From Allomuricauda sp. F6463D (GTDB lineage Bacteria > Bacteroidota > Bacteroidia > Flavobacteriales > Flavobacteriaceae), in contig NZ_JALKAN010000001.1 in the NCBI RefSeq assembly GCF_023015965.1, positions 62,001-126,000 of the forward strand: DNA of 64,000 bases, written 5' to 3'. The notes below the pieces were generated by a model. The model ran no database searches and was not told the origin of the DNA. It saw nothing but the letters and a program-made list of their open reading frames with translations. The translations under genes and the position numbers were made by a program. Positions 1-64,000 of this stretch are shown piece after piece. Numbering within the stretch: position 1 is the stretch's first letter; every line of letters starts with the position of its first letter.

Positions 1-1
1 G

Positions 2-745
2 AGAAGTAGTGCCGTTGTTCTCGGTATTGAACCACCGGACAAGTTTCCGTTGGTATTTTATCGCGATAATGCCGCAGATAGTCATCTAGATATTGATGAT
101 GTTTTGGATGCAAATATCCCAGATTATAGGGTATTGTTGATAAATGGTACTGCAATGAATGTTGAGCCTAGTAGAAGTGCAACCTTCTTCGCTGCTGAAA
201 TAGCTAATAAAAATGATGTTGACGTAGTGTTGGACCTTGATTTTAGAGCCGACCAATGGCATGATTATCGTGCTTTTGGACTAACGATGAGAGCGATATT
301 GCCTAAGGTGAAAATTGCCATTGGTACGGAAGAAGAAATTCTGGCAGCTACCCTAAGTGAAGCATCCCAGGTTGTTATCAAGCATCAGCAGATTTCGGCG
401 CCTGAGATAAAAGGAGATATCAACAAATCAATAGCGTGGCTCTTATCCTCAGGTATAGAAACACTTTTGGTAAAAAGAGGAGGAGATGGAGTAAGTATCT
501 ATTCCAAGGACGGTTCCAGGAAAGATGTTCCAGGCTTTCCTGTTGAGGTTGTAAACGTACTGGGAGCTGGTGATGCTTTTGCAGGTGGCTTTCTTTACGG
601 GTTCCTTAAGGGCTGGAGCTTGTATAAATCCTGCCGAATGGGGAACGCCAGTGGAGCGCAAGTGGTAACGAAGAACGGTTGTGCAAATTTTATGCCGACC
701 ATTGAAGAATCCTTAAAGTTCATTGAGGCTAAAGGGGGATTTTAA
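2..745 (+). CDS. iolC: 5-dehydro-2-deoxygluconokinase, C-terminal part (5' end outside window)
   Basis: A PfkB-family sugar kinase that phosphorylates 5-dehydro-2-deoxy-D-gluconate in cytoplasmic inositol breakdown. The frame is open to the left edge of the window, so the apparent TTG start at 50 is not the true start and the N-terminal part lies upstream. Near the edge the peptide KFPLVFYRDN matches the IolC substrate-loop region, and near the C-terminus LGAGDAFAGGF is the PfkB motif containing the catalytic Asp and anion hole. The identity is supported by the iolD, iolA, iolE-like and iolG genes that follow on the same strand. An ordinary ribokinase is the alternative but is unlikely here. 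Confidence 0.9.
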   Translation, partial: RSSAVVLGIEPPDKFPLVFYRDNAADSHLDIDDVLDANIPDYRVLLINGTAMNVEPSRSATFFAAEIANKNDVDVVLDLDFRADQWHDYRAFGLTMRAILPKVKIAIGTEEEILAATLSEASQVVIKHQQISAPEIKGDINKSIAWLLSSGIETLLVKRGGDGVSIYSKDGSRKDVPGFPVEVVNVLGAGDAFAGGFLYGFLKGWSLYKSCRMGNASGAQVVTKNGCANFMPTIEESLKFIEAKGGF

Positions 746-836
746 TTGTTGTAACATCAGTTCATAGTAGTAAAACAAAAGGTACTCAAACGATAGTTCC
801 ATAGTGTACCGATTTATTTAATATCATACAAAACGA

Positions 837-2696
837 ATGAAGACAATACGATTGACGGTCGCACAGGCAACCATAGCTTATTTGAAGAATCAGTATGTGG
901 AACGTGATGGAAAGGAACACAAATTTTTTGCTGGATGTTTTGGTATTCTGGGTCATGGGAACGTGGCGGGAATTGGGCAGGCTTTGCATCAGGAACCAGG
1001 TTTTCCGTTTTATGTTGCGCGTAATGAACAGGCAATGGTACACGCCGCAGTGGCATATTCAAAAGTAAAGAATCGAATGGAGAGCTTTGTTTGCACGACA
1101 TCTATAGGCCCAGGAGCAACCAATATGGTTACTGGTGCGGCTTTGGCGACCATAAACCGAATCCCCGTATTACTGATTCCAGGTGATATCTTTGCAACCA
1201 GACAGGTGGCTCCAGTCCTTCAACAACTCGAATCCAGTGCCTCTCAAGATATTTCGGTGAATGATTGCTTTAAACCCGTTTCAAAATATTGGGATCGGAT
1301 CAACCGACCTGAGCAATTGATTACCGCTCTTCCAGAAGTTATGCGTGTCTTGACCTCTCCAGCGGATACTGGCGCCGTAACCCTTAGTATTCCTCAGGAT
1401 GTACAAGCAGAAGCATTTGATTATCCAATAGAAATGTTCCGTAAAAAGACATGGCCCATTGGTCGGACTCTGCCCGATCGCTCCCTTTTTCAGAAGGCGA
1501 TTGCTTTGATTAAAGCAAGTAAAAAACCCCTTATTATCGCAGGTGGAGGCACAATTTATAGTGGAGCTACTGAAATTTTGAAAAAATTCGTTGAACGAAC
1601 TGGCATCCCAGTGAGCGAAACATATGCCGGAAAAGGTTCACTGCCATTTGATGTACCTCAAAATTTGGGTGCAATTGGAGTAACGGGAACCCCAGGAGCC
1701 ATTGAAATAGCAAAAGAGGCAGATGTCGTTATCGGGATTGGTACACGTTACAGTGATTTTACCACGATTTCAAAATCAGGGTTTCAAAACCCAAAGGTTC
1801 GGTTCATTAATATAAACGTTACTGAATTTGATTGTTTTAAACATGGTGCTTTGCCATTGGTAGGTGATGCAAAAGTAATACTAGAAGAGTTCTATGAACA
1901 AATATCAACTTTTGAAGTTCCAGAAATTTATAAGAAAAAAGTAATAGAACTCAATCAGGGTTGGGACAGTTTTGTAGAAAATATTTATGAGGAAAAAAAC
2001 CAAACCCCTGCTTTTCAAGGTGAGGTTATTGGAGCGGTGAACAATTTTTCTGACGCCAAGGATATTGTACTTTGTGCAGCTGGAAGCTTACCTGGTGATC
2101 TTCATAAATTATGGAGAACCAGAGACCCCAAAGGGTTTCATTTGGAATATGGTTATTCCTGTATGGGTTATGAAATTGCGGGGGGATTGGGTGCCAAGAT
2201 GGCCCGTCCCGATAGCGAGGTCTATGTGATGGTAGGCGATGGGAGTTATTTAATGATGTCTCAAGAAATCGTTACATCCATACAAGAAAAACAAAAACTT
2301 ACAATAGTGCTATTGAATAATGATGGCTATTCTAGTATTGGGTCTTTATCAGCATCATTGGGGAGTGAAGGATTTGGAACCTATTATCGATATAGGAACG
2401 AGGAAACCCAACAATTGGATGGAGGGATGTTACCAGTGGATTATGCGGCCAATGCCGCTAGTATGGGTGCACATGTTATAAAAGCCTCCAATGTAAATGA
2501 ATTAAAAGAGGCCCTTAAAGTAGCTAAGACCATTGACCGAACTACATTGATTTATATAGATGTAGACCGTAAAAAAGCAGTGCCTGGATTTGCGTGGTGG
2601 GACGTTGCAGTCGCTGAAATTTCTGAAAAACAAGAGGTTAATGCTTCCTACCAATCCTATCAAGAAAACAAGAAAACTCAAAAATACTACCTGTAA
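837..2696 (+). CDS. iolD: 3D-(3,5/4)-trihydroxycyclohexane-1,2-dione acylhydrolase
   Basis: A thiamine-diphosphate enzyme that opens the inositol-derived ring to give 5-deoxyglucuronate in the cytoplasm. The 619-residue length fits the family. The N-terminal domain carries the catalytic Glu (E64 in ARNEQAMVHAA) that activates ThDP. The central domain is the NAD/FAD-like fold common to acetolactate-synthase relatives. The C-terminal domain has the ThDP/Mg2+ motif VGDGSYLMM followed by NNDGYSSIG. It lies about 90 bases after iolC and 24 bases before the symporter, consistent with one operon. Other ThDP decarboxylases are excluded by the iol neighbours and the IolD-type N-terminus. Confidence 0.93.
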   Translation: MKTIRLTVAQATIAYLKNQYVERDGKEHKFFAGCFGILGHGNVAGIGQALHQEPGFPFYVARNEQAMVHAAVAYSKVKNRMESFVCTTSIGPGATNMVTGAALATINRIPVLLIPGDIFATRQVAPVLQQLESSASQDISVNDCFKPVSKYWDRINRPEQLITALPEVMRVLTSPADTGAVTLSIPQDVQAEAFDYPIEMFRKKTWPIGRTLPDRSLFQKAIALIKASKKPLIIAGGGTIYSGATEILKKFVERTGIPVSETYAGKGSLPFDVPQNLGAIGVTGTPGAIEIAKEADVVIGIGTRYSDFTTISKSGFQNPKVRFININVTEFDCFKHGALPLVGDAKVILEEFYEQISTFEVPEIYKKKVIELNQGWDSFVENIYEEKNQTPAFQGEVIGAVNNFSDAKDIVLCAAGSLPGDLHKLWRTRDPKGFHLEYGYSCMGYEIAGGLGAKMARPDSEVYVMVGDGSYLMMSQEIVTSIQEKQKLTIVLLNNDGYSSIGSLSASLGSEGFGTYYRYRNEETQQLDGGMLPVDYAANAASMGAHVIKASNVNELKEALKVAKTIDRTTLIYIDVDRKKAVPGFAWWDVAVAEISEKQEVNASYQSYQENKKTQKYYL

Positions 2697-2720
2697 CCAA
2701 TCACTTAACTAACAAACTTT

Positions 2721-4319
2721 ATGGATACTGATTTAATTATCATGTTGGTTTCATTTATCCTTTTTACAGGAGGTGTTGCCTTTTTTACTTGGTACAGCCT
2801 TAGAAAAACCAACTTAAAATCCTCAGAAGGGTATTTTTTGGGAGGAAGAAGCTTGACAGGTACTGTAATAGCCGGATCTATGCTGTTGACAAACATATCC
2901 TCCGAACATTTGATTGGGATGAATGGAAATTCATATGTCAACGGTTTTATTGTGATTGCCTGGGAAGTTACCTCTTCTATTGCCTTGGTCGTGGCAGCTG
3001 TGTTTTTTGTGCCTAAATACCTTAAAATGGGACTTACCACCATACCACAGTTTCTAGAAAATAGGTTCGATAGTTTTACGAGGTCATTGGTAGCGGTCAT
3101 TCTCATTTTTTCTTTCGTTGTAACACTATTGCCCATAGTCCTATATTCAGGAGCTATCGGGATAGAAAGCTTGTTCGGGGTTTCGGAGATTCTCGGGGTT
3201 GATAAATCCCAAGGTTTATGGATTACTGTCGTAGTCATAGGGGCGATAGGTTCCATATATGCGATTTTCGGAGGATTAAAGGCAGTTGCATTTTCGGACA
3301 CCATCAATGGCTTTGGACTTTTATTGGGGGGGCTTCTTATCCCAATTCTTGCGCTTGTGGCCATTGGGGATGGAAACCCAATGGATGGTCTTACCAAAGT
3401 TTACGAATTTGCGCCCGAGAAATTCAATGTTATAGGGGCTCCTGATTCAGTTTTACCTTTTGAGGTACTTTTTACCGGTTTAATTATAAATCAATTGTAT
3501 TTCTGGGGTATGAACCAAGCTATAATACAAAGAGCATTGGGAGCAAAAAATTTAAAAGAAGCACAGAAAGGGTTGTTGTTAACGGGGCTGTTCAAGATTC
3601 TGATACCGTTGGTTATTGTACTGCCCGGCGTAATATGTTTTTATTATTTTCAAGATACTTATTATGACCAGCAAGATAGTGTTTACCCCCAACTTGTAAA
3701 AAAAGTATTACCGGTATGGTTGATTGGTTTTTTTGCCGCTGTCATTATGGGTGCTGTTTTAAGTACATTCAATTCTGTACTTAACTCGGTAGCGACTCTT
3801 TTTAGTGTTGATATTGTTAAAAAGCATTTTAAGAACGACATCAGTGATAGTAAACTTGTGATGGTTGGTAAGGTGACCTCCGCCATTTTGGCCGTAGTGG
3901 CAATTTTTACGGCTCCCATGATGGCCAATGCACCTGATGGCTTATACCAACTATTACAGGAACTGAATGGAATATATTTTATTCCGATTGCAACCATTTT
4001 ATTGGCTGGATTCTTTATGAAACGAATATCGGCAACAGGAGCAAAAGCAGCGTTGGTATTTGGATTGTTGTTTTACATTTTTATGTCATGGGTATATACG
4101 GGCCACGGTATTCATTTTGTACACCTGTGGGGTATTGAATTTGTTTTAAACATAATCATCATGTTTGCGGTTTCGCATTTTTATCCGAGAAAGAATACAT
4201 ATCAAATGGCCGATGTCGGAGCTGTAAGTCTCGTTTCGTGGAAATACACCAAAGTAATGTCCATAGGACTATGTTTGGTCACAGTTCTGATATACATATT
4301 GTTAGGAAGTAATTCATAA
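2721..4319 (+). CDS. Sodium:solute symporter (SSS/SLC5 family), probable inositol transporter
   Basis: A 532-residue inner-membrane protein with about 14 hydrophobic helices. The N-terminal part has the SSS pattern: a first helix, the loop SSEGYFLGGRSL, then GSMLLTNISSEHLIGMNG. A later helix has the family signature YAIFGGLKAVAFSDTINGFG. The protein would couple Na+ entry to uptake of a polyol or sugar. Its position inside the iol operon, between iolD and iolA with short gaps, makes myo-inositol the likely substrate. This is inferred from context; SSS members for glucose, galactose or other polyols look alike. Confidence 0.88.
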   Translation: MDTDLIIMLVSFILFTGGVAFFTWYSLRKTNLKSSEGYFLGGRSLTGTVIAGSMLLTNISSEHLIGMNGNSYVNGFIVIAWEVTSSIALVVAAVFFVPKYLKMGLTTIPQFLENRFDSFTRSLVAVILIFSFVVTLLPIVLYSGAIGIESLFGVSEILGVDKSQGLWITVVVIGAIGSIYAIFGGLKAVAFSDTINGFGLLLGGLLIPILALVAIGDGNPMDGLTKVYEFAPEKFNVIGAPDSVLPFEVLFTGLIINQLYFWGMNQAIIQRALGAKNLKEAQKGLLLTGLFKILIPLVIVLPGVICFYYFQDTYYDQQDSVYPQLVKKVLPVWLIGFFAAVIMGAVLSTFNSVLNSVATLFSVDIVKKHFKNDISDSKLVMVGKVTSAILAVVAIFTAPMMANAPDGLYQLLQELNGIYFIPIATILLAGFFMKRISATGAKAALVFGLLFYIFMSWVYTGHGIHFVHLWGIEFVLNIIIMFAVSHFYPRKNTYQMADVGAVSLVSWKYTKVMSIGLCLVTVLIYILLGSNS

Positions 4320-4359
4320 TTGAAAATAGAAGTTTATAAATAGTTTAAGCGTAAGAATA

Positions 4360-5832
4360 ATGGATATTTTAAAAAATTACATTGACGGACAGTGGTCTGC
4401 AAGTGCATCAAAAGAAACAATTCCAGTTTATAACCCAGCTGATCAAAATATTTTGGCACAGGTTCCTTCAGGTAGTGATACGGTAAAAGATGTTGACCGT
4501 GCGGTGATAAAAGCCCAAAATGCCTATAAAGAGTGGAGTAAGGTGCCCGTAATGAAAAGAGTTCAGGTACTCTACCAATTAAAAGCGTTGTTGGAAGAGC
4601 ATAAGGAAGAGCTGGCCGTAATCATTACGAATGAATCTGGAAAGACAAAGGCCGAATCACTTGGAGAAATACAACGGGCCATTGAAAACGTAGAAGTTGC
4701 GTGTGGAACTCCAATGCTTATGGCAGGGGATATTATAGAAGATATAGCAAGGGGAATCGATGAAATGATGATTCGACAACCTCTTGGAGTAGCGGCATGT
4801 ATTACCCCGTTCAATTTTCCGGGAATGATTGTGTTTTGGTTTTTACCCTATGCCATTGCAACAGGTAACGCTTTTATTGTAAAACCATCGGAAAAAGTTC
4901 CTATGACAATGATGAAGGTGTTTGAGCTTATCGATGCATTAGATCTTCCCAAAGGATTGATAAGTCTGGTACATGGGGGCAAAGAATCGGTAGATGGTCT
5001 CTTGGAACATCCATTGGTCAAAAGTATAAGCTTTGTGGGTAGTACTCCTGTAGCTCGATATATTTATTCCAAAGGAACGGCCAATGGAAAACGTGTTCAA
5101 GCACAAGGCGGGGCTAAAAACCCTGTGGTTGTGTTACCTGATGCAGACAAGGAAATGTCCTCGAGAATCATTGCTGACTCGGTCTATGGGTGTGCAGGGC
5201 AACGGTGTCTTGCGGCATCCACCATTATTACTGTAGGTGATGAAAAGGGAGCGTTTAAAGAATCGCTCTATGAAACAGTTAAACAACGAACTACCGGTTA
5301 TGGTTTGAATGATGTTGATATGGGGCCGGTTATTACACCTGAAAGTAAAGCTAGGATTGAAGAGCTTATACAAAAAGGTGTTGATGAAGGTGCCAATATG
5401 TTGTTAGATGGAAGAAAAGCCAAGATCGAGGGCTATGAAAAAGGAAACTTCATTAACCCAACTATATTGGAAAATGTGGCCTTGGACAAGGAACTGATAA
5501 AGACCGAGATTTTTGGACCGGTTATGAGCCTTATCTCCATGAAAAACATCGAAGAAGCGCTACAGTTTGTTAATAATGGAAACTATGGCAACATGGCTTG
5601 TTTGTTCACAACGAGTGGTGCCAATGCCAGGAAATTTAGAAATGAAGCGGATGCGGGGAATATTGGAATAAACATAGGGGTAGCTGCACCGATGGCACAG
5701 TTTCCTTTTAGTGGTTGGAAAGATAGCTTCTTTGGGGATTTGCATGGGCAGGGTAAACACGCCATAGAATTCTTTACACAAACCAAAGTGGTAATTGAAC
5801 GTTGGCCAAATATTTGGTCCCGTAAATTTTAA
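4360..5832 (+). CDS. iolA: CoA-acylating methylmalonate-semialdehyde dehydrogenase
   Basis: An NAD-dependent aldehyde dehydrogenase of 490 residues that converts malonate semialdehyde, the end product of inositol cleavage, to acetyl-CoA (and methylmalonate semialdehyde to propionyl-CoA). The Rossmann part has [11 protein letters not shown] around residues 224-234, and the catalytic Cys is C283 in [11 protein letters not shown]. The N-terminal stretch and [12 protein letters not shown] are typical of the MMSDH branch, which lacks the general-base Glu used by hydrolytic ALDHs. It ends 10 bases before the IolE-like start. The same enzyme can serve valine breakdown, but the setting points to inositol. 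Confidence 0.92.
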
Positions 5833-5842
5833 GATTCGAAAT

Positions 5843-6748
5843 ATGATTAAAATAGCAAATGCCCCTTGCTCATGGGGAGCACTGGAATTTGATCTAGAAA
5901 AAAAATCTGAGGAGATTGGCTTTATGCAAGTCTTGGATGAAATACAGGAAACAGGTTATTTGGGTACAGAACTCGGCGATTGGGGTTATATGCCAACAGA
6001 TCCCAAACACCTGAGGGAAGAAATAGCCAAACGCGACTTGGAGTTATTGGGTGCTTTTGTACCTGTAGCCTTAGCAAAGGAAAATGAACATAAAGCTGGA
6101 TTGGAGTCTGCCATGAGAGTGGCTCAACTAATGTATATGGCTGGGTACAAAAATGCTTTCATAGTTCTTGCAGATGATAATGCCTCAGTATTGGAAAGAA
6201 CGCAGAATGCTGGTAGGATAAACCCGGATATGGGGTTAGACAAGGAGCAATGGAAGATTTTTGCAAAAGGAGCTGAAGAAATAGCTCGAAGTGTTAAAAA
6301 GACCTTTGGTATTCGAACCGTTTTCCATCATCATTGTGCAGGATATGTTGAAACACCCGATGAAATAGACACCTTGATGCAATTGACGGACCCAAATATT
6401 TTGGGTCTATGCCTTGACATGGGACATTATGCATTTGGGGGTGGAGATCCGGTTATGGCTTTAAATAAGTATAAAGACAGGATATGGCATGTGCATTTTA
6501 AAGATTATGATTTTGCAGCAGCAGAGGAATCTAGGAGTAATAAAGGAGATTATTTTGATGCTTTGAAACGAGGTGTCTTTTGCGAATTGGGTAAAGGAAG
6601 CGTAGATTTTAAATCCGTTGTGGATATCCTAAACGGTATCGGATATGAGGATTGGATTGTTGTGGAACAAGATATTCTGCCAGGAATGGGTGATCCAAAG
6701 AAATGCGCGAAAGCAAATAGGGATTATATTAAAACATTGGGGTTATAG
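5843..6748 (+). CDS. iolE: Inosose dehydratase-like TIM-barrel protein (IolE family)
   Basis: A xylose-isomerase-like TIM barrel, about 301 residues, probably dehydrating 2-keto-myo-inositol to the trihydroxycyclohexanedione used by IolD. I chose the ATG at 5843, ten bases after the iolA stop, because the family start IANAPCSWGALEF follows at once; an upstream in-frame ATG at 5795 lies inside iolA. Supporting motifs are LGTELGDWGYMP near residue 40, the metal-binding FHHHCAGYVETPDEID, LCLDMGHYAFGGGDP, and HVHFKDYD. The related isomerase IolI shares this fold, so dehydratase versus isomerase is not fully settled; the operon lacks another IolE candidate in view. Confidence 0.85.
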   Translation: MIKIANAPCSWGALEFDLEKKSEEIGFMQVLDEIQETGYLGTELGDWGYMPTDPKHLREEIAKRDLELLGAFVPVALAKENEHKAGLESAMRVAQLMYMAGYKNAFIVLADDNASVLERTQNAGRINPDMGLDKEQWKIFAKGAEEIARSVKKTFGIRTVFHHHCAGYVETPDEIDTLMQLTDPNILGLCLDMGHYAFGGGDPVMALNKYKDRIWHVHFKDYDFAAAEESRSNKGDYFDALKRGVFCELGKGSVDFKSVVDILNGIGYEDWIVVEQDILPGMGDPKKCAKANRDYIKTLGL

Positions 6749-6765
6749 TTATATATAAATTATAG

Positions 6766-7773
6766 ATGAGAAATTTAAAAATAGCCATTGCTGGTTTAGG
6801 CAGAATAGGTAGGATCCATTTAGGAAACCTATGTCAAATGAAAGGAGTAGAAATTGTAGCGGCCATGGATCCTATGGAAGAGGGCAGACAATATGCAAAA
6901 AATAAAAATGTACCATGTATTGTTTCTACTTATAAAGAAATGCTGGAAACAACTCACATAGATGCGGTCATAATATGTTCGCCTACGGATACCCATGCCG
7001 ATTATGTTGAAATGGCAGCTAAAGCTGGGATAAACGCATTCTGTGAGAAGCCGTTGGACTTGTCCTTGGAACGTGTGGTTGAAGTTCTTGAGGTGGTTGC
7101 GCAATCCAATGTTAAGCTTATGTTGGGATTCAATCGTAGGTTTGACAAAGAATTCAAAAAAGTAAAAGAACTTGTGCAAAACGGTGCGGTTGGCCAGCCT
7201 CACCTTGTCAAAATTACCAGTAGAGATCCAGGTGCACCTCCAATAAGTTATATTGAGAAATCAGGTGGATTGTTTTTGGATATGACAATTCATGATTTTG
7301 ATGTAGCTCGTTTTGTGGTCGATAAGGAAGTCGAAGAGGTATATGCAAAAGGTGCGGTTCTAATTGATAAGGCCATTGGAGAAGCTGGAGATATTGATAC
7401 TGCCATCGTCACCCTTACCTATACAGATGGAACAATGGCGGTGATTGACAACAGTAGACAGGCTTCTTATGGCTATGACCAAAGAGTCGAGGTATTTGGC
7501 TCAAATGGGATGGTGCAGTCAAATAATAATTTCATGGATTCCCATAAGTTGTACAATGAAAAAGGAATACATGCAGCACTTCCATTGCATTTCTTTCTAG
7601 AACGATATAAAGAGGCGTATAGGATTGAAATACAAGATTTTATAAGTAGCCTTGGAAGCGACTCGGATGTACCTGTTAATGGTAATGATGGACTTGAATC
7701 CTTGAAAATTGGTCTTGCTGCAATAAAGTCACTAGAAGAGAATAGACCAGTAAAGTTGGCTGAGATTTGTTAA
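6766..7773 (+). CDS. iolG: Inositol 2-dehydrogenase (Gfo/Idh/MocA family)
   Basis: An NAD-dependent oxidoreductase of 335 residues that oxidises myo-inositol to 2-keto-myo-inositol, the first step of the pathway. The Rossmann fingerprint AIAGLGRIGRIH lies at residues 7-18. The family EKP motif with the catalytic Lys is at 94-96, and the active-site Asp and His are in LDMTIHDFD (D172, H176). It is the last gene of the operon, 17 bases after the IolE-like gene. Related sugar dehydrogenases share the fold, but the local pathway makes inositol dehydrogenase the best assignment. iolB and a dedicated regulator are not in the window. Confidence 0.9.
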   Translation: MRNLKIAIAGLGRIGRIHLGNLCQMKGVEIVAAMDPMEEGRQYAKNKNVPCIVSTYKEMLETTHIDAVIICSPTDTHADYVEMAAKAGINAFCEKPLDLSLERVVEVLEVVAQSNVKLMLGFNRRFDKEFKKVKELVQNGAVGQPHLVKITSRDPGAPPISYIEKSGGLFLDMTIHDFDVARFVVDKEVEEVYAKGAVLIDKAIGEAGDIDTAIVTLTYTDGTMAVIDNSRQASYGYDQRVEVFGSNGMVQSNNNFMDSHKLYNEKGIHAALPLHFFLERYKEAYRIEIQDFISSLGSDSDVPVNGNDGLESLKIGLAAIKSLEENRPVKLAEIC

Positions 7774-8122
7774 GCAATTTGGATATGATTGTTGAGTATG
7801 AAAGAGTAGGATTCGAAGAACCACTTTGACCCGATCTGGGTGGTATACGATGACCGATTTTTTGCTCACAATCGACGATTATGCTTTTTATGCCATTTTT
7901 TTAATTAAAAATTAAAAATTAAAACTCATTATATATAATATAACGCCATGTTTTGATCTTAATAAACAATTATCTATTTGAACAACATGAAATCGAAATA
8001 GTGTTCGGAGCATAGCTAATTATGGTATGGATTTGGAGCGTAAATACAAAGTTTGGTTGAGACTGTACAACATGAATAAATTCAAAGTTGTTCATATCAT
8101 CTAAAGAATTAACTTATAGTGA
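7774..8122. other. Intergenic region between converging iolG and the K+ channel gene
   Basis: About 350 bases without a coding sequence I can support. It separates two convergent transcription units, so terminators are expected, but I see no strong stem followed by a T-run. The second half is very AT-rich and includes three tandem copies of the heptamer ATTAAAA at 7904-7924. Confidence 0.6.
7904..7924. repeat. Three tandem copies of a 7-bp AT repeat
   Basis: ATTAAAA is repeated three times without interruption between the ends of two convergent genes. No function is evident; it may be simple slippage. Confidence 0.6.
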
Positions 8123-9829
8123 TCAATTGAAGTTAACATATATCTTATTAAATCTGTGTTTCATTTCAATGTTTCCAAGCATTACAATTTCTGCGCCATG
8201 AGGCAGTATGGTGTTTGATGATATTAACGTTATGACTTCTGAATTTTCTTTTAAAGCTATGACGGATAATCCAGTTTTGGTGCCTATCCCGGATTCTCTA
8301 AGAGTACTGCCTTCCAGTGATTTTGGTATAGGGATAATAAACAGGGTAAAGCCCTCACCGAGCACTGTTAGTTCTTGACCTTTGGAAACAGATAAAATGG
8401 CTTCAGAACCCAAGGTTGAGTAACTCAATACAAAATTAGCGCCTGCTTTTTGAATAATATCTACATTGCGAGCTTCAGATATACGACTCACTATTCGTAC
8501 CTCCTTGTTCAATTGTCGGCAATAGGAGGCAAGGTAAATATTTATGGTGTCGTCATGAGTAGAAAGCAATACAGATGGAGCCTCTAGAATTCCTGCTTTT
8601 TTTAATAGGTCGTAATCTGATGCCCTACCATTGAATACCTTGTTGCAAAACGGGCTAATTTTCTTACAAATATCCGGGTCTTGGTCAATTACATTTACTA
8701 AAACCCCATTTTTATGTAGAGATTGTGCCGCCGCCAGTCCTACACGACCTCCTCCTATCAGCAATACGGGATTTGGGTTTATGTTGTAATCATGGAAAAG
8801 CTCATCAATCTTGTGAAGTTGTGCTTTGTTTCCAATAATTACCAGAACGCTATCGTCTGTAAGCCTTTCATTTCCGGTTATAGCTTGCAATCTCCCTCGC
8901 TCCCAAATTCCCACAATACTAACCCCAAATTTATGTCTTAATTCTATTTCCTTGGTGAGCTTGGAAACTAACGGTGTATTATGGATAGGCAATTCGGCAA
9001 TTAAGAGATCTTCATATTGTCCTATAGGCTTAGATTTGGCATGTTTTGCGTTTATTCTATTAGCCAATTGTTCGCCAAGCCATTTTTTGATTGGTAACAC
9101 GTGGTCCGCACCGCTTAGTTGCTGTACATCTATTGACTCAATATCGGAGGCTATTGCAACAATGGGAATAGTAGGTGCAACTTCCCGAATGGTGAGGATG
9201 ATCTTGGTATTTAAAAAGTCGTCTCTATTGACAACAACCAGTTTGGCATTCTTAATATTGGCAAGGTTAAAGGTTTCTATATTATCCAGTTCTCCAAAGA
9301 TTACTGGTACTTGGTCATCATGATTTTTAAGGGCTCTAGCTTTTTGGTTTTCTATGACAAAATATGGAATAGATTCCTGTCTTAATCGCTCCGTAAGATC
9401 TATCGCTATAACATCTTGAGAGCATATTAGGATATGGTCTTTTGTTCCGGTAGGAACTTGACGTGGAACCTTCTTGTTCTTTTTCGATTCCAAAAGAGGC
9501 ACATAAAAGTGTCGTATAAATGCAAACGGTAATACGATCATTAACATCAAAATACCGGTAAGCAAAACTACTATACTGAAACTGCGACCAACATCGGAGG
9601 CAAATGTAATGTCTCCAAACCCAAGGGTACTCATAACAGTAAGGGTCCAGTAAAAACCGGTAATCCAAGAATGATAGTGTCCTTCAATTTGCATTATAAT
9701 ATGAAATACAATAGAATAAATTACGATGACAATTCCTAGAAAGAGCAAATACTTAAATAATATCTTGGAGTTATTTTTAAAGTCTTTGTCACTCATATAA
9801 TAAGCCAGCTGACTACCGACAAATTTCAT
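8123..9829 (-). CDS. K+ channel with two tandem RCK (TrkA-N/TrkA-C) modules
   Basis: A 568-residue potassium channel or transporter subunit in the inner membrane. Two transmembrane helices (about residues 27-47 and 85-110) flank a pore loop with the filter sequence STLGFGD, a variant of the canonical TVGYGD. The cytoplasmic part has two RCK modules, each a Rossmann TrkA-N domain followed by a TrkA-C domain. The second Rossmann domain keeps the Gly-rich loop LLIGGGRVG and an acidic residue after strand 2 (VIDQDPD). The first has ILICSQDVIAID instead and may not bind nucleotide. Carrying both RCK modules in one chain differs from MthK-type channels, which have one. It stands alone and points toward the iol operon. 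Confidence 0.88.
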   Translation of the reverse strand: MKFVGSQLAYYMSDKDFKNNSKILFKYLLFLGIVIVIYSIVFHIIMQIEGHYHSWITGFYWTLTVMSTLGFGDITFASDVGRSFSIVVLLTGILMLMIVLPFAFIRHFYVPLLESKKNKKVPRQVPTGTKDHILICSQDVIAIDLTERLRQESIPYFVIENQKARALKNHDDQVPVIFGELDNIETFNLANIKNAKLVVVNRDDFLNTKIILTIREVAPTIPIVAIASDIESIDVQQLSGADHVLPIKKWLGEQLANRINAKHAKSKPIGQYEDLLIAELPIHNTPLVSKLTKEIELRHKFGVSIVGIWERGRLQAITGNERLTDDSVLVIIGNKAQLHKIDELFHDYNINPNPVLLIGGGRVGLAAAQSLHKNGVLVNVIDQDPDICKKISPFCNKVFNGRASDYDLLKKAGILEAPSVLLSTHDDTINIYLASYCRQLNKEVRIVSRISEARNVDIIQKAGANFVLSYSTLGSEAILSVSKGQELTVLGEGFTLFIIPIPKSLEGSTLRESGIGTKTGLSVIALKENSEVITLISSNTILPHGAEIVMLGNIEMKHRFNKIYVNFN

Positions 9830-10320
9830 AATCTATATTATTATAATGGGTTCATAATTTGCGCATCCTAGTATCCAAATCTATAGAATCTACATCCTAT
9901 CAACCTGTATCATCAAAGATATTTCAACTCTACTTTTAAAGGGGCGAAGATACTGCTTACATTAGACTACAGGAAGCTGATTGTGCTATAAAGCACATTG
10001 GTTATTATAGTTGATGGATTTCATGAGCCTTGTTTGGCTTTTGTTATCAAAAGATGGATGTACTGATTTTTTAATGGAGCGAGAAACTAATGAATTAACC
10101 ATTCTTTTTAATTATTGAACCTTGAATACCATAGTAAAACAAAAATTGTCAAATGATGATAGTCTATTACGGAAGTTAAAAAATTTCACTAATGTACAAT
10201 GGGCTTCTCAATTGGAATGAAATAGTTATAAGTCAGTCGTTACCGGGAAGATTTATTTTTTATTAAATGAAGGATAGGGAGCAAACTCCGTTTCGTATCC
10301 TTTAATCTTAGTAAATGATT
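9830..10320. other. Long intergenic stretch, no intact gene seen
   Basis: About 490 bases upstream of the K+ channel gene. I read all frames and found only short, stop-interrupted runs. The channel promoter should lie in the first 150 bases. The stretch leads into the GAPDH relic and may be decayed coding DNA beyond recognition. Confidence 0.5.
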
Positions 10321-10491
10321 GAGCCTTTGATTTCATCCGAAATCGTAAAAAATCCATTTGTTTACGCGGTCGATATTGGCATTACAAAGGTAGTTGATGG
10401 CGACCATCTCAAAGTATTGACCTAGTATGACAACGAATAGGGACTTATACACCAAATAATCCGGCAAATCCTTGAAATAAAGGGATTTTAA
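10321..10491 (+). pseudogene. Relic of the glyceraldehyde-3-phosphate dehydrogenase C-terminus
   Basis: In one frame this stretch reads about 56 residues resembling the C-terminal end of GAPDH: PLISSEIVKNP, then DIGITKVVDGDHLKVLT, then a stop, YDNE, another stop, and GL. The family motif is WYDNEWG, and both stops are TAG where TGG (Trp) is expected, so the relic differs there by two single-base changes. It ends in a natural-looking TAA. I find no upstream GAPDH sequence in frame, so the catalytic and NAD-binding parts are gone. It is best read as the tail of a duplicated gap gene, not an active enzyme. Confidence 0.8.
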
Positions 10492-10523
10492 AGATGTAAT
10501 TGAAATTTTGTTGAGTACAATTC

Positions 10524-10561
10524 AAAAAAACGTCCACAAAATACATGTTGCGGACGTTTTT
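10524..10561 (-). terminator. Rho-independent terminator for the small basic gene
   Basis: An inverted repeat with arms AAAAACGTCC (10526-10535) and GGACGTTTTT (10552-10561). Read on the minus strand it is followed by a run of seven T and lies 19 bases after the stop codon of the 37-residue gene. Confidence 0.75.
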
Positions 10562-10579
10562 ATAAAACTTAAACCTTTA

Positions 10580-10693
10580 TTACACTCTAGATTTACGTTT
10601 TTTCATCATCTTTTGTTCCATTTTTCTTTGAATTTTCTCTTGTCTTTTAGCTTTCAAATCTGATTTGGAAAGCTTTTTTTTAGCAGTAGCCAT
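10580..10693 (-). CDS. Very small, highly basic protein (37 residues)
   Basis: A short open frame beginning ATG at 10693 and ending TAA at 10580. It starts MATAKKKLSKSDLKAK and ends MMKKRKSRV. About 16 of 37 residues are Lys or Arg and there is no Cys, signal peptide or membrane segment; the middle could form one amphipathic basic helix. A clear terminator follows at once, and the gene sits between decayed sequences yet has no interruption, which argues it is real and kept. Nucleic-acid or ribosome association is a guess from charge only. I do not recognise a named family. Confidence 0.65.
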   Translation of the reverse strand: MATAKKKLSKSDLKAKRQEKIQRKMEQKMMKKRKSRV

Positions 10694-10992
10694 AATAGAA
10701 TATTTAATCTAATAATTAATCAAACTACGACCTGACCCTATATGTGGTCTAATGTTTTTACGTAACGAGTTACCTGATTCAAACATGTTGAACAGGAATT
10801 GGTAGTGTATACTAAAGCATATAGGGAATTTACAGGCACACTCGTGGGTGCCCGTTACTGCGGAAAAATAATTTTCAATTTGCTAGGTTTCATATTCAAT
10901 AATTAAGAAATTAATTTGCCTTGACAAAGCTCAATAGTGGTATGCCAATTTGTGAATCCATTTTGATTACTAGGCTCTTGCAGAAGAGATTT
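10694..10992. other. Intergenic stretch, nothing recognised
   Basis: About 300 bases holding the presumed promoter of the small basic gene and the region after the broken stress-protein gene. No ORF, stem-loop or repeat that I would defend. Confidence 0.5.
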
Positions 10993-11747
10993 TTATGATT
11001 TTTTTTCTTCTAAATCTAATACCTCCATAAGATCGATTTTTATTAATTGCGAATAATCATTAAGTTTTTTGATGATATGGTTGGAGAAAATAACTTTGTA
11101 TTCAAGGTTATCGTAATCTACCTGTTGCGATAGTATTTCCTTAAATCAACTGCATCAGTTTCTTCCGGTGTATTGCTTTTACGTGGCGATATGAACAACA
11201 TGTATTTTTGGATTTACGGTCTTTGGCATCGATACCAAGCTTTTAATGGTAAAATATCCGCTTCCTCGCAATGCGAAGTATATAGAATTGTATCAATAGG
11301 TACGTTGCTTATATCATAAGGAGCAATCAAAACCGGGCTTGATGATTGTTTTACAAGTCTCTGCCCAATGTTGCCAGTAAAAATTCCCCTATCGGTATGA
11401 TTATCCTTCCTACCGGTTAGGACAAGATCTGGAGAATCTTCCTCCAATTTTTTAAGAATACTGATTGATATTGAGCGATGGGGTCTGACTTCAAACCGTT
11501 TATGTGATCCGTCAATGTCATTACCAAGATGTTTGAGTCGAAAGGCTTTTAAAATGTTTTTTTGCTCTTCGATTACCTGATTTTCGATTTGGTTGGGTAA
11601 ATGCGTCACCGAAATCCTAATCATGGGTGTCTGGTGGATATAAAAAATAACGGGTTCAGCTCCTAAATTACTGCTCATGTCACGGGCAAATCGCAATGCC
11701 GGTACTGATTGTTCAGTGGAATCATTGGCATAAAGAATAGTTTTCAT
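10993..11747 (-). pseudogene. Universal stress protein (two-domain UspA), frameshifted and truncated
   Basis: The gene starts normally (MKTILYANDSTEQSV) and encodes one complete Usp domain ending in the ATP-loop-like segment TGNIGQRLVKQSSSPVLIAPYD. The second domain begins (DTILYTSHCEEADIL) and then shifts frame near 11250; the continuous reading frame ends at 11214 with an unrelated tail. Beyond it, other frames still read KSLVSMPKTVNPKIHVVHIAT, then a stop, and after another shift QQVDYDNLEYKVIFSN and KLNDYSQLIKIDLMEVLDLE, ending at 10993. Bacteroidota Usp proteins usually have two domains and about 270-280 residues, so this one is decayed. The 177-residue first domain could still be made. 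Confidence 0.82.
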
Positions 11748-12215
11748 GGCATTAGAATTTAAATAACAAAGTTATCTGTCATTAGTGATGTTCTAAATGA
11801 TAAAAGTTATGTTTAACAAATAGTATTTGTCCATGTAATTGAACATTTGAGTAAACATATTATATCTTTTGCAGGATAGCAAATAGTATCTACCTTTCTT
11901 TCGAAATTCAAATAGCTATGATAAAACGGTTAATTAGTTCACGCCATTAATCGCAAAGTGCATAAACATAAAATAATAGGTGTAATTATATTGTAACTTT
12001 TTGATATTTAGATATTAAAATAAAATATTTGAGGTGATGATAACACCGAAGTAATTACTTGGCTTAGGGATTTCGAATCTGGACGCTGTTTATATATTTT
12101 ACTTATATTTAAAGTAAATTGGAGGTACAAAAATGTATTTTGATTTGTATATATAAATTATTGGCAAACAAAGCAATGCATAATTAAAATTATAATTTTA
12201 ATTAAAACTAATATT
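11748..12215. other. Divergent intergenic region between usp relic and carbonic anhydrase
   Basis: About 470 very AT-rich bases between divergent genes. It must hold the promoter of the carbonic anhydrase gene. I see no gene and no clear operator. Confidence 0.5.
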
Positions 12216-12842
12216 ATGAAGATTGAACACGTTTTTGAAAACAACCAAGAGTGGGTAAATCAAAAATTGAATCTAGATCCAAAATATTTTAAGAAACTAT
12301 CAAAAGGTCAAAACCCAGAAATTCTTTATATAGGATGCTCAGATAGTAGGGTTACATCCGAAGAATTAATTGGTGCGAGTCCCGGAGATGTTTTTGTGCA
12401 TAGAAATATAGCAAATATGGTTCCAAACACAGATCTAAGTTCCATGTCGGTAATTGATTATGCGGTTTCACATCTTGAAGTGAAACATGTAGTCGTTTGT
12501 GGACATTACTATTGCGGCGGTGTTAAAGCAGCCATGCAATCTGCTGATTTGGGCATATTAAATCCATGGCTTAGGAATATCAGAGATGTGTATCGAATTC
12601 ACGATAAAGAATTGAATTCAATAGAAAATGAAGAAGAGCGCTACAAACGTTTAGTGGAGTTAAATGTACAGGAACAATGCATTAATATAATTAAAACTGC
12701 AGCGGTTCAGAAAGCATCGATTGACCGAAATATAAAGGTTCATGGGTGGGTTTTTGACATCTATTCGGGAAAATTGATTGATTTGAAAATTGACTTTGAA
12801 AGTATTCTCCATGAAATTATGGAAATATATCGTTTGGCTTAA
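12216..12842 (+). CDS. Beta-class carbonic anhydrase
   Basis: A cytoplasmic zinc enzyme, 208 residues, interconverting CO2 and bicarbonate. Zinc ligands are visible as C41 in CSDSR, and H97 and C100 in CGHYYCGG. The catalytic dyad D43 and R45 is intact. The C-terminal KVHGWVFDIYSGKL is the usual last strand. It is 12 bases ahead of a divergent paralogue and appears co-transcribed with it. The intact gene stands out in a zone of decayed sequence. Confidence 0.92.
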   Translation: MKIEHVFENNQEWVNQKLNLDPKYFKKLSKGQNPEILYIGCSDSRVTSEELIGASPGDVFVHRNIANMVPNTDLSSMSVIDYAVSHLEVKHVVVCGHYYCGGVKAAMQSADLGILNPWLRNIRDVYRIHDKELNSIENEEERYKRLVELNVQEQCINIIKTAAVQKASIDRNIKVHGWVFDIYSGKLIDLKIDFESILHEIMEIYRLA

Positions 12843-12854
12843 AAACTTTGTTTT

Positions 12855-13334
12855 ATGCATAACCTTTTTTTAATTTGTCCTGACTGCTATATAGAACAGT
12901 CAATTAGAGCTAAATACGGAAATAACAGTTTTTTCCTCACCGCTTTAGGGTCAGTCTTTGGCATTGAAACTTTTGAATATGTAGAAGAAGTCAGTCAATT
13001 CATTTCGAATGAAGAAGTTAGTTCAATATTTCTCGTCAATGATTATAAATGCTCTTTCATTCAAAATGCTTTGTTTCATAAAAATGATTTCAACACCAAA
13101 TCAGAACAGGTATTAAAACTTCTTTTAAAGTCTAATAGAGAAGATATTACCTCAATGAAATCAGTTGATGATAAAGCGATTAGATTAGCGAAATTAAATA
13201 TTTACCGGCAGGCATTTGAGATAATGGAAGTCGCGTTTATTGGAAATAGAGTCCAAGACGGCCTTATAAAAGTAATTGGATTAGTCTACGATAGGGATAA
13301 AGACAAATTTGATGAATTTCGAATAAAGAAATGA
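12855..13334 (+). CDS. Divergent carbonic-anhydrase-like protein with altered zinc site
   Basis: A 159-residue protein that aligns along its length with the preceding beta-carbonic anhydrase, lacking the N-terminal helix. LFLICPDCY matches ILYIGCSDSR, VNDYKCSF matches CGHYYCGG, and IKVIGLVYDRDKDK matches IKVHGWVFDIYSGK. By this alignment the Cys ligand (C8) and dyad Asp (D10) remain, the dyad Arg is Tyr (Y12), the zinc His is Asp (D63), and the second Cys is kept (C66). Loss of the dyad Arg argues against normal hydratase activity. It may form hetero-oligomers with its neighbour or bind metal differently. The frame is intact over 159 codons, so it is probably functional in some way. Confidence 0.75.
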   Translation: MHNLFLICPDCYIEQSIRAKYGNNSFFLTALGSVFGIETFEYVEEVSQFISNEEVSSIFLVNDYKCSFIQNALFHKNDFNTKSEQVLKLLLKSNREDITSMKSVDDKAIRLAKLNIYRQAFEIMEVAFIGNRVQDGLIKVIGLVYDRDKDKFDEFRIKK

Positions 13335-14533
13335 AACCGATCACCACATTGCAGATCTGTTAACCACCCATTTCAGGGCGCATGCGTATATGAAAGCTGT
13401 TGTGCCTAATGTCTAAGAAAATGACTTATTAAAAGCAATTTTCAATTCTGAATTTTAAAACAGTTTATCCATAAAGAATAGAACCCATTTGAATTTGGTC
13501 ATGAGGGTCCTACGAAATTTACATGGATTTATATCAACAATTATAGAATTGGACAAGCCGAAAAGAATATTCAAAATGGGCTGCATAAATGTGTGAAATT
13601 AGTAGGTGCAAGAGCCAAATAAAACATAAAGTTGACAGTGTAGCGGCATTAATACGGTTTACAATTTTGCGTTGAAATCAGATTTTCGAAAAGGGATAAA
13701 CCTTGGGGCAGACGACTATTTGTCCAAGCCGTTTAAAGAAGTCGAACTGATGGATGTTATTGTTACCCGCCTGTCGAAGGAAGACTTCCAAAAACCAATT
13801 TCACTCAACTTCTATAGGATTATCGCGAGGTTTCCAATAAGTTTATCAAGTTGATCTCGAACAACCTTTTATCGGTAATGATTTGAATCATTCCCAAATC
13901 TAGCCAGTTGTATTAAATTAGTATGGGAAGTACACCGAACGACCAACTTGGATTTCCAAACGCTATAATAATGGTACCAAACTGTCTGAATTATCCGCTG
14001 GGCCTTTTGATATTTTACTGGACCTTGGCGTAGCATCTGACCACACCATAGTTTTTACGTATAACTTAATCGAGGGCGATTTGTTTTAATCATGAGAAGA
14101 AATGACAGCGATTTGAATAAGTTGGAAGATAAATTTATATTGATGAAACTATTAAGTTATAGCTTAAAATTATAGGAATTTTCATTTCTTAAACAATAAG
14201 CTCAACCAATCTAAATCATTACGAAAATAGTTTCAGAGTACCATCTATTTTTGGCACGAACTTATTCCGGTTTGGCACGTTCAAAAGCAAAGAATGACTG
14301 AACCGAATTTAATGCGTTATTGCCTTATGTTTAGGATCATACTCGTAATATTATCAATCTCACTTACAATCATCTTGAGCGCATTCCATGCCGATATTTG
14401 ATTTAACAGTTAGGCTGATATGTTTAATTTTTCCACGAGAAGGTAGTATGCTAAGTCCAGTATTTTCCACATGATATGCATGTGAAACGCTTGAAAAGCT
14501 AGATGTCCGAATAAAACTCTTTATGCTGCTTAT
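13335..14533. other. Gene-free stretch of decayed coding sequence
   Basis: About 1.2 kb without an intact gene. Short in-frame segments look like old protein: DLLTTHFRAHAYMKAVV around 13350-13400, a receiver-domain piece listed separately, and DILLDLGVASDHTIVF around 14010-14060 that weakly recalls the sulfatase fold's core strand. None is long enough to name except the receiver. No terminator-like or RNA structure was convincing until the hairpin at 14541. Confidence 0.5.
13672..13854 (+). pseudogene. Fragment of a response-regulator receiver domain
   Basis: The segment KSDFRKGINLGADDYLSKPFKEVEL matches in pieces the C-terminal third of a CheY-like receiver domain; the SKPF motif contains the conserved Lys of the phosphorylation site region. 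The phospho-acceptor Asp and the first strands are missing upstream, where the frame closes. Downstream the sequence shifts frame and continues as DYREVSNKFIKLISNN. It is a relic of a response regulator or hybrid kinase, not a working gene. Confidence 0.7.
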
Positions 14534-14560
14534 TAAAAAAGGGAGGCAAAGCCTCCCTAA
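14534..14560 (-). terminator. Rho-independent terminator of the susCD operon
   Basis: A perfect stem GGGAGGC / GCCTCCC with a three-base loop at 14541-14557. On the minus strand it is followed by a T-run (14535-14540) and lies about 55 bases after the last gene of the SusCD operon. Confidence 0.85.
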
Positions 14561-14612
14561 ATCAATTAAATAACTAAATCAGTAAACCTAGATCATCCTT
14601 TCTAGATTATCT

Positions 14613-15395
14613 TTAATTTCTTCTGGTCAAAATCATTTCCCTTTCGTTGAAGAAGGTATCAACGGTGTAAAACAGGGTGATGTCGCCTGTTTCTTCGTCA
14701 ACAGATCCATGACCAGAATTAGCAATTCCAAAATTACTTGGAATATCACCGCCCACCACGGTCAGGGTACCACATACGTCGGTAATAAGAATTGCAAATT
14801 CACTAGTGAAGGCATTGTCCCCACTTATGGAGAACACCCCTTCGCTGACCTCGCTGATCGTGACATCCCTAGTTTCCCCATTGACATAGGTATAATCCCC
14901 CACAATATGAGATTCACAGATTGCCTGAAGGGTAATCTCCGTTCTATTGAAATCCGCAACATTTTCTGAAGCACCATCAATTTGGAGTATGACCTTTTTG
15001 GGGTCAAAGGCATCAAGGTTCTCGGAAATGATCTCCAGCGAAAAAATTCCTTGACCGGTACCTCCAGGGATTGTTATTTGAGAAGTCGCCGGTAATGCAT
15101 ATTCAACACCTTCTTGGGCTGTGGATGCGGCATTTACAGATACACTTACCTGGACATCCTGGCCCAATGGTGTTCCATCCCCTCCCAAGACCGCAATGGG
15201 CACCTCCAGAGTGTAAACAGGATTTTCTTCGGTCTGTAAAAAATTTTCAATTGTTTGTTGTGCTGCAAATTGAACAATATGGGGACCTTTTCCAAAATCA
15301 GTGACATCATCATCAAGAATACAGGAAGAAACTGTGACCCCTATGAGTAAAAGGCCCATCAATAATTTAATCTTGCTGTTTATTTTTTTATACAT
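14613..15395 (-). CDS. Surface/periplasmic lipoprotein of a SusCD operon
   Basis: A 260-residue lipoprotein: a short signal followed by the lipobox VTVSSC, then Asp-rich CILDDDVTDFG. The first half is beta-rich and recalls the N-terminal Ig-like modules found in SusE/DUF1735-type proteins (EVPIAVLGGDG, VSVSVNAAS, VEYALP). The second half has a conserved-looking CESHIVGDYTY and ends in beta strands. It is the third gene of the SusC-SusD operon, 12 bases after SusD, and would sit at the outer membrane helping bind the substrate. No enzymatic motif is seen. The substrate is unknown. Confidence 0.75.
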   Translation of the reverse strand: MYKKINSKIKLLMGLLLIGVTVSSCILDDDVTDFGKGPHIVQFAAQQTIENFLQTEENPVYTLEVPIAVLGGDGTPLGQDVQVSVSVNAASTAQEGVEYALPATSQITIPGGTGQGIFSLEIISENLDAFDPKKVILQIDGASENVADFNRTEITLQAICESHIVGDYTYVNGETRDVTISEVSEGVFSISGDNAFTSEFAILITDVCGTLTVVGGDIPSNFGIANSGHGSVDEETGDITLFYTVDTFFNEREMILTRRN

Positions 15396-15407
15396 AGTTA
15401 TTGAGCT

Positions 15408-16910
15408 TTAGTTCCAAAATGGTTGTTGTGTAAATGCATCTTGAGTTGTTTGCTGAGGTACGTTATTTGAATTACGCGCAATCTCCGATGCTGGATATAA
15501 TAGTCTTACGGGCCTTGTCCCATTGGATTCAACTGGGACTGGAAGGTCAGCGGGAAAACCAGTCCTAATTTTTTCTATCCATAGTTCAATGGAAGAGGTC
15601 CCATTCAGGGCAACCCATTTTTGGGTAATGATGGCTTCAATCTTATTTGGGGATGAACTCCAGGACACATTTTTGATAGGTTGATCATAATAATCAATAG
15701 CGCTTTGCATTGGGTCTTCGACCCCCAATCTTGCAAAAGATTCACTGATTGCCATATGGTACAATTCTTCCGCTGCCGCATCACCACCAGGCAAGTATCC
15801 CCTTGCCGTTGCTTCGGCCTGTAATAGCAAGCTCTCTTCCAAGAGCATTATGGGTTGGTCCTGTTCCGCGTTGATCAATAATCCAGGTCCAACTTTTGAA
15901 AGATCGTTGGAAGTAAAACCACTTCCAGGGAGTACAGTTGACTGTTCCACTCCTTTATATTCATCATTGGATGCAGATGTGGTATACAATCTTGCAATTC
16001 GGTCATCATTGGTATCCAATAAATAGTTGATGGTGAAATCACTCGCCACGGTAAAATCCCCTCGATCACTTTCTTCATTGGTAGAGGGCAAACGAAAATA
16101 CCCATAGAATGGGCTTTGTTTGTCCTCATTGTCCGAATAGCCGGGATTTGCGGAAACCGTCATATCAATGTACCCTGCACCATTTTGATCGATCAAATCA
16201 ATCTGTTCGTTGATATAGGAATCTTGCCCCGTATTGCTCAAGCGTACCAACATTCGTAATTTTATGGTATTTGCGAACTGTAACCAGTGACTGACATCAC
16301 CATTGAATATGATATCTTGGCTTCCTGGATTTTCTGCATTTTCAGGCAAATTCTGTAAAAGTTCCACTGCAGCAGTCAAGGCATCGATGTTTGCGTTGTA
16401 TACAAACTCCGCGTCATCATAAGTTGGAGTGGTATTTTCCCCTCTCTTATTGGCTTCGGTATAAGGCACATCACCATAAAGATCTACCAAATACTGGTAT
16501 TGGTATGCTTTCAATACCAATGCTATGGCCCTGTACATGGTATAGTCAATTGCACCTGTTTCGTCTTCAAAATGTTCGATATACGTAAGATTCTTAAGGA
16601 TATCCACATATGAGGTTTCAAATACGTTGGAAAAAAAGTTTGACGTCACATTATATCTCGCAAAATCAGCATTGGCGGACCAGTTGGAGGGGGTAGCCCA
16701 ATTGTATGCCAAGAAATTTCCCAGATAGGTCATACTCGTGGCATTTAAATTGGCCAGACTTTGTTCAGCTACCGGAAGTGTCAAACTTGGGGTGGATACT
16801 GGGGGATCGTTCGGATTGTCATTGACATCCAAGAAATCATCGCACCCGATTACGGTCATAAAAAATACAGTCATCGCTGTAATTCTTAGAAATATCATTT
16901 GTTTTTTCAT
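15408..16910 (-). CDS. SusD/RagB-family outer-membrane substrate-binding lipoprotein
   Basis: A 500-residue lipoprotein with lipobox VIGC and the SusD start CDDFLDVNDNPNDPP. Helical repeats include YRAIALVLKAYQYQYLVDLYGDVPY and WLQFANTIKLRMLVRLSN, typical of the SusD-like branch without known glycan ligands. It forms the lid on the SusC barrel encoded immediately upstream (12-base gap). The operon has no glycoside hydrolase, so a peptide, amino-acid derivative or metal complex is as likely as a sugar. Confidence 0.9.
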   Translation of the reverse strand: MKKQMIFLRITAMTVFFMTVIGCDDFLDVNDNPNDPPVSTPSLTLPVAEQSLANLNATSMTYLGNFLAYNWATPSNWSANADFARYNVTSNFFSNVFETSYVDILKNLTYIEHFEDETGAIDYTMYRAIALVLKAYQYQYLVDLYGDVPYTEANKRGENTTPTYDDAEFVYNANIDALTAAVELLQNLPENAENPGSQDIIFNGDVSHWLQFANTIKLRMLVRLSNTGQDSYINEQIDLIDQNGAGYIDMTVSANPGYSDNEDKQSPFYGYFRLPSTNEESDRGDFTVASDFTINYLLDTNDDRIARLYTTSASNDEYKGVEQSTVLPGSGFTSNDLSKVGPGLLINAEQDQPIMLLEESLLLQAEATARGYLPGGDAAAEELYHMAISESFARLGVEDPMQSAIDYYDQPIKNVSWSSSPNKIEAIITQKWVALNGTSSIELWIEKIRTGFPADLPVPVESNGTRPVRLLYPASEIARNSNNVPQQTTQDAFTQQPFWN

Positions 16911-16922
16911 CGATTAATTTTT

Positions 16923-19900
16923 TTAAAAGGTTACCGTCAAATTCATACCATACTGCCTGGTCGGGGGTGTTTGGGATTGTGTTCCAACACCAATGGCATT
17001 ACCTGTGGTAAAATTGAATTCCGGATCAGTATATATATTATCCTTTGGGCGAAGGGTCAACAGGTTTCTGCCAAACAATCCAATGCTTAGGTTTTCCACG
17101 GCCAATCGCTCCAATATTTTTGGACTGAACGTATAGGAGAGCGCCACTTCCCTTAATTTAAGCGTGGTTGCATCAGTTACATAATTTTCCTTTACCTCAT
17201 TGTAGGCATCCCAAAACGCATTGCCGCCTCCGGAAGTCAGTCTGTTGGTGTTTGCCACGAATCCTCCATTACGATCTGAGTAAGATGAGTTTGGAAATAC
17301 GAATGGTTGTCGGCCAGCTGTTACACTATGCTGTGTCAATCCAGTAAACTCCAAGGCATTTACAATATCGTTAAAGAAAACATGGCCGGTCCTATAATCC
17401 GCCACGGCATATAACTTCCAATTTTTATACTTTATGGTGGTATTCAACCCTACTATATAGTCCGGTGTGGTTTTACCTTGGATTTGGTTTTGGCTGTCTT
17501 GGATAGGGTCACCATCGTCATCAACAATAACCCTCCCTTGATTATCTCTTAAATAAGCGGTTGTCCTGATTTGTGGGTAGGGCTCACCAACTTTAGCAAT
17601 GATCTGTGCGGAAGCAAATCCTCCGATGTCCAATTCATCCACGCCATTGGCCAATGACAAGACCTTTGATTTATACCCAGAGTAGTTTATACCCAAATCC
17701 CATGAAAAATCAGTGGATTTCAATAGGGTGCCGTTCAGGTCAACTTCCAGCCCGAGATTTTCAATTTCACCAATGTTGATAAGGCTTGAGGCAGCTCCGG
17801 ATGCAAAAGATACATTGACCGGTATTATCTGATCGGTTGAATTGGTTTTATAAGCGGTCGCATTTAAGTTCAAGCGACTTTTGAACATGCTTAGTTCCAT
17901 AGCTGCTTCAATGGAAGTGGTGAACTCCGGACTAAGGTTTGAATCCGGGTCCCTGCTTGATTGTGACAATCCCGCTGTGGAGCCATATGGGAAATTATCA
18001 GGGGCAAAGAATATCCCTTGGGTAGCATAGATTCCAGGATCGTTTCCGGTCTTGGTAATATTAAAACTGGTTTTCAAATAGTTTATGCCCTTGTCCCCGG
18101 TTATCGCGGGAAATGCGTTGGATGCAACAAAAGAGACACCGGCACCGGGATAAAAGAAAGATCTATTGTCTTCGGGCAAGGTGGAGGACCAGTCATTTCT
18201 GGCTGTGGCACTCAGAAATAAATAGTCTTTGTAGCCTATGGTAAGGTCACCATAAACACCAACTTTTCTGAAGAGTTCAGTGCCTTCCGATCCCACAAGA
18301 TCTCCTGTCCTTGTTGAAACATTATAGAAATCGGGAATGATGAGGTTGGCCCCATTGACCCTTATTTCCTTTCGGGTAGTAAGCCTGGTGTTGTGTCCCA
18401 AGGTCAACTTCGTATTGATGTCTTTGGTAATATCCTTATCAAACCTGAGGATGAAATCATTGTTCAAGCGAGTGGAATTGACCATGGCGTCCTCTGTCCT
18501 GGCACCATAAGGATCAATTTCAGAATAAGTTTCCTGAAGATGAAACGCATAGGTAAAGGCTCCAAATTCCCGTTTGAAATTTTGTGAGCTTCCTGTATAC
18601 CCCGTATTTAGGGTAGCGGTCAACCAATCGGTTATTTGATAGGATGCATTGACCAGTAAATTAAATTCTTGAAGATCTGTTTTTTCCCTTTGTGTATCGA
18701 CAATGAAATAAGGGTTTTCATAGAAGCGATAATAAGAAACCTCGTTGCTGGTAAATTTTCCGGTCCGCCAATTTTTCATTTCACTGAGGGGTATGTGCAA
18801 TGGGGTATTTAGCACATTCCAATAGAGGGGACGGTCCTGACGACCCCCACTACCCACAAGATTGGCATGTGACCTGAAAAATGACAAATTACCACCAATT
18901 TTGAATTTACCATATTCACGGCTAGCCTTTAACCGCGCATTGGTTCGGTTATATTGATCCTTTGGTACCGTCCCACTGGTGTTGGTCTGGTCCAAGGAGA
19001 ATAAAAAGTCACTGTTCTCGTCCCCACCGCTTACAGTGATTCCGTGCCTTGTGGAAAATCCGGTCTCAAAAAAGTTTTTATGGTTATCCGGAATAGGGCT
19101 GAAGGGGACTAAAAATACCGATCCATCATCCAAGGTTTCACTTGCAGCGACCATTCTTCCATCATAGCGTGGTCCCCAGTTTACATTTTCCAAAGGCCAA
19201 AGGGTCCCATCAGGAAATCCTCCAACGCCAAACTCATCCTGCAGCTCGGGCAGGTAGGAAACCGTTTCGAATTGGATGGAGTTGTTATAGGTAAACTGCA
19301 ATTTACCTTTCCCTTTTTTGGTCGTAATGACCAAGACCCCATTTGCCGCCTCAGATCCGTATAGTGCAGAAGCGTTTGCCCCTTTTAAAATACTGACATT
19401 ATCTATATCATTGGGGTTTATTCTATCCAATACCCCTCTTGATGATGGAAATCCATCCACAACGATCAAGGCCTGGTTGTTTCCAAGTAAGGATCTGTTT
19501 CCCCTTAAAACGACCCTGGTATCAGGATTTACCCCATTGTTCAAGGTGTTTATCTGTAAGCCGGAAACCTTACCGACCATGGCCGTAGCTACATTTACGG
19601 CTTTGGTCTGGGTGATATCGTCATTCCCCAAATTGTCAATGGAATAGGACAATTCTTTTGGGTTTCGTTCAATACCCAAAGCGGCAGTGACCACCACTTC
19701 CTGTAAAGCTTCGGCACTTTCATTAAGTTGTACATCAATGATATTGGAACTGCCTACGCTGATTTCCTTTGTTTCCTGGCCGACATAGGAGAAAACCAGA
19801 ACTTGGCCTTCAAGGGCGTTGATGCTATAATTCCCATCGAAATCCGTCAATGTTCCATTTTGGGTCCCTTTGACAAGGATGTTTGCTCCTGGCAACGGTA

Positions 19901-20003
19901 AGGAATATTGATCCGTCACCTTCCCGGTGATTCTTTTTTCCTGTGCCTGGGCATGGGATATGCCTATGAAGACAAGCATCAGAATAACAAATTTGATTCT
20001 CAT
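16923..20003 (-). CDS. SusC/RagA-family TonB-linked outer-membrane transporter
   Basis: A 1026-residue outer-membrane protein. It has a cleavable signal (MLVFIGISHAQAQ), a carboxypeptidase-regulatory-like beta-sandwich (ITGKVTDQYSLPLPGANILVKG), a TonB-box region (EVVVTAALG), a plug domain with LRGNRSLLGNNQALIVVDG and the SusC motif SEAANGVLVITTKKG, then a barrel ending in LTVTF. It imports a substrate with energy from TonB-ExbBD. It lacks the N-terminal STN domain, so it is not a sigma/anti-sigma signalling transporter, unlike the SusC at 50.6 kb. It leads the operon with SusD and the lipoprotein. Confidence 0.93.
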   Translation of the reverse strand: MRIKFVILMLVFIGISHAQAQEKRITGKVTDQYSLPLPGANILVKGTQNGTLTDFDGNYSINALEGQVLVFSYVGQETKEISVGSSNIIDVQLNESAEALQEVVVTAALGIERNPKELSYSIDNLGNDDITQTKAVNVATAMVGKVSGLQINTLNNGVNPDTRVVLRGNRSLLGNNQALIVVDGFPSSRGVLDRINPNDIDNVSILKGANASALYGSEAANGVLVITTKKGKGKLQFTYNNSIQFETVSYLPELQDEFGVGGFPDGTLWPLENVNWGPRYDGRMVAASETLDDGSVFLVPFSPIPDNHKNFFETGFSTRHGITVSGGDENSDFLFSLDQTNTSGTVPKDQYNRTNARLKASREYGKFKIGGNLSFFRSHANLVGSGGRQDRPLYWNVLNTPLHIPLSEMKNWRTGKFTSNEVSYYRFYENPYFIVDTQREKTDLQEFNLLVNASYQITDWLTATLNTGYTGSSQNFKREFGAFTYAFHLQETYSEIDPYGARTEDAMVNSTRLNNDFILRFDKDITKDINTKLTLGHNTRLTTRKEIRVNGANLIIPDFYNVSTRTGDLVGSEGTELFRKVGVYGDLTIGYKDYLFLSATARNDWSSTLPEDNRSFFYPGAGVSFVASNAFPAITGDKGINYLKTSFNITKTGNDPGIYATQGIFFAPDNFPYGSTAGLSQSSRDPDSNLSPEFTTSIEAAMELSMFKSRLNLNATAYKTNSTDQIIPVNVSFASGAASSLINIGEIENLGLEVDLNGTLLKSTDFSWDLGINYSGYKSKVLSLANGVDELDIGGFASAQIIAKVGEPYPQIRTTAYLRDNQGRVIVDDDGDPIQDSQNQIQGKTTPDYIVGLNTTIKYKNWKLYAVADYRTGHVFFNDIVNALEFTGLTQHSVTAGRQPFVFPNSSYSDRNGGFVANTNRLTSGGGNAFWDAYNEVKENYVTDATTLKLREVALSYTFSPKILERLAVENLSIGLFGRNLLTLRPKDNIYTDPEFNFTTGNAIGVGTQSQTPPTRQYGMNLTVTF

Positions 20004-20528
20004 AGAGTTTACATAATTAAGTTAGACTACTTTTTGCACGACTCCGGGGAAAGCACTGTTACCTAGTATGGAACTAACTCAAAAAACTCAACTTAATATG
20101 GACTTGGTCCTTCTTAACTTGTAAAGGCTTCAATGCTGACCCCGAATGATTGTGCACTGCAAATGAAAAGGTGGTGGAGCTAACCTATGTTTATCAAAAA
20201 CGGGATTAACCATATTACCGATGTAGATTAACGGATTTATAATCATATTGGAGATAACAGGGAATTATCATTTCATGGAGCTATACGGTGTCACAAAGTT
20301 GTGTGGATACGATGCGTTTTTAAAGTCTTTTTATTGTAATGGGATAGAGGAATAATCCATGCAACCTCTTTACCGTGACATATAGGATCTTTGTTTTATT
20401 GGGACTTATAAAATGAAAATTTCCGATTATATCTGTAGCAATTTAAAGTGATAAAAAATTATTTATCCAGAGAGTAATGGAAGAAAAACATAAAGCATCA
20501 GGCCTTATCTGGAATAGGGTACAAGAGG
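20004..20528. other. Promoter-bearing intergenic region upstream of susC
   Basis: About 525 bases between the AraC regulator gene and susC, both on the minus strand. No gene is seen. The susC promoter should lie within the first 150 bases (20004-20150), but I could not pick a convincing TAnnTTTG element. A short inverted repeat CACAA/TTGTG at 20292-20303 is too weak to call. Confidence 0.5.
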
Positions 20529-21464
20529 TTAATGATTACAATTGTATAATTCTGGGAGTTTTTTTTGATTTTTTCGATACTGGGTCGGGGTACAGCCTTC
20601 AAATTTTTTAAAAGCCTTATAAAAAGATACCCTATTGTTAAAACCCGCTTGATATCCAATATCTGTTACACCGGAATACCGGTCTTGCCGAATAAGTTCC
20701 TTCGCCTCGTTGATACGAAACTTATTGATATAGTCGTAAAAGCCCAACGCGTAGTTTTGGTTTATGGTTTGGGACAGATGATATCTTGTAATGGAAAGTC
20801 TTTTGGCCAGATCTTCAAGGTTTAGGTTATTGTCAAGGAAAGGTTTCTCTTCGATCATCAATCTGTCCAATTTATTGACAAACTGAATCATGAGCTCTTT
20901 GGATAATCCAGAATTAACATATTTTGCTTCATTGTTGTCGAGATAGGAATCCTTTTTGGATGTATGTATTTTCTTGTAGAATACCAATGTCAAATCCGTA
21001 ATTATCATTACGAAGCTAGCGAATACATAAATGGAAGCAAGACTGTAAGCCAATATTGTCTGGCCTAGATCGGTAATCCAATGGTCCATGTTGACCCCAA
21101 AAAAAACAATGAACAGTGCAAAATATAAACCTATGGCCTTATATGTGAAAATTTTCTGTGCCACTGTCTTTACACCTTTAAAAGAATTAAATATCAGGAC
21201 AAAGGATAATGCGGTATAAAGCATCAAATAGGAAATCTGGATAATACCGAACCAATTTGACAGTTTTGGTGAATAAAACCAATTGAAAACCCCACTAAGA
21301 CCGAAATATACCAAGGCAATGGCAAATGGGGTGAAATGTACTATATCCTTTTTCGTCAGTTTATTACATATTCTTTGCTTGATCAAAACATGAATAAGTG
21401 GAGCTAGGATCAAGGAATAAAAAAGTAGTGTTCTATTAAAATTTACGTCTACAGCCAACTCCAA
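20529..21464 (-). CDS. Membrane-anchored AraC-family transcriptional regulator
   Basis: A 311-residue protein. The first half has about five or six hydrophobic segments (for example LLFYSLILAPLIHVLI and LASIYVFASFVMIITDLTLVFY), so the sensor part is in the membrane. The C-terminal 110 residues are an AraC HTH pair: NLEDLAKRLSITRYHLSQTIN and VTDIGYQAGFNNRVSFYKAFKKFEGCTPTQYRKNQ. It lies between susC and the iron-uptake genes, all on the same strand, and may control either. Its own leader carries an ECF-type promoter (21599-21626) and a 19-base inverted repeat. The signal it senses is unknown. Confidence 0.87.
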   Translation of the reverse strand: MELAVDVNFNRTLLFYSLILAPLIHVLIKQRICNKLTKKDIVHFTPFAIALVYFGLSGVFNWFYSPKLSNWFGIIQISYLMLYTALSFVLIFNSFKGVKTVAQKIFTYKAIGLYFALFIVFFGVNMDHWITDLGQTILAYSLASIYVFASFVMIITDLTLVFYKKIHTSKKDSYLDNNEAKYVNSGLSKELMIQFVNKLDRLMIEEKPFLDNNLNLEDLAKRLSITRYHLSQTINQNYALGFYDYINKFRINEAKELIRQDRYSGVTDIGYQAGFNNRVSFYKAFKKFEGCTPTQYRKNQKKLPELYNCNH

Positions 21465-21547
21465 TATGATTAATTAAAACGTATAACGCTATCGCAAAAC
21501 AAGATAGACTTCAGTTATATCTATAGTACCTAATAAAGGCAGGTTAT

Positions 21548-21566
21548 CCAATGGTATGCCCATTGG
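21548..21566. promoter_or_regulatory. 19-bp inverted repeat in the AraC gene leader
   Basis: Arms CCAATGG and CCATTGG with a five-base spacer, between the putative ECF promoter and the AraC start codon. It could be an operator or an RNA hairpin in the 5' leader. Seen directly; function not shown. Confidence 0.4.
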
Positions 21567-21598
21567 TATCCCAAACCATCGATAGGTACGTTGTTTCA

Positions 21599-21626
21599 TT
21601 AGATGTTCCATACAGGTTTTGGTTAC
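21599..21626 (-). promoter_or_regulatory. ECF-sigma-type promoter (member a) upstream of the AraC gene
   Basis: On the minus strand TATTGTAACC, 15 bases, CATCTAA. It matches the shared element described for the sigma factor gene at 35.7 kb, including exact spacing. The AraC start is about 135 bases downstream. Confidence 0.6.
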
Positions 21627-21647
21627 AATATTTTAAAGAACCATTGG

Positions 21648-21678
21648 AAAGCCCTTTTTTCAATATAAACGGGCTTTT
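21648..21678 (-). terminator. Possible terminator after the PepSY gene
   Basis: Arms AAAGCCC (21648-21654) and GGGCTTT (21671-21677) with a 16-base loop, about 45 bases after the restored PepSY stop. The trailing T-run is short on both strands, so this is a modest call. Confidence 0.45.
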
Positions 21679-21722
21679 CATTTGAAAATAAGGGAATACA
21701 GTCATGTCCCCCGACCCAAGTC

Positions 21723-22968
21723 CTAAGTTCTAGTTTTAACCTTGCTTTGGACCAGAAATCCTAATAAGATCAAAATGAGGCTCATTCCGAACAAGGGAAA
21801 AACTATGCCTAAAACCGTCATGGCAATTATTGCACCATTGACCGGGCCAATTTTTTTTTGGCAACTTAGGCGTTCCCCATTGCCCGCTCTTTTTTCGTAG
21901 GCTATAGGAAACAAGGGCAGCAATCGCCATAATCGCCACCACCAATGCTATGAAAAGCATCAAGTACCAATTCCATGGACCAAACTGGCCTTGGTGGAAA
22001 GCCATGAGCCACATCCTACCCCGCATCAGCACACCTACATCGGACCATGTCTGTTTCAAAATTAGGTCGCCACTGTATTGATCATAGTGATATTTCACCT
22101 GGCGTCCAAGGTCTTTGTAATACGTGTTGAATATACTGTATGTACTTGATTCATTCTTTGGTAATTCGATGTTGGTCTCCCCCGGAAGATTCAGGCTTAT
22201 TGCAATGTCAACGATATCATCCAAGAGTACTTTGCCACTGATTTTTTCCGATTGCAGACCAATTCCTGACCAAGTAGGGGGATAACCGGTATGGGTCACT
22301 TTCTGGATCCATTTAAAATTATTGCCCACAATATCGGTCCATGGAAATGCTCCGGCCAGGACCAGTAACAACAATCCAGAGATCCAAAATCCAATAATGG
22401 AATGAAGATCTCGGAAAAAAATACGCCGACCTGCTTTTGTCCTGGGAAGGATTAAGGCCAATAATCCTTGTTTGGACGAAGGCCAAAATATATAGATACC
22501 GGTAATGATCAATACAATGAGCCAGCTGGCCACCAATTCAACGATTTTAGTACCAAAACGCCCCATAAGAAGTTCACCGTGGATTTTTCGGACCTTGTAC
22601 ATAGATCCTTCTTGGGTTTTGATCTTACCGGTTACCTTACCCTTATAAGGATCGATGAAGAGGCTGGATTCCCGGGAAAATTTCCCGGATACAAATTCCG
22701 TGGCCCTGTCCTTTTCCAATGGTACTTTCATGACATTGGGACTTTTGGATAGCTCCTTGCATGCCATCTCCCATTGCTGTTGATAGGGTATGGGAATCCC
22801 CGATGCCTCAATCTTCTTGATCGGTTCATATACCTTTTTTTCGTAATCATGGTTAAAAAGATAGATGCCCCCGGTGATGGAAAGCACAAGGATAAAGGGG
22901 AGCGTTATGAGTCCTGCAATAAAATGCCATCTCCAGAGCCATTGGTTCAATAATCTGTTTTTTTTCAT
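21723..22968 (-). CDS. PepSY-domain membrane protein (siderophore reductase-like), frameshifted in an A9 tract
   Basis: A PepSY-associated transmembrane protein, normally about 400 residues, found beside TonB receptors and thought to help ferric-siderophore reduction at the inner membrane. The N-terminus LNQWLWRWHFIAGLITLPFI, the helix LVASWLIVLIITGIYIFW and RDLHSIIGFWISGLLLLVLAG are classic. As written the frame runs to 21736, but from about residue 370 it becomes an unrelated Cys/His/Trp-rich tail. The +1/-1 frame immediately reads KKIGPVNGAIIAM, GIVFPLFGMSLILILLGF, the missing last helix, ending at 21723. The switch is at a run of nine A (minus strand, near 21851-21859); eight A would give the full protein. 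Slippage, phase variation, mutation or a sequencing error could explain it. Confidence 0.82.
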
Positions 22969-23022
22969 GTATCCAAATCTTGGGGTTCCGCCTGGCTACA
23001 CCCTGGTAGCACCCAATCCGTT

Positions 23023-25338
23023 CTAAAAAAAGTATCGTATGCCTCCATGCAAAGCTAAAGGGTTACCTATAGAGTAGCTGTTCTGACCTGTGAAACTACT
23101 ATAGCTTGCACTGGCAGCATACAGTTCGTCAAAAACGTTCAACACATGCCCCCAAAGTTCGACATGCTTAAAATGGTAGGTGGCACGTAAGTTGAAAATA
23201 CTGTGCCCCTTATAGGTGGCAGTACCCAAAGTGCCATCACCATGGTCCACCTGTCCTTCGAAACTTGTTGCGTAGCGACCCACCAATTCATGCTCCAGGG
23301 TAATACTCATTTTGTCCGATGGGCGATGGGTCAACCGGGTAGTTCCCAATAACTTTGGGGCCGTTTCCCTGTCCGTATCGGAATAATCGGACCCACCGTC
23401 AAAAAAACTAAGATATCTGTGTCGTGCATAGCTGCCACTGTGCGACAGTGTCCATTTTTGGGTAGGGGTGAACCTTAGTCCATATTCAAGACCATATGAC
23501 CTTGTCCGTCCTGCATTTGTATTGATGATGGTATCATCTACGTCCCTAATGCTGATTAGCGTGTTCTTTCCATTAAGTAGGTATAGGGATACATCAAGTT
23601 TTATTCGCTCCGACAAGCTTAAATACCCACCGATTTCATAGTTGTCGTAGATGCTGGGCCTAATATCCATAAGAACGTTCCGGTTACGGTACAGTGTCGA
23701 TACCTGTGGTGGGGAAAAACCTTGAGAATAGTTCGCATAGATTCCAGATTGTGTCCCAAAATTATAGTTCAATCCCAATTTGGGTGCAAAATTATCATAG
23801 GTGTCCTTGGAATCGTCCGGACCGACCCCGATGGCTAGATTTCTATAATCGTATTGAAAGCGGTCGTAACGGATCGCGGCTGTCATCTTCATTTTTCTCA
23901 TGGGTATGAATTCGTACTGGGCAAAACCTGCATAGTTAAGGATAGCGGCTTCGTAGTTCAGGATATAATTTCCATGCTGTACTGTAAAATCACTATTTCT
24001 TCCAGTCTCCGTATCCACGGTCACTGACGTAGCTTCCGCTATATAGTCCTGAGGGGAATAATCGATGGTCCCCCCGAATACCATTTTGGAATCTAGCAAC
24101 CCAAAATCTGTTTTGTGTTGGATCAAGGCCATATAACTCTTGTAATGGTTGGAGTTGATTTCTCCTGAACCAAGACCCGTGAGTATACCCTGTTCCCTGA
24201 ACTGCGCAATGCGGTAGGAGGGAATCTGGTCCATCCGGTTGTTTCTAAAAACAAGGTTGAACGAAGTCTTGTTGCGAAAATTCCAACGGGTCTCCAGAGT
24301 ACTCCGAATACGAAACGCCAGAGCTTCCCGGTCCGTAAAGGTTTGGTCGCTCTCGAAATTTTCAGATGAATAATCTTCTTCACTGAGGGATCCTGTCATA
24401 TCAGAACGGTAATCGACGAGGTCCAGGACATTTGTCCATTTTAGGCCATTGGAGATATCCAATACGGTTTTGAAGGTCAAGGCCATTTTTTCATAATCAC
24501 TATGTTGAATGGGCCCATTACTACGCTGTACATATTGGGTACCCAGATAAAAGCCCAAATTGTTGTTGGGTGAGTCGGAAAGTTCAAGGTCATAGCGCAG
24601 AAGACCGAGGTCGTTTCCCTGTATCCCCAAATTTCCACTGAAGTACTGCGTAGGTTTCTTGGTAATAAAATTAAAACTTCCCCCAATGGATTCACTTCCA
24701 TAAATGCTCGAAGCTGGCCCCTTGAGGACTTCGATTCTCTCATAGGACAGGTCGTTCATTTCCAATAGGGCATTGTGGTTAAAAACGGAAGTCGGGCGTA
24801 TTGGCAGACCATCTTCCAAGTATAAAAAAAGTGCTTTGGTGGAAATGGGAGATCGGACAGACATCATGTGCTGCTCATTGCTAGCAGTGCGAGAAGTCAT
24901 CATAAATACCCCTGGAACCTGGTTGACGATCTGGTCGATGCCAAAAGCTTTTGTCTCCGCCAAATCCTTGGTACCGATAACATTGATTGCCGCGGGTACC
25001 TCAGATCGCTTTTGATTTTCCCGATTCCCAGTGACCACCACCTCGATCAAACTTGTATTCTGCTCTTGGAGGATAATTGGATTGGTTCCATCGCTTAACA
25101 ATAGCACCTTTGTCTGGAAACCCACATGGCTAACTGTTACCTTGGGATTGTCAAGGGCTATGCTAAAATAGCCATCCATATTCGTTATGGTACCCATGGA
25201 TTTATCCGAAACGGATACGATGTCCACGCCCATGAGTGGAACTAGATTTTGGTCGGTCACCCATCCTTGGTATATGGTTTGGGCGTTTCCGACCGCCCCT
25301 GTCAATAAGGTGACAAGGACAAATAATATTTGTTTCAT
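23023..25338 (-). CDS. TonB-dependent siderophore-type outer-membrane receptor
   Basis: A 771-residue receptor with a signal peptide (LVTLLTGAVGNAQ), a carboxypeptidase-regulatory-like domain (YQGWVTDQNLVPLMGVDIVS), the TonB box EVVVTGNRE, a plug (AINVIGTKDL, GIDQIVNQVPGVFM, GPASSIYGSESIGGSFNF) and a barrel ending in GIRYFF. It has no SusD partner, and the next gene is a PepSY protein, a pairing usual for ferric-siderophore or haem import. The substrate cannot be read from sequence. It likely shares a transcript with the small Cys-motif protein upstream. Confidence 0.9.
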   Translation of the reverse strand: MKQILFVLVTLLTGAVGNAQTIYQGWVTDQNLVPLMGVDIVSVSDKSMGTITNMDGYFSIALDNPKVTVSHVGFQTKVLLLSDGTNPIILQEQNTSLIEVVVTGNRENQKRSEVPAAINVIGTKDLAETKAFGIDQIVNQVPGVFMMTSRTASNEQHMMSVRSPISTKALFLYLEDGLPIRPTSVFNHNALLEMNDLSYERIEVLKGPASSIYGSESIGGSFNFITKKPTQYFSGNLGIQGNDLGLLRYDLELSDSPNNNLGFYLGTQYVQRSNGPIQHSDYEKMALTFKTVLDISNGLKWTNVLDLVDYRSDMTGSLSEEDYSSENFESDQTFTDREALAFRIRSTLETRWNFRNKTSFNLVFRNNRMDQIPSYRIAQFREQGILTGLGSGEINSNHYKSYMALIQHKTDFGLLDSKMVFGGTIDYSPQDYIAEATSVTVDTETGRNSDFTVQHGNYILNYEAAILNYAGFAQYEFIPMRKMKMTAAIRYDRFQYDYRNLAIGVGPDDSKDTYDNFAPKLGLNYNFGTQSGIYANYSQGFSPPQVSTLYRNRNVLMDIRPSIYDNYEIGGYLSLSERIKLDVSLYLLNGKNTLISIRDVDDTIINTNAGRTRSYGLEYGLRFTPTQKWTLSHSGSYARHRYLSFFDGGSDYSDTDRETAPKLLGTTRLTHRPSDKMSITLEHELVGRYATSFEGQVDHGDGTLGTATYKGHSIFNLRATYHFKHVELWGHVLNVFDELYAASASYSSFTGQNSYSIGNPLALHGGIRYFF

Positions 25339-25443
25339 TTATCTTATTGTTAAGTAATTGGATTATGTTGACAATAACAAGTAGAAGGCATATCCCTATC
25401 TGTTGATAAGGAGGGTATCGTCTATTTTTGTTGTAGCGCAATG

Positions 25444-25824
25444 TTAAAGGAGAACGCTCGGCGGATGAAAATCCGAAAAACTATAGAGATAGAAGTAATT
25501 TTCGGTATGTCCAAAAAAGGTTTTGTTTTCCATGGTAAAGATGATAGTTGAAGTGATATATGTAATGACCATCAATCCTATGGGGAACTCATAGATATTG
25601 ATTTCAGGAAAACTGTCCTGTTGATCCCCATGATCTTTTTGATACTGTAACTTCTTCATCAAATAGCATTTTCCATTACATTCCAATTCTGGTTTATCCG
25701 AATTAATACAAAGAAAATTGGCTATATAATCCTGGTTTACAGCAAAATTGATCAAAGGTACTATAGGTCGTGCCAAACCAATGAGGTAAAGCAGTATTAA
25801 AAAAAGTGGTACCTGACATTTCAT
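25444..25824 (-). CDS. Small membrane protein with CNGKCYL motif, iron-locus associated
   Basis: About 126 residues with a hydrophobic N-terminus (VPLFLILLYLIGLARPIVPLINF), a motif LCINSDKPELECNGKCYLMKKL, and a second hydrophobic segment (FPIGLMVITYITSTIIF). Proteins with a CxGKCYL-like motif commonly stand next to TonB receptors in Bacteroidota (from general knowledge). I chose ATG at 25824; the longer frame starts with TTG at 25863 and overlaps another frame's stop, which is less likely. It is 105 bases upstream of the receptor. Metal or haem handling is inferred from motif and place only. Confidence 0.65.
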   Translation of the reverse strand: MKCQVPLFLILLYLIGLARPIVPLINFAVNQDYIANFLCINSDKPELECNGKCYLMKKLQYQKDHGDQQDSFPEINIYEFPIGLMVITYITSTIIFTMENKTFFGHTENYFYLYSFSDFHPPSVLL

Positions 25825-25863
25825 GATCGGTCCTATATGATTAGAATAAAGTACATCTTTCAA

Positions 25864-26421
25864 CGATCTTCGTTCCGGGAAACCCCCAAAGTGCTATGTC
25901 GATTCAATTTATCGAAGACAAAGGTCACGGGTAGGTTAGGTTTATGGATAAATACAGGTCTTGTCATCATGGTTTTCGCGGCTCCTCGATGACAGGTTGT
26001 GTGTCTGGTTTTGGAGGATGGGAATCGGGACATCCGTCCAGGCTTTTCTGTTTTAATTGGCAACGAATGAGGTGACCAAAAACAATTTTTTGGATTATCG
26101 AATAATTGTTGCCATGATTGTTGATATAGGTACGCTTGCCGTTGCACATGAAATTTGTATTTATTTTGCCGATGCCCCCTGACATAAAGAAGCTCTATTT
26201 TAAAAGTCTTGTCTCCCGCTTCTTTTTGGGGTGTTTTATGTTTTTTATAAACCTTTGATTGAATCAAAGCTTTTCTATAATTGATGAATTCAAACAACAT
26301 CTGAAATGGCATGAATAGCTTTCGTTCTGGTTGTGGTTGATTGAAACAATCGATTATTTTGAGTTTTAATACCGAATGCTACCTATATATTTCTGATAAT
26401 GGTGATGTTGTTACTGGTAGA
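25864..26421. other. Leader or gene-poor region upstream of the iron-uptake genes
   Basis: About 560 bases downstream of a putative ECF promoter and upstream of the CNGKC gene. A 150-codon minus-strand frame (25860-26312, ATG start) is open, but its composition is rich in Lys, Arg, His, Thr and Trp with no family resemblance, and a second overlapping frame of 72 codons is equally open. I cannot support either as a gene. It may be a long 5' leader or decayed sequence. Confidence 0.4.
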
Positions 26422-26449
26422 TTGGATGTCATAAAACAGTTTGGGTTAC
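26422..26449 (-). promoter_or_regulatory. ECF-sigma-type promoter (member b) upstream of the iron-uptake genes
   Basis: On the minus strand AATTTGTAACC, 15 bases, CATCCAA. Same spacing and elements as the other copies. The first gene I trust downstream (CNGKC protein) starts about 600 bases later, so the link to it is uncertain. Confidence 0.5.
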
Positions 26450-26668
26450 AAATTTTAAGAAGTTTAAGACATGTTTGTGGTCCTTGGCATGCTATAATTA
26501 GTATGCGACTTTCTTGACTTGGACAGTTTATAAGGAGTTCAGTTCGCTTAAGAATTGTGGGAACGCACGGTTTCCATTGCAAGGAATGGACACCTCATTA
26601 TTAGGCATTTTTATGGGAACATAATATCGACTAGGCAAAAATGGGCCTCATTAAAAAAAGATACTAGA
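26450..26668. other. Intergenic stretch after the DUF488 gene
   Basis: About 220 bases between the promoter-like element and the DUF488 stop. No gene or hairpin seen. Confidence 0.4.
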
Positions 26669-27028
26669 TCAAAAGTATAGCCTACTTTCCAATATGTATT
26701 TCAGTACCAGTGCATGGTTGTGTTTGATGTCTTTTGCAGCATAAAGCAATGTTATATGTTGAGTCTTGGCACGTTTGCAAATAGTATTCAGTTCCTCTTG
26801 TTTGTTTTCTAGTTCTTCCCTATATCTTTTTTCGAACGCTACAAATTTTTTAGGGTCATGGCCAAACCATTTTCTCAAGTGTTCCGAAGGCGCGATCTCT
26901 TTGTTCCAGCTATCGATTTCCGCTTTGCTTTTTGATACTCCCCTGGGCCAAAGACGGTCAATTAGAATGCGGTATCCATCCCTATCGGAAGGCGTTTCAT
27001 ATATTCTTTTTACCTTTATTTTCGACAT
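26669..27028 (-). CDS. DUF488 family protein
   Basis: A 119-residue soluble protein with the DUF488 start VKRIYETPSDRDGYRILIDRLWPRGVSK, here in its short form, and the internal WNKEIAPSEHLRKWFGHDPKKF. The family is common and uncharacterised; its Arg-rich first motif suggests binding of an anionic ligand. It closes a minus-strand run of small redox and detoxification genes, 19 bases after the SDR gene. Function cannot be assigned. Confidence 0.85.
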   Translation of the reverse strand: MSKIKVKRIYETPSDRDGYRILIDRLWPRGVSKSKAEIDSWNKEIAPSEHLRKWFGHDPKKFVAFEKRYREELENKQEELNTICKRAKTQHITLLYAAKDIKHNHALVLKYILESRLYF

Positions 27029-27047
27029 TCTTGTATAGGTGTTTTGG

Positions 27048-27767
27048 TCATTTTTGAGTCGACCTCTTGTTAAACATCGTGCGTACGGTCAGTTCATCGA
27101 TCAACAGGGTATTGGGTGTTTCGAGAACATGGACCACTATATCCGCAAGGTCTTGGGGTAGTATCATGTTGTCGTGGGGATGGATACCGGAGTCTTCGAA
27201 GAACCTGGTGGCAATGGACCCCGGATTTATACAACTTACCCTGATGTTGTGGGGTCGCAGTTCCTTGAACAGGGCCTCGCTGAAACCTTGTATGCCATAT
27301 TTAGTCATACAATAGGCCGTAGCTTCCTGTCTTGAGGTCTTTCCGAGAATAGAACCTATGTTGATGATATGGCATGTCCCTTTTTGCTTTTTCATCAAAG
27401 GGACCAATGTAGCGGTCATATAGAATAGGCCATTGAGGTTGGTTCCAATCATTTCGTCCCATTTCTCCCAGGGCAATTCATCAATTTTCGAAAAATACCC
27501 TGCACCTGCATTGTTGATGAGGATATCTGGTGATCGTACTTCTAAAAAAGTATCTGTCGTCCATTCCATTACAAGTTCCCGATTGGAAACATCCAGTAGT
27601 ACCGGGATAAAACTACTGCTTACTATGTTTTGAAGGGAAGCTAGGTCTTCTGGGTGCCTGGCCAACCCATAAACCAGTGCCCCTTTCTTAACAAGGGAGG
27701 TTGAAATTGCCCTCCCCAGACCCTTGCCAGCTCCGGTGACCACTGCGATTTTATTTTTGAGTTCCAT
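27048..27767 (-). CDS. Short-chain dehydrogenase/reductase
   Basis: A 239-residue NAD(P)-dependent oxidoreductase. The cofactor loop is TGAGKGLGRAIS (residues 11-22), the NNAG motif is at 85-88, and the catalytic Ser, Tyr and Lys are S139, Y152 and K156 (AYCMTKYG). It belongs to the classical SDR type resembling 3-oxoacyl reductases, but substrate is unknown. Four bases separate it from the preceding AhpD-like gene, so it is in that operon. Confidence 0.88.
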   Translation of the reverse strand: MELKNKIAVVTGAGKGLGRAISTSLVKKGALVYGLARHPEDLASLQNIVSSSFIPVLLDVSNRELVMEWTTDTFLEVRSPDILINNAGAGYFSKIDELPWEKWDEMIGTNLNGLFYMTATLVPLMKKQKGTCHIINIGSILGKTSRQEATAYCMTKYGIQGFSEALFKELRPHNIRVSCINPGSIATRFFEDSGIHPHDNMILPQDLADIVVHVLETPNTLLIDELTVRTMFNKRSTQK

Positions 27768-27771
27768 GACC

Positions 27772-28236
27772 TTATATTACTTCTTGTTGATATTGTTCGT
27801 AAACCACGAGGAAACTTTGGGACAGACGGTTCCATCCATTGATGGCAATGATGTAGAGTGTCAATGCCACAAGGTCTTCTTCCGAGAAGTACCCCCGAGT
27901 GGTTTTGTACAGTTCATCTGAAATTCCTTTTTTAGATATCATGGTCAGCGCCTCGGTCCATGCCAAAGCTGCCCTTTCCCTTTCCGAAAACAATGATGAG
28001 GCTTTCCACTTGTCCAGAGCTTCCAAACGCTGTTCATTTTCCCCCATGGCCAAGGCATTCTTGAAATGAACGTCCCGGTGGAGGGTACAACCATTGATTT
28101 GTGATGCTCTCAGTCGCACCAGTTCACATAGCGAGGGTTTGAGATTGGATTTGGAAGCGCATCGCTCCATGTCCAATAGCCCTCTTAAAGCCAAAGGGTT
28201 TGATTTGAGTATATCCAATCTTTCTTTCATATACAC
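27772..28236 (-). CDS. AhpD/carboxymuconolactone-decarboxylase-like protein lacking the CxxC
   Basis: A 154-residue all-helical protein of the AhpD-like superfamily. The motif region reads RASQINGCTLHRDVHFKNA. In relatives of this branch it is usually CxxC followed by His; here C50 is kept but the second Cys is His (H53). That loses the redox disulfide of AhpD peroxidase partners, so the catalytic role is in doubt. It starts just after a second AhpD-like gene with an intact CxxC, six bases away, and precedes the SDR. Confidence 0.85.
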   Translation of the reverse strand: MYMKERLDILKSNPLALRGLLDMERCASKSNLKPSLCELVRLRASQINGCTLHRDVHFKNALAMGENEQRLEALDKWKASSLFSERERAALAWTEALTMISKKGISDELYKTTRGYFSEEDLVALTLYIIAINGWNRLSQSFLVVYEQYQQEVI

Positions 28237-28242
28237 AAGGCT

Positions 28243-28557
28243 TCAATCATCCTTTTCCATTGCTTCCATGGCAATACTGGCATGGGAATAGGCGGCACCT
28301 GCCCGCATTTCAGCGGCCACCCAAATGGCCTCCATAATTTCCTCCTTGCTAGCTCCCTTGCGCAGGGCTAGGGGAGTATGTGCCTTGATGCACCATGGAC
28401 ACTGTGTAACATGTGCCACCGCTACCGCTATGAGCTGCTTTGTCTTTTCATCCAAAACCCCAGCTTTAAAGACCGAGCGACTGAACTTGCGCCAAGCATC
28501 TATCTGTTCTGGAGCGAGGCCGGCTTTTCTCTTTGCCAATTCTTTTTCTGTTTTCAT
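28243..28557 (-). CDS. AhpD-like carboxymuconolactone decarboxylase family protein
   Basis: A 104-residue single-domain protein. The motif HVTQCPWCIKAHT gives C53, C56 and H60, the thiol pair and proton relay used by AhpD-type alkylhydroperoxidases. The C-terminal half EEIMEAIWVAAEMRAGAAYSHA is typical. It sits between OsmC and the Cys-poor paralogue on the minus strand. Peroxide or organic-radical detoxification is the likely role; gamma-carboxymuconolactone decarboxylation is not. Confidence 0.88.
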   Translation of the reverse strand: MKTEKELAKRKAGLAPEQIDAWRKFSRSVFKAGVLDEKTKQLIAVAVAHVTQCPWCIKAHTPLALRKGASKEEIMEAIWVAAEMRAGAAYSHASIAMEAMEKDD

Positions 28558-28587
28558 TACTTTTTACTTTTACAATTAGGGATGGAA

Positions 28588-29004
28588 TTATAGTAATTCT
28601 GCATCCAGGATTATTTCCAAATCCAGGGCTTTACTTACTGGACAGTTATCTTTGGCCTTATGAGCACAATCTAAAAAAGTCTCTTGATCAATGCCTGGAA
28701 TTAGGGCTTTTAGAGTCAAATGTGACTTGGTGAGTTCCAAGGAGTCTACATCCAGTGTGATTTCGTTGGTGACATTCAAGGATTTTGCCGTTACCCCGAC
28801 TTCGCTGAGAAAAAGACTCAGGGCCATGGCAAAACATCCAGCATGGGCAGCGGCAAGCAATTCATCGGGATTAGTGGATTTTCCTTCTCCAAACCGAGAG
28901 TTGAAGCAATATTTATTGTTCTCCAACACCTTGCTTTGTGTTGTGATGGTTCCTTCCCCTTCCATCAAGGAGCCGCTCCAAACGGCATTTGCTTTACGTT
29001 TCAT
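28588..29004 (-). CDS. OsmC-type peroxiredoxin
   Basis: A 138-residue OsmC family protein that reduces organic hydroperoxides with two cysteines. C57 (AAHAGCFAMAL) and C121 (KDNCPVSKAL) are both present, as is the NPDELL motif before the first Cys. The strand-rich N-terminus WSGSLMEGEGTI fits. It is the first gene of a minus-strand run with the two AhpD-like proteins, SDR and DUF488, with 30-base gaps or less, so a peroxide-defence operon is plausible. It is distinct from Ohr by its sequence around the second Cys. Confidence 0.9.
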   Translation of the reverse strand: MKRKANAVWSGSLMEGEGTITTQSKVLENNKYCFNSRFGEGKSTNPDELLAAAHAGCFAMALSLFLSEVGVTAKSLNVTNEITLDVDSLELTKSHLTLKALIPGIDQETFLDCAHKAKDNCPVSKALDLEIILDAELL

Positions 29005-29107
29005 ATTTTTCTGTTTTTATCGATTATTATACTAATGGATTCCTCTGCTGTCCAACGTATATAGTTACATACATCAATCATGATCCTTGTTCAAGAGTTG
29101 GCTAGGA

Positions 29108-29401
29108 TCAAATAAACTGGATGGCTGAATCTATAGCCATTATGACCACCGCCTCAAACTCCCCCAATATGGTGAGCGAATGTTCCTTTTTTGCTGGGAT
29201 GATGTACACACTGCCCATTTCGAGCTTATGTTCGTCATCACACATTTTTAAAAGCGCTTTTCCTTTTTTGACCATAATTACCGCTTCCCCGGTACTATAG
29301 TGATGAGGCATTACGGTACCCGGATACCCTATCACTTCCAAGGCTTTATAGGTCTTGCCTTCGACTATAATATGTACTTGTGGTCTGCTCTTTGTTTCCA
29401 T
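29108..29401 (-). CDS. Small cupin-domain protein
   Basis: About 97 residues forming a single cupin barrel, with GYPGTVMPHHYSTGEAVIMVKKGKA as the first motif region and GSVYIIPAKKEHSLTILGEFEAVVI as the second. Possible metal ligands are the His pair in PHHYS, a Glu in TGEAV, and H in KEHSL. I chose ATG at 29401; the frame extends to a TTG at 29407. Its start overlaps the end of the tryptophan dioxygenase gene by 56 bases, so the two are co-transcribed and probably translationally coupled. Substrate unknown. Confidence 0.82.
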   Translation of the reverse strand: METKSRPQVHIIVEGKTYKALEVIGYPGTVMPHHYSTGEAVIMVKKGKALLKMCDDEHKLEMGSVYIIPAKKEHSLTILGEFEAVVIMAIDSAIQFI

Positions 29402-30314
29402 GATCAATTGTCTTTGGTTCTCCCCATTGTTCTTTTTCTATTTCAGTCCACAGCGCTGGGAAGAATTTGCGCTGTTGGTGGCTTGGGTGCAAATACTTTT
29501 TCCACTTGGAACCTCCGGTAGCAGCTATTTGACCATTTTTTTCCTCCAAATAATGAGCAGCCGTTCTTAAATGTACCATAGGCCATTCCACATTATAGAG
29601 ATAATCGAATTTCTTGAGGGTTTGCACCAGCAAGCTTGACCGGTCCCCCATTTGGCTAATCTTGTCCCCTAGGGTGAGCCCCTGTACTTTTTTGGCCAAA
29701 GTGATGAAATCCTCTAGATATTTTTCCTCAAACCTCTGGAGGGTCAGGGTCTTTTTTCCAGTAGAACGATCATACCCTGCATCTTTCCAATAGATATGGT
29801 CAACATATTCCTCAACCGACGGGTTTTGAGGGAGCCTTTGTCTGCCCTCTTCATTTATAAGATTTTCCAATGGAGTGCACAGGATCTCAATATATCGGAA
29901 TTGGGCGCTCTGAAAACCACTGGCGGGGGTAAGGGTCTTACGGAATTTTTGATATTCCCCAGGGTCCATGCCATCTTTCATGATATCAAAAGAACTGATG
30001 AGCATTTCGGTATACCGTATACACCGTCCAATTTTTACGGTTACTTGGTTCTTATCGATAATATCCCCGTCCACAAGCTGTTCCAATTCATGTCTTATCA
30101 ATTTCAATAAGAGCTCGGTAACCTGATGGTACATGATAAAGATGACTTCATCCTTAAATGGGGTGCGTGGCTTTTGTAAGCTGAGTAGGGTATCCACTTC
30201 GACATAGTCCCAATACGTGATGGGGTCGGCATGTAGGAGTCCTTCCAGATATGTTTCCGGGTTTTCCCCCAATTCTTGGTACTTTTTGATGATTTGATCA
30301 ATAGTATTGGACAT
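29346..30314 (-). CDS. kynA: Tryptophan 2,3-dioxygenase
   Basis: A haem dioxygenase of 322 residues that opens the indole ring of L-tryptophan to N-formylkynurenine. IMYHQVTELLLKL holds the distal His (H63). LTPASGFQSAQFRYIE (about 128-143) is the TDO substrate motif. H248 in WPMVHLRTAAHYL is the likely haem ligand, and ATGGSKWKKYLHP binds the substrate amino group. Its last 18 codons overlap the cupin gene. It lies at the end of a cbb3-oxidase/haemoglobin operon, which is unusual, since no kynureninase or formamidase is nearby. Confidence 0.88.
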   Translation of the reverse strand: MSNTIDQIIKKYQELGENPETYLEGLLHADPITYWDYVEVDTLLSLQKPRTPFKDEVIFIMYHQVTELLLKLIRHELEQLVDGDIIDKNQVTVKIGRCIRYTEMLISSFDIMKDGMDPGEYQKFRKTLTPASGFQSAQFRYIEILCTPLENLINEEGRQRLPQNPSVEEYVDHIYWKDAGYDRSTGKKTLTLQRFEEKYLEDFITLAKKVQGLTLGDKISQMGDRSSLLVQTLKKFDYLYNVEWPMVHLRTAAHYLEEKNGQIAATGGSKWKKYLHPSHQQRKFFPALWTEIEKEQWGEPKTIDHGNKEQTTSTYYSRRQDL

Positions 30315-30316
30315 AT

Positions 30317-30760
30317 TTATTTTTTTAAAAGTTTGATAGCCAATAGGAAAAGACTAATTACTTTGATAAGTTCCATACCTACATAATAAAGGTGCAGATA
30401 TGAGTTTTCGACTTTCTGTCCCTGAAGAAGTAGTTCCACTCGCGAATTTAGGGCCGGCAACAACCAGAGGGTCTGAAGAATCAATAGGGTCAAAACCATG
30501 GGATAAAGCTTGTTCCTAGATAGGGAATAATGATCTTTCCACAGTATAAAGTTTCCAAGTATGACCAATGCAAATACCCATTCCACTTTGTTCAGGGCAC
30601 TGAACACCAGCTGGCCAATACCCAATCCTAAGGGTATCGTAATCCCCGGCGCCTGGAACTTTAGCCATGCTTCCATAAAACTAATGGCCCCGATAAAACC
30701 AATCCAAAGAAAGGTAACGGGCAGGGCAAACGGAAATTTTACAGAAGTCCTCATCTCCAT
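30317..30760 (-). CDS. Four-helix integral membrane protein, function unknown
   Basis: A 147-residue protein with four predicted membrane helices (for example FALPVTFLWIGFIGAISFMEAWL, WVFALVILGNFILW, LYPMVLTLLILQTLWLLPAL and the C-terminal VISLFLLAIKLL). The first loop has FQAPGITIPLGLGIG. It overlaps the haemoglobin gene by ten bases and is two bases from the tryptophan dioxygenase gene, so it belongs to the respiratory operon. I do not recognise a named family. Confidence 0.75.
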   Translation of the reverse strand: MEMRTSVKFPFALPVTFLWIGFIGAISFMEAWLKFQAPGITIPLGLGIGQLVFSALNKVEWVFALVILGNFILWKDHYSLSRNKLYPMVLTLLILQTLWLLPALNSRVELLLQGQKVENSYLHLYYVGMELIKVISLFLLAIKLLKK

Positions 30761-31140
30761 GTCGTTTTATTATTTTTCGGGAAGGCCATAATGGTATGGT
30801 GGAACATTTCGGTCATTCTGTTCACCTGTCTTTTGGTTTCTTTAGTTTTTTCACCTTCAAAGAGCTGGTCCAAGATGCTATGGAACAATGTTAACCAATG
30901 ATCAAAATAGTGTTTTCCATTTGGAAGGTCTACGTGTGGTAAAAACGGGTTCTCAAAATATAATGGATCATCCAACAATACTGTATGCCAGAAATTGTAC
31001 ATTTTGTTCAAATGTACGGGCCACTCCTCCTGAGGGGCTTCGTTGAAAATGCCCCCCCAAAAATCATTGTTATGAACCTTACCGTAAAAGGTGTCAACAA
31101 GAAGTTCAATATCATCTGCGGGCTGTAAGTCACGTTTCAT
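30751..31140 (-). CDS. Group III truncated haemoglobin
   Basis: A 129-residue globin. It fits group III by length and by WPVHLNKMYNFWHTVLL (B/E region with aromatic residues) and the proximal-helix segment KHYFDHWLTLFH, in which H77 is the likely proximal haem ligand. These proteins bind O2 or NO and are linked to nitrosative stress. Overlap with genes on both sides shows it is part of the cbb3 operon, where it could protect the oxidase from NO or supply O2. Confidence 0.88.
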   Translation of the reverse strand: MKRDLQPADDIELLVDTFYGKVHNNDFWGGIFNEAPQEEWPVHLNKMYNFWHTVLLDDPLYFENPFLPHVDLPNGKHYFDHWLTLFHSILDQLFEGEKTKETKRQVNRMTEMFHHTIMAFPKNNKTTWR

Positions 31141-31562
31141 TAGAAAAAAGATGTATAGAGTTCAGAGTTCCAGTACATGATCGCATAAAAAAGCGCAAAA
31201 CCAATAAAAAGGATCAATAGTGCCCATACCCATGCCGGTATGGCCTTTGGGGTTTCAGACCCGCGGATAACAAATGAATCGTTTGTTTCACTACCGTAGG
31301 CATTTATGGTAATGGGAACTTGGGTATCGACCACTTCGTTGTCTTTAAGGCCCACAACGGCTATCTCCGGGCCATTGCGCACCTCAAATGGTATGGTCTT
31401 TATCCCTTCCACGTTATTGGATGAACGGGCCACAATGCGCAAACTGTGCTTTCCATCGGGTATCTTGGTAGTATCCAAAACAAATTTCACCGGAGGGGAG
31501 AATTCAGCGAAAGGTCTGGTTTCTTGATCCAAATAGACTTTAATGATCCTATTGTCCTCCAT
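31140..31562 (-). CDS. Ig-like domain membrane protein of the cbb3 operon
   Basis: A 140-residue protein with a beta-sandwich-like first 110 residues (VKFVLDTTKIPDGKHSLRIVARSS, TQVPITINAYGSET) and one C-terminal helix (IPAWVWALLILFIGFALFYAIMYW). No signal peptide is visible, so insertion is by the C-terminal anchor. It overlaps the next upstream gene by 14 bases and shares one base with the haemoglobin gene. Presence in the oxidase operon suggests an accessory or assembly subunit. No family is recognised. Confidence 0.7.
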   Translation of the reverse strand: MEDNRIIKVYLDQETRPFAEFSPPVKFVLDTTKIPDGKHSLRIVARSSNNVEGIKTIPFEVRNGPEIAVVGLKDNEVVDTQVPITINAYGSETNDSFVIRGSETPKAIPAWVWALLILFIGFALFYAIMYWNSELYTSFF

Positions 31563-31836
31563 GCTCTCTTAGATTTTGATCCCATACGATATGCTTGATA
31601 TGTTCAGGGTTGTTCTCCCTGGGTCTTACCAAGAACTTAATGCTAAAAAATAAGGTGATAATGACCAGGATTATGGCGGACCACGTTATGATATAATCCA
31701 TATTGCCTGTTGGGCCTTGCCCGTGTGTAATGTTTTCAAATCCTTTGGGCTGGTTTTTTTTACAAAGGTCACAGGCTATGACAAACTGTTGACCAAGCCC
31801 AAAAAGTATACAATATATCGGAATCAATCGTTTCAT
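31549..31836 (-). CDS. Small CxxC membrane protein of the cbb3 operon
   Basis: A 95-residue protein: signal-like N-terminus (IPIYCILFGLGQQFVIA), then CDLCKKNQPKGF with a CxxC, and one membrane helix (WSAIILVIITLFFSIKFLV) before a charged tail. The CxxC would face the periplasm, where it could handle copper, haem or a disulfide during oxidase assembly. It lies four bases downstream of the cytochrome subunit gene. It could stand in for small CcoQ/CcoH-like subunits, but I see no sequence homology to them. Confidence 0.7.
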   Translation of the reverse strand: MKRLIPIYCILFGLGQQFVIACDLCKKNQPKGFENITHGQGPTGNMDYIITWSAIILVIITLFFSIKFLVRPRENNPEHIKHIVWDQNLREHGGQ

Positions 31837-31839
31837 TTC

Positions 31840-32853
31840 CTAGGGGTTTAGATCTTGGGTTATATATTCTCGTATTTTGCGAACCTCTTCTTCCGTAACG
31901 GCCGAACCGGTATTGCCCCAACTGATCCGTTCATGGGTTGCAATGGCCGCAATCTCCGCATCGGAAAGTTGATCGGCAAAGGCTTGCATTGTCGCAAATT
32001 CGGAACGGGCATCATAACCTTGCAAGATAATCTTGATCATCAGTTCGGGGTTCTTATCGTTGACGATATCGCTTCCTTCCAAAGGGGGAAAGGCACCGGC
32101 CACTCCCTTGCCATTGTCTTGGTGGCATACGGCACAGGTCTGTAGGTATAATTGTTCCCCGTTAAGGGAGGAGCTATTGTCGATGTCCTTTGAACCGGCC
32201 ATTTGCTTTGGTTCTATGGCGGGAATGAATTTTTCCTCCCGGCCATCGGGAAGGGTGGTTTGTTGTAATGATTTAAGATAGGCGACCAATTGCAAAGCTT
32301 CCTTTTTGGCTACTATGGTCTTACCAGGGGACGGTGCAAAGGCATCTGGTAGATTGACGACCTTGTCGTCTTCTTTTATGGAAGTAGTGTCAACGATGTC
32401 GAACAACCAAGGGTAGGAGGGCATGATCGAAGGGGCAACAACCGAACGTGGGTTGTATAAATGGAGCAGGTGCCAATCAATACTGGGCTGTCGCTTTCCG
32501 ATATTGGTCAGGTCGGGTCCGGTCCGCTCGCTGCCCAAAAGGGAAGGGGATTGCCTCCAAATTCCCATGCGTTTCTTGCTATAAAAATAATCGGACGGTA
32601 TGGAAGGACGGTCTCCCCATATATTATCCATTTCTATATTGCGAACCTGTTGGGTATGACAGGCGACACACCCTTCTCGAATGTAGATGTTTAGGCCTTC
32701 TCTTTCATTCTGCGCCATCTCCGGTTGCTGGGGCAATGGTTGTACGTTCTGCATTTGATAGGCAGGAAACACTGCCACAATGAAGCTGAGGGTGACAAAC
32801 CCGACCAGGGCCGTTATCACCAGTACTTTATGATTTTTATGAAAATCGAACAT
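31840..32853 (-). CDS. cbb3-type oxidase dihaem cytochrome subunit (CcoO fused to a second cytochrome c domain)
   Basis: A 337-residue membrane-anchored cytochrome. One N-terminal helix (VLVITALVGFVTLSFIVAVF) leads into a CcoO domain with haem motif CVACH (C62-H66), the CcoO hallmarks NIWGDRPSIPSDYFY and SLLGSERTGPDLTNIG, and the axial Met in IMPSYPW. A second cytochrome c domain has CAVCH (C240-H244) with QDNGKGVAGAFPPLEG. This merges CcoO with part of what CcoP normally provides; no separate CcoP is present. It lies ten bases after the catalytic subunit gene. Confidence 0.88.
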   Translation of the reverse strand: MFDFHKNHKVLVITALVGFVTLSFIVAVFPAYQMQNVQPLPQQPEMAQNEREGLNIYIREGCVACHTQQVRNIEMDNIWGDRPSIPSDYFYSKKRMGIWRQSPSLLGSERTGPDLTNIGKRQPSIDWHLLHLYNPRSVVAPSIMPSYPWLFDIVDTTSIKEDDKVVNLPDAFAPSPGKTIVAKKEALQLVAYLKSLQQTTLPDGREEKFIPAIEPKQMAGSKDIDNSSSLNGEQLYLQTCAVCHQDNGKGVAGAFPPLEGSDIVNDKNPELMIKIILQGYDARSEFATMQAFADQLSDAEIAAIATHERISWGNTGSAVTEEEVRKIREYITQDLNP

Positions 32854-32863
32854 AATTTTAAGC

Positions 32864-34666
32864 TTAATTGTTCACATGTTCCCCACTGGAAACATGAATT
32901 GGTTCAACTGACTTTCTTTTGGAAACCATGATGTAAAAGTTGTAGGCAAAGATCAAATGCGAGGTGAACATCAACGATCCACCTATAGCACGCCATAACC
33001 AATACGGTTTCATCAATATGACGGAATTGAGGAAAGCATTACCCTCGATCCAACTCAAACCTTTATAGGTTCCGCCTACCATTAAGGATATCATGTAAGC
33101 GAATAGCCCTATAAAGGCCATCCAAAAATGTGCCCCTACCAGGGCCTGTGGTGGCTCCTTACCGGTAAGTTTTGGTAAAATGGTGTAGATGCAGGCCCAG
33201 AGGATAAAGGTAATGATGCCATACATCGTCATGTGTGAATGGGCCACATTGAAATCAGTGAAATGCCAAACATAATTAGTGAACCTGAAAGCTTGTACGC
33301 TCCCTTGGGTGGAACCAACAAAATAAAAGACGACCCCGACCAAAAAGAAGGGTAGGACATAACTCTTTGATATATGGCTCCAGCTTCCCCTCATGGTCAT
33401 CAAAAAATTGGTCGTACCCGCAACGACGGGAATGAACATGCCTGCACTAAAGACGATGGCTGTTGTTTGCAACCACCATGGAAGGGGACTGAATACGAAA
33501 TGGTGGGTACCGATCATGGTATAGAACAACATTTGAGTCCAAAAAGCCAATACTCCAAGCGAATAGGAGTAAATGGGCTTGTTCAGTGAGGATGGCAGGT
33601 AGTAATAGATCAATCCCAAGGTAAATGTCATGAACCACATACCCACGCCTTGGTGCATATAATAGCCCTGAATAATGGTTTCGCCCAGCCCATTCGAGAA
33701 AAAGGGCATGTATCCGATTATGGCCAATACCGTTGTCCAGATCAATGCAGCCAGTATGTACCAATTGGATACATAGATGTCCTTTATTTTACGAGAGGCA
33801 ATTGTTTTGTAAAAATTCCAAAATGTAAGGATAAGACCAATGACGAAAATGGACATTACCGGCCAAGTGTATTCCCTGTACTCACCACCACCGTTATTGA
33901 TTCCGGACATTAAGGATAGCGTACCCAAAAGTACAGAAATGTTGATCAGGCGCCAGGTCCACCATGCGCTTTGGTAACTATGGATTTTTGTATTGGAGGT
34001 GCGGGCGACAACAAAATAGGCCAGACCTATCATTGCCAAGGAAGCCCAACCCCAAAATACTGCGTTGGTATGTACAGGGCGCAACCTTCCAAAGGAAAGC
34101 CAAGCAAAATGATCCATTTCTGGCCACATAAATTTCATTCCAACATACTGGCCCACTAATGTTCCAAATACTAACCAGAAGATCGAGGCACCTAAGTAAT
34201 AGGTGACAACTTTTTTGAGCGCAAGGGACGTCTCGAGGCCTAAAAGTGTCTTTTTCTTTTCATCGAACAAGGGGTTTTCCGGTTCGTGGGTGGCCCATTC
34301 TATCAATCCTTTTTCATCCAGGGCGTTTTGGTCACTTCCAAGTTCTGTTCCTTTTAGACGATACTTCAATCCTCGTTTTCGTTGATGGAGAATATCATCA
34401 ATATCGTTCTCTTGTAGGGAAAGTAATTCTTCATTGAATGCCAAATTTTTCTTTTCAATTTGTCTTTCCTTGATCAAATTGACATAGGAGTTGAGTTTGG
34501 CCATTAGAATGAACACTGCGACAAATAGTATTATAAAAATCAATATCAGGGTGCCAATGATGCCTGGGTTTGCTATCCAATTGTCCGAATTGATCTGAGT
34601 ATTTTGTACTATTATGGGAATAGTTGAAAAGTCAAGGGTTAATGATAAAAATTGGAAGGAATCCAT
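32864..34666 (-). CDS. ccoN: cbb3-type cytochrome oxidase catalytic subunit I with N-terminal extension
   Basis: A 600-residue haem-copper oxidase subunit of the C type. Haem and copper ligands are visible: H199 (RPVHTNAVFWGW), H338 (YMHQGVGMW), H388 and H389 (GTHHFVF) with Y382 nearby as the cross-linking candidate, and H476 and H478 (VAHSHMTMYG). The first 150 residues are extra compared with ordinary CcoN: one helix (IIGTLILIFIILFVAVFILMA), then a charged, coiled linker. It is the first gene of a minus-strand operon of eight genes. Assembly factors (CcoG, CcoI, CcoS) are not in the window. Confidence 0.9.
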   Translation of the reverse strand: MDSFQFLSLTLDFSTIPIIVQNTQINSDNWIANPGIIGTLILIFIILFVAVFILMAKLNSYVNLIKERQIEKKNLAFNEELLSLQENDIDDILHQRKRGLKYRLKGTELGSDQNALDEKGLIEWATHEPENPLFDEKKKTLLGLETSLALKKVVTYYLGASIFWLVFGTLVGQYVGMKFMWPEMDHFAWLSFGRLRPVHTNAVFWGWASLAMIGLAYFVVARTSNTKIHSYQSAWWTWRLINISVLLGTLSLMSGINNGGGEYREYTWPVMSIFVIGLILTFWNFYKTIASRKIKDIYVSNWYILAALIWTTVLAIIGYMPFFSNGLGETIIQGYYMHQGVGMWFMTFTLGLIYYYLPSSLNKPIYSYSLGVLAFWTQMLFYTMIGTHHFVFSPLPWWLQTTAIVFSAGMFIPVVAGTTNFLMTMRGSWSHISKSYVLPFFLVGVVFYFVGSTQGSVQAFRFTNYVWHFTDFNVAHSHMTMYGIITFILWACIYTILPKLTGKEPPQALVGAHFWMAFIGLFAYMISLMVGGTYKGLSWIEGNAFLNSVILMKPYWLWRAIGGSLMFTSHLIFAYNFYIMVSKRKSVEPIHVSSGEHVNN

Positions 34667-35117
34667 TATGTCTTAATTAAGATAAAATTGTCCGATTTAT
34701 AGATAAATTTTTTAATGGTCGGTTGTCATTTGAAATATCCGACAGCTGCTATCATCGCTATAGTTGCCCTTATTTTTCATGGTTTTTCAGTATGGTTGTG
34801 GTACATTTTTTTGTGATATTCATTGGATATTTTTAAAATGGTTGTAACCATCTATTTGTTTTCAAGGATTTCTATTGTTTTATTCGGGGCCATAATTGTC
34901 ACCTCAATGAGAGATTCAGTGGTTTCGAACAACTGTTGTATTGATTTCCATGGATAGAAAAAAGCACACCTCTTGTTTTATCGCTACCTGACTCTTAAAA
35001 TCGAATCAAATATAATATTAAAAATAATAAAGGACAAAAATGTCTTAAATTATACGGTTCAAGATTTCCAGTTTATCGTATTCAACCAATGAACATAAAT
35101 AGGAGGTATGTTCCATT
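34667..35117. other. Regulatory region upstream of the cbb3 operon
   Basis: About 450 bases with no gene. It should hold the ccoN promoter on the minus strand. A 14-base inverted repeat ATGGTT-GT-AACCAT at 34838-34851 is the only notable symmetry; it contains GTAACC but lacks the nATCnAA element at the set distance, so it is not counted with the ECF promoters. No FNR-type TTGAT/ATCAA site was found. Confidence 0.5.
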
Positions 35118-35149
35118 AAAAAAGCCATGTCTTAATAATAACATGGCCT
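35118..35149 (-). terminator. Terminator of the DoxX-like gene
   Basis: Stem GCCATGT / ACATGGC (35124-35130, 35141-35147) with a ten-base loop. On the minus strand it is followed by six T, about 35 bases after the DoxX stop codon. Confidence 0.75.
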
Positions 35150-35184
35150 TGTAAAACTCATTATGAGTAAACTGTTGAATATTA

Positions 35185-35553
35185 CTAACTGTTCTCATAT
35201 AATTTAACCATGGAGAAGGCAGCAATAGCCATTACCAAATCCCTCACTGCAACATCAAAATGACTTCCACTGATAATAAGAATCAATGCAATAAGGCTGA
35301 GCCATGATGCAACAATAAAACCTCCGATAAATGGGCGGACCAAGACAATTATTCCTGCAATGATTTCCACTATTCCGATAACACCCATAAAAAGCCCAAT
35401 ATCCAAAGGTAGCATGTCTATAAGGCTTGTTGACATATATTGGGACCAATCGGTCAATAGGTTTGTGAACTTATCCAGTCCAGCTACGATTGGAACAATT
35501 CCAAAAGTATATTTTAATAAATTTTGCACTTTTTGTACATTGGAATGTATCAT
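35185..35553 (-). CDS. DoxX-like four-helix membrane protein
   Basis: A 122-residue integral membrane protein: LLKYTFGIVPIVAGLDKFTNLLTDW, LFMGVIGIVEIIAGIIVLVRPFIGGF, VASWLSLIALILIISG, and DLVMAIAAFSMVKLYE. The pattern matches the DoxX-like/DUF4149-type quinone-associated small proteins. It has its own promoter of the ECF type 26 bases upstream and a terminator downstream, so it is a single-gene unit in the same regulon as the adjacent sigma factor. Biochemical role unknown. Confidence 0.8.
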   Translation of the reverse strand: MIHSNVQKVQNLLKYTFGIVPIVAGLDKFTNLLTDWSQYMSTSLIDMLPLDIGLFMGVIGIVEIIAGIIVLVRPFIGGFIVASWLSLIALILIISGSHFDVAVRDLVMAIAAFSMVKLYENS

Positions 35554-35578
35554 AATCTTTATTGTTTTTATGTATGTT

Positions 35579-35606
35579 TTAGATACAGATGCTAGGGTAG
35601 GGTTAC
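35579..35606 (-). promoter_or_regulatory. ECF-sigma-type promoter (member c) of the DoxX-like gene
   Basis: On the minus strand ATTTTTGTAACC, 15 bases, TATCTAA, with the start codon 26 bases after the second element. Same architecture as the sigma factor's own promoter. Confidence 0.7.
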
Positions 35607-35652
35607 AAAAATTATGATATCATTTGTTTTTCTATAGCCTTCGTGGAGTGGG

Positions 35653-36333
35653 TCAGTCTAACTTTTTACCCTGTATTCTTTTAAGAACCACTTCCACAAG
35701 ACGATCACATTTATGATTGCCAAATTCGAATATATTCGTGGTGTTGGTTGTTTTGAATATGTTATCCTTAATCATATTACGTGCCCTGAACAATCTAACC
35801 TTTACGTTACTGATGGTTAAATCGAGGCTGGCCGATATTTCTGAGATTTCCATGCCCTCTACTTCCCGCAACAAAAAAATAATCTTGTATTTAGGAGGTA
35901 ATGTATCCACTGCTTTTTCTATAAAAGCTGTTGATTCTTTATAAATGGTATTGTTTTCTGGGTTCATGATTGAAGTGTCTGCAATTTGAAGTATACCTGA
36001 TTCTTGGGTTATATCTGTAGTCCTTCGATATTTTTGTTTTCGCTTTCGCTGCAATGCCTCGTTGATCCCAATCCGTACCAACCACGTGGAAAATGCAGAT
36101 TTGTTCTTAAATTGATACAACTTTTCATAAGCTTTGATATAGGCATCTTGCATGATATCTTCAACATCTGAATCCTCGCTGTAATAACTACGTATAGTAC
36201 GGAACAACAACTCATTGTGCCTTCTCATTAAAATTTCAAATAGCTCTGTTTGCCCCTCTAGGACTTTTTGCACAACCAAGTAATCGGGTAACGACTTACC
36301 CGTCTGTGTGTAATTGTTTTGAATAGACCTCAC
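35653..36333 (-). CDS. ECF-type RNA polymerase sigma factor, apparently autoregulated
   Basis: About 226 residues. Region 2 is clear (LFEILMRRHNELLFRTIRSYY, DVEDIMQDAYIKAYEKLYQF, FSTWLVRIGINEALQRKRKQ), as is region 4 (LPPKYKIIFLLREVEGMEISEISASL, ISNVKVRLFRARNMIKD), with a C-terminal tail containing FGNHKCDRLVEVVL. I prefer the GTG start at 36333: the longer frame begins TTG at 36372, but that would place the nATCnAA promoter element (36363-36369) inside the gene, while GTG gives a 24-base leader after a likely start site. No anti-sigma gene adjoins it. Its promoter is shared back to back with the flavin reductase gene. Confidence 0.85.
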   Translation of the reverse strand: MRSIQNNYTQTGKSLPDYLVVQKVLEGQTELFEILMRRHNELLFRTIRSYYSEDSDVEDIMQDAYIKAYEKLYQFKNKSAFSTWLVRIGINEALQRKRKQKYRRTTDITQESGILQIADTSIMNPENNTIYKESTAFIEKAVDTLPPKYKIIFLLREVEGMEISEISASLDLTISNVKVRLFRARNMIKDNIFKTTNTTNIFEFGNHKCDRLVEVVLKRIQGKKLD

Positions 36334-36362
36334 GATATCGGTTTTTACATTGATTCTGTCAA

Positions 36363-36390
36363 TTAGATGCAATTTTCACCTATGGGTTAC
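36363..36390 (-). promoter_or_regulatory. ECF-sigma-type promoter (member d) of the sigma factor gene
   Basis: On the minus strand ATTTTTGTAACC, 15 bases, CATCTAA. The GTAACC half is the left arm of a perfect inverted repeat GGTTAC-N6-GTAACC at 36385-36402, so this promoter and the next one diverge from one centre. Confidence 0.75.
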
Positions 36391-36396
36391 AAAAAT

Positions 36397-36424
36397 GTAA
36401 CCGAAGAAAGAATTTGTCATCTAA
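36397..36424 (+). promoter_or_regulatory. ECF-sigma-type promoter (member e) of the flavin reductase-folE operon
   Basis: On the plus strand AAAAATGTAACC, 15 bases, CATCTAA. Mirror partner of member d; the first gene starts about 110 bases downstream. Confidence 0.7.
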
Positions 36425-36534
36425 AGAATGCCAAGGAGTGTTCCTTGTATAGGTCCAACAATCAATGGCGTGCTAAAAAAAGACACATAAGTGTTGGATG
36501 TCAGCTTGTTATAAATCAAAAATAATCATAAACT

Positions 36535-37200
36535 ATGTTTCATAATGTAGGTATTGTAAAAAAAGAGTGGTTGATCCACAATGTGATCCGTTTCAGATTG
36601 GAACGACCAGGAGGTTTTGAACATTCCATTGGCCAGGCTGTGGAAGTTGAATTGGATATTGATGGATCGATTAAAAAAACAGCGCCTTTTACATTGACCA
36701 ATCTAACTGATTCAAAATATTTGGAACTCATCATCAAGATCTACCCCAAAAAAATGGGATTTACCTATGCGATCTCCAAGAAGAATGAAGGGGATGTACT
36801 ATGTATAAGCGACCCATGGGATTCGTACCAGTACCATGGTAAGGGAACCTTTATTGCTGCAGGTTCGGGCATTACTCCTTTCATCCCCATGTTAGAACAA
36901 TTAAAAAAGGACGGCGGTACCATTGGACATAAACTGATTTATGCCAACAAGTGTGAGAAGGACATCATTTTAAAGGATGAACTGGAGGGTTTGTTGGGAC
37001 AGCATTTTTACAATATCCTCAGTGAACAAAGCATCATAGGATATTCCCAGGGAAGAATAGACAGAAAGTACTTGAGTATAAGGATAGTTGATATGGAGCA
37101 GTATTTCTATGTATGCGGACCAGAAAGTTTTTCGGATAAAATCAAAGATTATTTAATAACCCTTGGCGTACACCAGGATAAAATTCAAATAGGATATTAA
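36535..37200 (+). CDS. Ferredoxin/flavodoxin-reductase-type flavoprotein
   Basis: A 221-residue soluble oxidoreductase with an FAD-binding barrel (NVIRFRLERPGGFEHSIGQAVEVEL, then KTAPFTLTN as the flavin motif) and a nicotinamide-binding half (GTFIAAGSGITPFIPMLEQL, YVCGPESFSDKI). The C-terminus IQIGY lacks the usual aromatic end seen in plant-type FNR. It lies eight bases before folE. A paralogue at 45978-46733 shares the same motifs and promoter type. The electron partner is unknown; a pterin or flavodoxin partner is possible. Confidence 0.85.
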   Translation: MFHNVGIVKKEWLIHNVIRFRLERPGGFEHSIGQAVEVELDIDGSIKKTAPFTLTNLTDSKYLELIIKIYPKKMGFTYAISKKNEGDVLCISDPWDSYQYHGKGTFIAAGSGITPFIPMLEQLKKDGGTIGHKLIYANKCEKDIILKDELEGLLGQHFYNILSEQSIIGYSQGRIDRKYLSIRIVDMEQYFYVCGPESFSDKIKDYLITLGVHQDKIQIGY

Positions 37201-37207
37201 GTACTAT

Positions 37208-37867
37208 ATGGAAATAAGTAATACGAAGCCATGTGAGGTAAAGGTAAAGGCGGACCAAGGGGATTGTAATGAATTTGATTGTCAGCAATGTAGAATAAGT
37301 GAGAAATCATTAAAAATAGCCCATCATTTTGGAAAGATCATGGAAGTATTGGGACTTGATTTAAATGATCCCAGTCTTAAGGGAACCCCGAAAAGAGTTG
37401 CAAAGATGTACCTCGAGGAATTGTTTGTGGGATTGGACGCATCCCAATTTCCGGACGTATCATTTTTTGATAACAATTACGGATTTGATGAAATGGTCAT
37501 TGTAAATGACATAACCCTTTATTCCTATTGTGAACATCATTTTGTACCCTTTATAGGAAAGGTTAATGTGGCTTATTTTCCCAATAAAAAGGTTATCGGT
37601 CTATCCAAAATAAACAGAGTGGTGGAGTTTATTAGTAAAAAACCTCAAGTACAGGAAAAGCTTACTGTTGAAATTGCCCAAACGCTAGCGGAATTATTGG
37701 AAACCAAGGATGTGGCTGTTTATGTGCAGGCCGATCATCTTTGTGTGGCATCACGAGGTATCAAAGATTATAATAGTTATACAAAAACAGGAACTTATTT
37801 GGGCAAGTTCAAAAGTAAAAAGGTTAGAAATGAATTCATGTGCTCTTTTACCCAAAATAATTTGTAA
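37208..37867 (+). CDS. folE: GTP cyclohydrolase I
   Basis: A 219-residue enzyme that makes 7,8-dihydroneopterin triphosphate from GTP for folate or other pterins. The zinc ligands are C108 and H111 (SYCEHHFVPF) and C179 (HLCVASRG). The substrate loop KINRVVEFISKKPQVQEKLT and the C-terminal KTGTYLGKFK are usual. An extra Cys cluster at the N-terminus (C9, C20, C25, C28) is not part of the typical fold. Placement behind an ECF promoter with a flavin reductase suggests a stress-induced second FolE, not the housekeeping copy; in other bacteria such copies accompany photolyases. Confidence 0.92.
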   Translation: MEISNTKPCEVKVKADQGDCNEFDCQQCRISEKSLKIAHHFGKIMEVLGLDLNDPSLKGTPKRVAKMYLEELFVGLDASQFPDVSFFDNNYGFDEMVIVNDITLYSYCEHHFVPFIGKVNVAYFPNKKVIGLSKINRVVEFISKKPQVQEKLTVEIAQTLAELLETKDVAVYVQADHLCVASRGIKDYNSYTKTGTYLGKFKSKKVRNEFMCSFTQNNL

Positions 37868-37891
37868 CCGTATTTGATATGATGCATCAAA
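37864..37891 (+). promoter_or_regulatory. ECF-sigma-type promoter (member f) of the DUF4142-cupredoxin unit
   Basis: TAATTTGTAACC, 15 bases, CATCAAA. The first element overlaps the folE stop codon, and the DUF4142 start is 28 bases after the second element. Confidence 0.65.
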
Positions 37892-37918
37892 CAGGTATAA
37901 ACATTTAAAACATAAACG

Positions 37919-38440
37919 ATGAAAAATATTTTAAGTCTTTTGATGATTGCAACAATAAGTATTTGTTCCTACGGGCAGGGGACACAATTGGAAGATACTG
38001 AAGTGGCATCCGTGGCTGTTGTTGCGAACCAAATTGATATTGATTATGCCCAAATTGCTCTAAAAAAATCAGATAACAAGGAAATACGTGAATTTGCCAA
38101 TCGAATGGTCAATGATCATAAGGCGGTCATTGGTCAAGCTGCAGCATTGGTGAAAAAATTGGGAGTCGACCCCAAGGACAATGTCGTTAGTCAATCCTTG
38201 TTAAAAGATGCGCAAGAAACCATAAAGAAACTTAAACGAACATCCAAACGGCAATTTGATATGGCATATATCAATAATGAAGTGACCTATCATAAAGCAG
38301 TGATTAACGCAATCAATAGTGTACTAATTCCAGAGACTGAAAATGATGAGTTAAAACAATTACTAAGCGATGTGGTTCCTGCCTTGGAAGCGCATTTGGG
38401 ACATGCAGAAATGGTGCAGAAAAATATTAAATCCCACTAA
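37919..38440 (+). CDS. DUF4142 (ferritin-like) exported protein
   Basis: A 173-residue protein with signal peptide MKNILSLLMIATISICSYGQ, then a helical DUF4142 domain: DIDYAQIALKKSDNKEIREFANRMVNDHKAVI, LKRTSKRQFDMAYINNEVTYHKAVINAINSVLI and ALEAHLGHAEMVQKN in short stretches. DUF4142 resembles a four-helix ferritin-like bundle; the His and Glu positions here fit but no metal binding is shown. Its stop codon (TAA 38438-38440) overlaps the next gene's start by one base. It is under promoter f. Confidence 0.85.
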   Translation: MKNILSLLMIATISICSYGQGTQLEDTEVASVAVVANQIDIDYAQIALKKSDNKEIREFANRMVNDHKAVIGQAAALVKKLGVDPKDNVVSQSLLKDAQETIKKLKRTSKRQFDMAYINNEVTYHKAVINAINSVLIPETENDELKQLLSDVVPALEAHLGHAEMVQKNIKSH

Positions 38441-38790
38441 TGAAACCATTCGTTGCAAAAATAACGGTATCCGCAATTGTACTCTTTACATTATTTATGG
38501 AGATATGGGCGTACAACAATTATTCTGGAAATACCGAGCCTCCTACTAAACATACCGTAAAGATATTTAGGATGAAGTTCATACCAGATCATCTTACCGT
38601 AAAGAAAGGGGACACTGTTGAATGGATAAACAAAGATTTTTATCAACATGATGTGACTGATGAAAAGAATAAGGAATGGACATCGTCACCTTTTAATCAA
38701 AATGAGACTTGGAGCAAAGTTATCACTAAAGACGAACAATATTTCTGCAATCTGCACAAGACAATGAAAGGAGCTATTGATATAAAGTAA
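38440..38790 (+). CDS. Membrane-anchored or exported cupredoxin
   Basis: A 116-residue plastocyanin/azurin-type copper protein. The N-terminal hydrophobic segment (FVAKITVSAIVLFTLFMEIWAY) is a signal or anchor. Type-1 copper ligands are H70 (FYQHDVT), C103, H106 and M109 (YFCNLHKTMKG). It overlaps DUF4142 by one base, so they are co-expressed. It could pass electrons to the dihaem cytochrome encoded next. Confidence 0.88.
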   Translation: MKPFVAKITVSAIVLFTLFMEIWAYNNYSGNTEPPTKHTVKIFRMKFIPDHLTVKKGDTVEWINKDFYQHDVTDEKNKEWTSSPFNQNETWSKVITKDEQYFCNLHKTMKGAIDIK

Positions 38791-38879
38791 TTTTTGAAAA
38801 GGAAAATTAAAATTCAACCAATTTGAAACTTTAAACAAATCGGTTCAATGAACCTTATTACAATCTAATTTAAACTACC

Positions 38880-40232
38880 ATGAAGAAATACTTAATTTAT
38901 AACTTACCAATACTGGTTGCGATACTTATTTGGGTATCCAGCTGTACAAAGACAGAAACCATTACAGAAACGATTACTGAAACAGTTACAGATACCATTA
39001 TTGAGACCACGATTGATACCTTGCATTTAGACCCTGTATTGGTAGCGGAAGGAAAAGATGTGTTTAGGTACGATACATTTGGGGATGAAGCATTTTGGAG
39101 CGATGTGCTTCACTTGGACAAGGCCATCCTTGGAGCGGACAATGGAGGGTATGGTGACGGTGTAAGCCCCGTAACTGCTTTGGCGGTTGGGCTTAAGGTC
39201 GATGCCGAAGCATTGCCGGTTGAAGTTGTTGATCTAATACAGGCAGGGGAAATCGATTTGAACGATCCAGCAACTACTGTGGAACTTTTACGATTGAATT
39301 CAGTAGTTGGAATTAAAGGTAATTTCGATGATGAAGGTGATTTGTCATCCATTGGGATTACCTGTGCACTCTGTCATTCGACTGTGGACAACTCATTTAG
39401 TGATGGTATTGGGAAACGATTGGACGGTCACCCCAATAGGGACTTGAATGTAGGGGTCATTGTCTCATTGACCGATAATGCACAATTTTTAGCAGATCTC
39501 TTACATGTTGATGTTCCAACGGTCAATACGGTCTTAAATGGTTGGGGTCCAGGAAAATTCAATGCTGGATTGTTTATTGATGGGGTTGCAACCCGACCTG
39601 ATGGATCCATTGCCGCCAATTTACTGCCTGCAGCTTATGGTCTTCAAGGCGTTAACCTGGCGACTTACACTGGTTGGGGGGATATGGTATACTGGAATGC
39701 CTTTGTCGCAAATTTGGAAATGCACGGGCAGGGTAACTTTACAGATGAGAGACTTAACGATCCCATTAAATTTCCGATAGCTTCTGAGAATAATTTTGGC
39801 AATGTGGTCAACTCGCCAGACCTCATAACAGGTAAATTGCCGGCCTTACAGGCCTATCAGTTGTCATTGGATGCCCCAACACCACCGGAGGGCAGTTTTG
39901 ACCAAGAGGCGGCAATGAGGGGTGAGGACCTGTTTAATGGGGTAGCGCAATGTGCTACTTGTCACATTGCACCCATATTTACCGATGCAGGGTTTAATTT
40001 GCATACTGCGGAAGAAATAGGAATCGATGATTTTGAGGCCAATAGGTCACCGACAGGTATGTATAGAACGACCCCATTAAGAGGTCTGTTCGCACGAATG
40101 AAAGGAGGTTTTTATCATGATGGAAGATTTGCATCCTTAGCTGATGTTATCGAACATTATGATGGGCATTTGGATCTACAGCTCTCACAGGATGATAAAA
40201 ACGACCTAGAAGAATATTTAAAGTCTATTTAA
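38880..40232 (+). CDS. Dihaem cytochrome c lipoprotein with Thr-rich linker
   Basis: A 450-residue exported protein, lipobox VSSC (C22), followed by a Thr/Glu/Ile-rich linker made of near-repeats such as TETIT, TETVT and TDTII up to residue 47. Two haem sites are CALCH (C162-H166) and CATCH (C358-H362). The C-terminal part (YRTTPLRGLFARMKGGFYHDGRFASLADVIEHY) resembles bacterial dihaem cytochrome c peroxidase/MauG-like proteins. It sits 90 bases behind the cupredoxin. Peroxidase activity is possible but the domain spacing is longer than in typical CcpA. Confidence 0.85.
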   Translation: MKKYLIYNLPILVAILIWVSSCTKTETITETITETVTDTIIETTIDTLHLDPVLVAEGKDVFRYDTFGDEAFWSDVLHLDKAILGADNGGYGDGVSPVTALAVGLKVDAEALPVEVVDLIQAGEIDLNDPATTVELLRLNSVVGIKGNFDDEGDLSSIGITCALCHSTVDNSFSDGIGKRLDGHPNRDLNVGVIVSLTDNAQFLADLLHVDVPTVNTVLNGWGPGKFNAGLFIDGVATRPDGSIAANLLPAAYGLQGVNLATYTGWGDMVYWNAFVANLEMHGQGNFTDERLNDPIKFPIASENNFGNVVNSPDLITGKLPALQAYQLSLDAPTPPEGSFDQEAAMRGEDLFNGVAQCATCHIAPIFTDAGFNLHTAEEIGIDDFEANRSPTGMYRTTPLRGLFARMKGGFYHDGRFASLADVIEHYDGHLDLQLSQDDKNDLEEYLKSI

Positions 40233-40498
40233 TTATTGGTTGGTTGGTTAAATTGAAATTGAACCAAGGTTTGATTGATGTTTAGTTGTTTCACGTCAAA
40301 TACCTCATTGAGTATAGATCAATGGGGTTTTGACTGATTCTTAGATAAAACTTTTTAAGAAGATAAAGGTTGATGAAGTTGGTTTTTAGTAAAACACTGA
40401 GTTATGATTGGAAGTATGCCCTTTTTGTTTTTTTGCTCACTCTGTGATTCAACAAGTCTGTCCATTGATATCTTGTTGGGAGATAATAAAGGAAACGT

Positions 40499-41281
40499 AT
40501 GAAACGGGGACGCCATATTATTGTTTTGACCATTGGTTTCTTTGTGCTCTATTGGGTGCTGGATGCACTGTTCTTTGGTCAGTTCCGTGCAGCTATAAAC
40601 GAACTATTGGGACAGAGCGGGACTAGCCATATCATTGCTTATACCTTCTCAAGTATCCCAATTTTAATAGGGATTTGGGCCATTCATGGTAATTGGCATT
40701 TCCATAAATATCTTGGATTGGATGGCAACATAGGAAAAGCTATGATATTTTCAGTGCTTTGTACTGCACCTATGTTTCTCGGGTTTTGGTTGTTGTACGA
40801 ACTTGATTCCGAAGTGACTTTGAACAGTATCCTGATATCGGTGGTGGCAGCCGGGTTTTTTGAAGAACTTTTTTATAGGGGCTTTTTATTTGGTCAGCTA
40901 TTTAGGTATACAAAACTTGGTTTTATACCCGCTGTTTTCTTGGGGGCATTGCTATTTGGTCTCTTGCATTTGTATCAAAGTAATGATCCACTTACGGCGT
41001 TGGGAATCTTTGGTGTCACTTTTTTGGGGTCTGTAATATTTTCGTGGCTGTATATCGAATGGAACAACAACCTATGGGTCCCCATATTTGCACATGCATT
41101 GATGAATTTGAGCTGGACCTTGTTTTCAGTGGATACCGATGCATTGGGTGGTTGGTATGCCAATATTTTTAGGTTCACGACCATTTTCTTATTTATTGTT
41201 GTAACCATTTATAACAAGAGTTGTAAGGGGGAAGGGATCCGGATTAATCGTTCGTCTCTCTGGATGAAGCGAAGTAATTGA
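40499..41281 (+). CDS. CPBP-family intramembrane metalloprotease
   Basis: A 260-residue protein with about seven helices. The catalytic motifs are EELFYRG (E122, E123, R127), GLLHLYQ and HALMNLSW, giving the two Glu and two His of the CPBP/Abi fold. It stands alone with about 80 bases to the Ccs gene and 266 bases of featureless upstream DNA. Substrates are unknown. Confidence 0.88.
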   Translation: MKRGRHIIVLTIGFFVLYWVLDALFFGQFRAAINELLGQSGTSHIIAYTFSSIPILIGIWAIHGNWHFHKYLGLDGNIGKAMIFSVLCTAPMFLGFWLLYELDSEVTLNSILISVVAAGFFEELFYRGFLFGQLFRYTKLGFIPAVFLGALLFGLLHLYQSNDPLTALGIFGVTFLGSVIFSWLYIEWNNNLWVPIFAHALMNLSWTLFSVDTDALGGWYANIFRFTTIFLFIVVTIYNKSCKGEGIRINRSSLWMKRSN

Positions 41282-41359
41282 TTCATCCATAATGCTGGTT
41301 GAATTGTCTTTTATCAACTGAAGGATCATTTCCTGAACATATGAATTTTAAGTAGTAAA

Positions 41360-44300
41360 ATGATATACCGTAGACTTATAGAAGTTATAGGTTCAACACG
41401 CCTTATGGCCATACTCTTTATTGCATTTGCGCTCAGCATGGCCATTGGAACCTTTATTGAGAATTCATTTTCAATTGACGTGGCTAGGATTTATATATAC
41501 GATACCTGGTGGTTCGAGGGGATGATGGTATTGTTCGTGTTCAATTTTTTATTCAATATTCGCAAATATTCTTTGAATAGGAGGTCTAAGTGGCCTACGC
41601 TTGTGATTCATTTGGCATTTGTCATTATCATAATGGGTGCCTTCATAACACGATATTACGGTTTTACCGGTTTAATGTCCATTCGAGAGGGAAGTTCCTC
41701 CAATAAAGTTATTTCAGATGAAACATATCTGCAGCTTCGAATGGACGTGAAGGAGGATGGAATAAAGCATACACAGCAAATAGAAAAACAGGTATTGTTG
41801 TCGGAAGCAACCGCCGGCTTCAACCCATTTGCCATACAAACAGAGTTTAATGGAAAAAATATTGGCATAGCATATGACAACTTTATAGAAAATGCCCAAT
41901 GGAGTTTTTCTCCGAGTTATGGGGATGCTCAACATATCAAGATAGTGGAGACCCATGATGGGGAGCGGCATGACCATTATATCAAGGAAGGGGAAATACT
42001 GCATTGTGGACATAATCGTTATACGTTCAACAACCCACAATCGGGTTCCTATAATTTTTCAATGGTGGCTAACAAATTATGGTTGGATGCACCATTGCCA
42101 GGTAAGGTACTGCAGATGTTATCTGGCAATGAAACACAAATAACTGCGGGATATAGGGAACCTATAAAGTTCAAAGCACTTTATGATTTTGGTGAACTAA
42201 AGTTCGTTGTGCCCGAACCAGCCAAAAGGGGAAAGTTGTCACTACTTACCGATGGAACCGATATTAAGCAATCCAGTGGACCCCATGCCCTGGTTCTCAC
42301 ACTGACCATTGATGGTAGGTCCCGGCGAGTGATCATATTTGGAAAGAGAGGAAAAGTCGGTAATCCTACCCAACTCATTTTAGATGGAATTTCATATTCA
42401 TTTTCTTACGGAAGTAAGACCCACCTGCTCCCTTTTAAAATAAAACTACACAAGTTTATTGCAAAGAAATACCCTGGTACGACAAATAGTTATGCCGCAT
42501 TTGAAAGCAAGGTAAGGGTGCTGGATGACTCTATGGATATGGATGCGGAAATTTACATGAACCATGTTTTGGATTATAAGGGATATCGGTTTTTTCAGTC
42601 ATCTTTCCATCCCGATGAAAGAGGTACCATCTTATCGGTGAATCATGATAACTGGGGTACACAGGTTACATATATAGGGTATTTTTTATTGTATTTGGGT
42701 CTTTTGGCCATATTGTTCAGTAAAAATTCAAGGTTTGGGTATATCATCAAACAGTTGAAAAAACTCAATTCCAGTTCAAAATCGGCTATACTGGTTGTAT
42801 TACTGCTATCTGCGTTCCATGGATTTGGCCAGCAAGAAATAGATCCCATAGACCCCATGGTCTTGAATAAATTGGACTCCATTGTGACTTATTATAAAGT
42901 TCCCGATGCACATGCACAAAAATTTGCCCAATTGGTCATACAGGATGTCAATGGAAGGATGAAACCCATGGACACCTACGCCTCTGAGCTACTGCGAAAA
43001 ATTAGCAAGGATGACCGGTATAAGGATTTAAATGCCAACCAAGCAGTTTTGTCAATGCTACAATTTCCGGATATTTGGATCAATATGCCCTTGGTCTACA
43101 TAAAAAGTGGAAATGATAGTCTTCGTGTTATCTTGGAAACTCCTAAAGGTATGAAACGGGTCCCTCTGGCAAAGTTCTTTGATAAGAAAGGAAACTATAA
43201 ACTTCAAGAACAAGTGGCCGTAGCGTACAAGGCCATTGTTCCCAACCAATTTGAAAAAGACTTTATCGAAGTTGACCGAAGGGTAAACCTGTTGTATAAT
43301 GCCCTCAATGGGAATGATTTAAGGATATTCCCTGTCCCAAATGATAAAAACAACACTTGGATTTCAACTTTGCATTTATCGAAACATGATTTGCAGAGAA
43401 AGGATTCCTTGTTTGTTGCCAACATATTTCCGCTTTATTTTAATACTTTTTCCGAGGAAATAGGACATGGAAAAGGAGATTTCGGTAAGTCTTATGGTTT
43501 GTTGGGGCAAATAGAAAAATACCAAAACAAGTTTGGCCATGATATCATTCCTGAACGTTCAAAAATTAATTGGGAGATTCGCTATAACAAATATGATATA
43601 TTCAAAAATTTGTTTTCGTGGTACCTGGTACTTGGTATGCTATTGTTGACTATGTCTGTCATTGGGCTCTTTAAGAGAAATAATTCCTTTGAGTTGTCAA
43701 TGTGGATTCCACGGGTGGGGATATATTTGTGTTTTGCCTTGCATACTTTGGGCTTGTTGGCAAGATGGTATGTTTCAGGACATGCCCCCTGGAGCGATGC
43801 CTATGAGTCCATAATCTATATCAGTTGGGCCACAATGCTCTTTGGTATCATACTCGGAAGAAAATTTGATCTTGCATTGGCTGCCACTGCATTTGTAAAT
43901 GCCATGATATTAATGGTTGCCCATTGGAATTGGCTGGACCCGGCAATAGCTAACCTACAACCTGTGCTCAATTCGTATTGGTTGATGATTCATGTAGCCA
44001 TCATAGTTGCCAGTTACGGCCCTTTTACGTTGGGAATGGTTTTAAGTGTTTTGGCCTTGCTGTTGATGTCTTTGGTCCAAAAGACCAACCAGGTCTATAT
44101 GCGGAAGGTCATTAAAAAACTGGTGTTGCTCACGGAAATGTCATTGACCATAGGTTTGGTCATGCTGACCATTGGTAATTTTTTGGGAGGACAATGGGCC
44201 AACGAAAGTTGGGGAAGGTACTGGGCTTGGGATCCAAAAGAAACCTGGGCATTGATCAGTATTTTGGTCTATGCCTTTATTATACATATGCGATTGGTTC

Positions 44301-44518
44301 CCGGACTAAGGGGAAAATGGATATTCTCATTGATGGGAGTATTAGGTTTTTATGCCATTTTAATGACATATTTTGGGGTCAATTTCTATTTATCGGGGCT
44401 ACATTCCTATGCACAAGGTGACAATATAGTAACGCCCAGCTTTTTATATTACTCCATAGCCGTCATTGTTATATTGGCAAGTGTGTCCCTATACAAACAA
44501 ACGCGATATCGTATATAG
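41360..44518 (+). CDS. Fused ResB-CcsA system II cytochrome c biogenesis protein
   Basis: A 1052-residue membrane protein joining both halves of the haem ligation machine. The first part is ResB/CcsB-like (RLMAILFIAFALSMAIGTFIE, then a long periplasmic section with several strands). A second signal-like helix near residue 480 (AILVVLLLSAFHGFG) leads into a periplasmic stretch. The last 280 residues are CcsA, with the WWD haem-binding motif in GRYWAWDPKETWALI and conserved His in several helices. It attaches haem to the CxxCH proteins at 38.9 and 31.8 kb. Fusion is usual in Bacteroidota. Confidence 0.92.
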   Translation: MIYRRLIEVIGSTRLMAILFIAFALSMAIGTFIENSFSIDVARIYIYDTWWFEGMMVLFVFNFLFNIRKYSLNRRSKWPTLVIHLAFVIIIMGAFITRYYGFTGLMSIREGSSSNKVISDETYLQLRMDVKEDGIKHTQQIEKQVLLSEATAGFNPFAIQTEFNGKNIGIAYDNFIENAQWSFSPSYGDAQHIKIVETHDGERHDHYIKEGEILHCGHNRYTFNNPQSGSYNFSMVANKLWLDAPLPGKVLQMLSGNETQITAGYREPIKFKALYDFGELKFVVPEPAKRGKLSLLTDGTDIKQSSGPHALVLTLTIDGRSRRVIIFGKRGKVGNPTQLILDGISYSFSYGSKTHLLPFKIKLHKFIAKKYPGTTNSYAAFESKVRVLDDSMDMDAEIYMNHVLDYKGYRFFQSSFHPDERGTILSVNHDNWGTQVTYIGYFLLYLGLLAILFSKNSRFGYIIKQLKKLNSSSKSAILVVLLLSAFHGFGQQEIDPIDPMVLNKLDSIVTYYKVPDAHAQKFAQLVIQDVNGRMKPMDTYASELLRKISKDDRYKDLNANQAVLSMLQFPDIWINMPLVYIKSGNDSLRVILETPKGMKRVPLAKFFDKKGNYKLQEQVAVAYKAIVPNQFEKDFIEVDRRVNLLYNALNGNDLRIFPVPNDKNNTWISTLHLSKHDLQRKDSLFVANIFPLYFNTFSEEIGHGKGDFGKSYGLLGQIEKYQNKFGHDIIPERSKINWEIRYNKYDIFKNLFSWYLVLGMLLLTMSVIGLFKRNNSFELSMWIPRVGIYLCFALHTLGLLARWYVSGHAPWSDAYESIIYISWATMLFGIILGRKFDLALAATAFVNAMILMVAHWNWLDPAIANLQPVLNSYWLMIHVAIIVASYGPFTLGMVLSVLALLLMSLVQKTNQVYMRKVIKKLVLLTEMSLTIGLVMLTIGNFLGGQWANESWGRYWAWDPKETWALISILVYAFIIHMRLVPGLRGKWIFSLMGVLGFYAILMTYFGVNFYLSGLHSYAQGDNIVTPSFLYYSIAVIVILASVSLYKQTRYRI

Positions 44519-45976
44519 CTATGAACGTTTGGAATACGTATCCAAACTGTTTGCAAGTAGATCTAAAAGGAGGTCTATATGATTTTTATGTGTTCTGAAT
44601 GATAATAAGGCGGCACGAAGGGTGAATTTATCGTCAATCATGGTGGACGAAAGAAAGATGCGGCCATCATCGAGAAGAGTTTTCAAAATGAATTTGTTGA
44701 TTCTGTTTATTTCGCCCAATTCATGAATGTTGGCCTCATATCTAAAAGCCACTACGGTGAGTTCAGGTTCACAGACAACATGAAAATTTAGTTTCAATAA
44801 AGCGGTATATAGATAGCTGGTCAAAACCAATTTTTCGTCCAAGTAATTTGCAAATGCTTGAGGACCATAAAGTTTTAAGGGTAACCACATTCGTAGACCC
44901 CTAAAATGCTTGCTTAGCTCAGGGGACATATCGGCAGGTGAGATTCTGTCCATTTTGTAGCTGTCTTGCATATAACTGGCATCAAATTTAAAAGTGTTTG
45001 TCAGGTGTTTTAATTTCTTTACCAATACAATACCTGATCCATAAGGTAGAAAAAGTCCCTTATGTGGATCTAAAATTATGGAATCTGCGTGCTGTAGTCC
45101 TTTAAGTTTGTCCCTTCCTGTTTTAGTCAACGCAAAAAAACCGCCATATGCCGCATCCACATGGAACCAGATGGAATGTTTCTTACATATTGCACTTACT
45201 TGTTCAATTGGATCTATAGCGCCCACATCTGTAGACCCCGCATTGGCGATTACCAAAAAAGGATTGAGGCCGGCCTTGAGATCAACTTCAATTTGTTGCT
45301 CTAAATGGGCAACCGAGAGCTTAAAAGCATTGTCAAGAGGGATCTTATGTATTGCATAGCTATCCATACCTATAATTTGTATGGCCTTGAAGATACTGTG
45401 GTGGGCTTGTGGCGAGCAATAAATTATACTTTTGCTCATTTCATTGAAAAGTGTTTTACCATGGTGTCTGGCGCATGTAAGTGCTATGAGGTTGGCGATA
45501 CTCCCCCCTGAGGTTAAATTGCCTCCAAACCCTTGGTCATATCCAATCAATTCTCCTGCCCATTTTATCAAGGCATTTTCCATTTTGACCGCCCCTGGTG
45601 AAGCATAGAACACACCGGCATATCTGTTGGTTAGTGCAGCAAGGAAATCTCCCAGTGCAGAACTGTAAAGACCACCTCCGGGTATATACCCCAGATGGCC
45701 GCCCGAGGCGGGATTTAACCCTGTTTTCAACACATTTCTATCGAAGGTGTCCAATAACTCCTCCAAGCTCTGCGTATGTGCATCAATTTCGAACTCATGC
45801 AATTGGTCACCATGAACATCGGGATGGCCATGGTAAACCTTATCCTGTTCCAAATTATGGATAAATTTATGTCCAAAATCCAAAACAATTTTTTCCATGA
45901 ACTCACGTTGTTCTTTGGTTTCTTCCAAAATAAGATCTTGTGGGTAGTTGCTGTCCTTGGTGGTATTGTTGTTCAT
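44519..45976 (-). CDS. PLP-dependent group II decarboxylase
   Basis: About 485 residues of the glutamate/aromatic-amino-acid decarboxylase type. The Schiff-base Lys is K306 in DPHKGLF; D274 in FHVDAAYGG and H192/H193 hold the pyridine ring. I chose ATG at 45976, one base after the stop of the flavin reductase gene; the frame extends upstream to 46057 but inside that gene. The N-terminal GHLGYIPGGGLYSSALGDFLA is typical. The substrate may be a tryptophan- or glutamate-like amino acid; I cannot choose. It is cotranscribed with the reductase under promoter g. Confidence 0.88.
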   Translation of the reverse strand: MNNNTTKDSNYPQDLILEETKEQREFMEKIVLDFGHKFIHNLEQDKVYHGHPDVHGDQLHEFEIDAHTQSLEELLDTFDRNVLKTGLNPASGGHLGYIPGGGLYSSALGDFLAALTNRYAGVFYASPGAVKMENALIKWAGELIGYDQGFGGNLTSGGSIANLIALTCARHHGKTLFNEMSKSIIYCSPQAHHSIFKAIQIIGMDSYAIHKIPLDNAFKLSVAHLEQQIEVDLKAGLNPFLVIANAGSTDVGAIDPIEQVSAICKKHSIWFHVDAAYGGFFALTKTGRDKLKGLQHADSIILDPHKGLFLPYGSGIVLVKKLKHLTNTFKFDASYMQDSYKMDRISPADMSPELSKHFRGLRMWLPLKLYGPQAFANYLDEKLVLTSYLYTALLKLNFHVVCEPELTVVAFRYEANIHELGEINRINKFILKTLLDDGRIFLSSTMIDDKFTLRAALLSFRTHKNHIDLLLDLLANSLDTYSKRS

Positions 45977-45977
45977 A

Positions 45978-46733
45978 CTATACAGATATTGCAATATTTG
46001 AAATAACGGGCTCTGATTGTCCAAACTTGTACCCAGTTTGGATTCGATATCTTTCAATTCCCATGGAAACTAAATAGTTTTTAATGTCATATTCAAAGGA
46101 TTTGGGGCCGCAGACATAAAAGTACTGCTCATTTTTCGTAATCTTTCGTTTGAGAAAACTGCAATTGATTCGCTGAGATAAAGGTTCCTTGTGCTTCGAC
46201 CTACTGATATACTTTAAAAAATTATTACCAAAAGTTGCTTTAAGTTTTTTTTCAAACAAAATGTTCTCTTGGTGGTCACAGGCATAGACCAAGGTGTGTT
46301 CATACTTGAACCCCTCAGTTTTTTCGTTTATTTTCTCTATAATCGGCACAAATGGGATTATTCCGGTTCCCGCAGCAAAAAAAATACCCTGTCCCCTATA
46401 CTTAAAGGTGTCCCATGGTTGGCTCAACTGGATAATAGCTCCAGGCCCTAGTAATGACAATTGATAGGTCAAACTATGTTTATGGGGCTGGACCTTGATG
46501 ATAAATTCTAAACAATGATTACCTTCGGAACTTATGATGGTGAAAGGAGCAACCTCGAGTTCAAAGCCTGGTAGGTCAATACTTATATCCATAGCTTGTC
46601 CTGCGATAAATTTTAACCCAAAAGGTTTTTGAATAAAAAGATGAATTATATTTTGATTGATATTCTCTTTTTTTATAAGTCGTGATTGGTAAGGAAAAAC
46701 GAAACCTTTTATTGAATTGTTAGTATGTTGCAT
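45978..46733 (-). CDS. Flavodoxin-reductase-type flavoprotein, paralogue of 36535-37200
   Basis: A 251-residue FAD/NAD(P)H oxidoreductase. Shared motifs with the 36.5-kb paralogue are FAAGTGIIPFVPIIEKI, SQPWDTFKYRGQG and YVCGPKSF. It has about 18 extra N-terminal residues. Its ATG lies only six bases after the second promoter element, so the transcript is probably leaderless. Together with the decarboxylase it forms a two-gene unit. Partner unknown. Confidence 0.83.
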   Translation of the reverse strand: MQHTNNSIKGFVFPYQSRLIKKENINQNIIHLFIQKPFGLKFIAGQAMDISIDLPGFELEVAPFTIISSEGNHCLEFIIKVQPHKHSLTYQLSLLGPGAIIQLSQPWDTFKYRGQGIFFAAGTGIIPFVPIIEKINEKTEGFKYEHTLVYACDHQENILFEKKLKATFGNNFLKYISRSKHKEPLSQRINCSFLKRKITKNEQYFYVCGPKSFEYDIKNYLVSMGIERYRIQTGYKFGQSEPVISNIAISV

Positions 46734-46738
46734 ACTAT

Positions 46739-46766
46739 TTGGATTAAAAATACCCTATCAGGTTAC
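46739..46766 (-). promoter_or_regulatory. ECF-sigma-type promoter (member g) of the flavin reductase-decarboxylase unit
   Basis: On the minus strand CGTTTTGTAACC, 15 bases, AATCCAA. The start codon is six bases downstream. Confidence 0.6.
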
Positions 46767-47225
46767 AAAACGGCTTTCAAGGGTTTCTGTCATAGTTCTT
46801 GAAATTGACTACCTGCTTGATTGAATAAGTGAATTTATTATATGTAGTAACCTCCTCCCGTTGAACTGGACACTTTAAAAGGAAGACTTCTGATGCTGAA
46901 ACTATTGAAAATTGGTCAGGTATTTTAGTTGTGCCTTTTGGTATTAGCAAAATTCTGCAGATATTCAAGTGAGTCTACGATTGTATGTCTTTCACTAAAT
47001 ATAAATAGGTATGGTATTTATAGAAATATGTACTTGTTTAATATTGTCATTATGTTTGATTTCATCTTCCTATGATTGATCTAAATAGAGTAAAATCCCC
47101 TACATTTGATTATTGAAGGTCCAAAAATCATATGAAGATGTCCCATGGTATGTCCTATTTTGGAAATAACAAGTTAAATATCTGGAAAATAATAGATTAA
47201 GTTGGTTTTATTGGTTCTGCCACAT
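46767..47225. other. Intergenic stretch, no gene seen
   Basis: About 460 AT-rich bases between the flavin reductase promoter and the ATPase relic. No hairpin, repeat or supported frame. Confidence 0.5.
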
Positions 47226-47567
47226 CGAAGACCCTATCAAGTGATTCCCTGCAGGAATATCGTATTTGGATTCAATCACCTTGGGTACAAGGATATACAT
47301 GACTATGGGGCTACATAGTTGTTATGTTTTGATGACTTGGGCGTGGAACAAGATGGTGTACATTTTGGTAAATCGTGCAATGTCATGGGAGAAGTATTAC
47401 TTTCCAAGTACGAGTTGTTAGTATATGAGATAAGGAAGACCCATGCCACGACCAATTTGAATGCGGGGGAATTGGAAGAGCGTTATGGAAATCGAGTAAG
47501 GTCAAGGATGCGTGTACTATTCAACCTAATGGCTTTTGATGCAAAGAGCTGCGACAAACGGTATTGA
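47226..47567 (+). pseudogene. Relic of a DnaC/IstB-like AAA+ ATPase
   Basis: One frame reads PYQVIPCRNIVFGF, then HDYGAT, a stop (TAG at 47316), LLCFDDLGVE (Walker B), HFGKSCNVMGEVLLSKYELL, HATTNLNAGELEERYGNRVRSRM and RVLFNLMAF. This matches the mid and C-terminal part of DnaC-like helicase loaders carried by phages and elements in Bacteroidota. No Walker A is found upstream in frame. It is truncated and interrupted, a mark of an old mobile element. Confidence 0.75.
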
Positions 47568-47969
47568 CCCTTGATCCGTTCTAAGACCATTCATGTGCTT
47601 TTGGAGATTTTCTTAGTCCATCTGTTTCCAGTGGCTAGTGTCACCACAAAAATCAGATTAATCAAAGCGATCTCCATAAGTAGGTTAAACATAATTCAAT
47701 TTTCTAATTCAAAAACTAAAACTGAATCCCTATCAACCTCTATGATTAAAGAAATGGATAAATACTCATATCTTAAGTAATTGATAGAGATTTTTAGTTA
47801 GAATTTTTAGAACTTTTTTTGTTAAAAGGATATTCAGGACTCCATTTTCCTTAACCTGACCACCTTGGCAATATGCCACATAAGGACCAAACTAATCACC
47901 TTTAGAAAAAGTTCCTTTCAGTTTTAATCGACCCTTTTAACTCTAACTTTTATATGTTACTTTTTAGAT
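47568..47969. other. Stretch between two relics, no intact gene
   Basis: About 400 AT-rich bases. A 69-codon plus-strand frame (47571-47780) has no family resemblance and is probably chance. Confidence 0.4.
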
Positions 47970-48365
47970 TTCCATTTCTATGAGAAACGCGTTTACGTAT
48001 CTTAAACATTTTGCATAACTTCCCAACTGCAAATCTAAATTTAGGAAACCTATATTTTTCATGCCGTCCTAGAAAAGGACCCTGCTTTGGAAAAGGTATT
48101 GCATACCTATTTAGCGAGGGGACAGCTGTTGTAGAGGCGATGGCTTTTTTAGTATATCCCGCTCCAGATCTGTACCCCTTAAATGTTTAATTAATTCAGC
48201 CATTTCATGTTTCTCGTCCATCAACTTCGGGTTTCCCCATCCAGGGAGAACTATTGTCCCTTTAATGATGAATTCCCGTCGCTATCGCTATCGGTTCAAT
48301 GCGGATGTATGTATGTCCAGTTCCCTGTATATCTCCACAACGCAACCATGAACATAGCTGAGTAC
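47970..48365 (-). mobile_element. Degenerate IS3-family insertion sequence remnant
   Basis: On the minus strand an OrfA relic (48111-48360) reads VVEIYRELDIHTSALNR, two stops, then RREFIIKGTIVLPGWGNPKL, MDEKHEMAELIKHLRG and TDLERDILKKPSPLQQ, which is the HTH and leucine-rich end of IS3 OrfA. A piece of OrfB start follows (KYRFPKFRFAVGKLCKMFKI, about 47975-48066). The transposase DDE core and both terminal repeats are not seen. It is inactive. Confidence 0.8.
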
Positions 48366-48641
48366 CACAACTTTTCTTAAAACTCTACCGTGTCATTCTA
48401 TATTCTTTTGACATGTTTCCAAATTAATTCAAGCAGGCGACATGTATTTATCTTTATGTCTATTTAAATATAGTAAGTCCATATTTTTTGTTACGTCTAC
48501 TATATATAATCAATCGAAACGGTCTAAAGTTGACTACTCGGTTAACAGATTTGAAAAATGCTACTTATTAATTGTATTAGGTGTGCGTGTGTTTTTTTAT
48601 TCCATTCCGACTTTGTCCAAAATCAAATGTTCGGACATGTC

Positions 48642-49247
48642 TTATGATGAATTGGTGGCTTCATTTTTTCGAAAACAGATCAAAGTGAACAATATTTGGA
48701 ATTTTCCATATAATTTTTCCTTTAAAATCTTGTAGGCATTGGAGAGATGGCCTTCAACTGTTTTTACAGATATTCCAAGGTAATCTGAAATCTCAATATT
48801 CGTCAATCCCTCCTTTTTACTCATAATCAAGACCTGTTTGCATTTTTTGGGCAAATTCAGGATTTCTATATCCAACAATTCAAGTTTTTGGCTCAAATTA
48901 TTTTGACACTCTTCTTTCACTACGGAATCCATCGTTTCAGAAAAAGTCCTTTCAAAGAAATAGGTTTCTTTACGGTACTTTTTAATATGATCCAGATACT
49001 TATTTTTAAGGGTTTTATATAGCCAGCCCTTTAGAACAGTATTGACACTGATATTCTCTTTTTTCTGCCACAGTCCAAAAAAAGTCTCTTGGACCAAGTC
49101 CTTTGCCAAAAGCTCATCCCTTGACAGACTTTTGGCATAAATATATAGTTCGTCATAGTACAGTACCATGGTCTTTTTGAACACCACCCTGTCTCCTTTC
49201 CGAATCGCGACTATATCAATATTTTCCTTATGATCTTGCGAATTCAT
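48642..49247 (-). CDS. ECF-type RNA polymerase sigma factor (FecI-like)
   Basis: About 201 residues. Region 2 is seen in KTMVLYYDELYIYAKSLSR, LLAKDLVQETFFGLWQ and LKGWLYKTLKNKYLDHIKKY; region 4 in LPKKCKQVLIMSKKEGLTN and EISDYLGISVKTVEGHLSNAYK. I chose ATG at 49247; the frame extends to a TTG at 49262. It is divergent from a FecR-type anti-sigma gene 115 bases away, and a STN-bearing SusC follows, giving a complete surface-signalling set. It should activate the 50.6-55.5 kb operon when substrate binds. Confidence 0.88.
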   Translation of the reverse strand: MNSQDHKENIDIVAIRKGDRVVFKKTMVLYYDELYIYAKSLSRDELLAKDLVQETFFGLWQKKENISVNTVLKGWLYKTLKNKYLDHIKKYRKETYFFERTFSETMDSVVKEECQNNLSQKLELLDIEILNLPKKCKQVLIMSKKEGLTNIEISDYLGISVKTVEGHLSNAYKILKEKLYGKFQILFTLICFRKNEATNSS

Positions 49248-49362
49248 ACCGACTATTTTCAAAGTCTCCCCAATATTATCAATATTTTTTGATTAAAACC
49301 AAGGGTTTTTAAAAATCAAATCGTTTAACAAGTAACAATTTGGTAATTCGCATTTAACAAAA

Positions 49363-50520
49363 ATGAAAGATAAACAAATAGAAAAAATCATATTAAATTT
49401 CTTTGAAAATGCATCAAGCCCTGAAGAAATTGAACAATTGTCCCAATGGGTAAAGGATAATCCCTCATCTTTTAAAGAGTCTGCAGAACTCCATTATTTG
49501 ATTGCACGATTCATGAGGGAAGACAATATTGAGCAATACAAAAAAGAATTGATTTTAAAGTTTGACCACAACATTAAGACTAAAAGAAGACGCAATACGG
49601 TCTGGTTGAAATATGCAGCGATATTTATCGGTGTATTTTCCATTTCCATTTATTTCTATTTACACGATAATGGGGGCGAAAGGACCAAGACAAAGGAAGT
49701 TACCATTACTTTGGGGAATGGACAAACCAAAGAAACTTTGAAAGACAATACGATTGGAATAGTGTCCCGTTCAAACAATTTTGTAGCCAGACAGGAAGGG
49801 GCAAAAATTGTTTATGATAAAATGAGTGTTGAAAATAAAAATCATGACCAACAATTGGTGTACAACACCTTGGAAGTGCCCTATGGTAAAAAATTCCAAG
49901 TGGTCTTATCGGATGGTTCTGAAGTTTATCTTAATTCCGGCTCATCCTTAACATATCCCGTGGCATTTTTTAAAAAAGGAATAAGGAATGTGGTATTGAG
50001 AGGTGAGGCTTATTTCACAGTAAAATCAGATTCCTTGAGGCCTTTTGTTGTGAGTACGGGTACGGTAGAGACCAGAGTGTTGGGGACTCAATTCAATGTT
50101 TCAGGTTACGCGGATGATGAATATACCAAGGTAGTTTTGGTGGAAGGCAGTCTTACTGTTGGGGGAAATAATGGTCTATCGGCATCGGCCCCTGTTCTTT
50201 TAAAACCCAACCAAATCGCATCATATTCCGATTCTACCAAAGAGATGGTCGTTGACAGTGTCGATGTGAGTAGCCACATTGCATGGAAGGAAGGTGTACT
50301 CTTGTTCAAGAACGAAGATTTTTACCAAATCACGAAAAAGCTGGAAAGACATTACAATATAGAAATTGAAATCAATGATGAACTTTTGAGAAAGGAAAAA
50401 TACACCGGAAGGTTTGAAACAGAGACCATCGAAGAGGTATTCCAAGGTTTCCAAAGAATCAAAGGTTTTGACTACAATATATCCAACAAAAAAATAATAC
50501 TAACTCAAAAAATCAAATAG
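49363..50520 (+). CDS. FecR-family anti-sigma factor
   Basis: A 385-residue inner-membrane regulator. The cytoplasmic N-terminus (residues 1-80) would hold the sigma factor. One helix follows (YAAIFIGVFSISIYFYL). The periplasmic part has the FecR domain (LEVPYGKKFQVVLSDGSEVYLNSGSSLTYP, VLRGEAYFTVKSD, VLGTQFNVSGY in short stretches) and a C-terminal STN-like DUF4974 domain (YQITKKLERHYNIEIEI, YTGRFETETIEEVFQGF). It is divergent from the sigma gene and about 100 bases ahead of susC. Confidence 0.92.
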   Translation: MKDKQIEKIILNFFENASSPEEIEQLSQWVKDNPSSFKESAELHYLIARFMREDNIEQYKKELILKFDHNIKTKRRRNTVWLKYAAIFIGVFSISIYFYLHDNGGERTKTKEVTITLGNGQTKETLKDNTIGIVSRSNNFVARQEGAKIVYDKMSVENKNHDQQLVYNTLEVPYGKKFQVVLSDGSEVYLNSGSSLTYPVAFFKKGIRNVVLRGEAYFTVKSDSLRPFVVSTGTVETRVLGTQFNVSGYADDEYTKVVLVEGSLTVGGNNGLSASAPVLLKPNQIASYSDSTKEMVVDSVDVSSHIAWKEGVLLFKNEDFYQITKKLERHYNIEIEINDELLRKEKYTGRFETETIEEVFQGFQRIKGFDYNISNKKIILTQKIK

Positions 50521-50622
50521 CCCATGAGATGAACTTAGTAGAACCAGGAATTGCTGGAACAATCCCTGGATTCCAAACAAATTTAAAAACTGAATGACCA
50601 ATTTTTAAAACATTTCAAAAAT

Positions 50623-53600
50623 ATGAAAAACGCACTATGCAAAAACTATTTTTCGCTTAAAATAGATTTGAAAATGAAAATTTCAGCATTGTTTTTGTTG
50701 GTTGCACTATTCCAACTGCAAGCCAACAGCTCCTATTCACAGAAATTCATTTCCATGAAAATGGAGAATGCTACCCTTTCATCGATTTTCATCGAAATAG
50801 AAAAGAATACGGATTACAATATTTTATATCAAAACGCTGCTCTTGATATCAATAGAAGAATCACTATCGATGTGAAGAAAGTAAAAATAGGAACCCTTAT
50901 GGACCTTATTTTGAAAGAAAGCAATGTTTCCTTCGAAGTACGAAGAAAGCTCATCGTGCTTTTGAAAAAAGAATCAATCCCAGATAATGACGAGTCAATC
51001 AATTCAGGGAAACTTAAGCAAAGTATGATGGTAACCGGTATCGTTACCGATGAGAAAAATGCTCCATTACCGGGTGTAAGTATTGTTTTAAAAGGTACGA
51101 CCAAGGGGGTTTCTTCAGATTTTGATGGGAAATATACAATCGAAGCGTCCAAAGACGATGCTCTATTGTATTCTTACATTGGTTACCAAACCACTGAAAT
51201 TATCGTTGGTGATGAAGCGACCATCAATATAGCCATGGTTCCTAGTGTTAGCAACTTGGAAGAAGTGGTGGTAACGGCAATTGGTACCAAGCAGCTCAAA
51301 GATGAATCAGGTTCCACAAGTTCCTCTATCCAATCGGACAATATAGAAAGGGCAGGGGAAGCAGGTCTCATCAATGCCATGGCAGGGAAGGCCTCCGGGG
51401 TTCGGATCGGTAAGTCCAATGGAGATCCCGGCGCAGGTTCATCAATACAAATACGTGGTGCCAATACCATTCAAGGGTCAAGCCAACCCTTAATCATCCT
51501 GGATGGTATTCCTGTTAGCAACGACAATATCGGGGACGTTACCCTGAGCCAACAGTCTAGATTGGACGACATTAACCCCAAGGATATAGCCTCGGTACAA
51601 ATTTTGAAAGGAGCATCCGCAGCCGCTCTTTGGGGTTCCCGGGCGGCCAATGGGGTTATTGTCATCACCACCAAGAGTGGGCAATTGGGCAAGAAACCAT
51701 CCGTACAATATTCCTTTTCACAATCCTATGATTACATCAATGTCCGAACGCCGTTACAAGATTCCTATGGACAGGGGCGTAATGGGGCGTATAGTGCATC
51801 GTTCGCAGAATCATGGGGGGATAAGATAGCAGATCGTGCCGGTGGACCGGATGAAGTGGATAACTCTGGGGCCTTTTTTGTACCGAATACCACAGGGGAA
51901 CGATATTTTCCTGTGATTACTAAAAATTCCAGGGAAACCTATACCGACAGTAATTATGACAAAGTCTTTCGGATAGGAACCTTTTCACAGCACAATGTAT
52001 CGGTAAGTGGTGGAGGGGAAAAAGCTTCCTACTTTTTTAGTTATGAAAACCTCGATCAAAAGGGAATCATCGAAAATTATGATTACAAACGACAAAATAT
52101 TAGGTTGAACACGAAGTTCCAAGTCACCGACTGGTTATCTTGGAACAATAGGTTATCCTATACCAATACCAAATCCAATCGTATAGAACAGGCCGGTAAT
52201 ACTACGAACGGTATCCTATTGGGGCTTTTACGAGCCGCGCCAGATTTTGACATTACGGATTATAACGGTACCTATACCGCATCCAATGGGGAAATATTTA
52301 CAAATCGCCAACGCTCGTACAGAAGACACCTTGGGGAGTCGGAAAACCCCATTTACAACAACCCCTTATGGACCCTCAATGAACAGAAGGCACCCAATGA
52401 TGTCAATAGGTTTATCATAAATCCTGAACTGACCATTGACCCTGTAAATTGGCTAAAAGTCATCCTTAGGGGAGGTCTGGATTACTATACGGACTCAAGA
52501 AGCCAATTTTATCCGATTGGATCGGCAAGCGGACTAAGAAGTGGGGGATATTGGAGCCAGACCGACATTAACAGTAAAGAATTCAATTTGGATGGGATTC
52601 TTATCGCTACCCATGATTTTAACAGTGATTTTGGGGTGTCAGCTACCCTCGGTGTGAACTTCAATGATAGGAAGAGGACCATCAATACGAACACAATAAG
52701 CCCTTTTGCTGTTGATTCAAGATTGCCCACACCTGATCTTAATCCAGATCAAGCGGCTTCTGCGTGGAATCGAACTCTTCAACACATTCGTTCCAACCGT
52801 GGCTATGGTATATTGGGTGTAAGCCTTTACAATCAACTGTTTATCAACTTTTCAGGAGCCATGGAAGCTTCTTCTACTATAAAGGGTAGTTTTTTCTATC
52901 CATCTGTCGACATGGCATGGCAATTCAGTGATTTTATGGATTCCGATTTCTTGAGTTTTGGAAAATTTAGGGCTGCTTGGGGAAAAGTAGGTATCCAACC
53001 GGCACCCTATAAGTTCGAGACCTTGGCCACTACAGGATTTTCCACCTTTGGCGGAAGTTTTATGGTCGATTCGGAAAAAGGGAATCCCAATTTGAAGCCG
53101 GAGATCAAAACAGAATGGGAAGTAGGAAGTGACCTTCGGTTCTTCAAGGATAGAGTGGGATTGGGTGTAACCTACTATAGGAATGAGACCAAGGATATCC
53201 TTTTCGCTGTGAAAGCCAATCCGAGCTCAGGTTTCAACTTTAACTATAAAAACGCCGCTGTTATAGAAAACAAAGGCTTTGAAATAGATTTAACTGGTAA
53301 ACTAATTGAAACGGACGACTTAACCCTTTCAATAAGTACCAATTACAATAACAATGAAAACATGGTTGTTGATATTGCAGGAGCGGAAACCGTGGATATA
53401 GGAGGGACTTCAAAAGCCGTCAAAGGGTATCCCATGAGTTCATTCTTTCTACCCGGTACCTTACGAAATGAAGACAATAGCCTAGCATTGGACCCCAACG
53501 GGTTTCCACAGTTGGATACCGACAGTCGTGTTCTCGGAGATCCCAATCCGGATTGGAGAGGTGGACTGGGTATGGAGTTACAATGGAATGACTTTGATTT

Positions 53601-54120
53601 TAGTTTTCTGTTTGAGCATTCACATGGTGGTGACTACATCAACAGGACCAGGGTCGTGCTTTACGGATTTGGTGTCCATGAAGATGTTGCCCAAGAGGTT
53701 ACCTTAACCGAGGATCTTGTAAATGTAAACGGGGATGTTATCCCCGCTGGGACGACTGTTCGGGGAAATATTGACAACTTTGGAGGGGGTAATGTGTTGC
53801 TTGATGAATCTTGGTATCGGGGCATAGGTGGTGGCCTTGGTTTTAACAAGACCAATGATCTGTACATTGAGGATGCCACATGGACGAAACTTCGAAATGT
53901 TACCTTCGGTTATACCTTCTCTGACCTAAAAGTAACCAAAAAGATTGCATTGGATTCCTTTCGGATATCCGTGACCGGACGTGATCTTATCCTTTGGACA
54001 GATATCAAGGATGTTGACCCCGAGACCAATAATTATGGGGTGAGCAATGCTTTTGGAATGAATTATTTCAACAATCCTGGGACTAGGTCAATTTTGTTCA
54101 ATGTTCAAGCCAACTTCTAA
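50623..54120 (+). CDS. SusC/RagA-family TonB-linked transporter with STN signalling domain
   Basis: A 1165-residue outer-membrane protein. Signal peptide SALFLLVALFQLQANSSYSQ is followed by an STN domain (MENATLSSIFIEIEKNTDYNILYQ, about 47-110) that contacts FecR in the periplasm. Then come the carboxypeptidase-regulatory-like domain (VTGIVTDEKNAPLPGVSIVLKG), TonB box region EEVVVTAIG, plug (IQIRGANTIQGSSQPLIILDG, ALWGSRAANGVIVITTKSG in parts) and barrel ending FNVQANF. It imports a substrate with the SusD encoded 13 bases later. The first SusC in this window lacks STN. Confidence 0.93.
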   Translation: MKNALCKNYFSLKIDLKMKISALFLLVALFQLQANSSYSQKFISMKMENATLSSIFIEIEKNTDYNILYQNAALDINRRITIDVKKVKIGTLMDLILKESNVSFEVRRKLIVLLKKESIPDNDESINSGKLKQSMMVTGIVTDEKNAPLPGVSIVLKGTTKGVSSDFDGKYTIEASKDDALLYSYIGYQTTEIIVGDEATINIAMVPSVSNLEEVVVTAIGTKQLKDESGSTSSSIQSDNIERAGEAGLINAMAGKASGVRIGKSNGDPGAGSSIQIRGANTIQGSSQPLIILDGIPVSNDNIGDVTLSQQSRLDDINPKDIASVQILKGASAAALWGSRAANGVIVITTKSGQLGKKPSVQYSFSQSYDYINVRTPLQDSYGQGRNGAYSASFAESWGDKIADRAGGPDEVDNSGAFFVPNTTGERYFPVITKNSRETYTDSNYDKVFRIGTFSQHNVSVSGGGEKASYFFSYENLDQKGIIENYDYKRQNIRLNTKFQVTDWLSWNNRLSYTNTKSNRIEQAGNTTNGILLGLLRAAPDFDITDYNGTYTASNGEIFTNRQRSYRRHLGESENPIYNNPLWTLNEQKAPNDVNRFIINPELTIDPVNWLKVILRGGLDYYTDSRSQFYPIGSASGLRSGGYWSQTDINSKEFNLDGILIATHDFNSDFGVSATLGVNFNDRKRTINTNTISPFAVDSRLPTPDLNPDQAASAWNRTLQHIRSNRGYGILGVSLYNQLFINFSGAMEASSTIKGSFFYPSVDMAWQFSDFMDSDFLSFGKFRAAWGKVGIQPAPYKFETLATTGFSTFGGSFMVDSEKGNPNLKPEIKTEWEVGSDLRFFKDRVGLGVTYYRNETKDILFAVKANPSSGFNFNYKNAAVIENKGFEIDLTGKLIETDDLTLSISTNYNNNENMVVDIAGAETVDIGGTSKAVKGYPMSSFFLPGTLRNEDNSLALDPNGFPQLDTDSRVLGDPNPDWRGGLGMELQWNDFDFSFLFEHSHGGDYINRTRVVLYGFGVHEDVAQEVTLTEDLVNVNGDVIPAGTTVRGNIDNFGGGNVLLDESWYRGIGGGLGFNKTNDLYIEDATWTKLRNVTFGYTFSDLKVTKKIALDSFRISVTGRDLILWTDIKDVDPETNNYGVSNAFGMNYFNNPGTRSILFNVQANF

Positions 54121-54133
54121 AACTTAAACTATC

Positions 54134-55531
54134 ATGAAATCAACATATATAAAATTTCTATTGATTTTCACCACTATTACTTTTTTGAGTTGTGAAAAGT
54201 TAGTCGACGACTTAAATGAAAATCCTAATCAATTGACCCTGAACGACATTGACCCCGGACTTTTCCTAAATGGGGCGGAGCTCTCGAACATAGCTATTCA
54301 ATTGGGGCCTTATAGCAGGATGGCCGGTTACTGGTCCGGTCAATTGATCGGGTTTGAACAGGTGGACCTGGAACGCTTTCAATATAATGTGGCCAATAAC
54401 ACATTTGACTGGGATGGATACCAAAGCGTGTTGACCCCATTGAGAAATATACAGGAAAGAACAACGGATAACCCTTTGCTGTTGGGTATATCGAAGGTGG
54501 TTGAGGCCCACTTGGTAGGTACTTATGCATCCTTGTTCGGGGACATCCCCTATTCTGAAGCATTGGGGGAAATAGAAAACCCAAAGTTTGATGACCAGAT
54601 CGTTATTTTTGAACAATTGCAGCTTGTATTGGATGAAGCAATTATAGCTCTTGAGGTGGCCCAGGGTTTTGGAGTCCTGGAAGATTATATCTTCCAAGGA
54701 GACCGTATCAAATGGCTGGAATCCGCATGGACACTGAAAGCACGTTATTATATGCACACTAAGGAATATGGATTGGCATATAATGCCGCACTGAACGGGA
54801 TATCCTCCAGTGACAACAACATGATGTTCAACCCTCTAGATGTTACGGGGCAGAATGCTACCAAAAACAAGTACTATATTGTTTTGGCCGGTGGGCCTAA
54901 CGTGGGTACAGGCGATAGCTATCTGATGCAGCTTTTGGATGGCACAAGCAGTATTTCTCGCAATAATGCCAAGACCGATGAGACTGCCAGGCGCCAGTAT
55001 TATATCATTGATCAATCGGATGCGGATGGAAATCTAGGTGTGGCACAGGAACTGGAGCCACAACCTATGATCACCTATCAGGAGAACTTACTCATCTTGG
55101 CTGAGTCGGGAACAAGGACCCAGGGTTTCAATGTAGGTTTAGGGCATTTGAACCAACTACGTGATTTCTTGAACACAGGAAATTTTTTAAATTCCAATTT
55201 TGTGGCTGAGCCTTATGTGTATGAATCCTATGTCAGTGAGGATTTTGATGCCGGTGGCATGGAGAATGTGGACAATATCGAACCTGAAAGAGCATTGTTA
55301 CGTGAAATCGTGGAAGAGAGGTATGTGACAGGTTTTACTACATACATGCCTTTTGATGATGCACGTAGGTTGAAAAAAGAAGATTCGGATATTGCCGTTC
55401 CCTTTCCGTTGAATGTACCGACCAGCACCCAAAATGTGGAGCGTATGTTGTATCCACAGGATGAGGTTTTGTCCAATCCCATGGCACCTACCGATCCAGG
55501 GCTGTATGCACCTACTAGAGTGAACCAATAA
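54134..55531 (+). CDS. SusD/RagB-family outer-membrane lipoprotein
   Basis: A 465-residue lipoprotein, lipobox FLSC, start CEKLVDDLNENPNQLTLNDIDP, then TPR-like repeats including LLGISKVVEAHLVGTYASLFGDIPYSEAL and WLESAWTLKARYYMHTKEYGLAYNAA in short stretches. It caps the SusC barrel. The following gene begins directly after its stop codon. No glycoside hydrolase is encoded nearby; the neighbours point to an amino-acid-derived substrate. Confidence 0.9.
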   Translation: MKSTYIKFLLIFTTITFLSCEKLVDDLNENPNQLTLNDIDPGLFLNGAELSNIAIQLGPYSRMAGYWSGQLIGFEQVDLERFQYNVANNTFDWDGYQSVLTPLRNIQERTTDNPLLLGISKVVEAHLVGTYASLFGDIPYSEALGEIENPKFDDQIVIFEQLQLVLDEAIIALEVAQGFGVLEDYIFQGDRIKWLESAWTLKARYYMHTKEYGLAYNAALNGISSSDNNMMFNPLDVTGQNATKNKYYIVLAGGPNVGTGDSYLMQLLDGTSSISRNNAKTDETARRQYYIIDQSDADGNLGVAQELEPQPMITYQENLLILAESGTRTQGFNVGLGHLNQLRDFLNTGNFLNSNFVAEPYVYESYVSEDFDAGGMENVDNIEPERALLREIVEERYVTGFTTYMPFDDARRLKKEDSDIAVPFPLNVPTSTQNVERMLYPQDEVLSNPMAPTDPGLYAPTRVNQ

Positions 55532-56521
55532 ATGGTTGTAAAATCAAACCAAGCAATGTGCAAGGATGTGTTTTTTAAAACATTGGCCAGGAAATGTATG
55601 ATTTTTTGCTTGCTATGTGTCACTGCACTTTTTCAAGTGCAGTGCTCTGGCGGCAAAAACATTGCGGAACCATTCAATAGGGAAAGTAAACTGTCGGAAA
55701 GACATGCTTTTTTTGATGATAGCTGGTTAGAGACCGTTAGGGGCAACATGCCATTGGTCATCAGTGCTCCTCACGGCGGCACTATTTCTCCGGAAACGAT
55801 TGAGGATAGAGACTGCGGAACCAAGGTGATGGACAATAATACGGCAGAACTGGCCTTCGAAATCAAAAATGCTTTAGAACAATTGGATAAGAGACCCCAT
55901 TTGATCGTGGCCCGATTGGCAAGGACCAAAGTTGATTTTAACCGGAATATGGAACAAGCGACATGCGGAAACCAACAAATGGAATATACGTGGCACCAAT
56001 ACCACAAGTATATCGAAGAATCCATAGATGCAGCTATTAAGGAGTTTGGCTATGCTATGTATATCGATCTACATGGACAAAGTCATGCTGTAAAACGATT
56101 GGAACTCGGTTACCTTTTAAGAGCGCCTGCGTTACAGGAAAACTTTAAAAGTACGGGGAACGATTCTGAAATCGGAACAAGTACATCCCTTCAAAACCTG
56201 TTGGAGAACAACCAGAGGTTAATCCTTAAAGAGTTGTTGACAGGGGAAAACGCCTTTGGTACTTTGATGGAAAAATCTGGTTATCCAGCAGTTCCAAGTC
56301 TTGATGACCCATTCCCGAAAGGAGGAGAGCCATATTTTAATGGAGGCTACAACACCAGAAGATATACTTCTTCCGATTATCCCAAAGTATTCGGCATGCA
56401 GATAGAGGCAAATTTTACAGATGTGAGGGATTCGGAAGAAAACCGGATAAAGTTTGCCAATGCATTCACCCGATCGGTGCTCGATTATTTGAACTTTATT
56501 GAATCGAACTGGGAGTACTAG
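55532..56521 (+). CDS. N-formylglutamate amidohydrolase-like lipoprotein
   Basis: A 329-residue putative exported hydrolase. A long n-region ends in MIFCLLCVTALFQVQCSGG, a lipobox, so it is probably a periplasmic or surface lipoprotein. The FGase fold is seen in PLVISAPHGG, LARTKVDFNRNMEQA and YIDLHGQSH, which carry the metal-binding His and Glu positions of the carboxypeptidase-like fold. ATG at 55532 abuts the SusD stop; ATG at 55556 is an alternative. Substrate may be an N-acyl amino acid, but export makes classical histidine breakdown unlikely. Confidence 0.82.
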   Translation: MVVKSNQAMCKDVFFKTLARKCMIFCLLCVTALFQVQCSGGKNIAEPFNRESKLSERHAFFDDSWLETVRGNMPLVISAPHGGTISPETIEDRDCGTKVMDNNTAELAFEIKNALEQLDKRPHLIVARLARTKVDFNRNMEQATCGNQQMEYTWHQYHKYIEESIDAAIKEFGYAMYIDLHGQSHAVKRLELGYLLRAPALQENFKSTGNDSEIGTSTSLQNLLENNQRLILKELLTGENAFGTLMEKSGYPAVPSLDDPFPKGGEPYFNGGYNTRRYTSSDYPKVFGMQIEANFTDVRDSEENRIKFANAFTRSVLDYLNFIESNWEY

Positions 56522-56776
56522 GTCTTTGACCATATAAATAGAACATCTGTCCTTCATGCAGTTAAACACGCTGCAGGAATAGAATTAGTTTGTCAAGCAA
56601 AAAATAATATCACTTTAAACAAAATACACTTAACGGCTGCCCTTGTAGATGGAATACAATTCTAGGAATGAACATATGCCCATTTAGGGTTTTGGAAAGT
56701 CATTTGCTAAGGTTATTTGAGTTAGTTTTTACACGATATTTCATTGGTAAAGAGCAGCCTTAAAAAACTATTGTCA

Positions 56777-58258
56777 ATGTCAAAACAAGAAAAGATGACA
56801 TTGGAGTCTTATTTTGGCTCCTTCAGAAAAAAGATCATAGGTATCGACCAAATGATCGAGACTCCCTTTGGGTCAAAAAAAATAATCTATGCGGATTGGA
56901 TTGCTAGTGGAAGGTTGTACGGTCCTATCGAGGATATTATCACGGATAAAATTGGACCCTTCGTGGGAAATACCCATTCTGAAACTACCTATACGGGCAA
57001 GTTAATGACCCACCTTTATGAAGAGGCCAAGGATAGGATAAAACAACATGTCAATGCTTCAAATGATGATGTCATTATTACAACGGATACCGGGATGACC
57101 GGTGTACTGTGTAAATTTCAACGGATCTTGGGCCTTAAGGTGCCTGAAAAGCTCCAAAAATCGCTGGCCATACCTGAAAAGGAAAGACCGGTTGTGTTCC
57201 TTACCCATATGGAACACCATTCCAACCAGACTACCTGGCTAGAAACAATTGCAGATGTTGTACTGTTAAGGCCTACCGATGATTTGTTCGTAGACGCCGG
57301 CCAGTTAAGAATGGAACTGGAAAAGTATGGTGACCGAAAGTTGAAGATTGGATCGTTCACGGCATGCTCCAATGTAACAGGTGTCAGCACTCCCTATTAT
57401 GAACTGGCAGAAATCATGCACGAATATAAGGGGTATTGTTTTGTGGATTTCGCAGCATCTGCGCCCTATGTGCAAATTGATATGCACCCGACCCAAAAAG
57501 AGAGAAAATTGGACGCTATCTTTTTTTCCCCCCACAAGTTTTTGGGAGGCCCGGGAAGTTCCGGGGTATTGATCTTTGATAAAGAACTCTACAAAAACCG
57601 GATTCCTGACAATCCTGGGGGCGGCACTGTGAAATGGACCAACCCTTGGGGAGAGCATAGTTTTTTTGATAGCATTGAGGCTAGAGAGGATGGGGGAACC
57701 CCTGGATTTTTACAGACCATCAAAACGGCCCTGTCCATAGGTCTAAAGGATAAAATGAGCGTGGATAAAATCCGACAAAGGGAGAATGAACTTACCAGAA
57801 AATGTTTTGAGGAACTTCCTAAAATCAAAGGGATCCATGTATTTGCATCAGAGGTCAGGTACCGCTTGGGTGTGTTTTCCTTTTATGTGGAGCATCTACA
57901 TTACAATTTAGTGGTCAGATTGCTGAACGATCATTATGGAATCCAGGTCAGAGGAGGTTGTTCTTGTGCCGGTACGTACGGTCACATATTATTGAAGGTT
58001 TCCCAGGAACGTTCCAAATATATAACAGACCAGATCGATCACGGAAATCTGACAGATAAGCCTGGATGGGTCAGGTTGTCCCTTCACCCCACCATGACGG
58101 ATCGGGAATTGGACTTTATCTTGGTTGCTCTCAGACAAATTGCTGAAAATGGGGAGGAAATGGCCAAAGAGTATGATTACGATTCCCTGAGCAATACATT
58201 TTACCATAAGTCCGAATCCAGCCAAGGATTGAAATTGGATAAATTATTCAAACTTTAA
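56777..58258 (+). CDS. PLP-dependent class V aminotransferase (cysteine-desulfurase-like)
   Basis: A 493-residue cytoplasmic enzyme. The Schiff-base Lys is K254 in SPHKFLGGPGSSG. MEHHSN holds the ring-stacking His, D224 in FVDFAASAP holds the pyridine nitrogen. A Cys pair RGGCSCAG near residue 395 lies where SufS/IscS place the active Cys. I chose ATG at 56777; the frame opens to a TTG at 56744. No signal peptide is present. It could be a cysteine desulfurase, selenocysteine lyase or lyase for another amino acid; context with amidohydrolases favours substrate breakdown. Confidence 0.85.
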   Translation: MSKQEKMTLESYFGSFRKKIIGIDQMIETPFGSKKIIYADWIASGRLYGPIEDIITDKIGPFVGNTHSETTYTGKLMTHLYEEAKDRIKQHVNASNDDVIITTDTGMTGVLCKFQRILGLKVPEKLQKSLAIPEKERPVVFLTHMEHHSNQTTWLETIADVVLLRPTDDLFVDAGQLRMELEKYGDRKLKIGSFTACSNVTGVSTPYYELAEIMHEYKGYCFVDFAASAPYVQIDMHPTQKERKLDAIFFSPHKFLGGPGSSGVLIFDKELYKNRIPDNPGGGTVKWTNPWGEHSFFDSIEAREDGGTPGFLQTIKTALSIGLKDKMSVDKIRQRENELTRKCFEELPKIKGIHVFASEVRYRLGVFSFYVEHLHYNLVVRLLNDHYGIQVRGGCSCAGTYGHILLKVSQERSKYITDQIDHGNLTDKPGWVRLSLHPTMTDRELDFILVALRQIAENGEEMAKEYDYDSLSNTFYHKSESSQGLKLDKLFKL

Positions 58259-58288
58259 AAACAAACAAAAATCATTAAATCATCGAAA

Positions 58289-61200
58289 ATGAGAGACAAA
58301 AGAAATTCTGGATACCTATTGATTTTATGTGTCATGTTTTATACTGGGAGCTCCTATACACAGGAGACCTTTCCCAAAAATGATGTTCTGGACGACCGTC
58401 CGACAACAGTGGCCTTTACCAATGCGACCATCATTACTGCCCCTGCGCAGGTAATGGAAAATGCGATGTTGCTCATCCAAAATGGCAAGATTGTCTCTGT
58501 ACAAACAGAAAATAAAGTTCCCAAAGGCTATCGGGAGATTGACCTTAGAGGACGTTATATTTATCCCTCTTTCATTGATATGTTCGGGGAATATGGGCAA
58601 CCGGAGGTAAAGCGCGCCCCTTTTAGAAGTCCCTTCGTTAGTAAGGAGCAGATACAGCCGAATACCAAGGGGCCGTACAATGCCAATGAGGCCATAAAAT
58701 CACAATACAACAGTTCCAAAAATTTTATAGTGGACAAGGAACTTGCATCCAAATGGAGGGCCCAAGGATTTGGTTCGGTAGCGACCATAAAAAGGGATGG
58801 CGTAGCAAGGGGAACAGCTGCATTGGTGGCCCTCGGGGAAGATACAGAAAACAACTTGGTCATCAAATCCAAGGTAGCCGATCATTATTCCTTTGACAAG
58901 GGAAGTTCGACTCAGGACTATCCCATCTCATCTATGGGGACCATAGCTCTTTTGCGCCAGACTTTATATGATGCCAAGTGGTATGAGTCACATACGGAAA
59001 AACCTTTTTTGGATCTGTCCTTAGATGCTTTGATTGCCAATAAACACTTGCCAAAAATTATGGATACTGATGGTTGGTTGACCGCTTTGCGAGCTAATAA
59101 GATAGCAGATGAATTTGGGTTTAAATTCATTATAAAAGGAGGTGGGGACGAATATCAACGTATTGTGGCGATAAAGAATATGAAAACACCCATGATCATA
59201 CCGATTGACTTTCCCAAGGCCTATGATGTGAGTGATCCATACATCACCAATAAAATCAACTTGGCAGATCTTAAGCATTGGGAATTGGCCCCAACAAACC
59301 CAGCATCACTAGAGCAAAACAGTATTCCTTTTGCCATCACCTCTTTTCCCCCGGAAAACCTACCGGATTTTTTGAAAAATTTAAGGAAATCAGTCACATA
59401 TGGCCTGAGTAAAACGGCGGCGCTTTCCAGTTTGACTACTGTACCGGCCAAATTGCTGGGTGTAGACCATAAGCTTGGAACCTTGGAAGTGGGAAAAATA
59501 GCCAACTTTATCATTACAGATGGTGACCTTTTTCAGGAGGGCACTCAAATACTGGATCACTGGATCGTAGGGAAACCGTATGTAGTCAACAATCCCACTT
59601 CCCAAACCATACTCGGTGAATACAACATTACTGTTGGTACACTAACAGCCATTTTGTCCGTTACCTCAAAAGCTTCTAATTACCAGGCTGAATTGACATT
59701 GTCTAATGGGACAACGGAAAAAGTGGATTTTAAAATGGATGGTAAACTTCCAGTTTTACAATTTACTGTAAAGGGAAATCAATATAACCTGAAGGGTTGG
59801 TCCAAGCAGGAAAACAGTATGACGGTGCTCAATGGCACGGGAACCCTAAATTTTGAGGAAAATATCCAATGGATGGCCCGAAAGACGAAAAAAGGAATGG
59901 GTGGCTCCAGTTCTAGAAAGGTTCATAATCAAAGTCCAACGGATTTGGGCGAGGTATACTTTCCGTTTTTGGCCTTTGGTAGTCCCGACAAAATTGAATC
60001 CCAATCTATTTTGATAACCAATGTCACCGTTTGGACCAATGAAGAAGAGGGTATCCTGACAAATTCAGATGTACTCATTGAGAATGGAAAGATAGCCAAA
60101 ATAGGGAATAATCTCAGCACCAAGGACATCTTGGTAGTGGATGGTACAGGTAAGCACCTTACCGCTGGAATCATTGATGAACACTCGCATATCGCCTTAG
60201 GAGGAATCAATGAAATAGCACCTAATTCAGGCATGGTCAGGATGCAAGATGTGATTAATCCAGATGACCCGGGTATATACAGGGCATTAGCAGGGGGCGT
60301 GGTGGCAGCCCAACTTCTACATGGCTCCTCCGATCCCATAGGCGGCCAGTCTGCCCTGGTAAAGTTAAAATGGGGATCTGATGCCAAAGGAATGTTGATC
60401 CAGGATGCAGACCACTTCATCAAATTTGCCCTTGGGGAGAATGTAAAACGTTCCAGAAGTCAGCCCTCCATACGATTTCCACGCTCTTTGATGGGTTTGG
60501 AACAATTCTACACCAATGCCTTCAACGAGGCTTTGGATTATAAAAAGCAATGGAATGCCTATTATAGTCTAGGTACAAAGGAAAAAAGAACTGCGGTGGA
60601 ACCTCGTAAAAATATATTGCATGAGACAATGTTGGAAATCTTGGAGAAGAAACGGTTCATAACGGCCCACTCCTATCAACAGAAAGAGATGTTGATGTTG
60701 ATGGAGGTGGCGGAAAGGTTTGGTTTTGCCCTGAACACGTTCACCCATGCCATGGAGGGCTATCGGATAGCTGATCGCATGATGGAACATGGAGTTGGAG
60801 GCAGTACGTTTTCTGACCGATGGAACTATAAATGGGAGGCAAGGAACGGAACCCCATACAATGCTCCCATCATGGACCGGGTAGGCGTCGTTACCGCTTT
60901 GAATTCTGATAGTGGTGAAACGATGAGGCACTTGAATCATGAGGCTGCTAAAATGGTAAGATATGGTGGGATTAGTCCCGAGGAGGCCCTGAAAATGATC
61001 ACCTTGAACCCAGCAAAGCTCTTACATCTCGACGATACCATGGGAAGTATCAAAGTGGGAAAATCTGCGGATGTCGTTCTTTGGACAGGGGACCCCTTGT
61101 CACTTTATTCCAAACCCGAAAAGACAATTATTGAAGGGGCCATTTATTTTGACTTGGCCAAGAATGAACAGCTTCGCAGGGAGAATTTAAAAGAACGTTC

Positions 61201-61309
61201 CAGGCTCCTTAAAAAATTAGAAGGCCTTGAAGGGGTCGAAAATATATCAACAAGAATATCCTTGGAGCGCGTGGAATTCCATTGCGAGTCCTTAGAGATG
61301 CAGAACTAA
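58289..61309 (+). CDS. Exported two-domain amidohydrolase; first domain degenerate
   Basis: A 1006-residue protein with a signal peptide (LLILCVMFYTGSSYTQ) and two amidohydrolase domains. The second is complete: HSH at 632-634, H794 (TAHSYQQ), H820 (FTHAME) and D874 (NSDSGE), and the closing GSIKVGKSADVVLWTGDPL. The first (about 40-430) keeps the end motif LGTLEVGKIANFIITDGDLF but has YPSFIDMFGEYG where HxH should be, with F and E replacing the His, so it cannot bind metal normally. This is a tandem with one dead domain. The metal-dependent domain may be an imidazolonepropionase-like or dipeptidase-like enzyme. Confidence 0.85.
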   Translation: MRDKRNSGYLLILCVMFYTGSSYTQETFPKNDVLDDRPTTVAFTNATIITAPAQVMENAMLLIQNGKIVSVQTENKVPKGYREIDLRGRYIYPSFIDMFGEYGQPEVKRAPFRSPFVSKEQIQPNTKGPYNANEAIKSQYNSSKNFIVDKELASKWRAQGFGSVATIKRDGVARGTAALVALGEDTENNLVIKSKVADHYSFDKGSSTQDYPISSMGTIALLRQTLYDAKWYESHTEKPFLDLSLDALIANKHLPKIMDTDGWLTALRANKIADEFGFKFIIKGGGDEYQRIVAIKNMKTPMIIPIDFPKAYDVSDPYITNKINLADLKHWELAPTNPASLEQNSIPFAITSFPPENLPDFLKNLRKSVTYGLSKTAALSSLTTVPAKLLGVDHKLGTLEVGKIANFIITDGDLFQEGTQILDHWIVGKPYVVNNPTSQTILGEYNITVGTLTAILSVTSKASNYQAELTLSNGTTEKVDFKMDGKLPVLQFTVKGNQYNLKGWSKQENSMTVLNGTGTLNFEENIQWMARKTKKGMGGSSSRKVHNQSPTDLGEVYFPFLAFGSPDKIESQSILITNVTVWTNEEEGILTNSDVLIENGKIAKIGNNLSTKDILVVDGTGKHLTAGIIDEHSHIALGGINEIAPNSGMVRMQDVINPDDPGIYRALAGGVVAAQLLHGSSDPIGGQSALVKLKWGSDAKGMLIQDADHFIKFALGENVKRSRSQPSIRFPRSLMGLEQFYTNAFNEALDYKKQWNAYYSLGTKEKRTAVEPRKNILHETMLEILEKKRFITAHSYQQKEMLMLMEVAERFGFALNTFTHAMEGYRIADRMMEHGVGGSTFSDRWNYKWEARNGTPYNAPIMDRVGVVTALNSDSGETMRHLNHEAAKMVRYGGISPEEALKMITLNPAKLLHLDDTMGSIKVGKSADVVLWTGDPLSLYSKPEKTIIEGAIYFDLAKNEQLRRENLKERSRLLKKLEGLEGVENISTRISLERVEFHCESLEMQN

Positions 61310-61321
61310 ATAACGAAGAAC

Positions 61322-62641
61322 ATGAAAAACAAGATAAACTATACGATTTTGACACTAATCCTGATTGTTTCAAGCCTTTCGGAATTGAAGGCGCAGATAC
61401 TGCCTTTGGTGGCCAAAGAGCAGGAAACGCCCATCTTACTTGTGGGGGGGACTATCCATACCGGTGACGGACAGGTGTTGAAGAACACCGCCGTAGGTTT
61501 CGACAAGGGAACCATTACCTTTTTGGGCAAACCTTCTGACCTGGGGACCAGTGTTTCAGATTATAAGGTTATCGACATTACCGGACAACAAGTTTATCCG
61601 GGTTTTATCCTTTTGAATTCCGTAATCGGGATCAATGAGATAAATGCCGTGCCCCATACCAAAGATACTGTGGAAGAAGGAGAATATCTTCCCAATCTGA
61701 AATCGGTATACGCCTTTGATATGACCTCTACCTTTATCCCTCCTTTGCGGTTCAATGGTATTTTATACCTTGAATCGATTCGTTCCAACGGTATCATTCC
61801 AGGTACGTCGTCGGTGATGTCTTTGGATGGATGGAATTGGGAGGATGCCGTATTCAAAAGGGCAGCCGCTATACACATCGATTGGCCCTCTTCACTATCC
61901 AGTTATTTTGATGCCGCGACGAACAGTCGATTGCTCCGGCCCAACGTCTCTTACGAAACGATTACTGGTGAATTGCAAAAGTTGTTTTCAGATGCCAAAC
62001 AATATGGGCAATTGGCAACTGCTCAAACCAACCTGAAATTGGAGGCCCTAGAGGATTTGTTCCAAGGAAAACGGGTTCTGGTCATCCATGCGAATGAACC
62101 TAAGGAAATTATAGAGAGCATTACTTTTGCCAAATCCTTTGACATTGATCATATCTCCTTAGTGGCCTCACAAGGAACTTTGGAGGTCGTTGATTTTCTG
62201 AAGGAGAACCATGTTCCGGTCATTGTACCCCCCACGTACAACCTGCCTAGAAATGATGATATGGATTATGATGCCTTTTATGGTTTGCCGACCCAATTGC
62301 AGCGTAGGGGCATCGAAGTATCCATGTACCACGTTGGATCCCTGTCCAATTCCATCAATCTACCCTTTTATGCGGGAACAGCCATAGCGTTTGGGATGGA
62401 CAAGGAAGAAGCCCTTAAGACCATTTCATTGAATCCCGCCAAAATCCTGGGAATTGACGATAAGTTGGGATCTATCGCCGTGGGAAAGGTGGCCAGCCTG
62501 TTCGTTTCCAAGGGGGATGCCCTAGATGTACAGACCAATGCGTTGACCATGGCCTTTATCCGCGGAAAGCACATCGATTTGGAAGGACCACAGCAATTGG
62601 ACTATAAACGCTATTCCGCCAAATTTGAACAAAACAAATAG
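61322..62641 (+). CDS. Exported amidohydrolase-fold protein without metal-binding HxH
   Basis: A 439-residue protein, signal peptide ILIVSSLSELKAQ. The fold is plain from LLVGGTIHTGDGQVLKNTAVGF, YPGFILLNSVIGI and the C-terminal KTISLNPAKILGIDDKLGSIAVGKVASLFV. At the HxH position it has N and V, and the late Asp is missing (AIAFGMDKEEAL). One His (VIHANEP) remains. It is 12 bases after the larger amidohydrolase and is probably its non-catalytic partner. The reading frame is intact, so the loss looks like specialisation, not decay. Confidence 0.82.
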   Translation: MKNKINYTILTLILIVSSLSELKAQILPLVAKEQETPILLVGGTIHTGDGQVLKNTAVGFDKGTITFLGKPSDLGTSVSDYKVIDITGQQVYPGFILLNSVIGINEINAVPHTKDTVEEGEYLPNLKSVYAFDMTSTFIPPLRFNGILYLESIRSNGIIPGTSSVMSLDGWNWEDAVFKRAAAIHIDWPSSLSSYFDAATNSRLLRPNVSYETITGELQKLFSDAKQYGQLATAQTNLKLEALEDLFQGKRVLVIHANEPKEIIESITFAKSFDIDHISLVASQGTLEVVDFLKENHVPVIVPPTYNLPRNDDMDYDAFYGLPTQLQRRGIEVSMYHVGSLSNSINLPFYAGTAIAFGMDKEEALKTISLNPAKILGIDDKLGSIAVGKVASLFVSKGDALDVQTNALTMAFIRGKHIDLEGPQQLDYKRYSAKFEQNK

Positions 62642-62645
62642 GTGG

Positions 62646-64000
62646 ATGGAGAATGTTGAAAAAGCGATAACCGGAATCAGTGACTGGATTTGGGGATTCC
62701 CCCTATTACTACTATTGGTGGGTGGAGGCCTGTACCTTTTGGTCTATTCCAGGTTATTGCCGTTCAAGCATTTCTGGCATGCACTACAGGTCATCAGGGG
62801 AAAGTACGAGACAATTTCGAATATTGGCCAGATAAGTGCCTTCAAGGCATTGACCACGGCTTTGTCTTCTACCTTGGGAATGGGTAATATTTCTGGAGTG
62901 GCCATTGCCATTACCATGGGTGGTCCGGGCGCCCTATTTTGGATGTGGATGAGTGCCTTAATCGGAATGGGGACCAAATACTACACCTGTTCGCTCGCTG
63001 TCATGTACAGGGGAAGCGATGATTCAGGTGAATCACAGGGAGGTCCCATGTATGTTATCGTCAACGGTCTTGGTGAAAAATGGAAACCTCTAGCCATTTT
63101 CTTTTCGATAGCAGGGATATTCGGATCGTTGCCCATTTTTACGGCAAACCAGTTGACCCAGGTTATCGTGGAAATAATTCCACCCTCTGTTATGGGACCA
63201 CCAAGTGGTTTGACCTTAGCAGTTGTTGCGATTGTTATTAGCATTTTGGTTGGTCTGGTCATATTTGGTGGCATCAAAAGAATAGCCAATCTGGCCAGTA
63301 GGCTTGTACCTTTTATGGTTACCTTGTATTTTTTTTCGGTCAGTTATATTTTGGTATTGTATCATTCCAGAATCATCCCTGTCCTGATGGATGTATTTGA
63401 GGATGCAATGTCCGGTGATGCGGTATTGGGGGGTAGCTTGGGTGCTATTATCATCATGGGGGTACGAAGGGCCGCTTTTTCAAATGAGGCAGGTATCGGC
63501 ACTGCCCCTTTGGCACATGGTGCCTCAAAGAATACGGAACCGATCAAAGAAGGACTGGTAGCCATGTTGGGACCTTTTATTGATACCATTGTAGTGTGTA
63601 CCTTGACCGCCATCGCCATCTTGGCCACGGGTAGTTGGCAGCACTCAGATCAAAGTGGTGTGTCCATTACCTTGGATGCTTTTGTCAAGGCCATGCCTGG
63701 TATTGGTGCTCCATTATTGTTTTTTATCGTGACTATATTTGCCTTGACATCCTTGTTTACTTATTCCTACTATGGATCAAAATGCGTGGTATTTCTATTT
63801 GGATCCAAATACCGAAATATCTATAACTATGTTTATATCCTCGGTATATTCCTGGGGTCTGTTTCCTCACTGGCAGGTGTCGTTGGCATCATCGATATCA
63901 GCTTTGCACTGATGTCGATACCTACTATGGTCTCTACCATAATACTGGCACCGCGTATTAATGCGGCAACCGCATCTTATTTCAAGAAAATTGAATTGCA
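62646..64000 (+). CDS. Alanine/glycine:Na+ symporter (AGCS family), 3' end outside window
   Basis: An inner-membrane symporter; 451 codons are present and the frame is open at the right edge. Start ATG is four bases after the amidohydrolase stop. Family signatures are TALSSTLGMGNISGVAIAITMGGPGA in parts, GGPMYVIVNGL, and the AGCS motif SNEAGIGTAPLAHGA. It takes up alanine, glycine or related small amino acids with Na+. In the locus it would import the amino acid released by the exported hydrolases. Confidence 0.9.
   Translation, partial: MENVEKAITGISDWIWGFPLLLLLVGGGLYLLVYSRLLPFKHFWHALQVIRGKYETISNIGQISAFKALTTALSSTLGMGNISGVAIAITMGGPGALFWMWMSALIGMGTKYYTCSLAVMYRGSDDSGESQGGPMYVIVNGLGEKWKPLAIFFSIAGIFGSLPIFTANQLTQVIVEIIPPSVMGPPSGLTLAVVAIVISILVGLVIFGGIKRIANLASRLVPFMVTLYFFSVSYILVLYHSRIIPVLMDVFEDAMSGDAVLGGSLGAIIIMGVRRAAFSNEAGIGTAPLAHGASKNTEPIKEGLVAMLGPFIDTIVVCTLTAIAILATGSWQHSDQSGVSITLDAFVKAMPGIGAPLLFFIVTIFALTSLFTYSYYGSKCVVFLFGSKYRNIYNYVYILGIFLGSVSSLAGVVGIIDISFALMSIPTMVSTIILAPRINAATASYFKKIEL

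Follow-up and report, generated by a model that had tools for sequence, protein, structure and literature searches.

Gene organization and predicted promoter sites of the locus

The window, a 64,000-nucleotide stretch of DNA from the marine flavobacterium Allomuricauda sp. F6463D, carries on its reverse strand a gene for a 226-amino-acid ECF sigma factor (35653..36333, GTG start), identified by Pfam matches to regions 2 and 4, by its NCBIfam family (NF008888) and by alignment. A pattern scan of the window returns seven copies of a candidate promoter element, GTAACC-N16-ATCNAA, at exactly the coordinates and strands given in the initial annotation, which had written it as GTAACC-N15-nATCnAA. 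One copy precedes the sigma factor gene itself, as had been proposed (36363..36390, reverse strand, GTAACC-N16-ATCTAA), and is the predicted autoregulatory promoter. It stands back-to-back with a forward-strand copy (36397..36424), and the TGTAAC boxes of the two lie 4 bases apart as an inverted repeat. The forward copy is the predicted promoter of a FAD/NAD reductase gene (FR1, 36535..37200, forward; Pfam NAD_binding_1 and FAD_binding_6) and of folE, encoding GTP cyclohydrolase I (37208..37867, forward; PF01227, 8e-61). folE had been listed as a member of the set, which holds for it as the second gene after FR1 but not as a gene with a site of its own.

Three further operons were assigned a promoter from the site scan together with the recurrence of the same site–gene pair in relatives. 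The first, with its site at 37864..37891 (forward), encodes a DUF4142 protein (37919..38440, forward; PF13628, 1e-35) and a plastocyanin/amicyanin-like cupredoxin (38440..38790, forward; PF00127 above cut-off, TIGR02657 amicyanin at 1e-6 and below cut-off). The gene for a cytochrome c peroxidase/MauG-like protein (38880..40232, forward; TIGR03791 at 3e-11 and Pfam CCP_MauG, neither reaching its cut-off) is perhaps part of this operon. The second, with its site at 46739..46766 (reverse), comprises another FAD/NAD reductase (FR2, 45978..46733, reverse; Pfam) and a PLP-dependent decarboxylase (44519..46057, reverse; PF00282, 4e-60), which overlaps FR2 as called; the start codon of FR2 is doubtful because the called ATG is merely 5 bases from the −10 element. 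The third site (21599..21626, reverse) precedes an AraC-family regulator gene (20529..21464, reverse; HTH_18, 1.7e-19). In addition, the site scan places a copy at 35579..35606 (reverse) ahead of a gene for a small hydrophobic DoxX/MauE-like protein (35185..35553, reverse), whose window copy scores below the Pfam MauE and DoxX cut-offs.

The seventh site (26422..26449, reverse, from the site scan) has no convincing target. The only gene candidate downstream, at a distance of 109 bases, is an ORF of 150 amino acids that matches no Pfam family, and no counterpart of the site occurs among the six sites of genome G005. A possible iron-uptake target had been suggested here, a reading without support, since the TonB/PepSY genes begin much further on. 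The description of all sites as lying before genes on the matching strand stands for six of them and lacks support at 26422.

Spacing from the −10 element to the start codon is 25 bases for the DoxX-like gene, 27 for the DUF4142 gene and 29 for the sigma factor gene, close to the 24–28 bases reported for three sites. The last value uses GTG 36333, which is probably the true start: relatives align from this codon onward, and the TTG at 36372 that opens the over-long ORF falls inside the gene's own −10 element. The presence of folE also suggested a light regulon of the LitR/LitS type. This candidate gained no support: a Pfam scan of 18 window proteins, with the rest of the window inspected by eye, shows neither a MerR regulator nor a photolyase.

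A candidate promoter element with supported sites in one cluster

The core of the element is TGTAAC(C/T), 16 bases and ATC(T/C/A)AA. Both the TGTAAC box and the ATC(T/C/A)AA hexamer are present in all seven window sites, and the base preceding the latter is C, T or A. In 100 dinucleotide shuffles of the window, the pattern occurs 0.02 times on average and at most once; a chance origin of the seven sites is excluded. Across the 3.7-Mb genome, GTAACC-N16-ATCNAA has 12 matches (the 7 in the cluster and 5 elsewhere), compared with 4 for a reversed-pattern control. The stricter TGTAACY-N16-ATCNAA has 7 genome matches, every one in the cluster, and its control has none. Relaxing the pattern in the other direction, to TTTGTAACC-N15-CATCTAA with up to three mismatches, yields 51 sites in the genome and 82 with the control; the cluster sites differ from it at 0 to 2 positions, two further places likewise at 2, and the remaining 42 at 3.

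Within the cluster, five of the seven sites overlap no ORF of at least 100 amino acids; of the other two, one shares 4 bases with the 3′ end of folE, and one runs into the sigma factor ORF only in its over-long TTG version. Elsewhere, four of the five matches lie entirely within ORFs of at least 100 amino acids, and the fifth overlaps none, with no such ORF downstream on its strand in the 5 kb examined. We reject a genome-wide regulon in this genome: no supported site lies beyond the cluster, and the regulon is local.

A conserved sigma factor with a C-terminal tail

The sigma factor matches NF008888 (PRK11922) with 215.8 bits (cut-off 204) over positions 12–228 of 231. Its C-terminal tail contains FEFGNHKCDR, whose F, G, C and D residues are invariant in an alignment of 19 sequences; the motif reads FG-x3-CD among close relatives and F-x4-C across the wider family. 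An AlphaFold model is poor (pLDDT 67, pTM 0.35), and the position of the tail is not readable from it. Neighbour proteins scanned with Pfam include no member of a recognized anti-sigma family, leaving the DoxX-like protein as a candidate.

Of 27 orthologous loci, all but L062 (26) have a TGTAAC promoter upstream of the sigma factor gene. The same holds for none of 47 ECF loci classed as tail-less, although the 47 include L126 and L129, which are visibly tailed, were missed by the tail pattern and were counted among the 13 'no tail' loci of the phylum set. The pattern also missed the visibly tailed L152, which is not among the 47. In L126, a TGTAACC site precedes the DoxX-like gene and none was scored before the sigma factor gene. 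Among tail-bearing NF008888 relatives of the phylum, the promoter precedes the sigma factor gene in 11 of 17 and was not seen in 6. In these comparisons L123 duplicates the window locus, and L121 duplicates L050.

Sites also follow the sigma factor at the genome level. Six same-genus genomes with a close ortholog contain 27 sites against 7 for the control, with 22 lying no more than about 15 kb from the sigma factor gene; 30 same-genus genomes lacking one contain 24 against 57. In G009, G021 and G031, 5 of 12 sites are distant from the sigma factor gene, with placement as expected by chance. Loci and stretches flanking sigma factor genes, 413,659 bases in all, contain 84 sites and none of the reversed pattern. 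In a set of ten genomes, stretches from six were covered, and plasmid loci represent 10 of 237 plasmid records. The search left the second A of ATCNAA free, yet all 91 sites carry A there.

The operon set, with its sites, recurs in other genomes. A script linked 86 of the 91 sites to homologs of named window genes, a count in which some rows are duplicated and one site (L119:1849) lies inside the sigma factor ORF. Families repeatedly found behind sites are DoxX/MauE-like, DUF4142–cupredoxin, MauG-like cytochrome c, flavin reductase–folE, flavin reductase–PLP decarboxylase and AraC. The pairing of a site with DUF4142–cupredoxin is seen in L044, L046, L047, L048, L049 and L105, that with FR2–PLP decarboxylase in L105, L225, L227, L230, L231 and L233, and that with AraC in L104 and L232; in L050, L109 and L234 a MauG-like homolog is preceded by a site of its own. 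The most constant partner is the DoxX/MauE-like gene, which protein clustering places in 21 and BLAST in 22 of the 26 orthologous loci, and which is full-length in exactly 6 of 59 genomes, those with a close sigma factor ortholog. The window copy does not reach the gathering score of DoxX (PF07681; 15.6 versus 23.6 bits), and the best of 15 members matches this family with an E value of 7e-6.

An ECF29-like sigma factor in a family with two −35 specificities

The closest known system is that of Sinorhizobium meliloti RpoE8 (SMb20592), which also passes NF008888 (323.5 bits), shares 35% identity with the window sigma factor and has a similar tail. Its promoter, GGGAAC/GCATCCAA, lies at a mapped transcription start, with a distance from AAC to the −10 element GCATCCAA equal to that of the window sites, and DUF4142 and cupredoxin genes adjoin rpoE8 as in the window regulon. 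The −35 element differs (GGGAAC versus TGTAAC), RpoE8 has just two predicted promoters, and its locus has no DoxX-like partner that we could find. In the available text of a 2018 study (PMC6180224), RpoE8 is assigned to group ECF29 with no known anti-sigma factor, its overexpression revealed no targets, its control is called a mystery, and no ECF29 member had been studied in detail to those authors' knowledge. The consulted section of PMC8999054 lists ECF29 under regulatory extensions as 'Others', and the group does not appear in the available part of PMC8103513. The window sigma factor shares with ECF29 the NF008888 match, the −10 element, the spacing, a C-terminal extension and the lack of a recognized anti-sigma gene nearby; we call it ECF29-like rather than ECF29 because its −35 element is TGTAAC, not GGGAAC.

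One family holds two natural −35 specificities with candidate region-4 residues, N(V/T)K(V/I)R in the helix of TGTAAC-associated proteins and TVRTR, TVKTR or TARTR with GGGAAC. Helix and −35 element are not paired everywhere, since NVKVR is nonetheless present in several of L062 and the six relatives without a TGTAAC promoter. The generality of AAC-containing −35 elements among ECF promoters, cited in the initial annotation, is too loose a rationale: it is the TGTAAC box in combination with the ATCNAA −10 and the spacing that tracks the sigma factor group.

It is highly unlikely that TGTAAC is instead a half-site for a dimeric transcription factor and the GGTTACA-N-TGTAACC pairs a palindromic operator. 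The divergent pairs are indeed inverted repeats, and their narrow gap measures 4 to 8 bases for all but one of the 31 pairs listed (some loci being listed twice), yet the single sites of the window (DoxX-like, DUF4142, FR2 and AraC) have no inverted partner and keep ATCNAA at a fixed distance. The element moreover tracks a sigma factor gene, and the relative RpoE8 has a promoter of like form at a mapped start.

Other ECF systems resemble this one in part. Caulobacter SigF has a GTAACC −35 element, 16-base spacing and a DoxX-family gene in its regulon (PMC3511200), and S. meliloti RpoE7 has a TGTAAC −35 (PMC6180224); in the text available for both, however, the −10 element is CGAA rather than ATCNAA, and the systems feature the six-helix DUF1109 regulator NrsF and DUF692/DUF2063/DUF2282 targets. 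From its DUF692/DUF2063 targets, RpoE7 (ECF16) looks like the same type as SigF. Membership of ECF16 was rejected on the −10 element, and a DUF1109 anti-sigma factor is absent among the neighbour proteins scanned. Haemophilus RpoE2 and Neisseria SigE regulons also include a DoxX-family gene (PMC7907618, PMC2893595), and the SigE −10, CGTCTAA, is similar; as described in the accessible portions, they differ in having a small anti-sigma factor, whose gene adjoins that of the sigma factor, and msrAB as the main target, and SigE in its −35 element and spacing. Myxococcus CorE (ECF238, formerly ECF44) likewise has no anti-sigma factor and is controlled by a C-terminal extension, according to the part of PMC8999054 consulted, but this comprises a cysteine-rich domain and a CXC linker in place of one invariant Cys-Asp in a short tail. 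The Flavobacterium psychrophilum ECF motif SM6 was rejected as a different promoter, with CGT in its −10 (PMC9723704, available text).

A probable local regulon and a putative sensory tail

We consider it very probable that the seven sites are promoters of the ECF sigma factor encoded at 35653–36333, a reading under which direct transcription, activation of its own gene and, possibly, sensing by its tail are predicted from sequence comparison. The original proposal of one sigma regulon, drawn from spacing and sequence, is supported by the 26 of 27 versus 0 of 47 contrast and by the shared target families, in a form that is local rather than genome-wide in this genome and without the iron-uptake branch at 26422. 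The sigma factor would transcribe from these sites directly and, by acting on its own gene, would amplify itself through positive feedback. It would also drive the DoxX/MauE-like membrane protein, the flavin reductase–folE operon, DUF4142–cupredoxin (perhaps with the MauG-like cytochrome c), the second flavin reductase with the PLP decarboxylase, and the AraC regulator. With target promoters back-to-back with or near the sigma factor gene, these copper-, heme- and membrane-redox genes would form a local envelope redox/copper module, in which the sigma factor possibly acts as its own one-component sensor, switched through the conserved C-terminal tail by a redox or copper signal in the envelope.

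Control could instead reside in the DoxX/MauE-like membrane protein, acting as an anti-sigma factor or sensor that tethers the sigma factor at the membrane, with the tail as a docking piece only. Its constancy as a partner, the same promoter ahead of it, its largely hydrophobic character and the lack of another recognized anti-sigma candidate at the locus fit this arrangement, which we nonetheless judge improbable. The protein has 122 residues and little soluble part. In Aequorivita, Cellulophaga and Marixanthomonas, the closest sigma factor ortholog faces DUF4142, and the DoxX-like genes lie kilobases off beside paralogs or on other contigs. BLAST found no DoxX-like homolog in ten plasmid loci, and Caulobacter SigF and Haemophilus RpoE2, in the source text available, have DoxX-family targets and use other proteins as anti-sigma factors.

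Returning to the tail as sensor, we tentatively suggest that a self-activating sigma factor without an anti-sigma factor uses its FG-x3-CD tail to detect an envelope signal of copper, heme or redox type, and that the conserved module (DoxX/MauE-like, MauG-like cytochrome c, amicyanin-like cupredoxin, DUF4142, folE, flavin reductases and PLP decarboxylase, joined in some genera by YceI, DUF5777 and weakly heme-binding-like proteins) serves to mature or supply a periplasmic redox cofactor system not yet described. There is an appreciable, if minority, chance that the sigma factor responds to nitric oxide or low oxygen and not to copper or general oxidation. Genes for cbb3 oxidase, recognized by eye, and for a globin, scoring slightly under the Pfam Bac_globin cut-off, adjoin the regulon, and globin homologs lie beside FR2 in G005 and G455; against this, the window oxidase and globin genes have no sites of their own, the site-bearing genes being those for cupredoxin, DUF4142, reductase and DoxX-like proteins. 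Also in favour of such a signal, the flavin reductases match a flavohemoprotein model, far below cut-off, NnrS is found near a sigma factor relative in Methylocystis, and rpoE8 expression is higher in nitrogen-fixing nodules.

Relatives of the sigma factor occur in several bacterial phyla, and their targets and signals are poorly known. Among the matches listed for open-licence titles and the beginnings of abstracts, there was no description of this promoter or regulon in Bacteroidota. The ECF29 group had already been named; the Bacteroidota branch adds predicted promoters and target operons that recur from genus to genus, through which ECF29-type function and the apparent sensing without an anti-sigma factor become directly testable.

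A probable sigma-factor regulon in one gene cluster

The initial annotation described seven copies of one promoter-like element, GTAACC-N16-ATCNAA, at positions 21599, 26422, 35579, 36363, 36397, 37864 and 46739. This observation is correct and lies far above chance, with shuffled versions of the window giving a mean of 0.02 matches and a maximum of 1. The strict pattern occurs 12 times in the whole genome, including the seven in the window (reversed control, 4). The suggested comparison of matches upstream of and inside genes indicates that the five outside the cluster are not promoter-like, as four lie wholly within open reading frames (ORFs) and one has no gene facing it in the stretch examined. 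Narrowing the pattern to TGTAACY-N16-ATCNAA leaves just the seven, all within the cluster (control, 0). With a tolerance of three mismatches to TTTGTAACC-N15-CATCTAA, the seven sites have 0–2, two other genomic places tie at 2 and the remaining 42 have 3 (82 control matches in total). Neither of the two tying places has a gene shortly downstream on the same strand among the ORFs listed.

On the basis of sequence comparison, the seven sites are very probably promoters of the ECF sigma factor encoded at 35653–36333 (reverse strand). Sites precede the sigma gene itself, the genes for a DoxX/MauE-like membrane protein and an AraC regulator, and successive genes encoding flavin reductase 1 then FolE, DUF4142 then a cupredoxin and next a MauG-like cytochrome c (perhaps in the same operon), and flavin reductase 2 then a PLP decarboxylase; no convincing gene was found for site 26422. 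The sigma gene probably starts at GTG 36333, because relatives align from there and an earlier TTG sits in the −10 element. At 36385–36402, the −35 boxes of a divergent pair form the inverted repeat GGTTACA-N4-TGTAACC. The gap between such boxes is 4–8 bases (most commonly 6) in 30 of 31 pairs listed from the window and relatives, and the pair may lack room for two polymerases simultaneously.

Conservation of the sigma promoter and the predicted targets

An ortholog scan over genome contigs of 84,980 species yielded 31 loci, of which 21 (L043–L063, 45–80% identity) are clear orthologs. Together with five loci from same-genus genomes and the own-genome copy (L013), these make 27 loci. In 26 of them TGTAAC-N17-ATC precedes the sigma gene, the exception being L062. 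A search of 395 genomes of the phylum for relatives matching the NCBIfam model NF008888 placed 13 above the cut-off, and 30 loci were taken. This promoter is present in 11 of the 17 relatives scored as bearing the C-terminal tail, and in none of the loci scored as tail-less (0 of 13 and 0 of 34), where two of the 13, L126 and L129, have a visible tail that the pattern missed. In L117, one of the remote relatives with the promoter, a PLP decarboxylase homolog comes after the sigma gene, and a DoxX-like gene and folE lie opposite.

In 413,659 bases from the loci and from stretches surrounding sigma genes, there were 84 matches to the pattern and 0 to its reverse. With the window's seven, this gives a list of 91 sites, in which L121 and L123 repeat other rows. 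A script linked 86 of them to homologs of named window genes, including L119:1849, which falls inside the sigma ORF; the other five are 26422 and one each in L046, L052, L116 and L119. All 91 have the second A of the −10 element, which the search did not demand.

In six same-genus genomes that have a close sigma ortholog, 27 sites occur (control, 7): 22 lie no further than about 15 kb from the sigma gene, and the other five are in G009, G021 and G031. Thirty same-genus genomes lacking such an ortholog contain 24 sites (control, 57). Ten further genomes, located via named records, hold 64 sites (control, 10), and twelve stretches from six of these were examined. Ten stretches from five genomes (L224–L233) contain the same operons with sites, some adjoining sigma paralogs; in an Aquimarina genome (L234, L235), two sites located on other contigs lie ahead of a gene for a MauG-like cytochrome and of a gene group that includes a YceI protein. 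Of 59 genomes, exactly the six that have a close sigma ortholog contain a full-length DoxX-like gene, whereas G010 has a fragment and G037 a weak match; the gene is also full-length in nine of the ten further genomes.

Some genomes carry two or three sigma paralogs (L224, L226–L230), several of which have a TGTAAC promoter and lie beside a DoxX-like gene. G010, the source of the DoxX-like fragment (L192), lacks a close sigma ortholog, and flavin reductase 2 has its site in G027 (L106), an 88% complete genome in which no close ortholog was found; both are possible remnants. In four same-genus genomes, the DoxX-like gene is followed by a small gene whose lipoprotein-like product has several histidines (L107:7005–7388, similar in L108–L110); the one copy scanned matched no Pfam family.

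Relationship to ECF29 factors

Both the sigma factor and Sinorhizobium meliloti RpoE8 score above the curated NF008888 threshold. The sections of PMC6180224 concerned with RpoE8 place it in ECF29, state that those authors knew of no detailed study of an ECF29 factor, and report no candidate anti-sigma factor and no target on 126-fold overexpression. The S. meliloti S35m locus (L155) contains the rpoE8 promoter sequence that this paper prints, and homologs of DUF4142 and of the cupredoxin lie downstream of it. Eight of the ten plasmid loci with relatives that were examined (nine proteobacterial, one planctomycete) lie near DUF4142, cupredoxin, folE, flavin reductase or cytochrome c genes, L146 and L149 being without them. 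Three of the ten (L148, L154, L155) contain the GGGAAC promoter in its strict form, at the same spacing from the same −10 element, and near versions are visible by eye in L147 and L152; none was seen in the other five. Because the −35 element differs whereas the −10 element, spacing and partners agree, the window factor, judged by these features, is ECF29-like rather than assigned to ECF29. Caulobacter SigF likewise has a GTAACC −35 element and a DoxX-family target, but its promoter is given in the relevant part of PMC3511200 as GTAACC-N16-CGAA. Thus, the −35 element alone is insufficient to identify the window factor; the −10 element and partners do so.

The proposal of a single sigma regulon very probably holds in its main part, with site 26422 left as an orphan. 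Also counting against it are L062 and the six of 17 tail-bearing relatives without the promoter, and a poor structure model of the sigma factor. Moreover, the pairing of region-4 helix and −35 element (NVKVR type with TGTAAC, TARTR type with GGGAAC) is not clean across all relatives, which slightly lowers confidence in this reading. The system is a variant of a known but poorly understood kind, and the analysis adds conserved targets and a family placement to the original proposal.

Proposed control and neighbouring genes

The site upstream of the sigma gene suggests positive autoregulation. Its neighbours include no gene recognised as an anti-sigma. Conservation of the tail (FG-x3-CD in the close relatives) reaches from Flavobacteria as far as an Ignavibacteriae record: the F, G, C and D do not vary in an alignment of 19 sequences, and F-x4-C persists in the wider family. 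Given these two features, and since RpoE8 abundance alone revealed no targets in S. meliloti, we infer that control most likely resides in an on-board switch in the tail, which would be built around the Cys-Asp pair. Periplasmic copper and heme redox chemistry is suggested by the targets, and candidate signals are copper, NO or low oxygen, and oxidants.

Within the cluster, at 41360–44518, is a cytochrome c assembly gene of the fused ResB-CcsA type, and its homologs are likewise part of the cluster in other genomes. Adjoining the regulon at 28243–34666 are OsmC-like, AhpD-like, tryptophan 2,3-dioxygenase, globin and cbb3 oxidase genes (named mostly by eye), none with a site in the window. At 48642–49262 and 49363–54120 lie another ECF sigma gene and, beside it, apparent FecR-type and SusC-type genes (by eye); this is a separate system without the motif.
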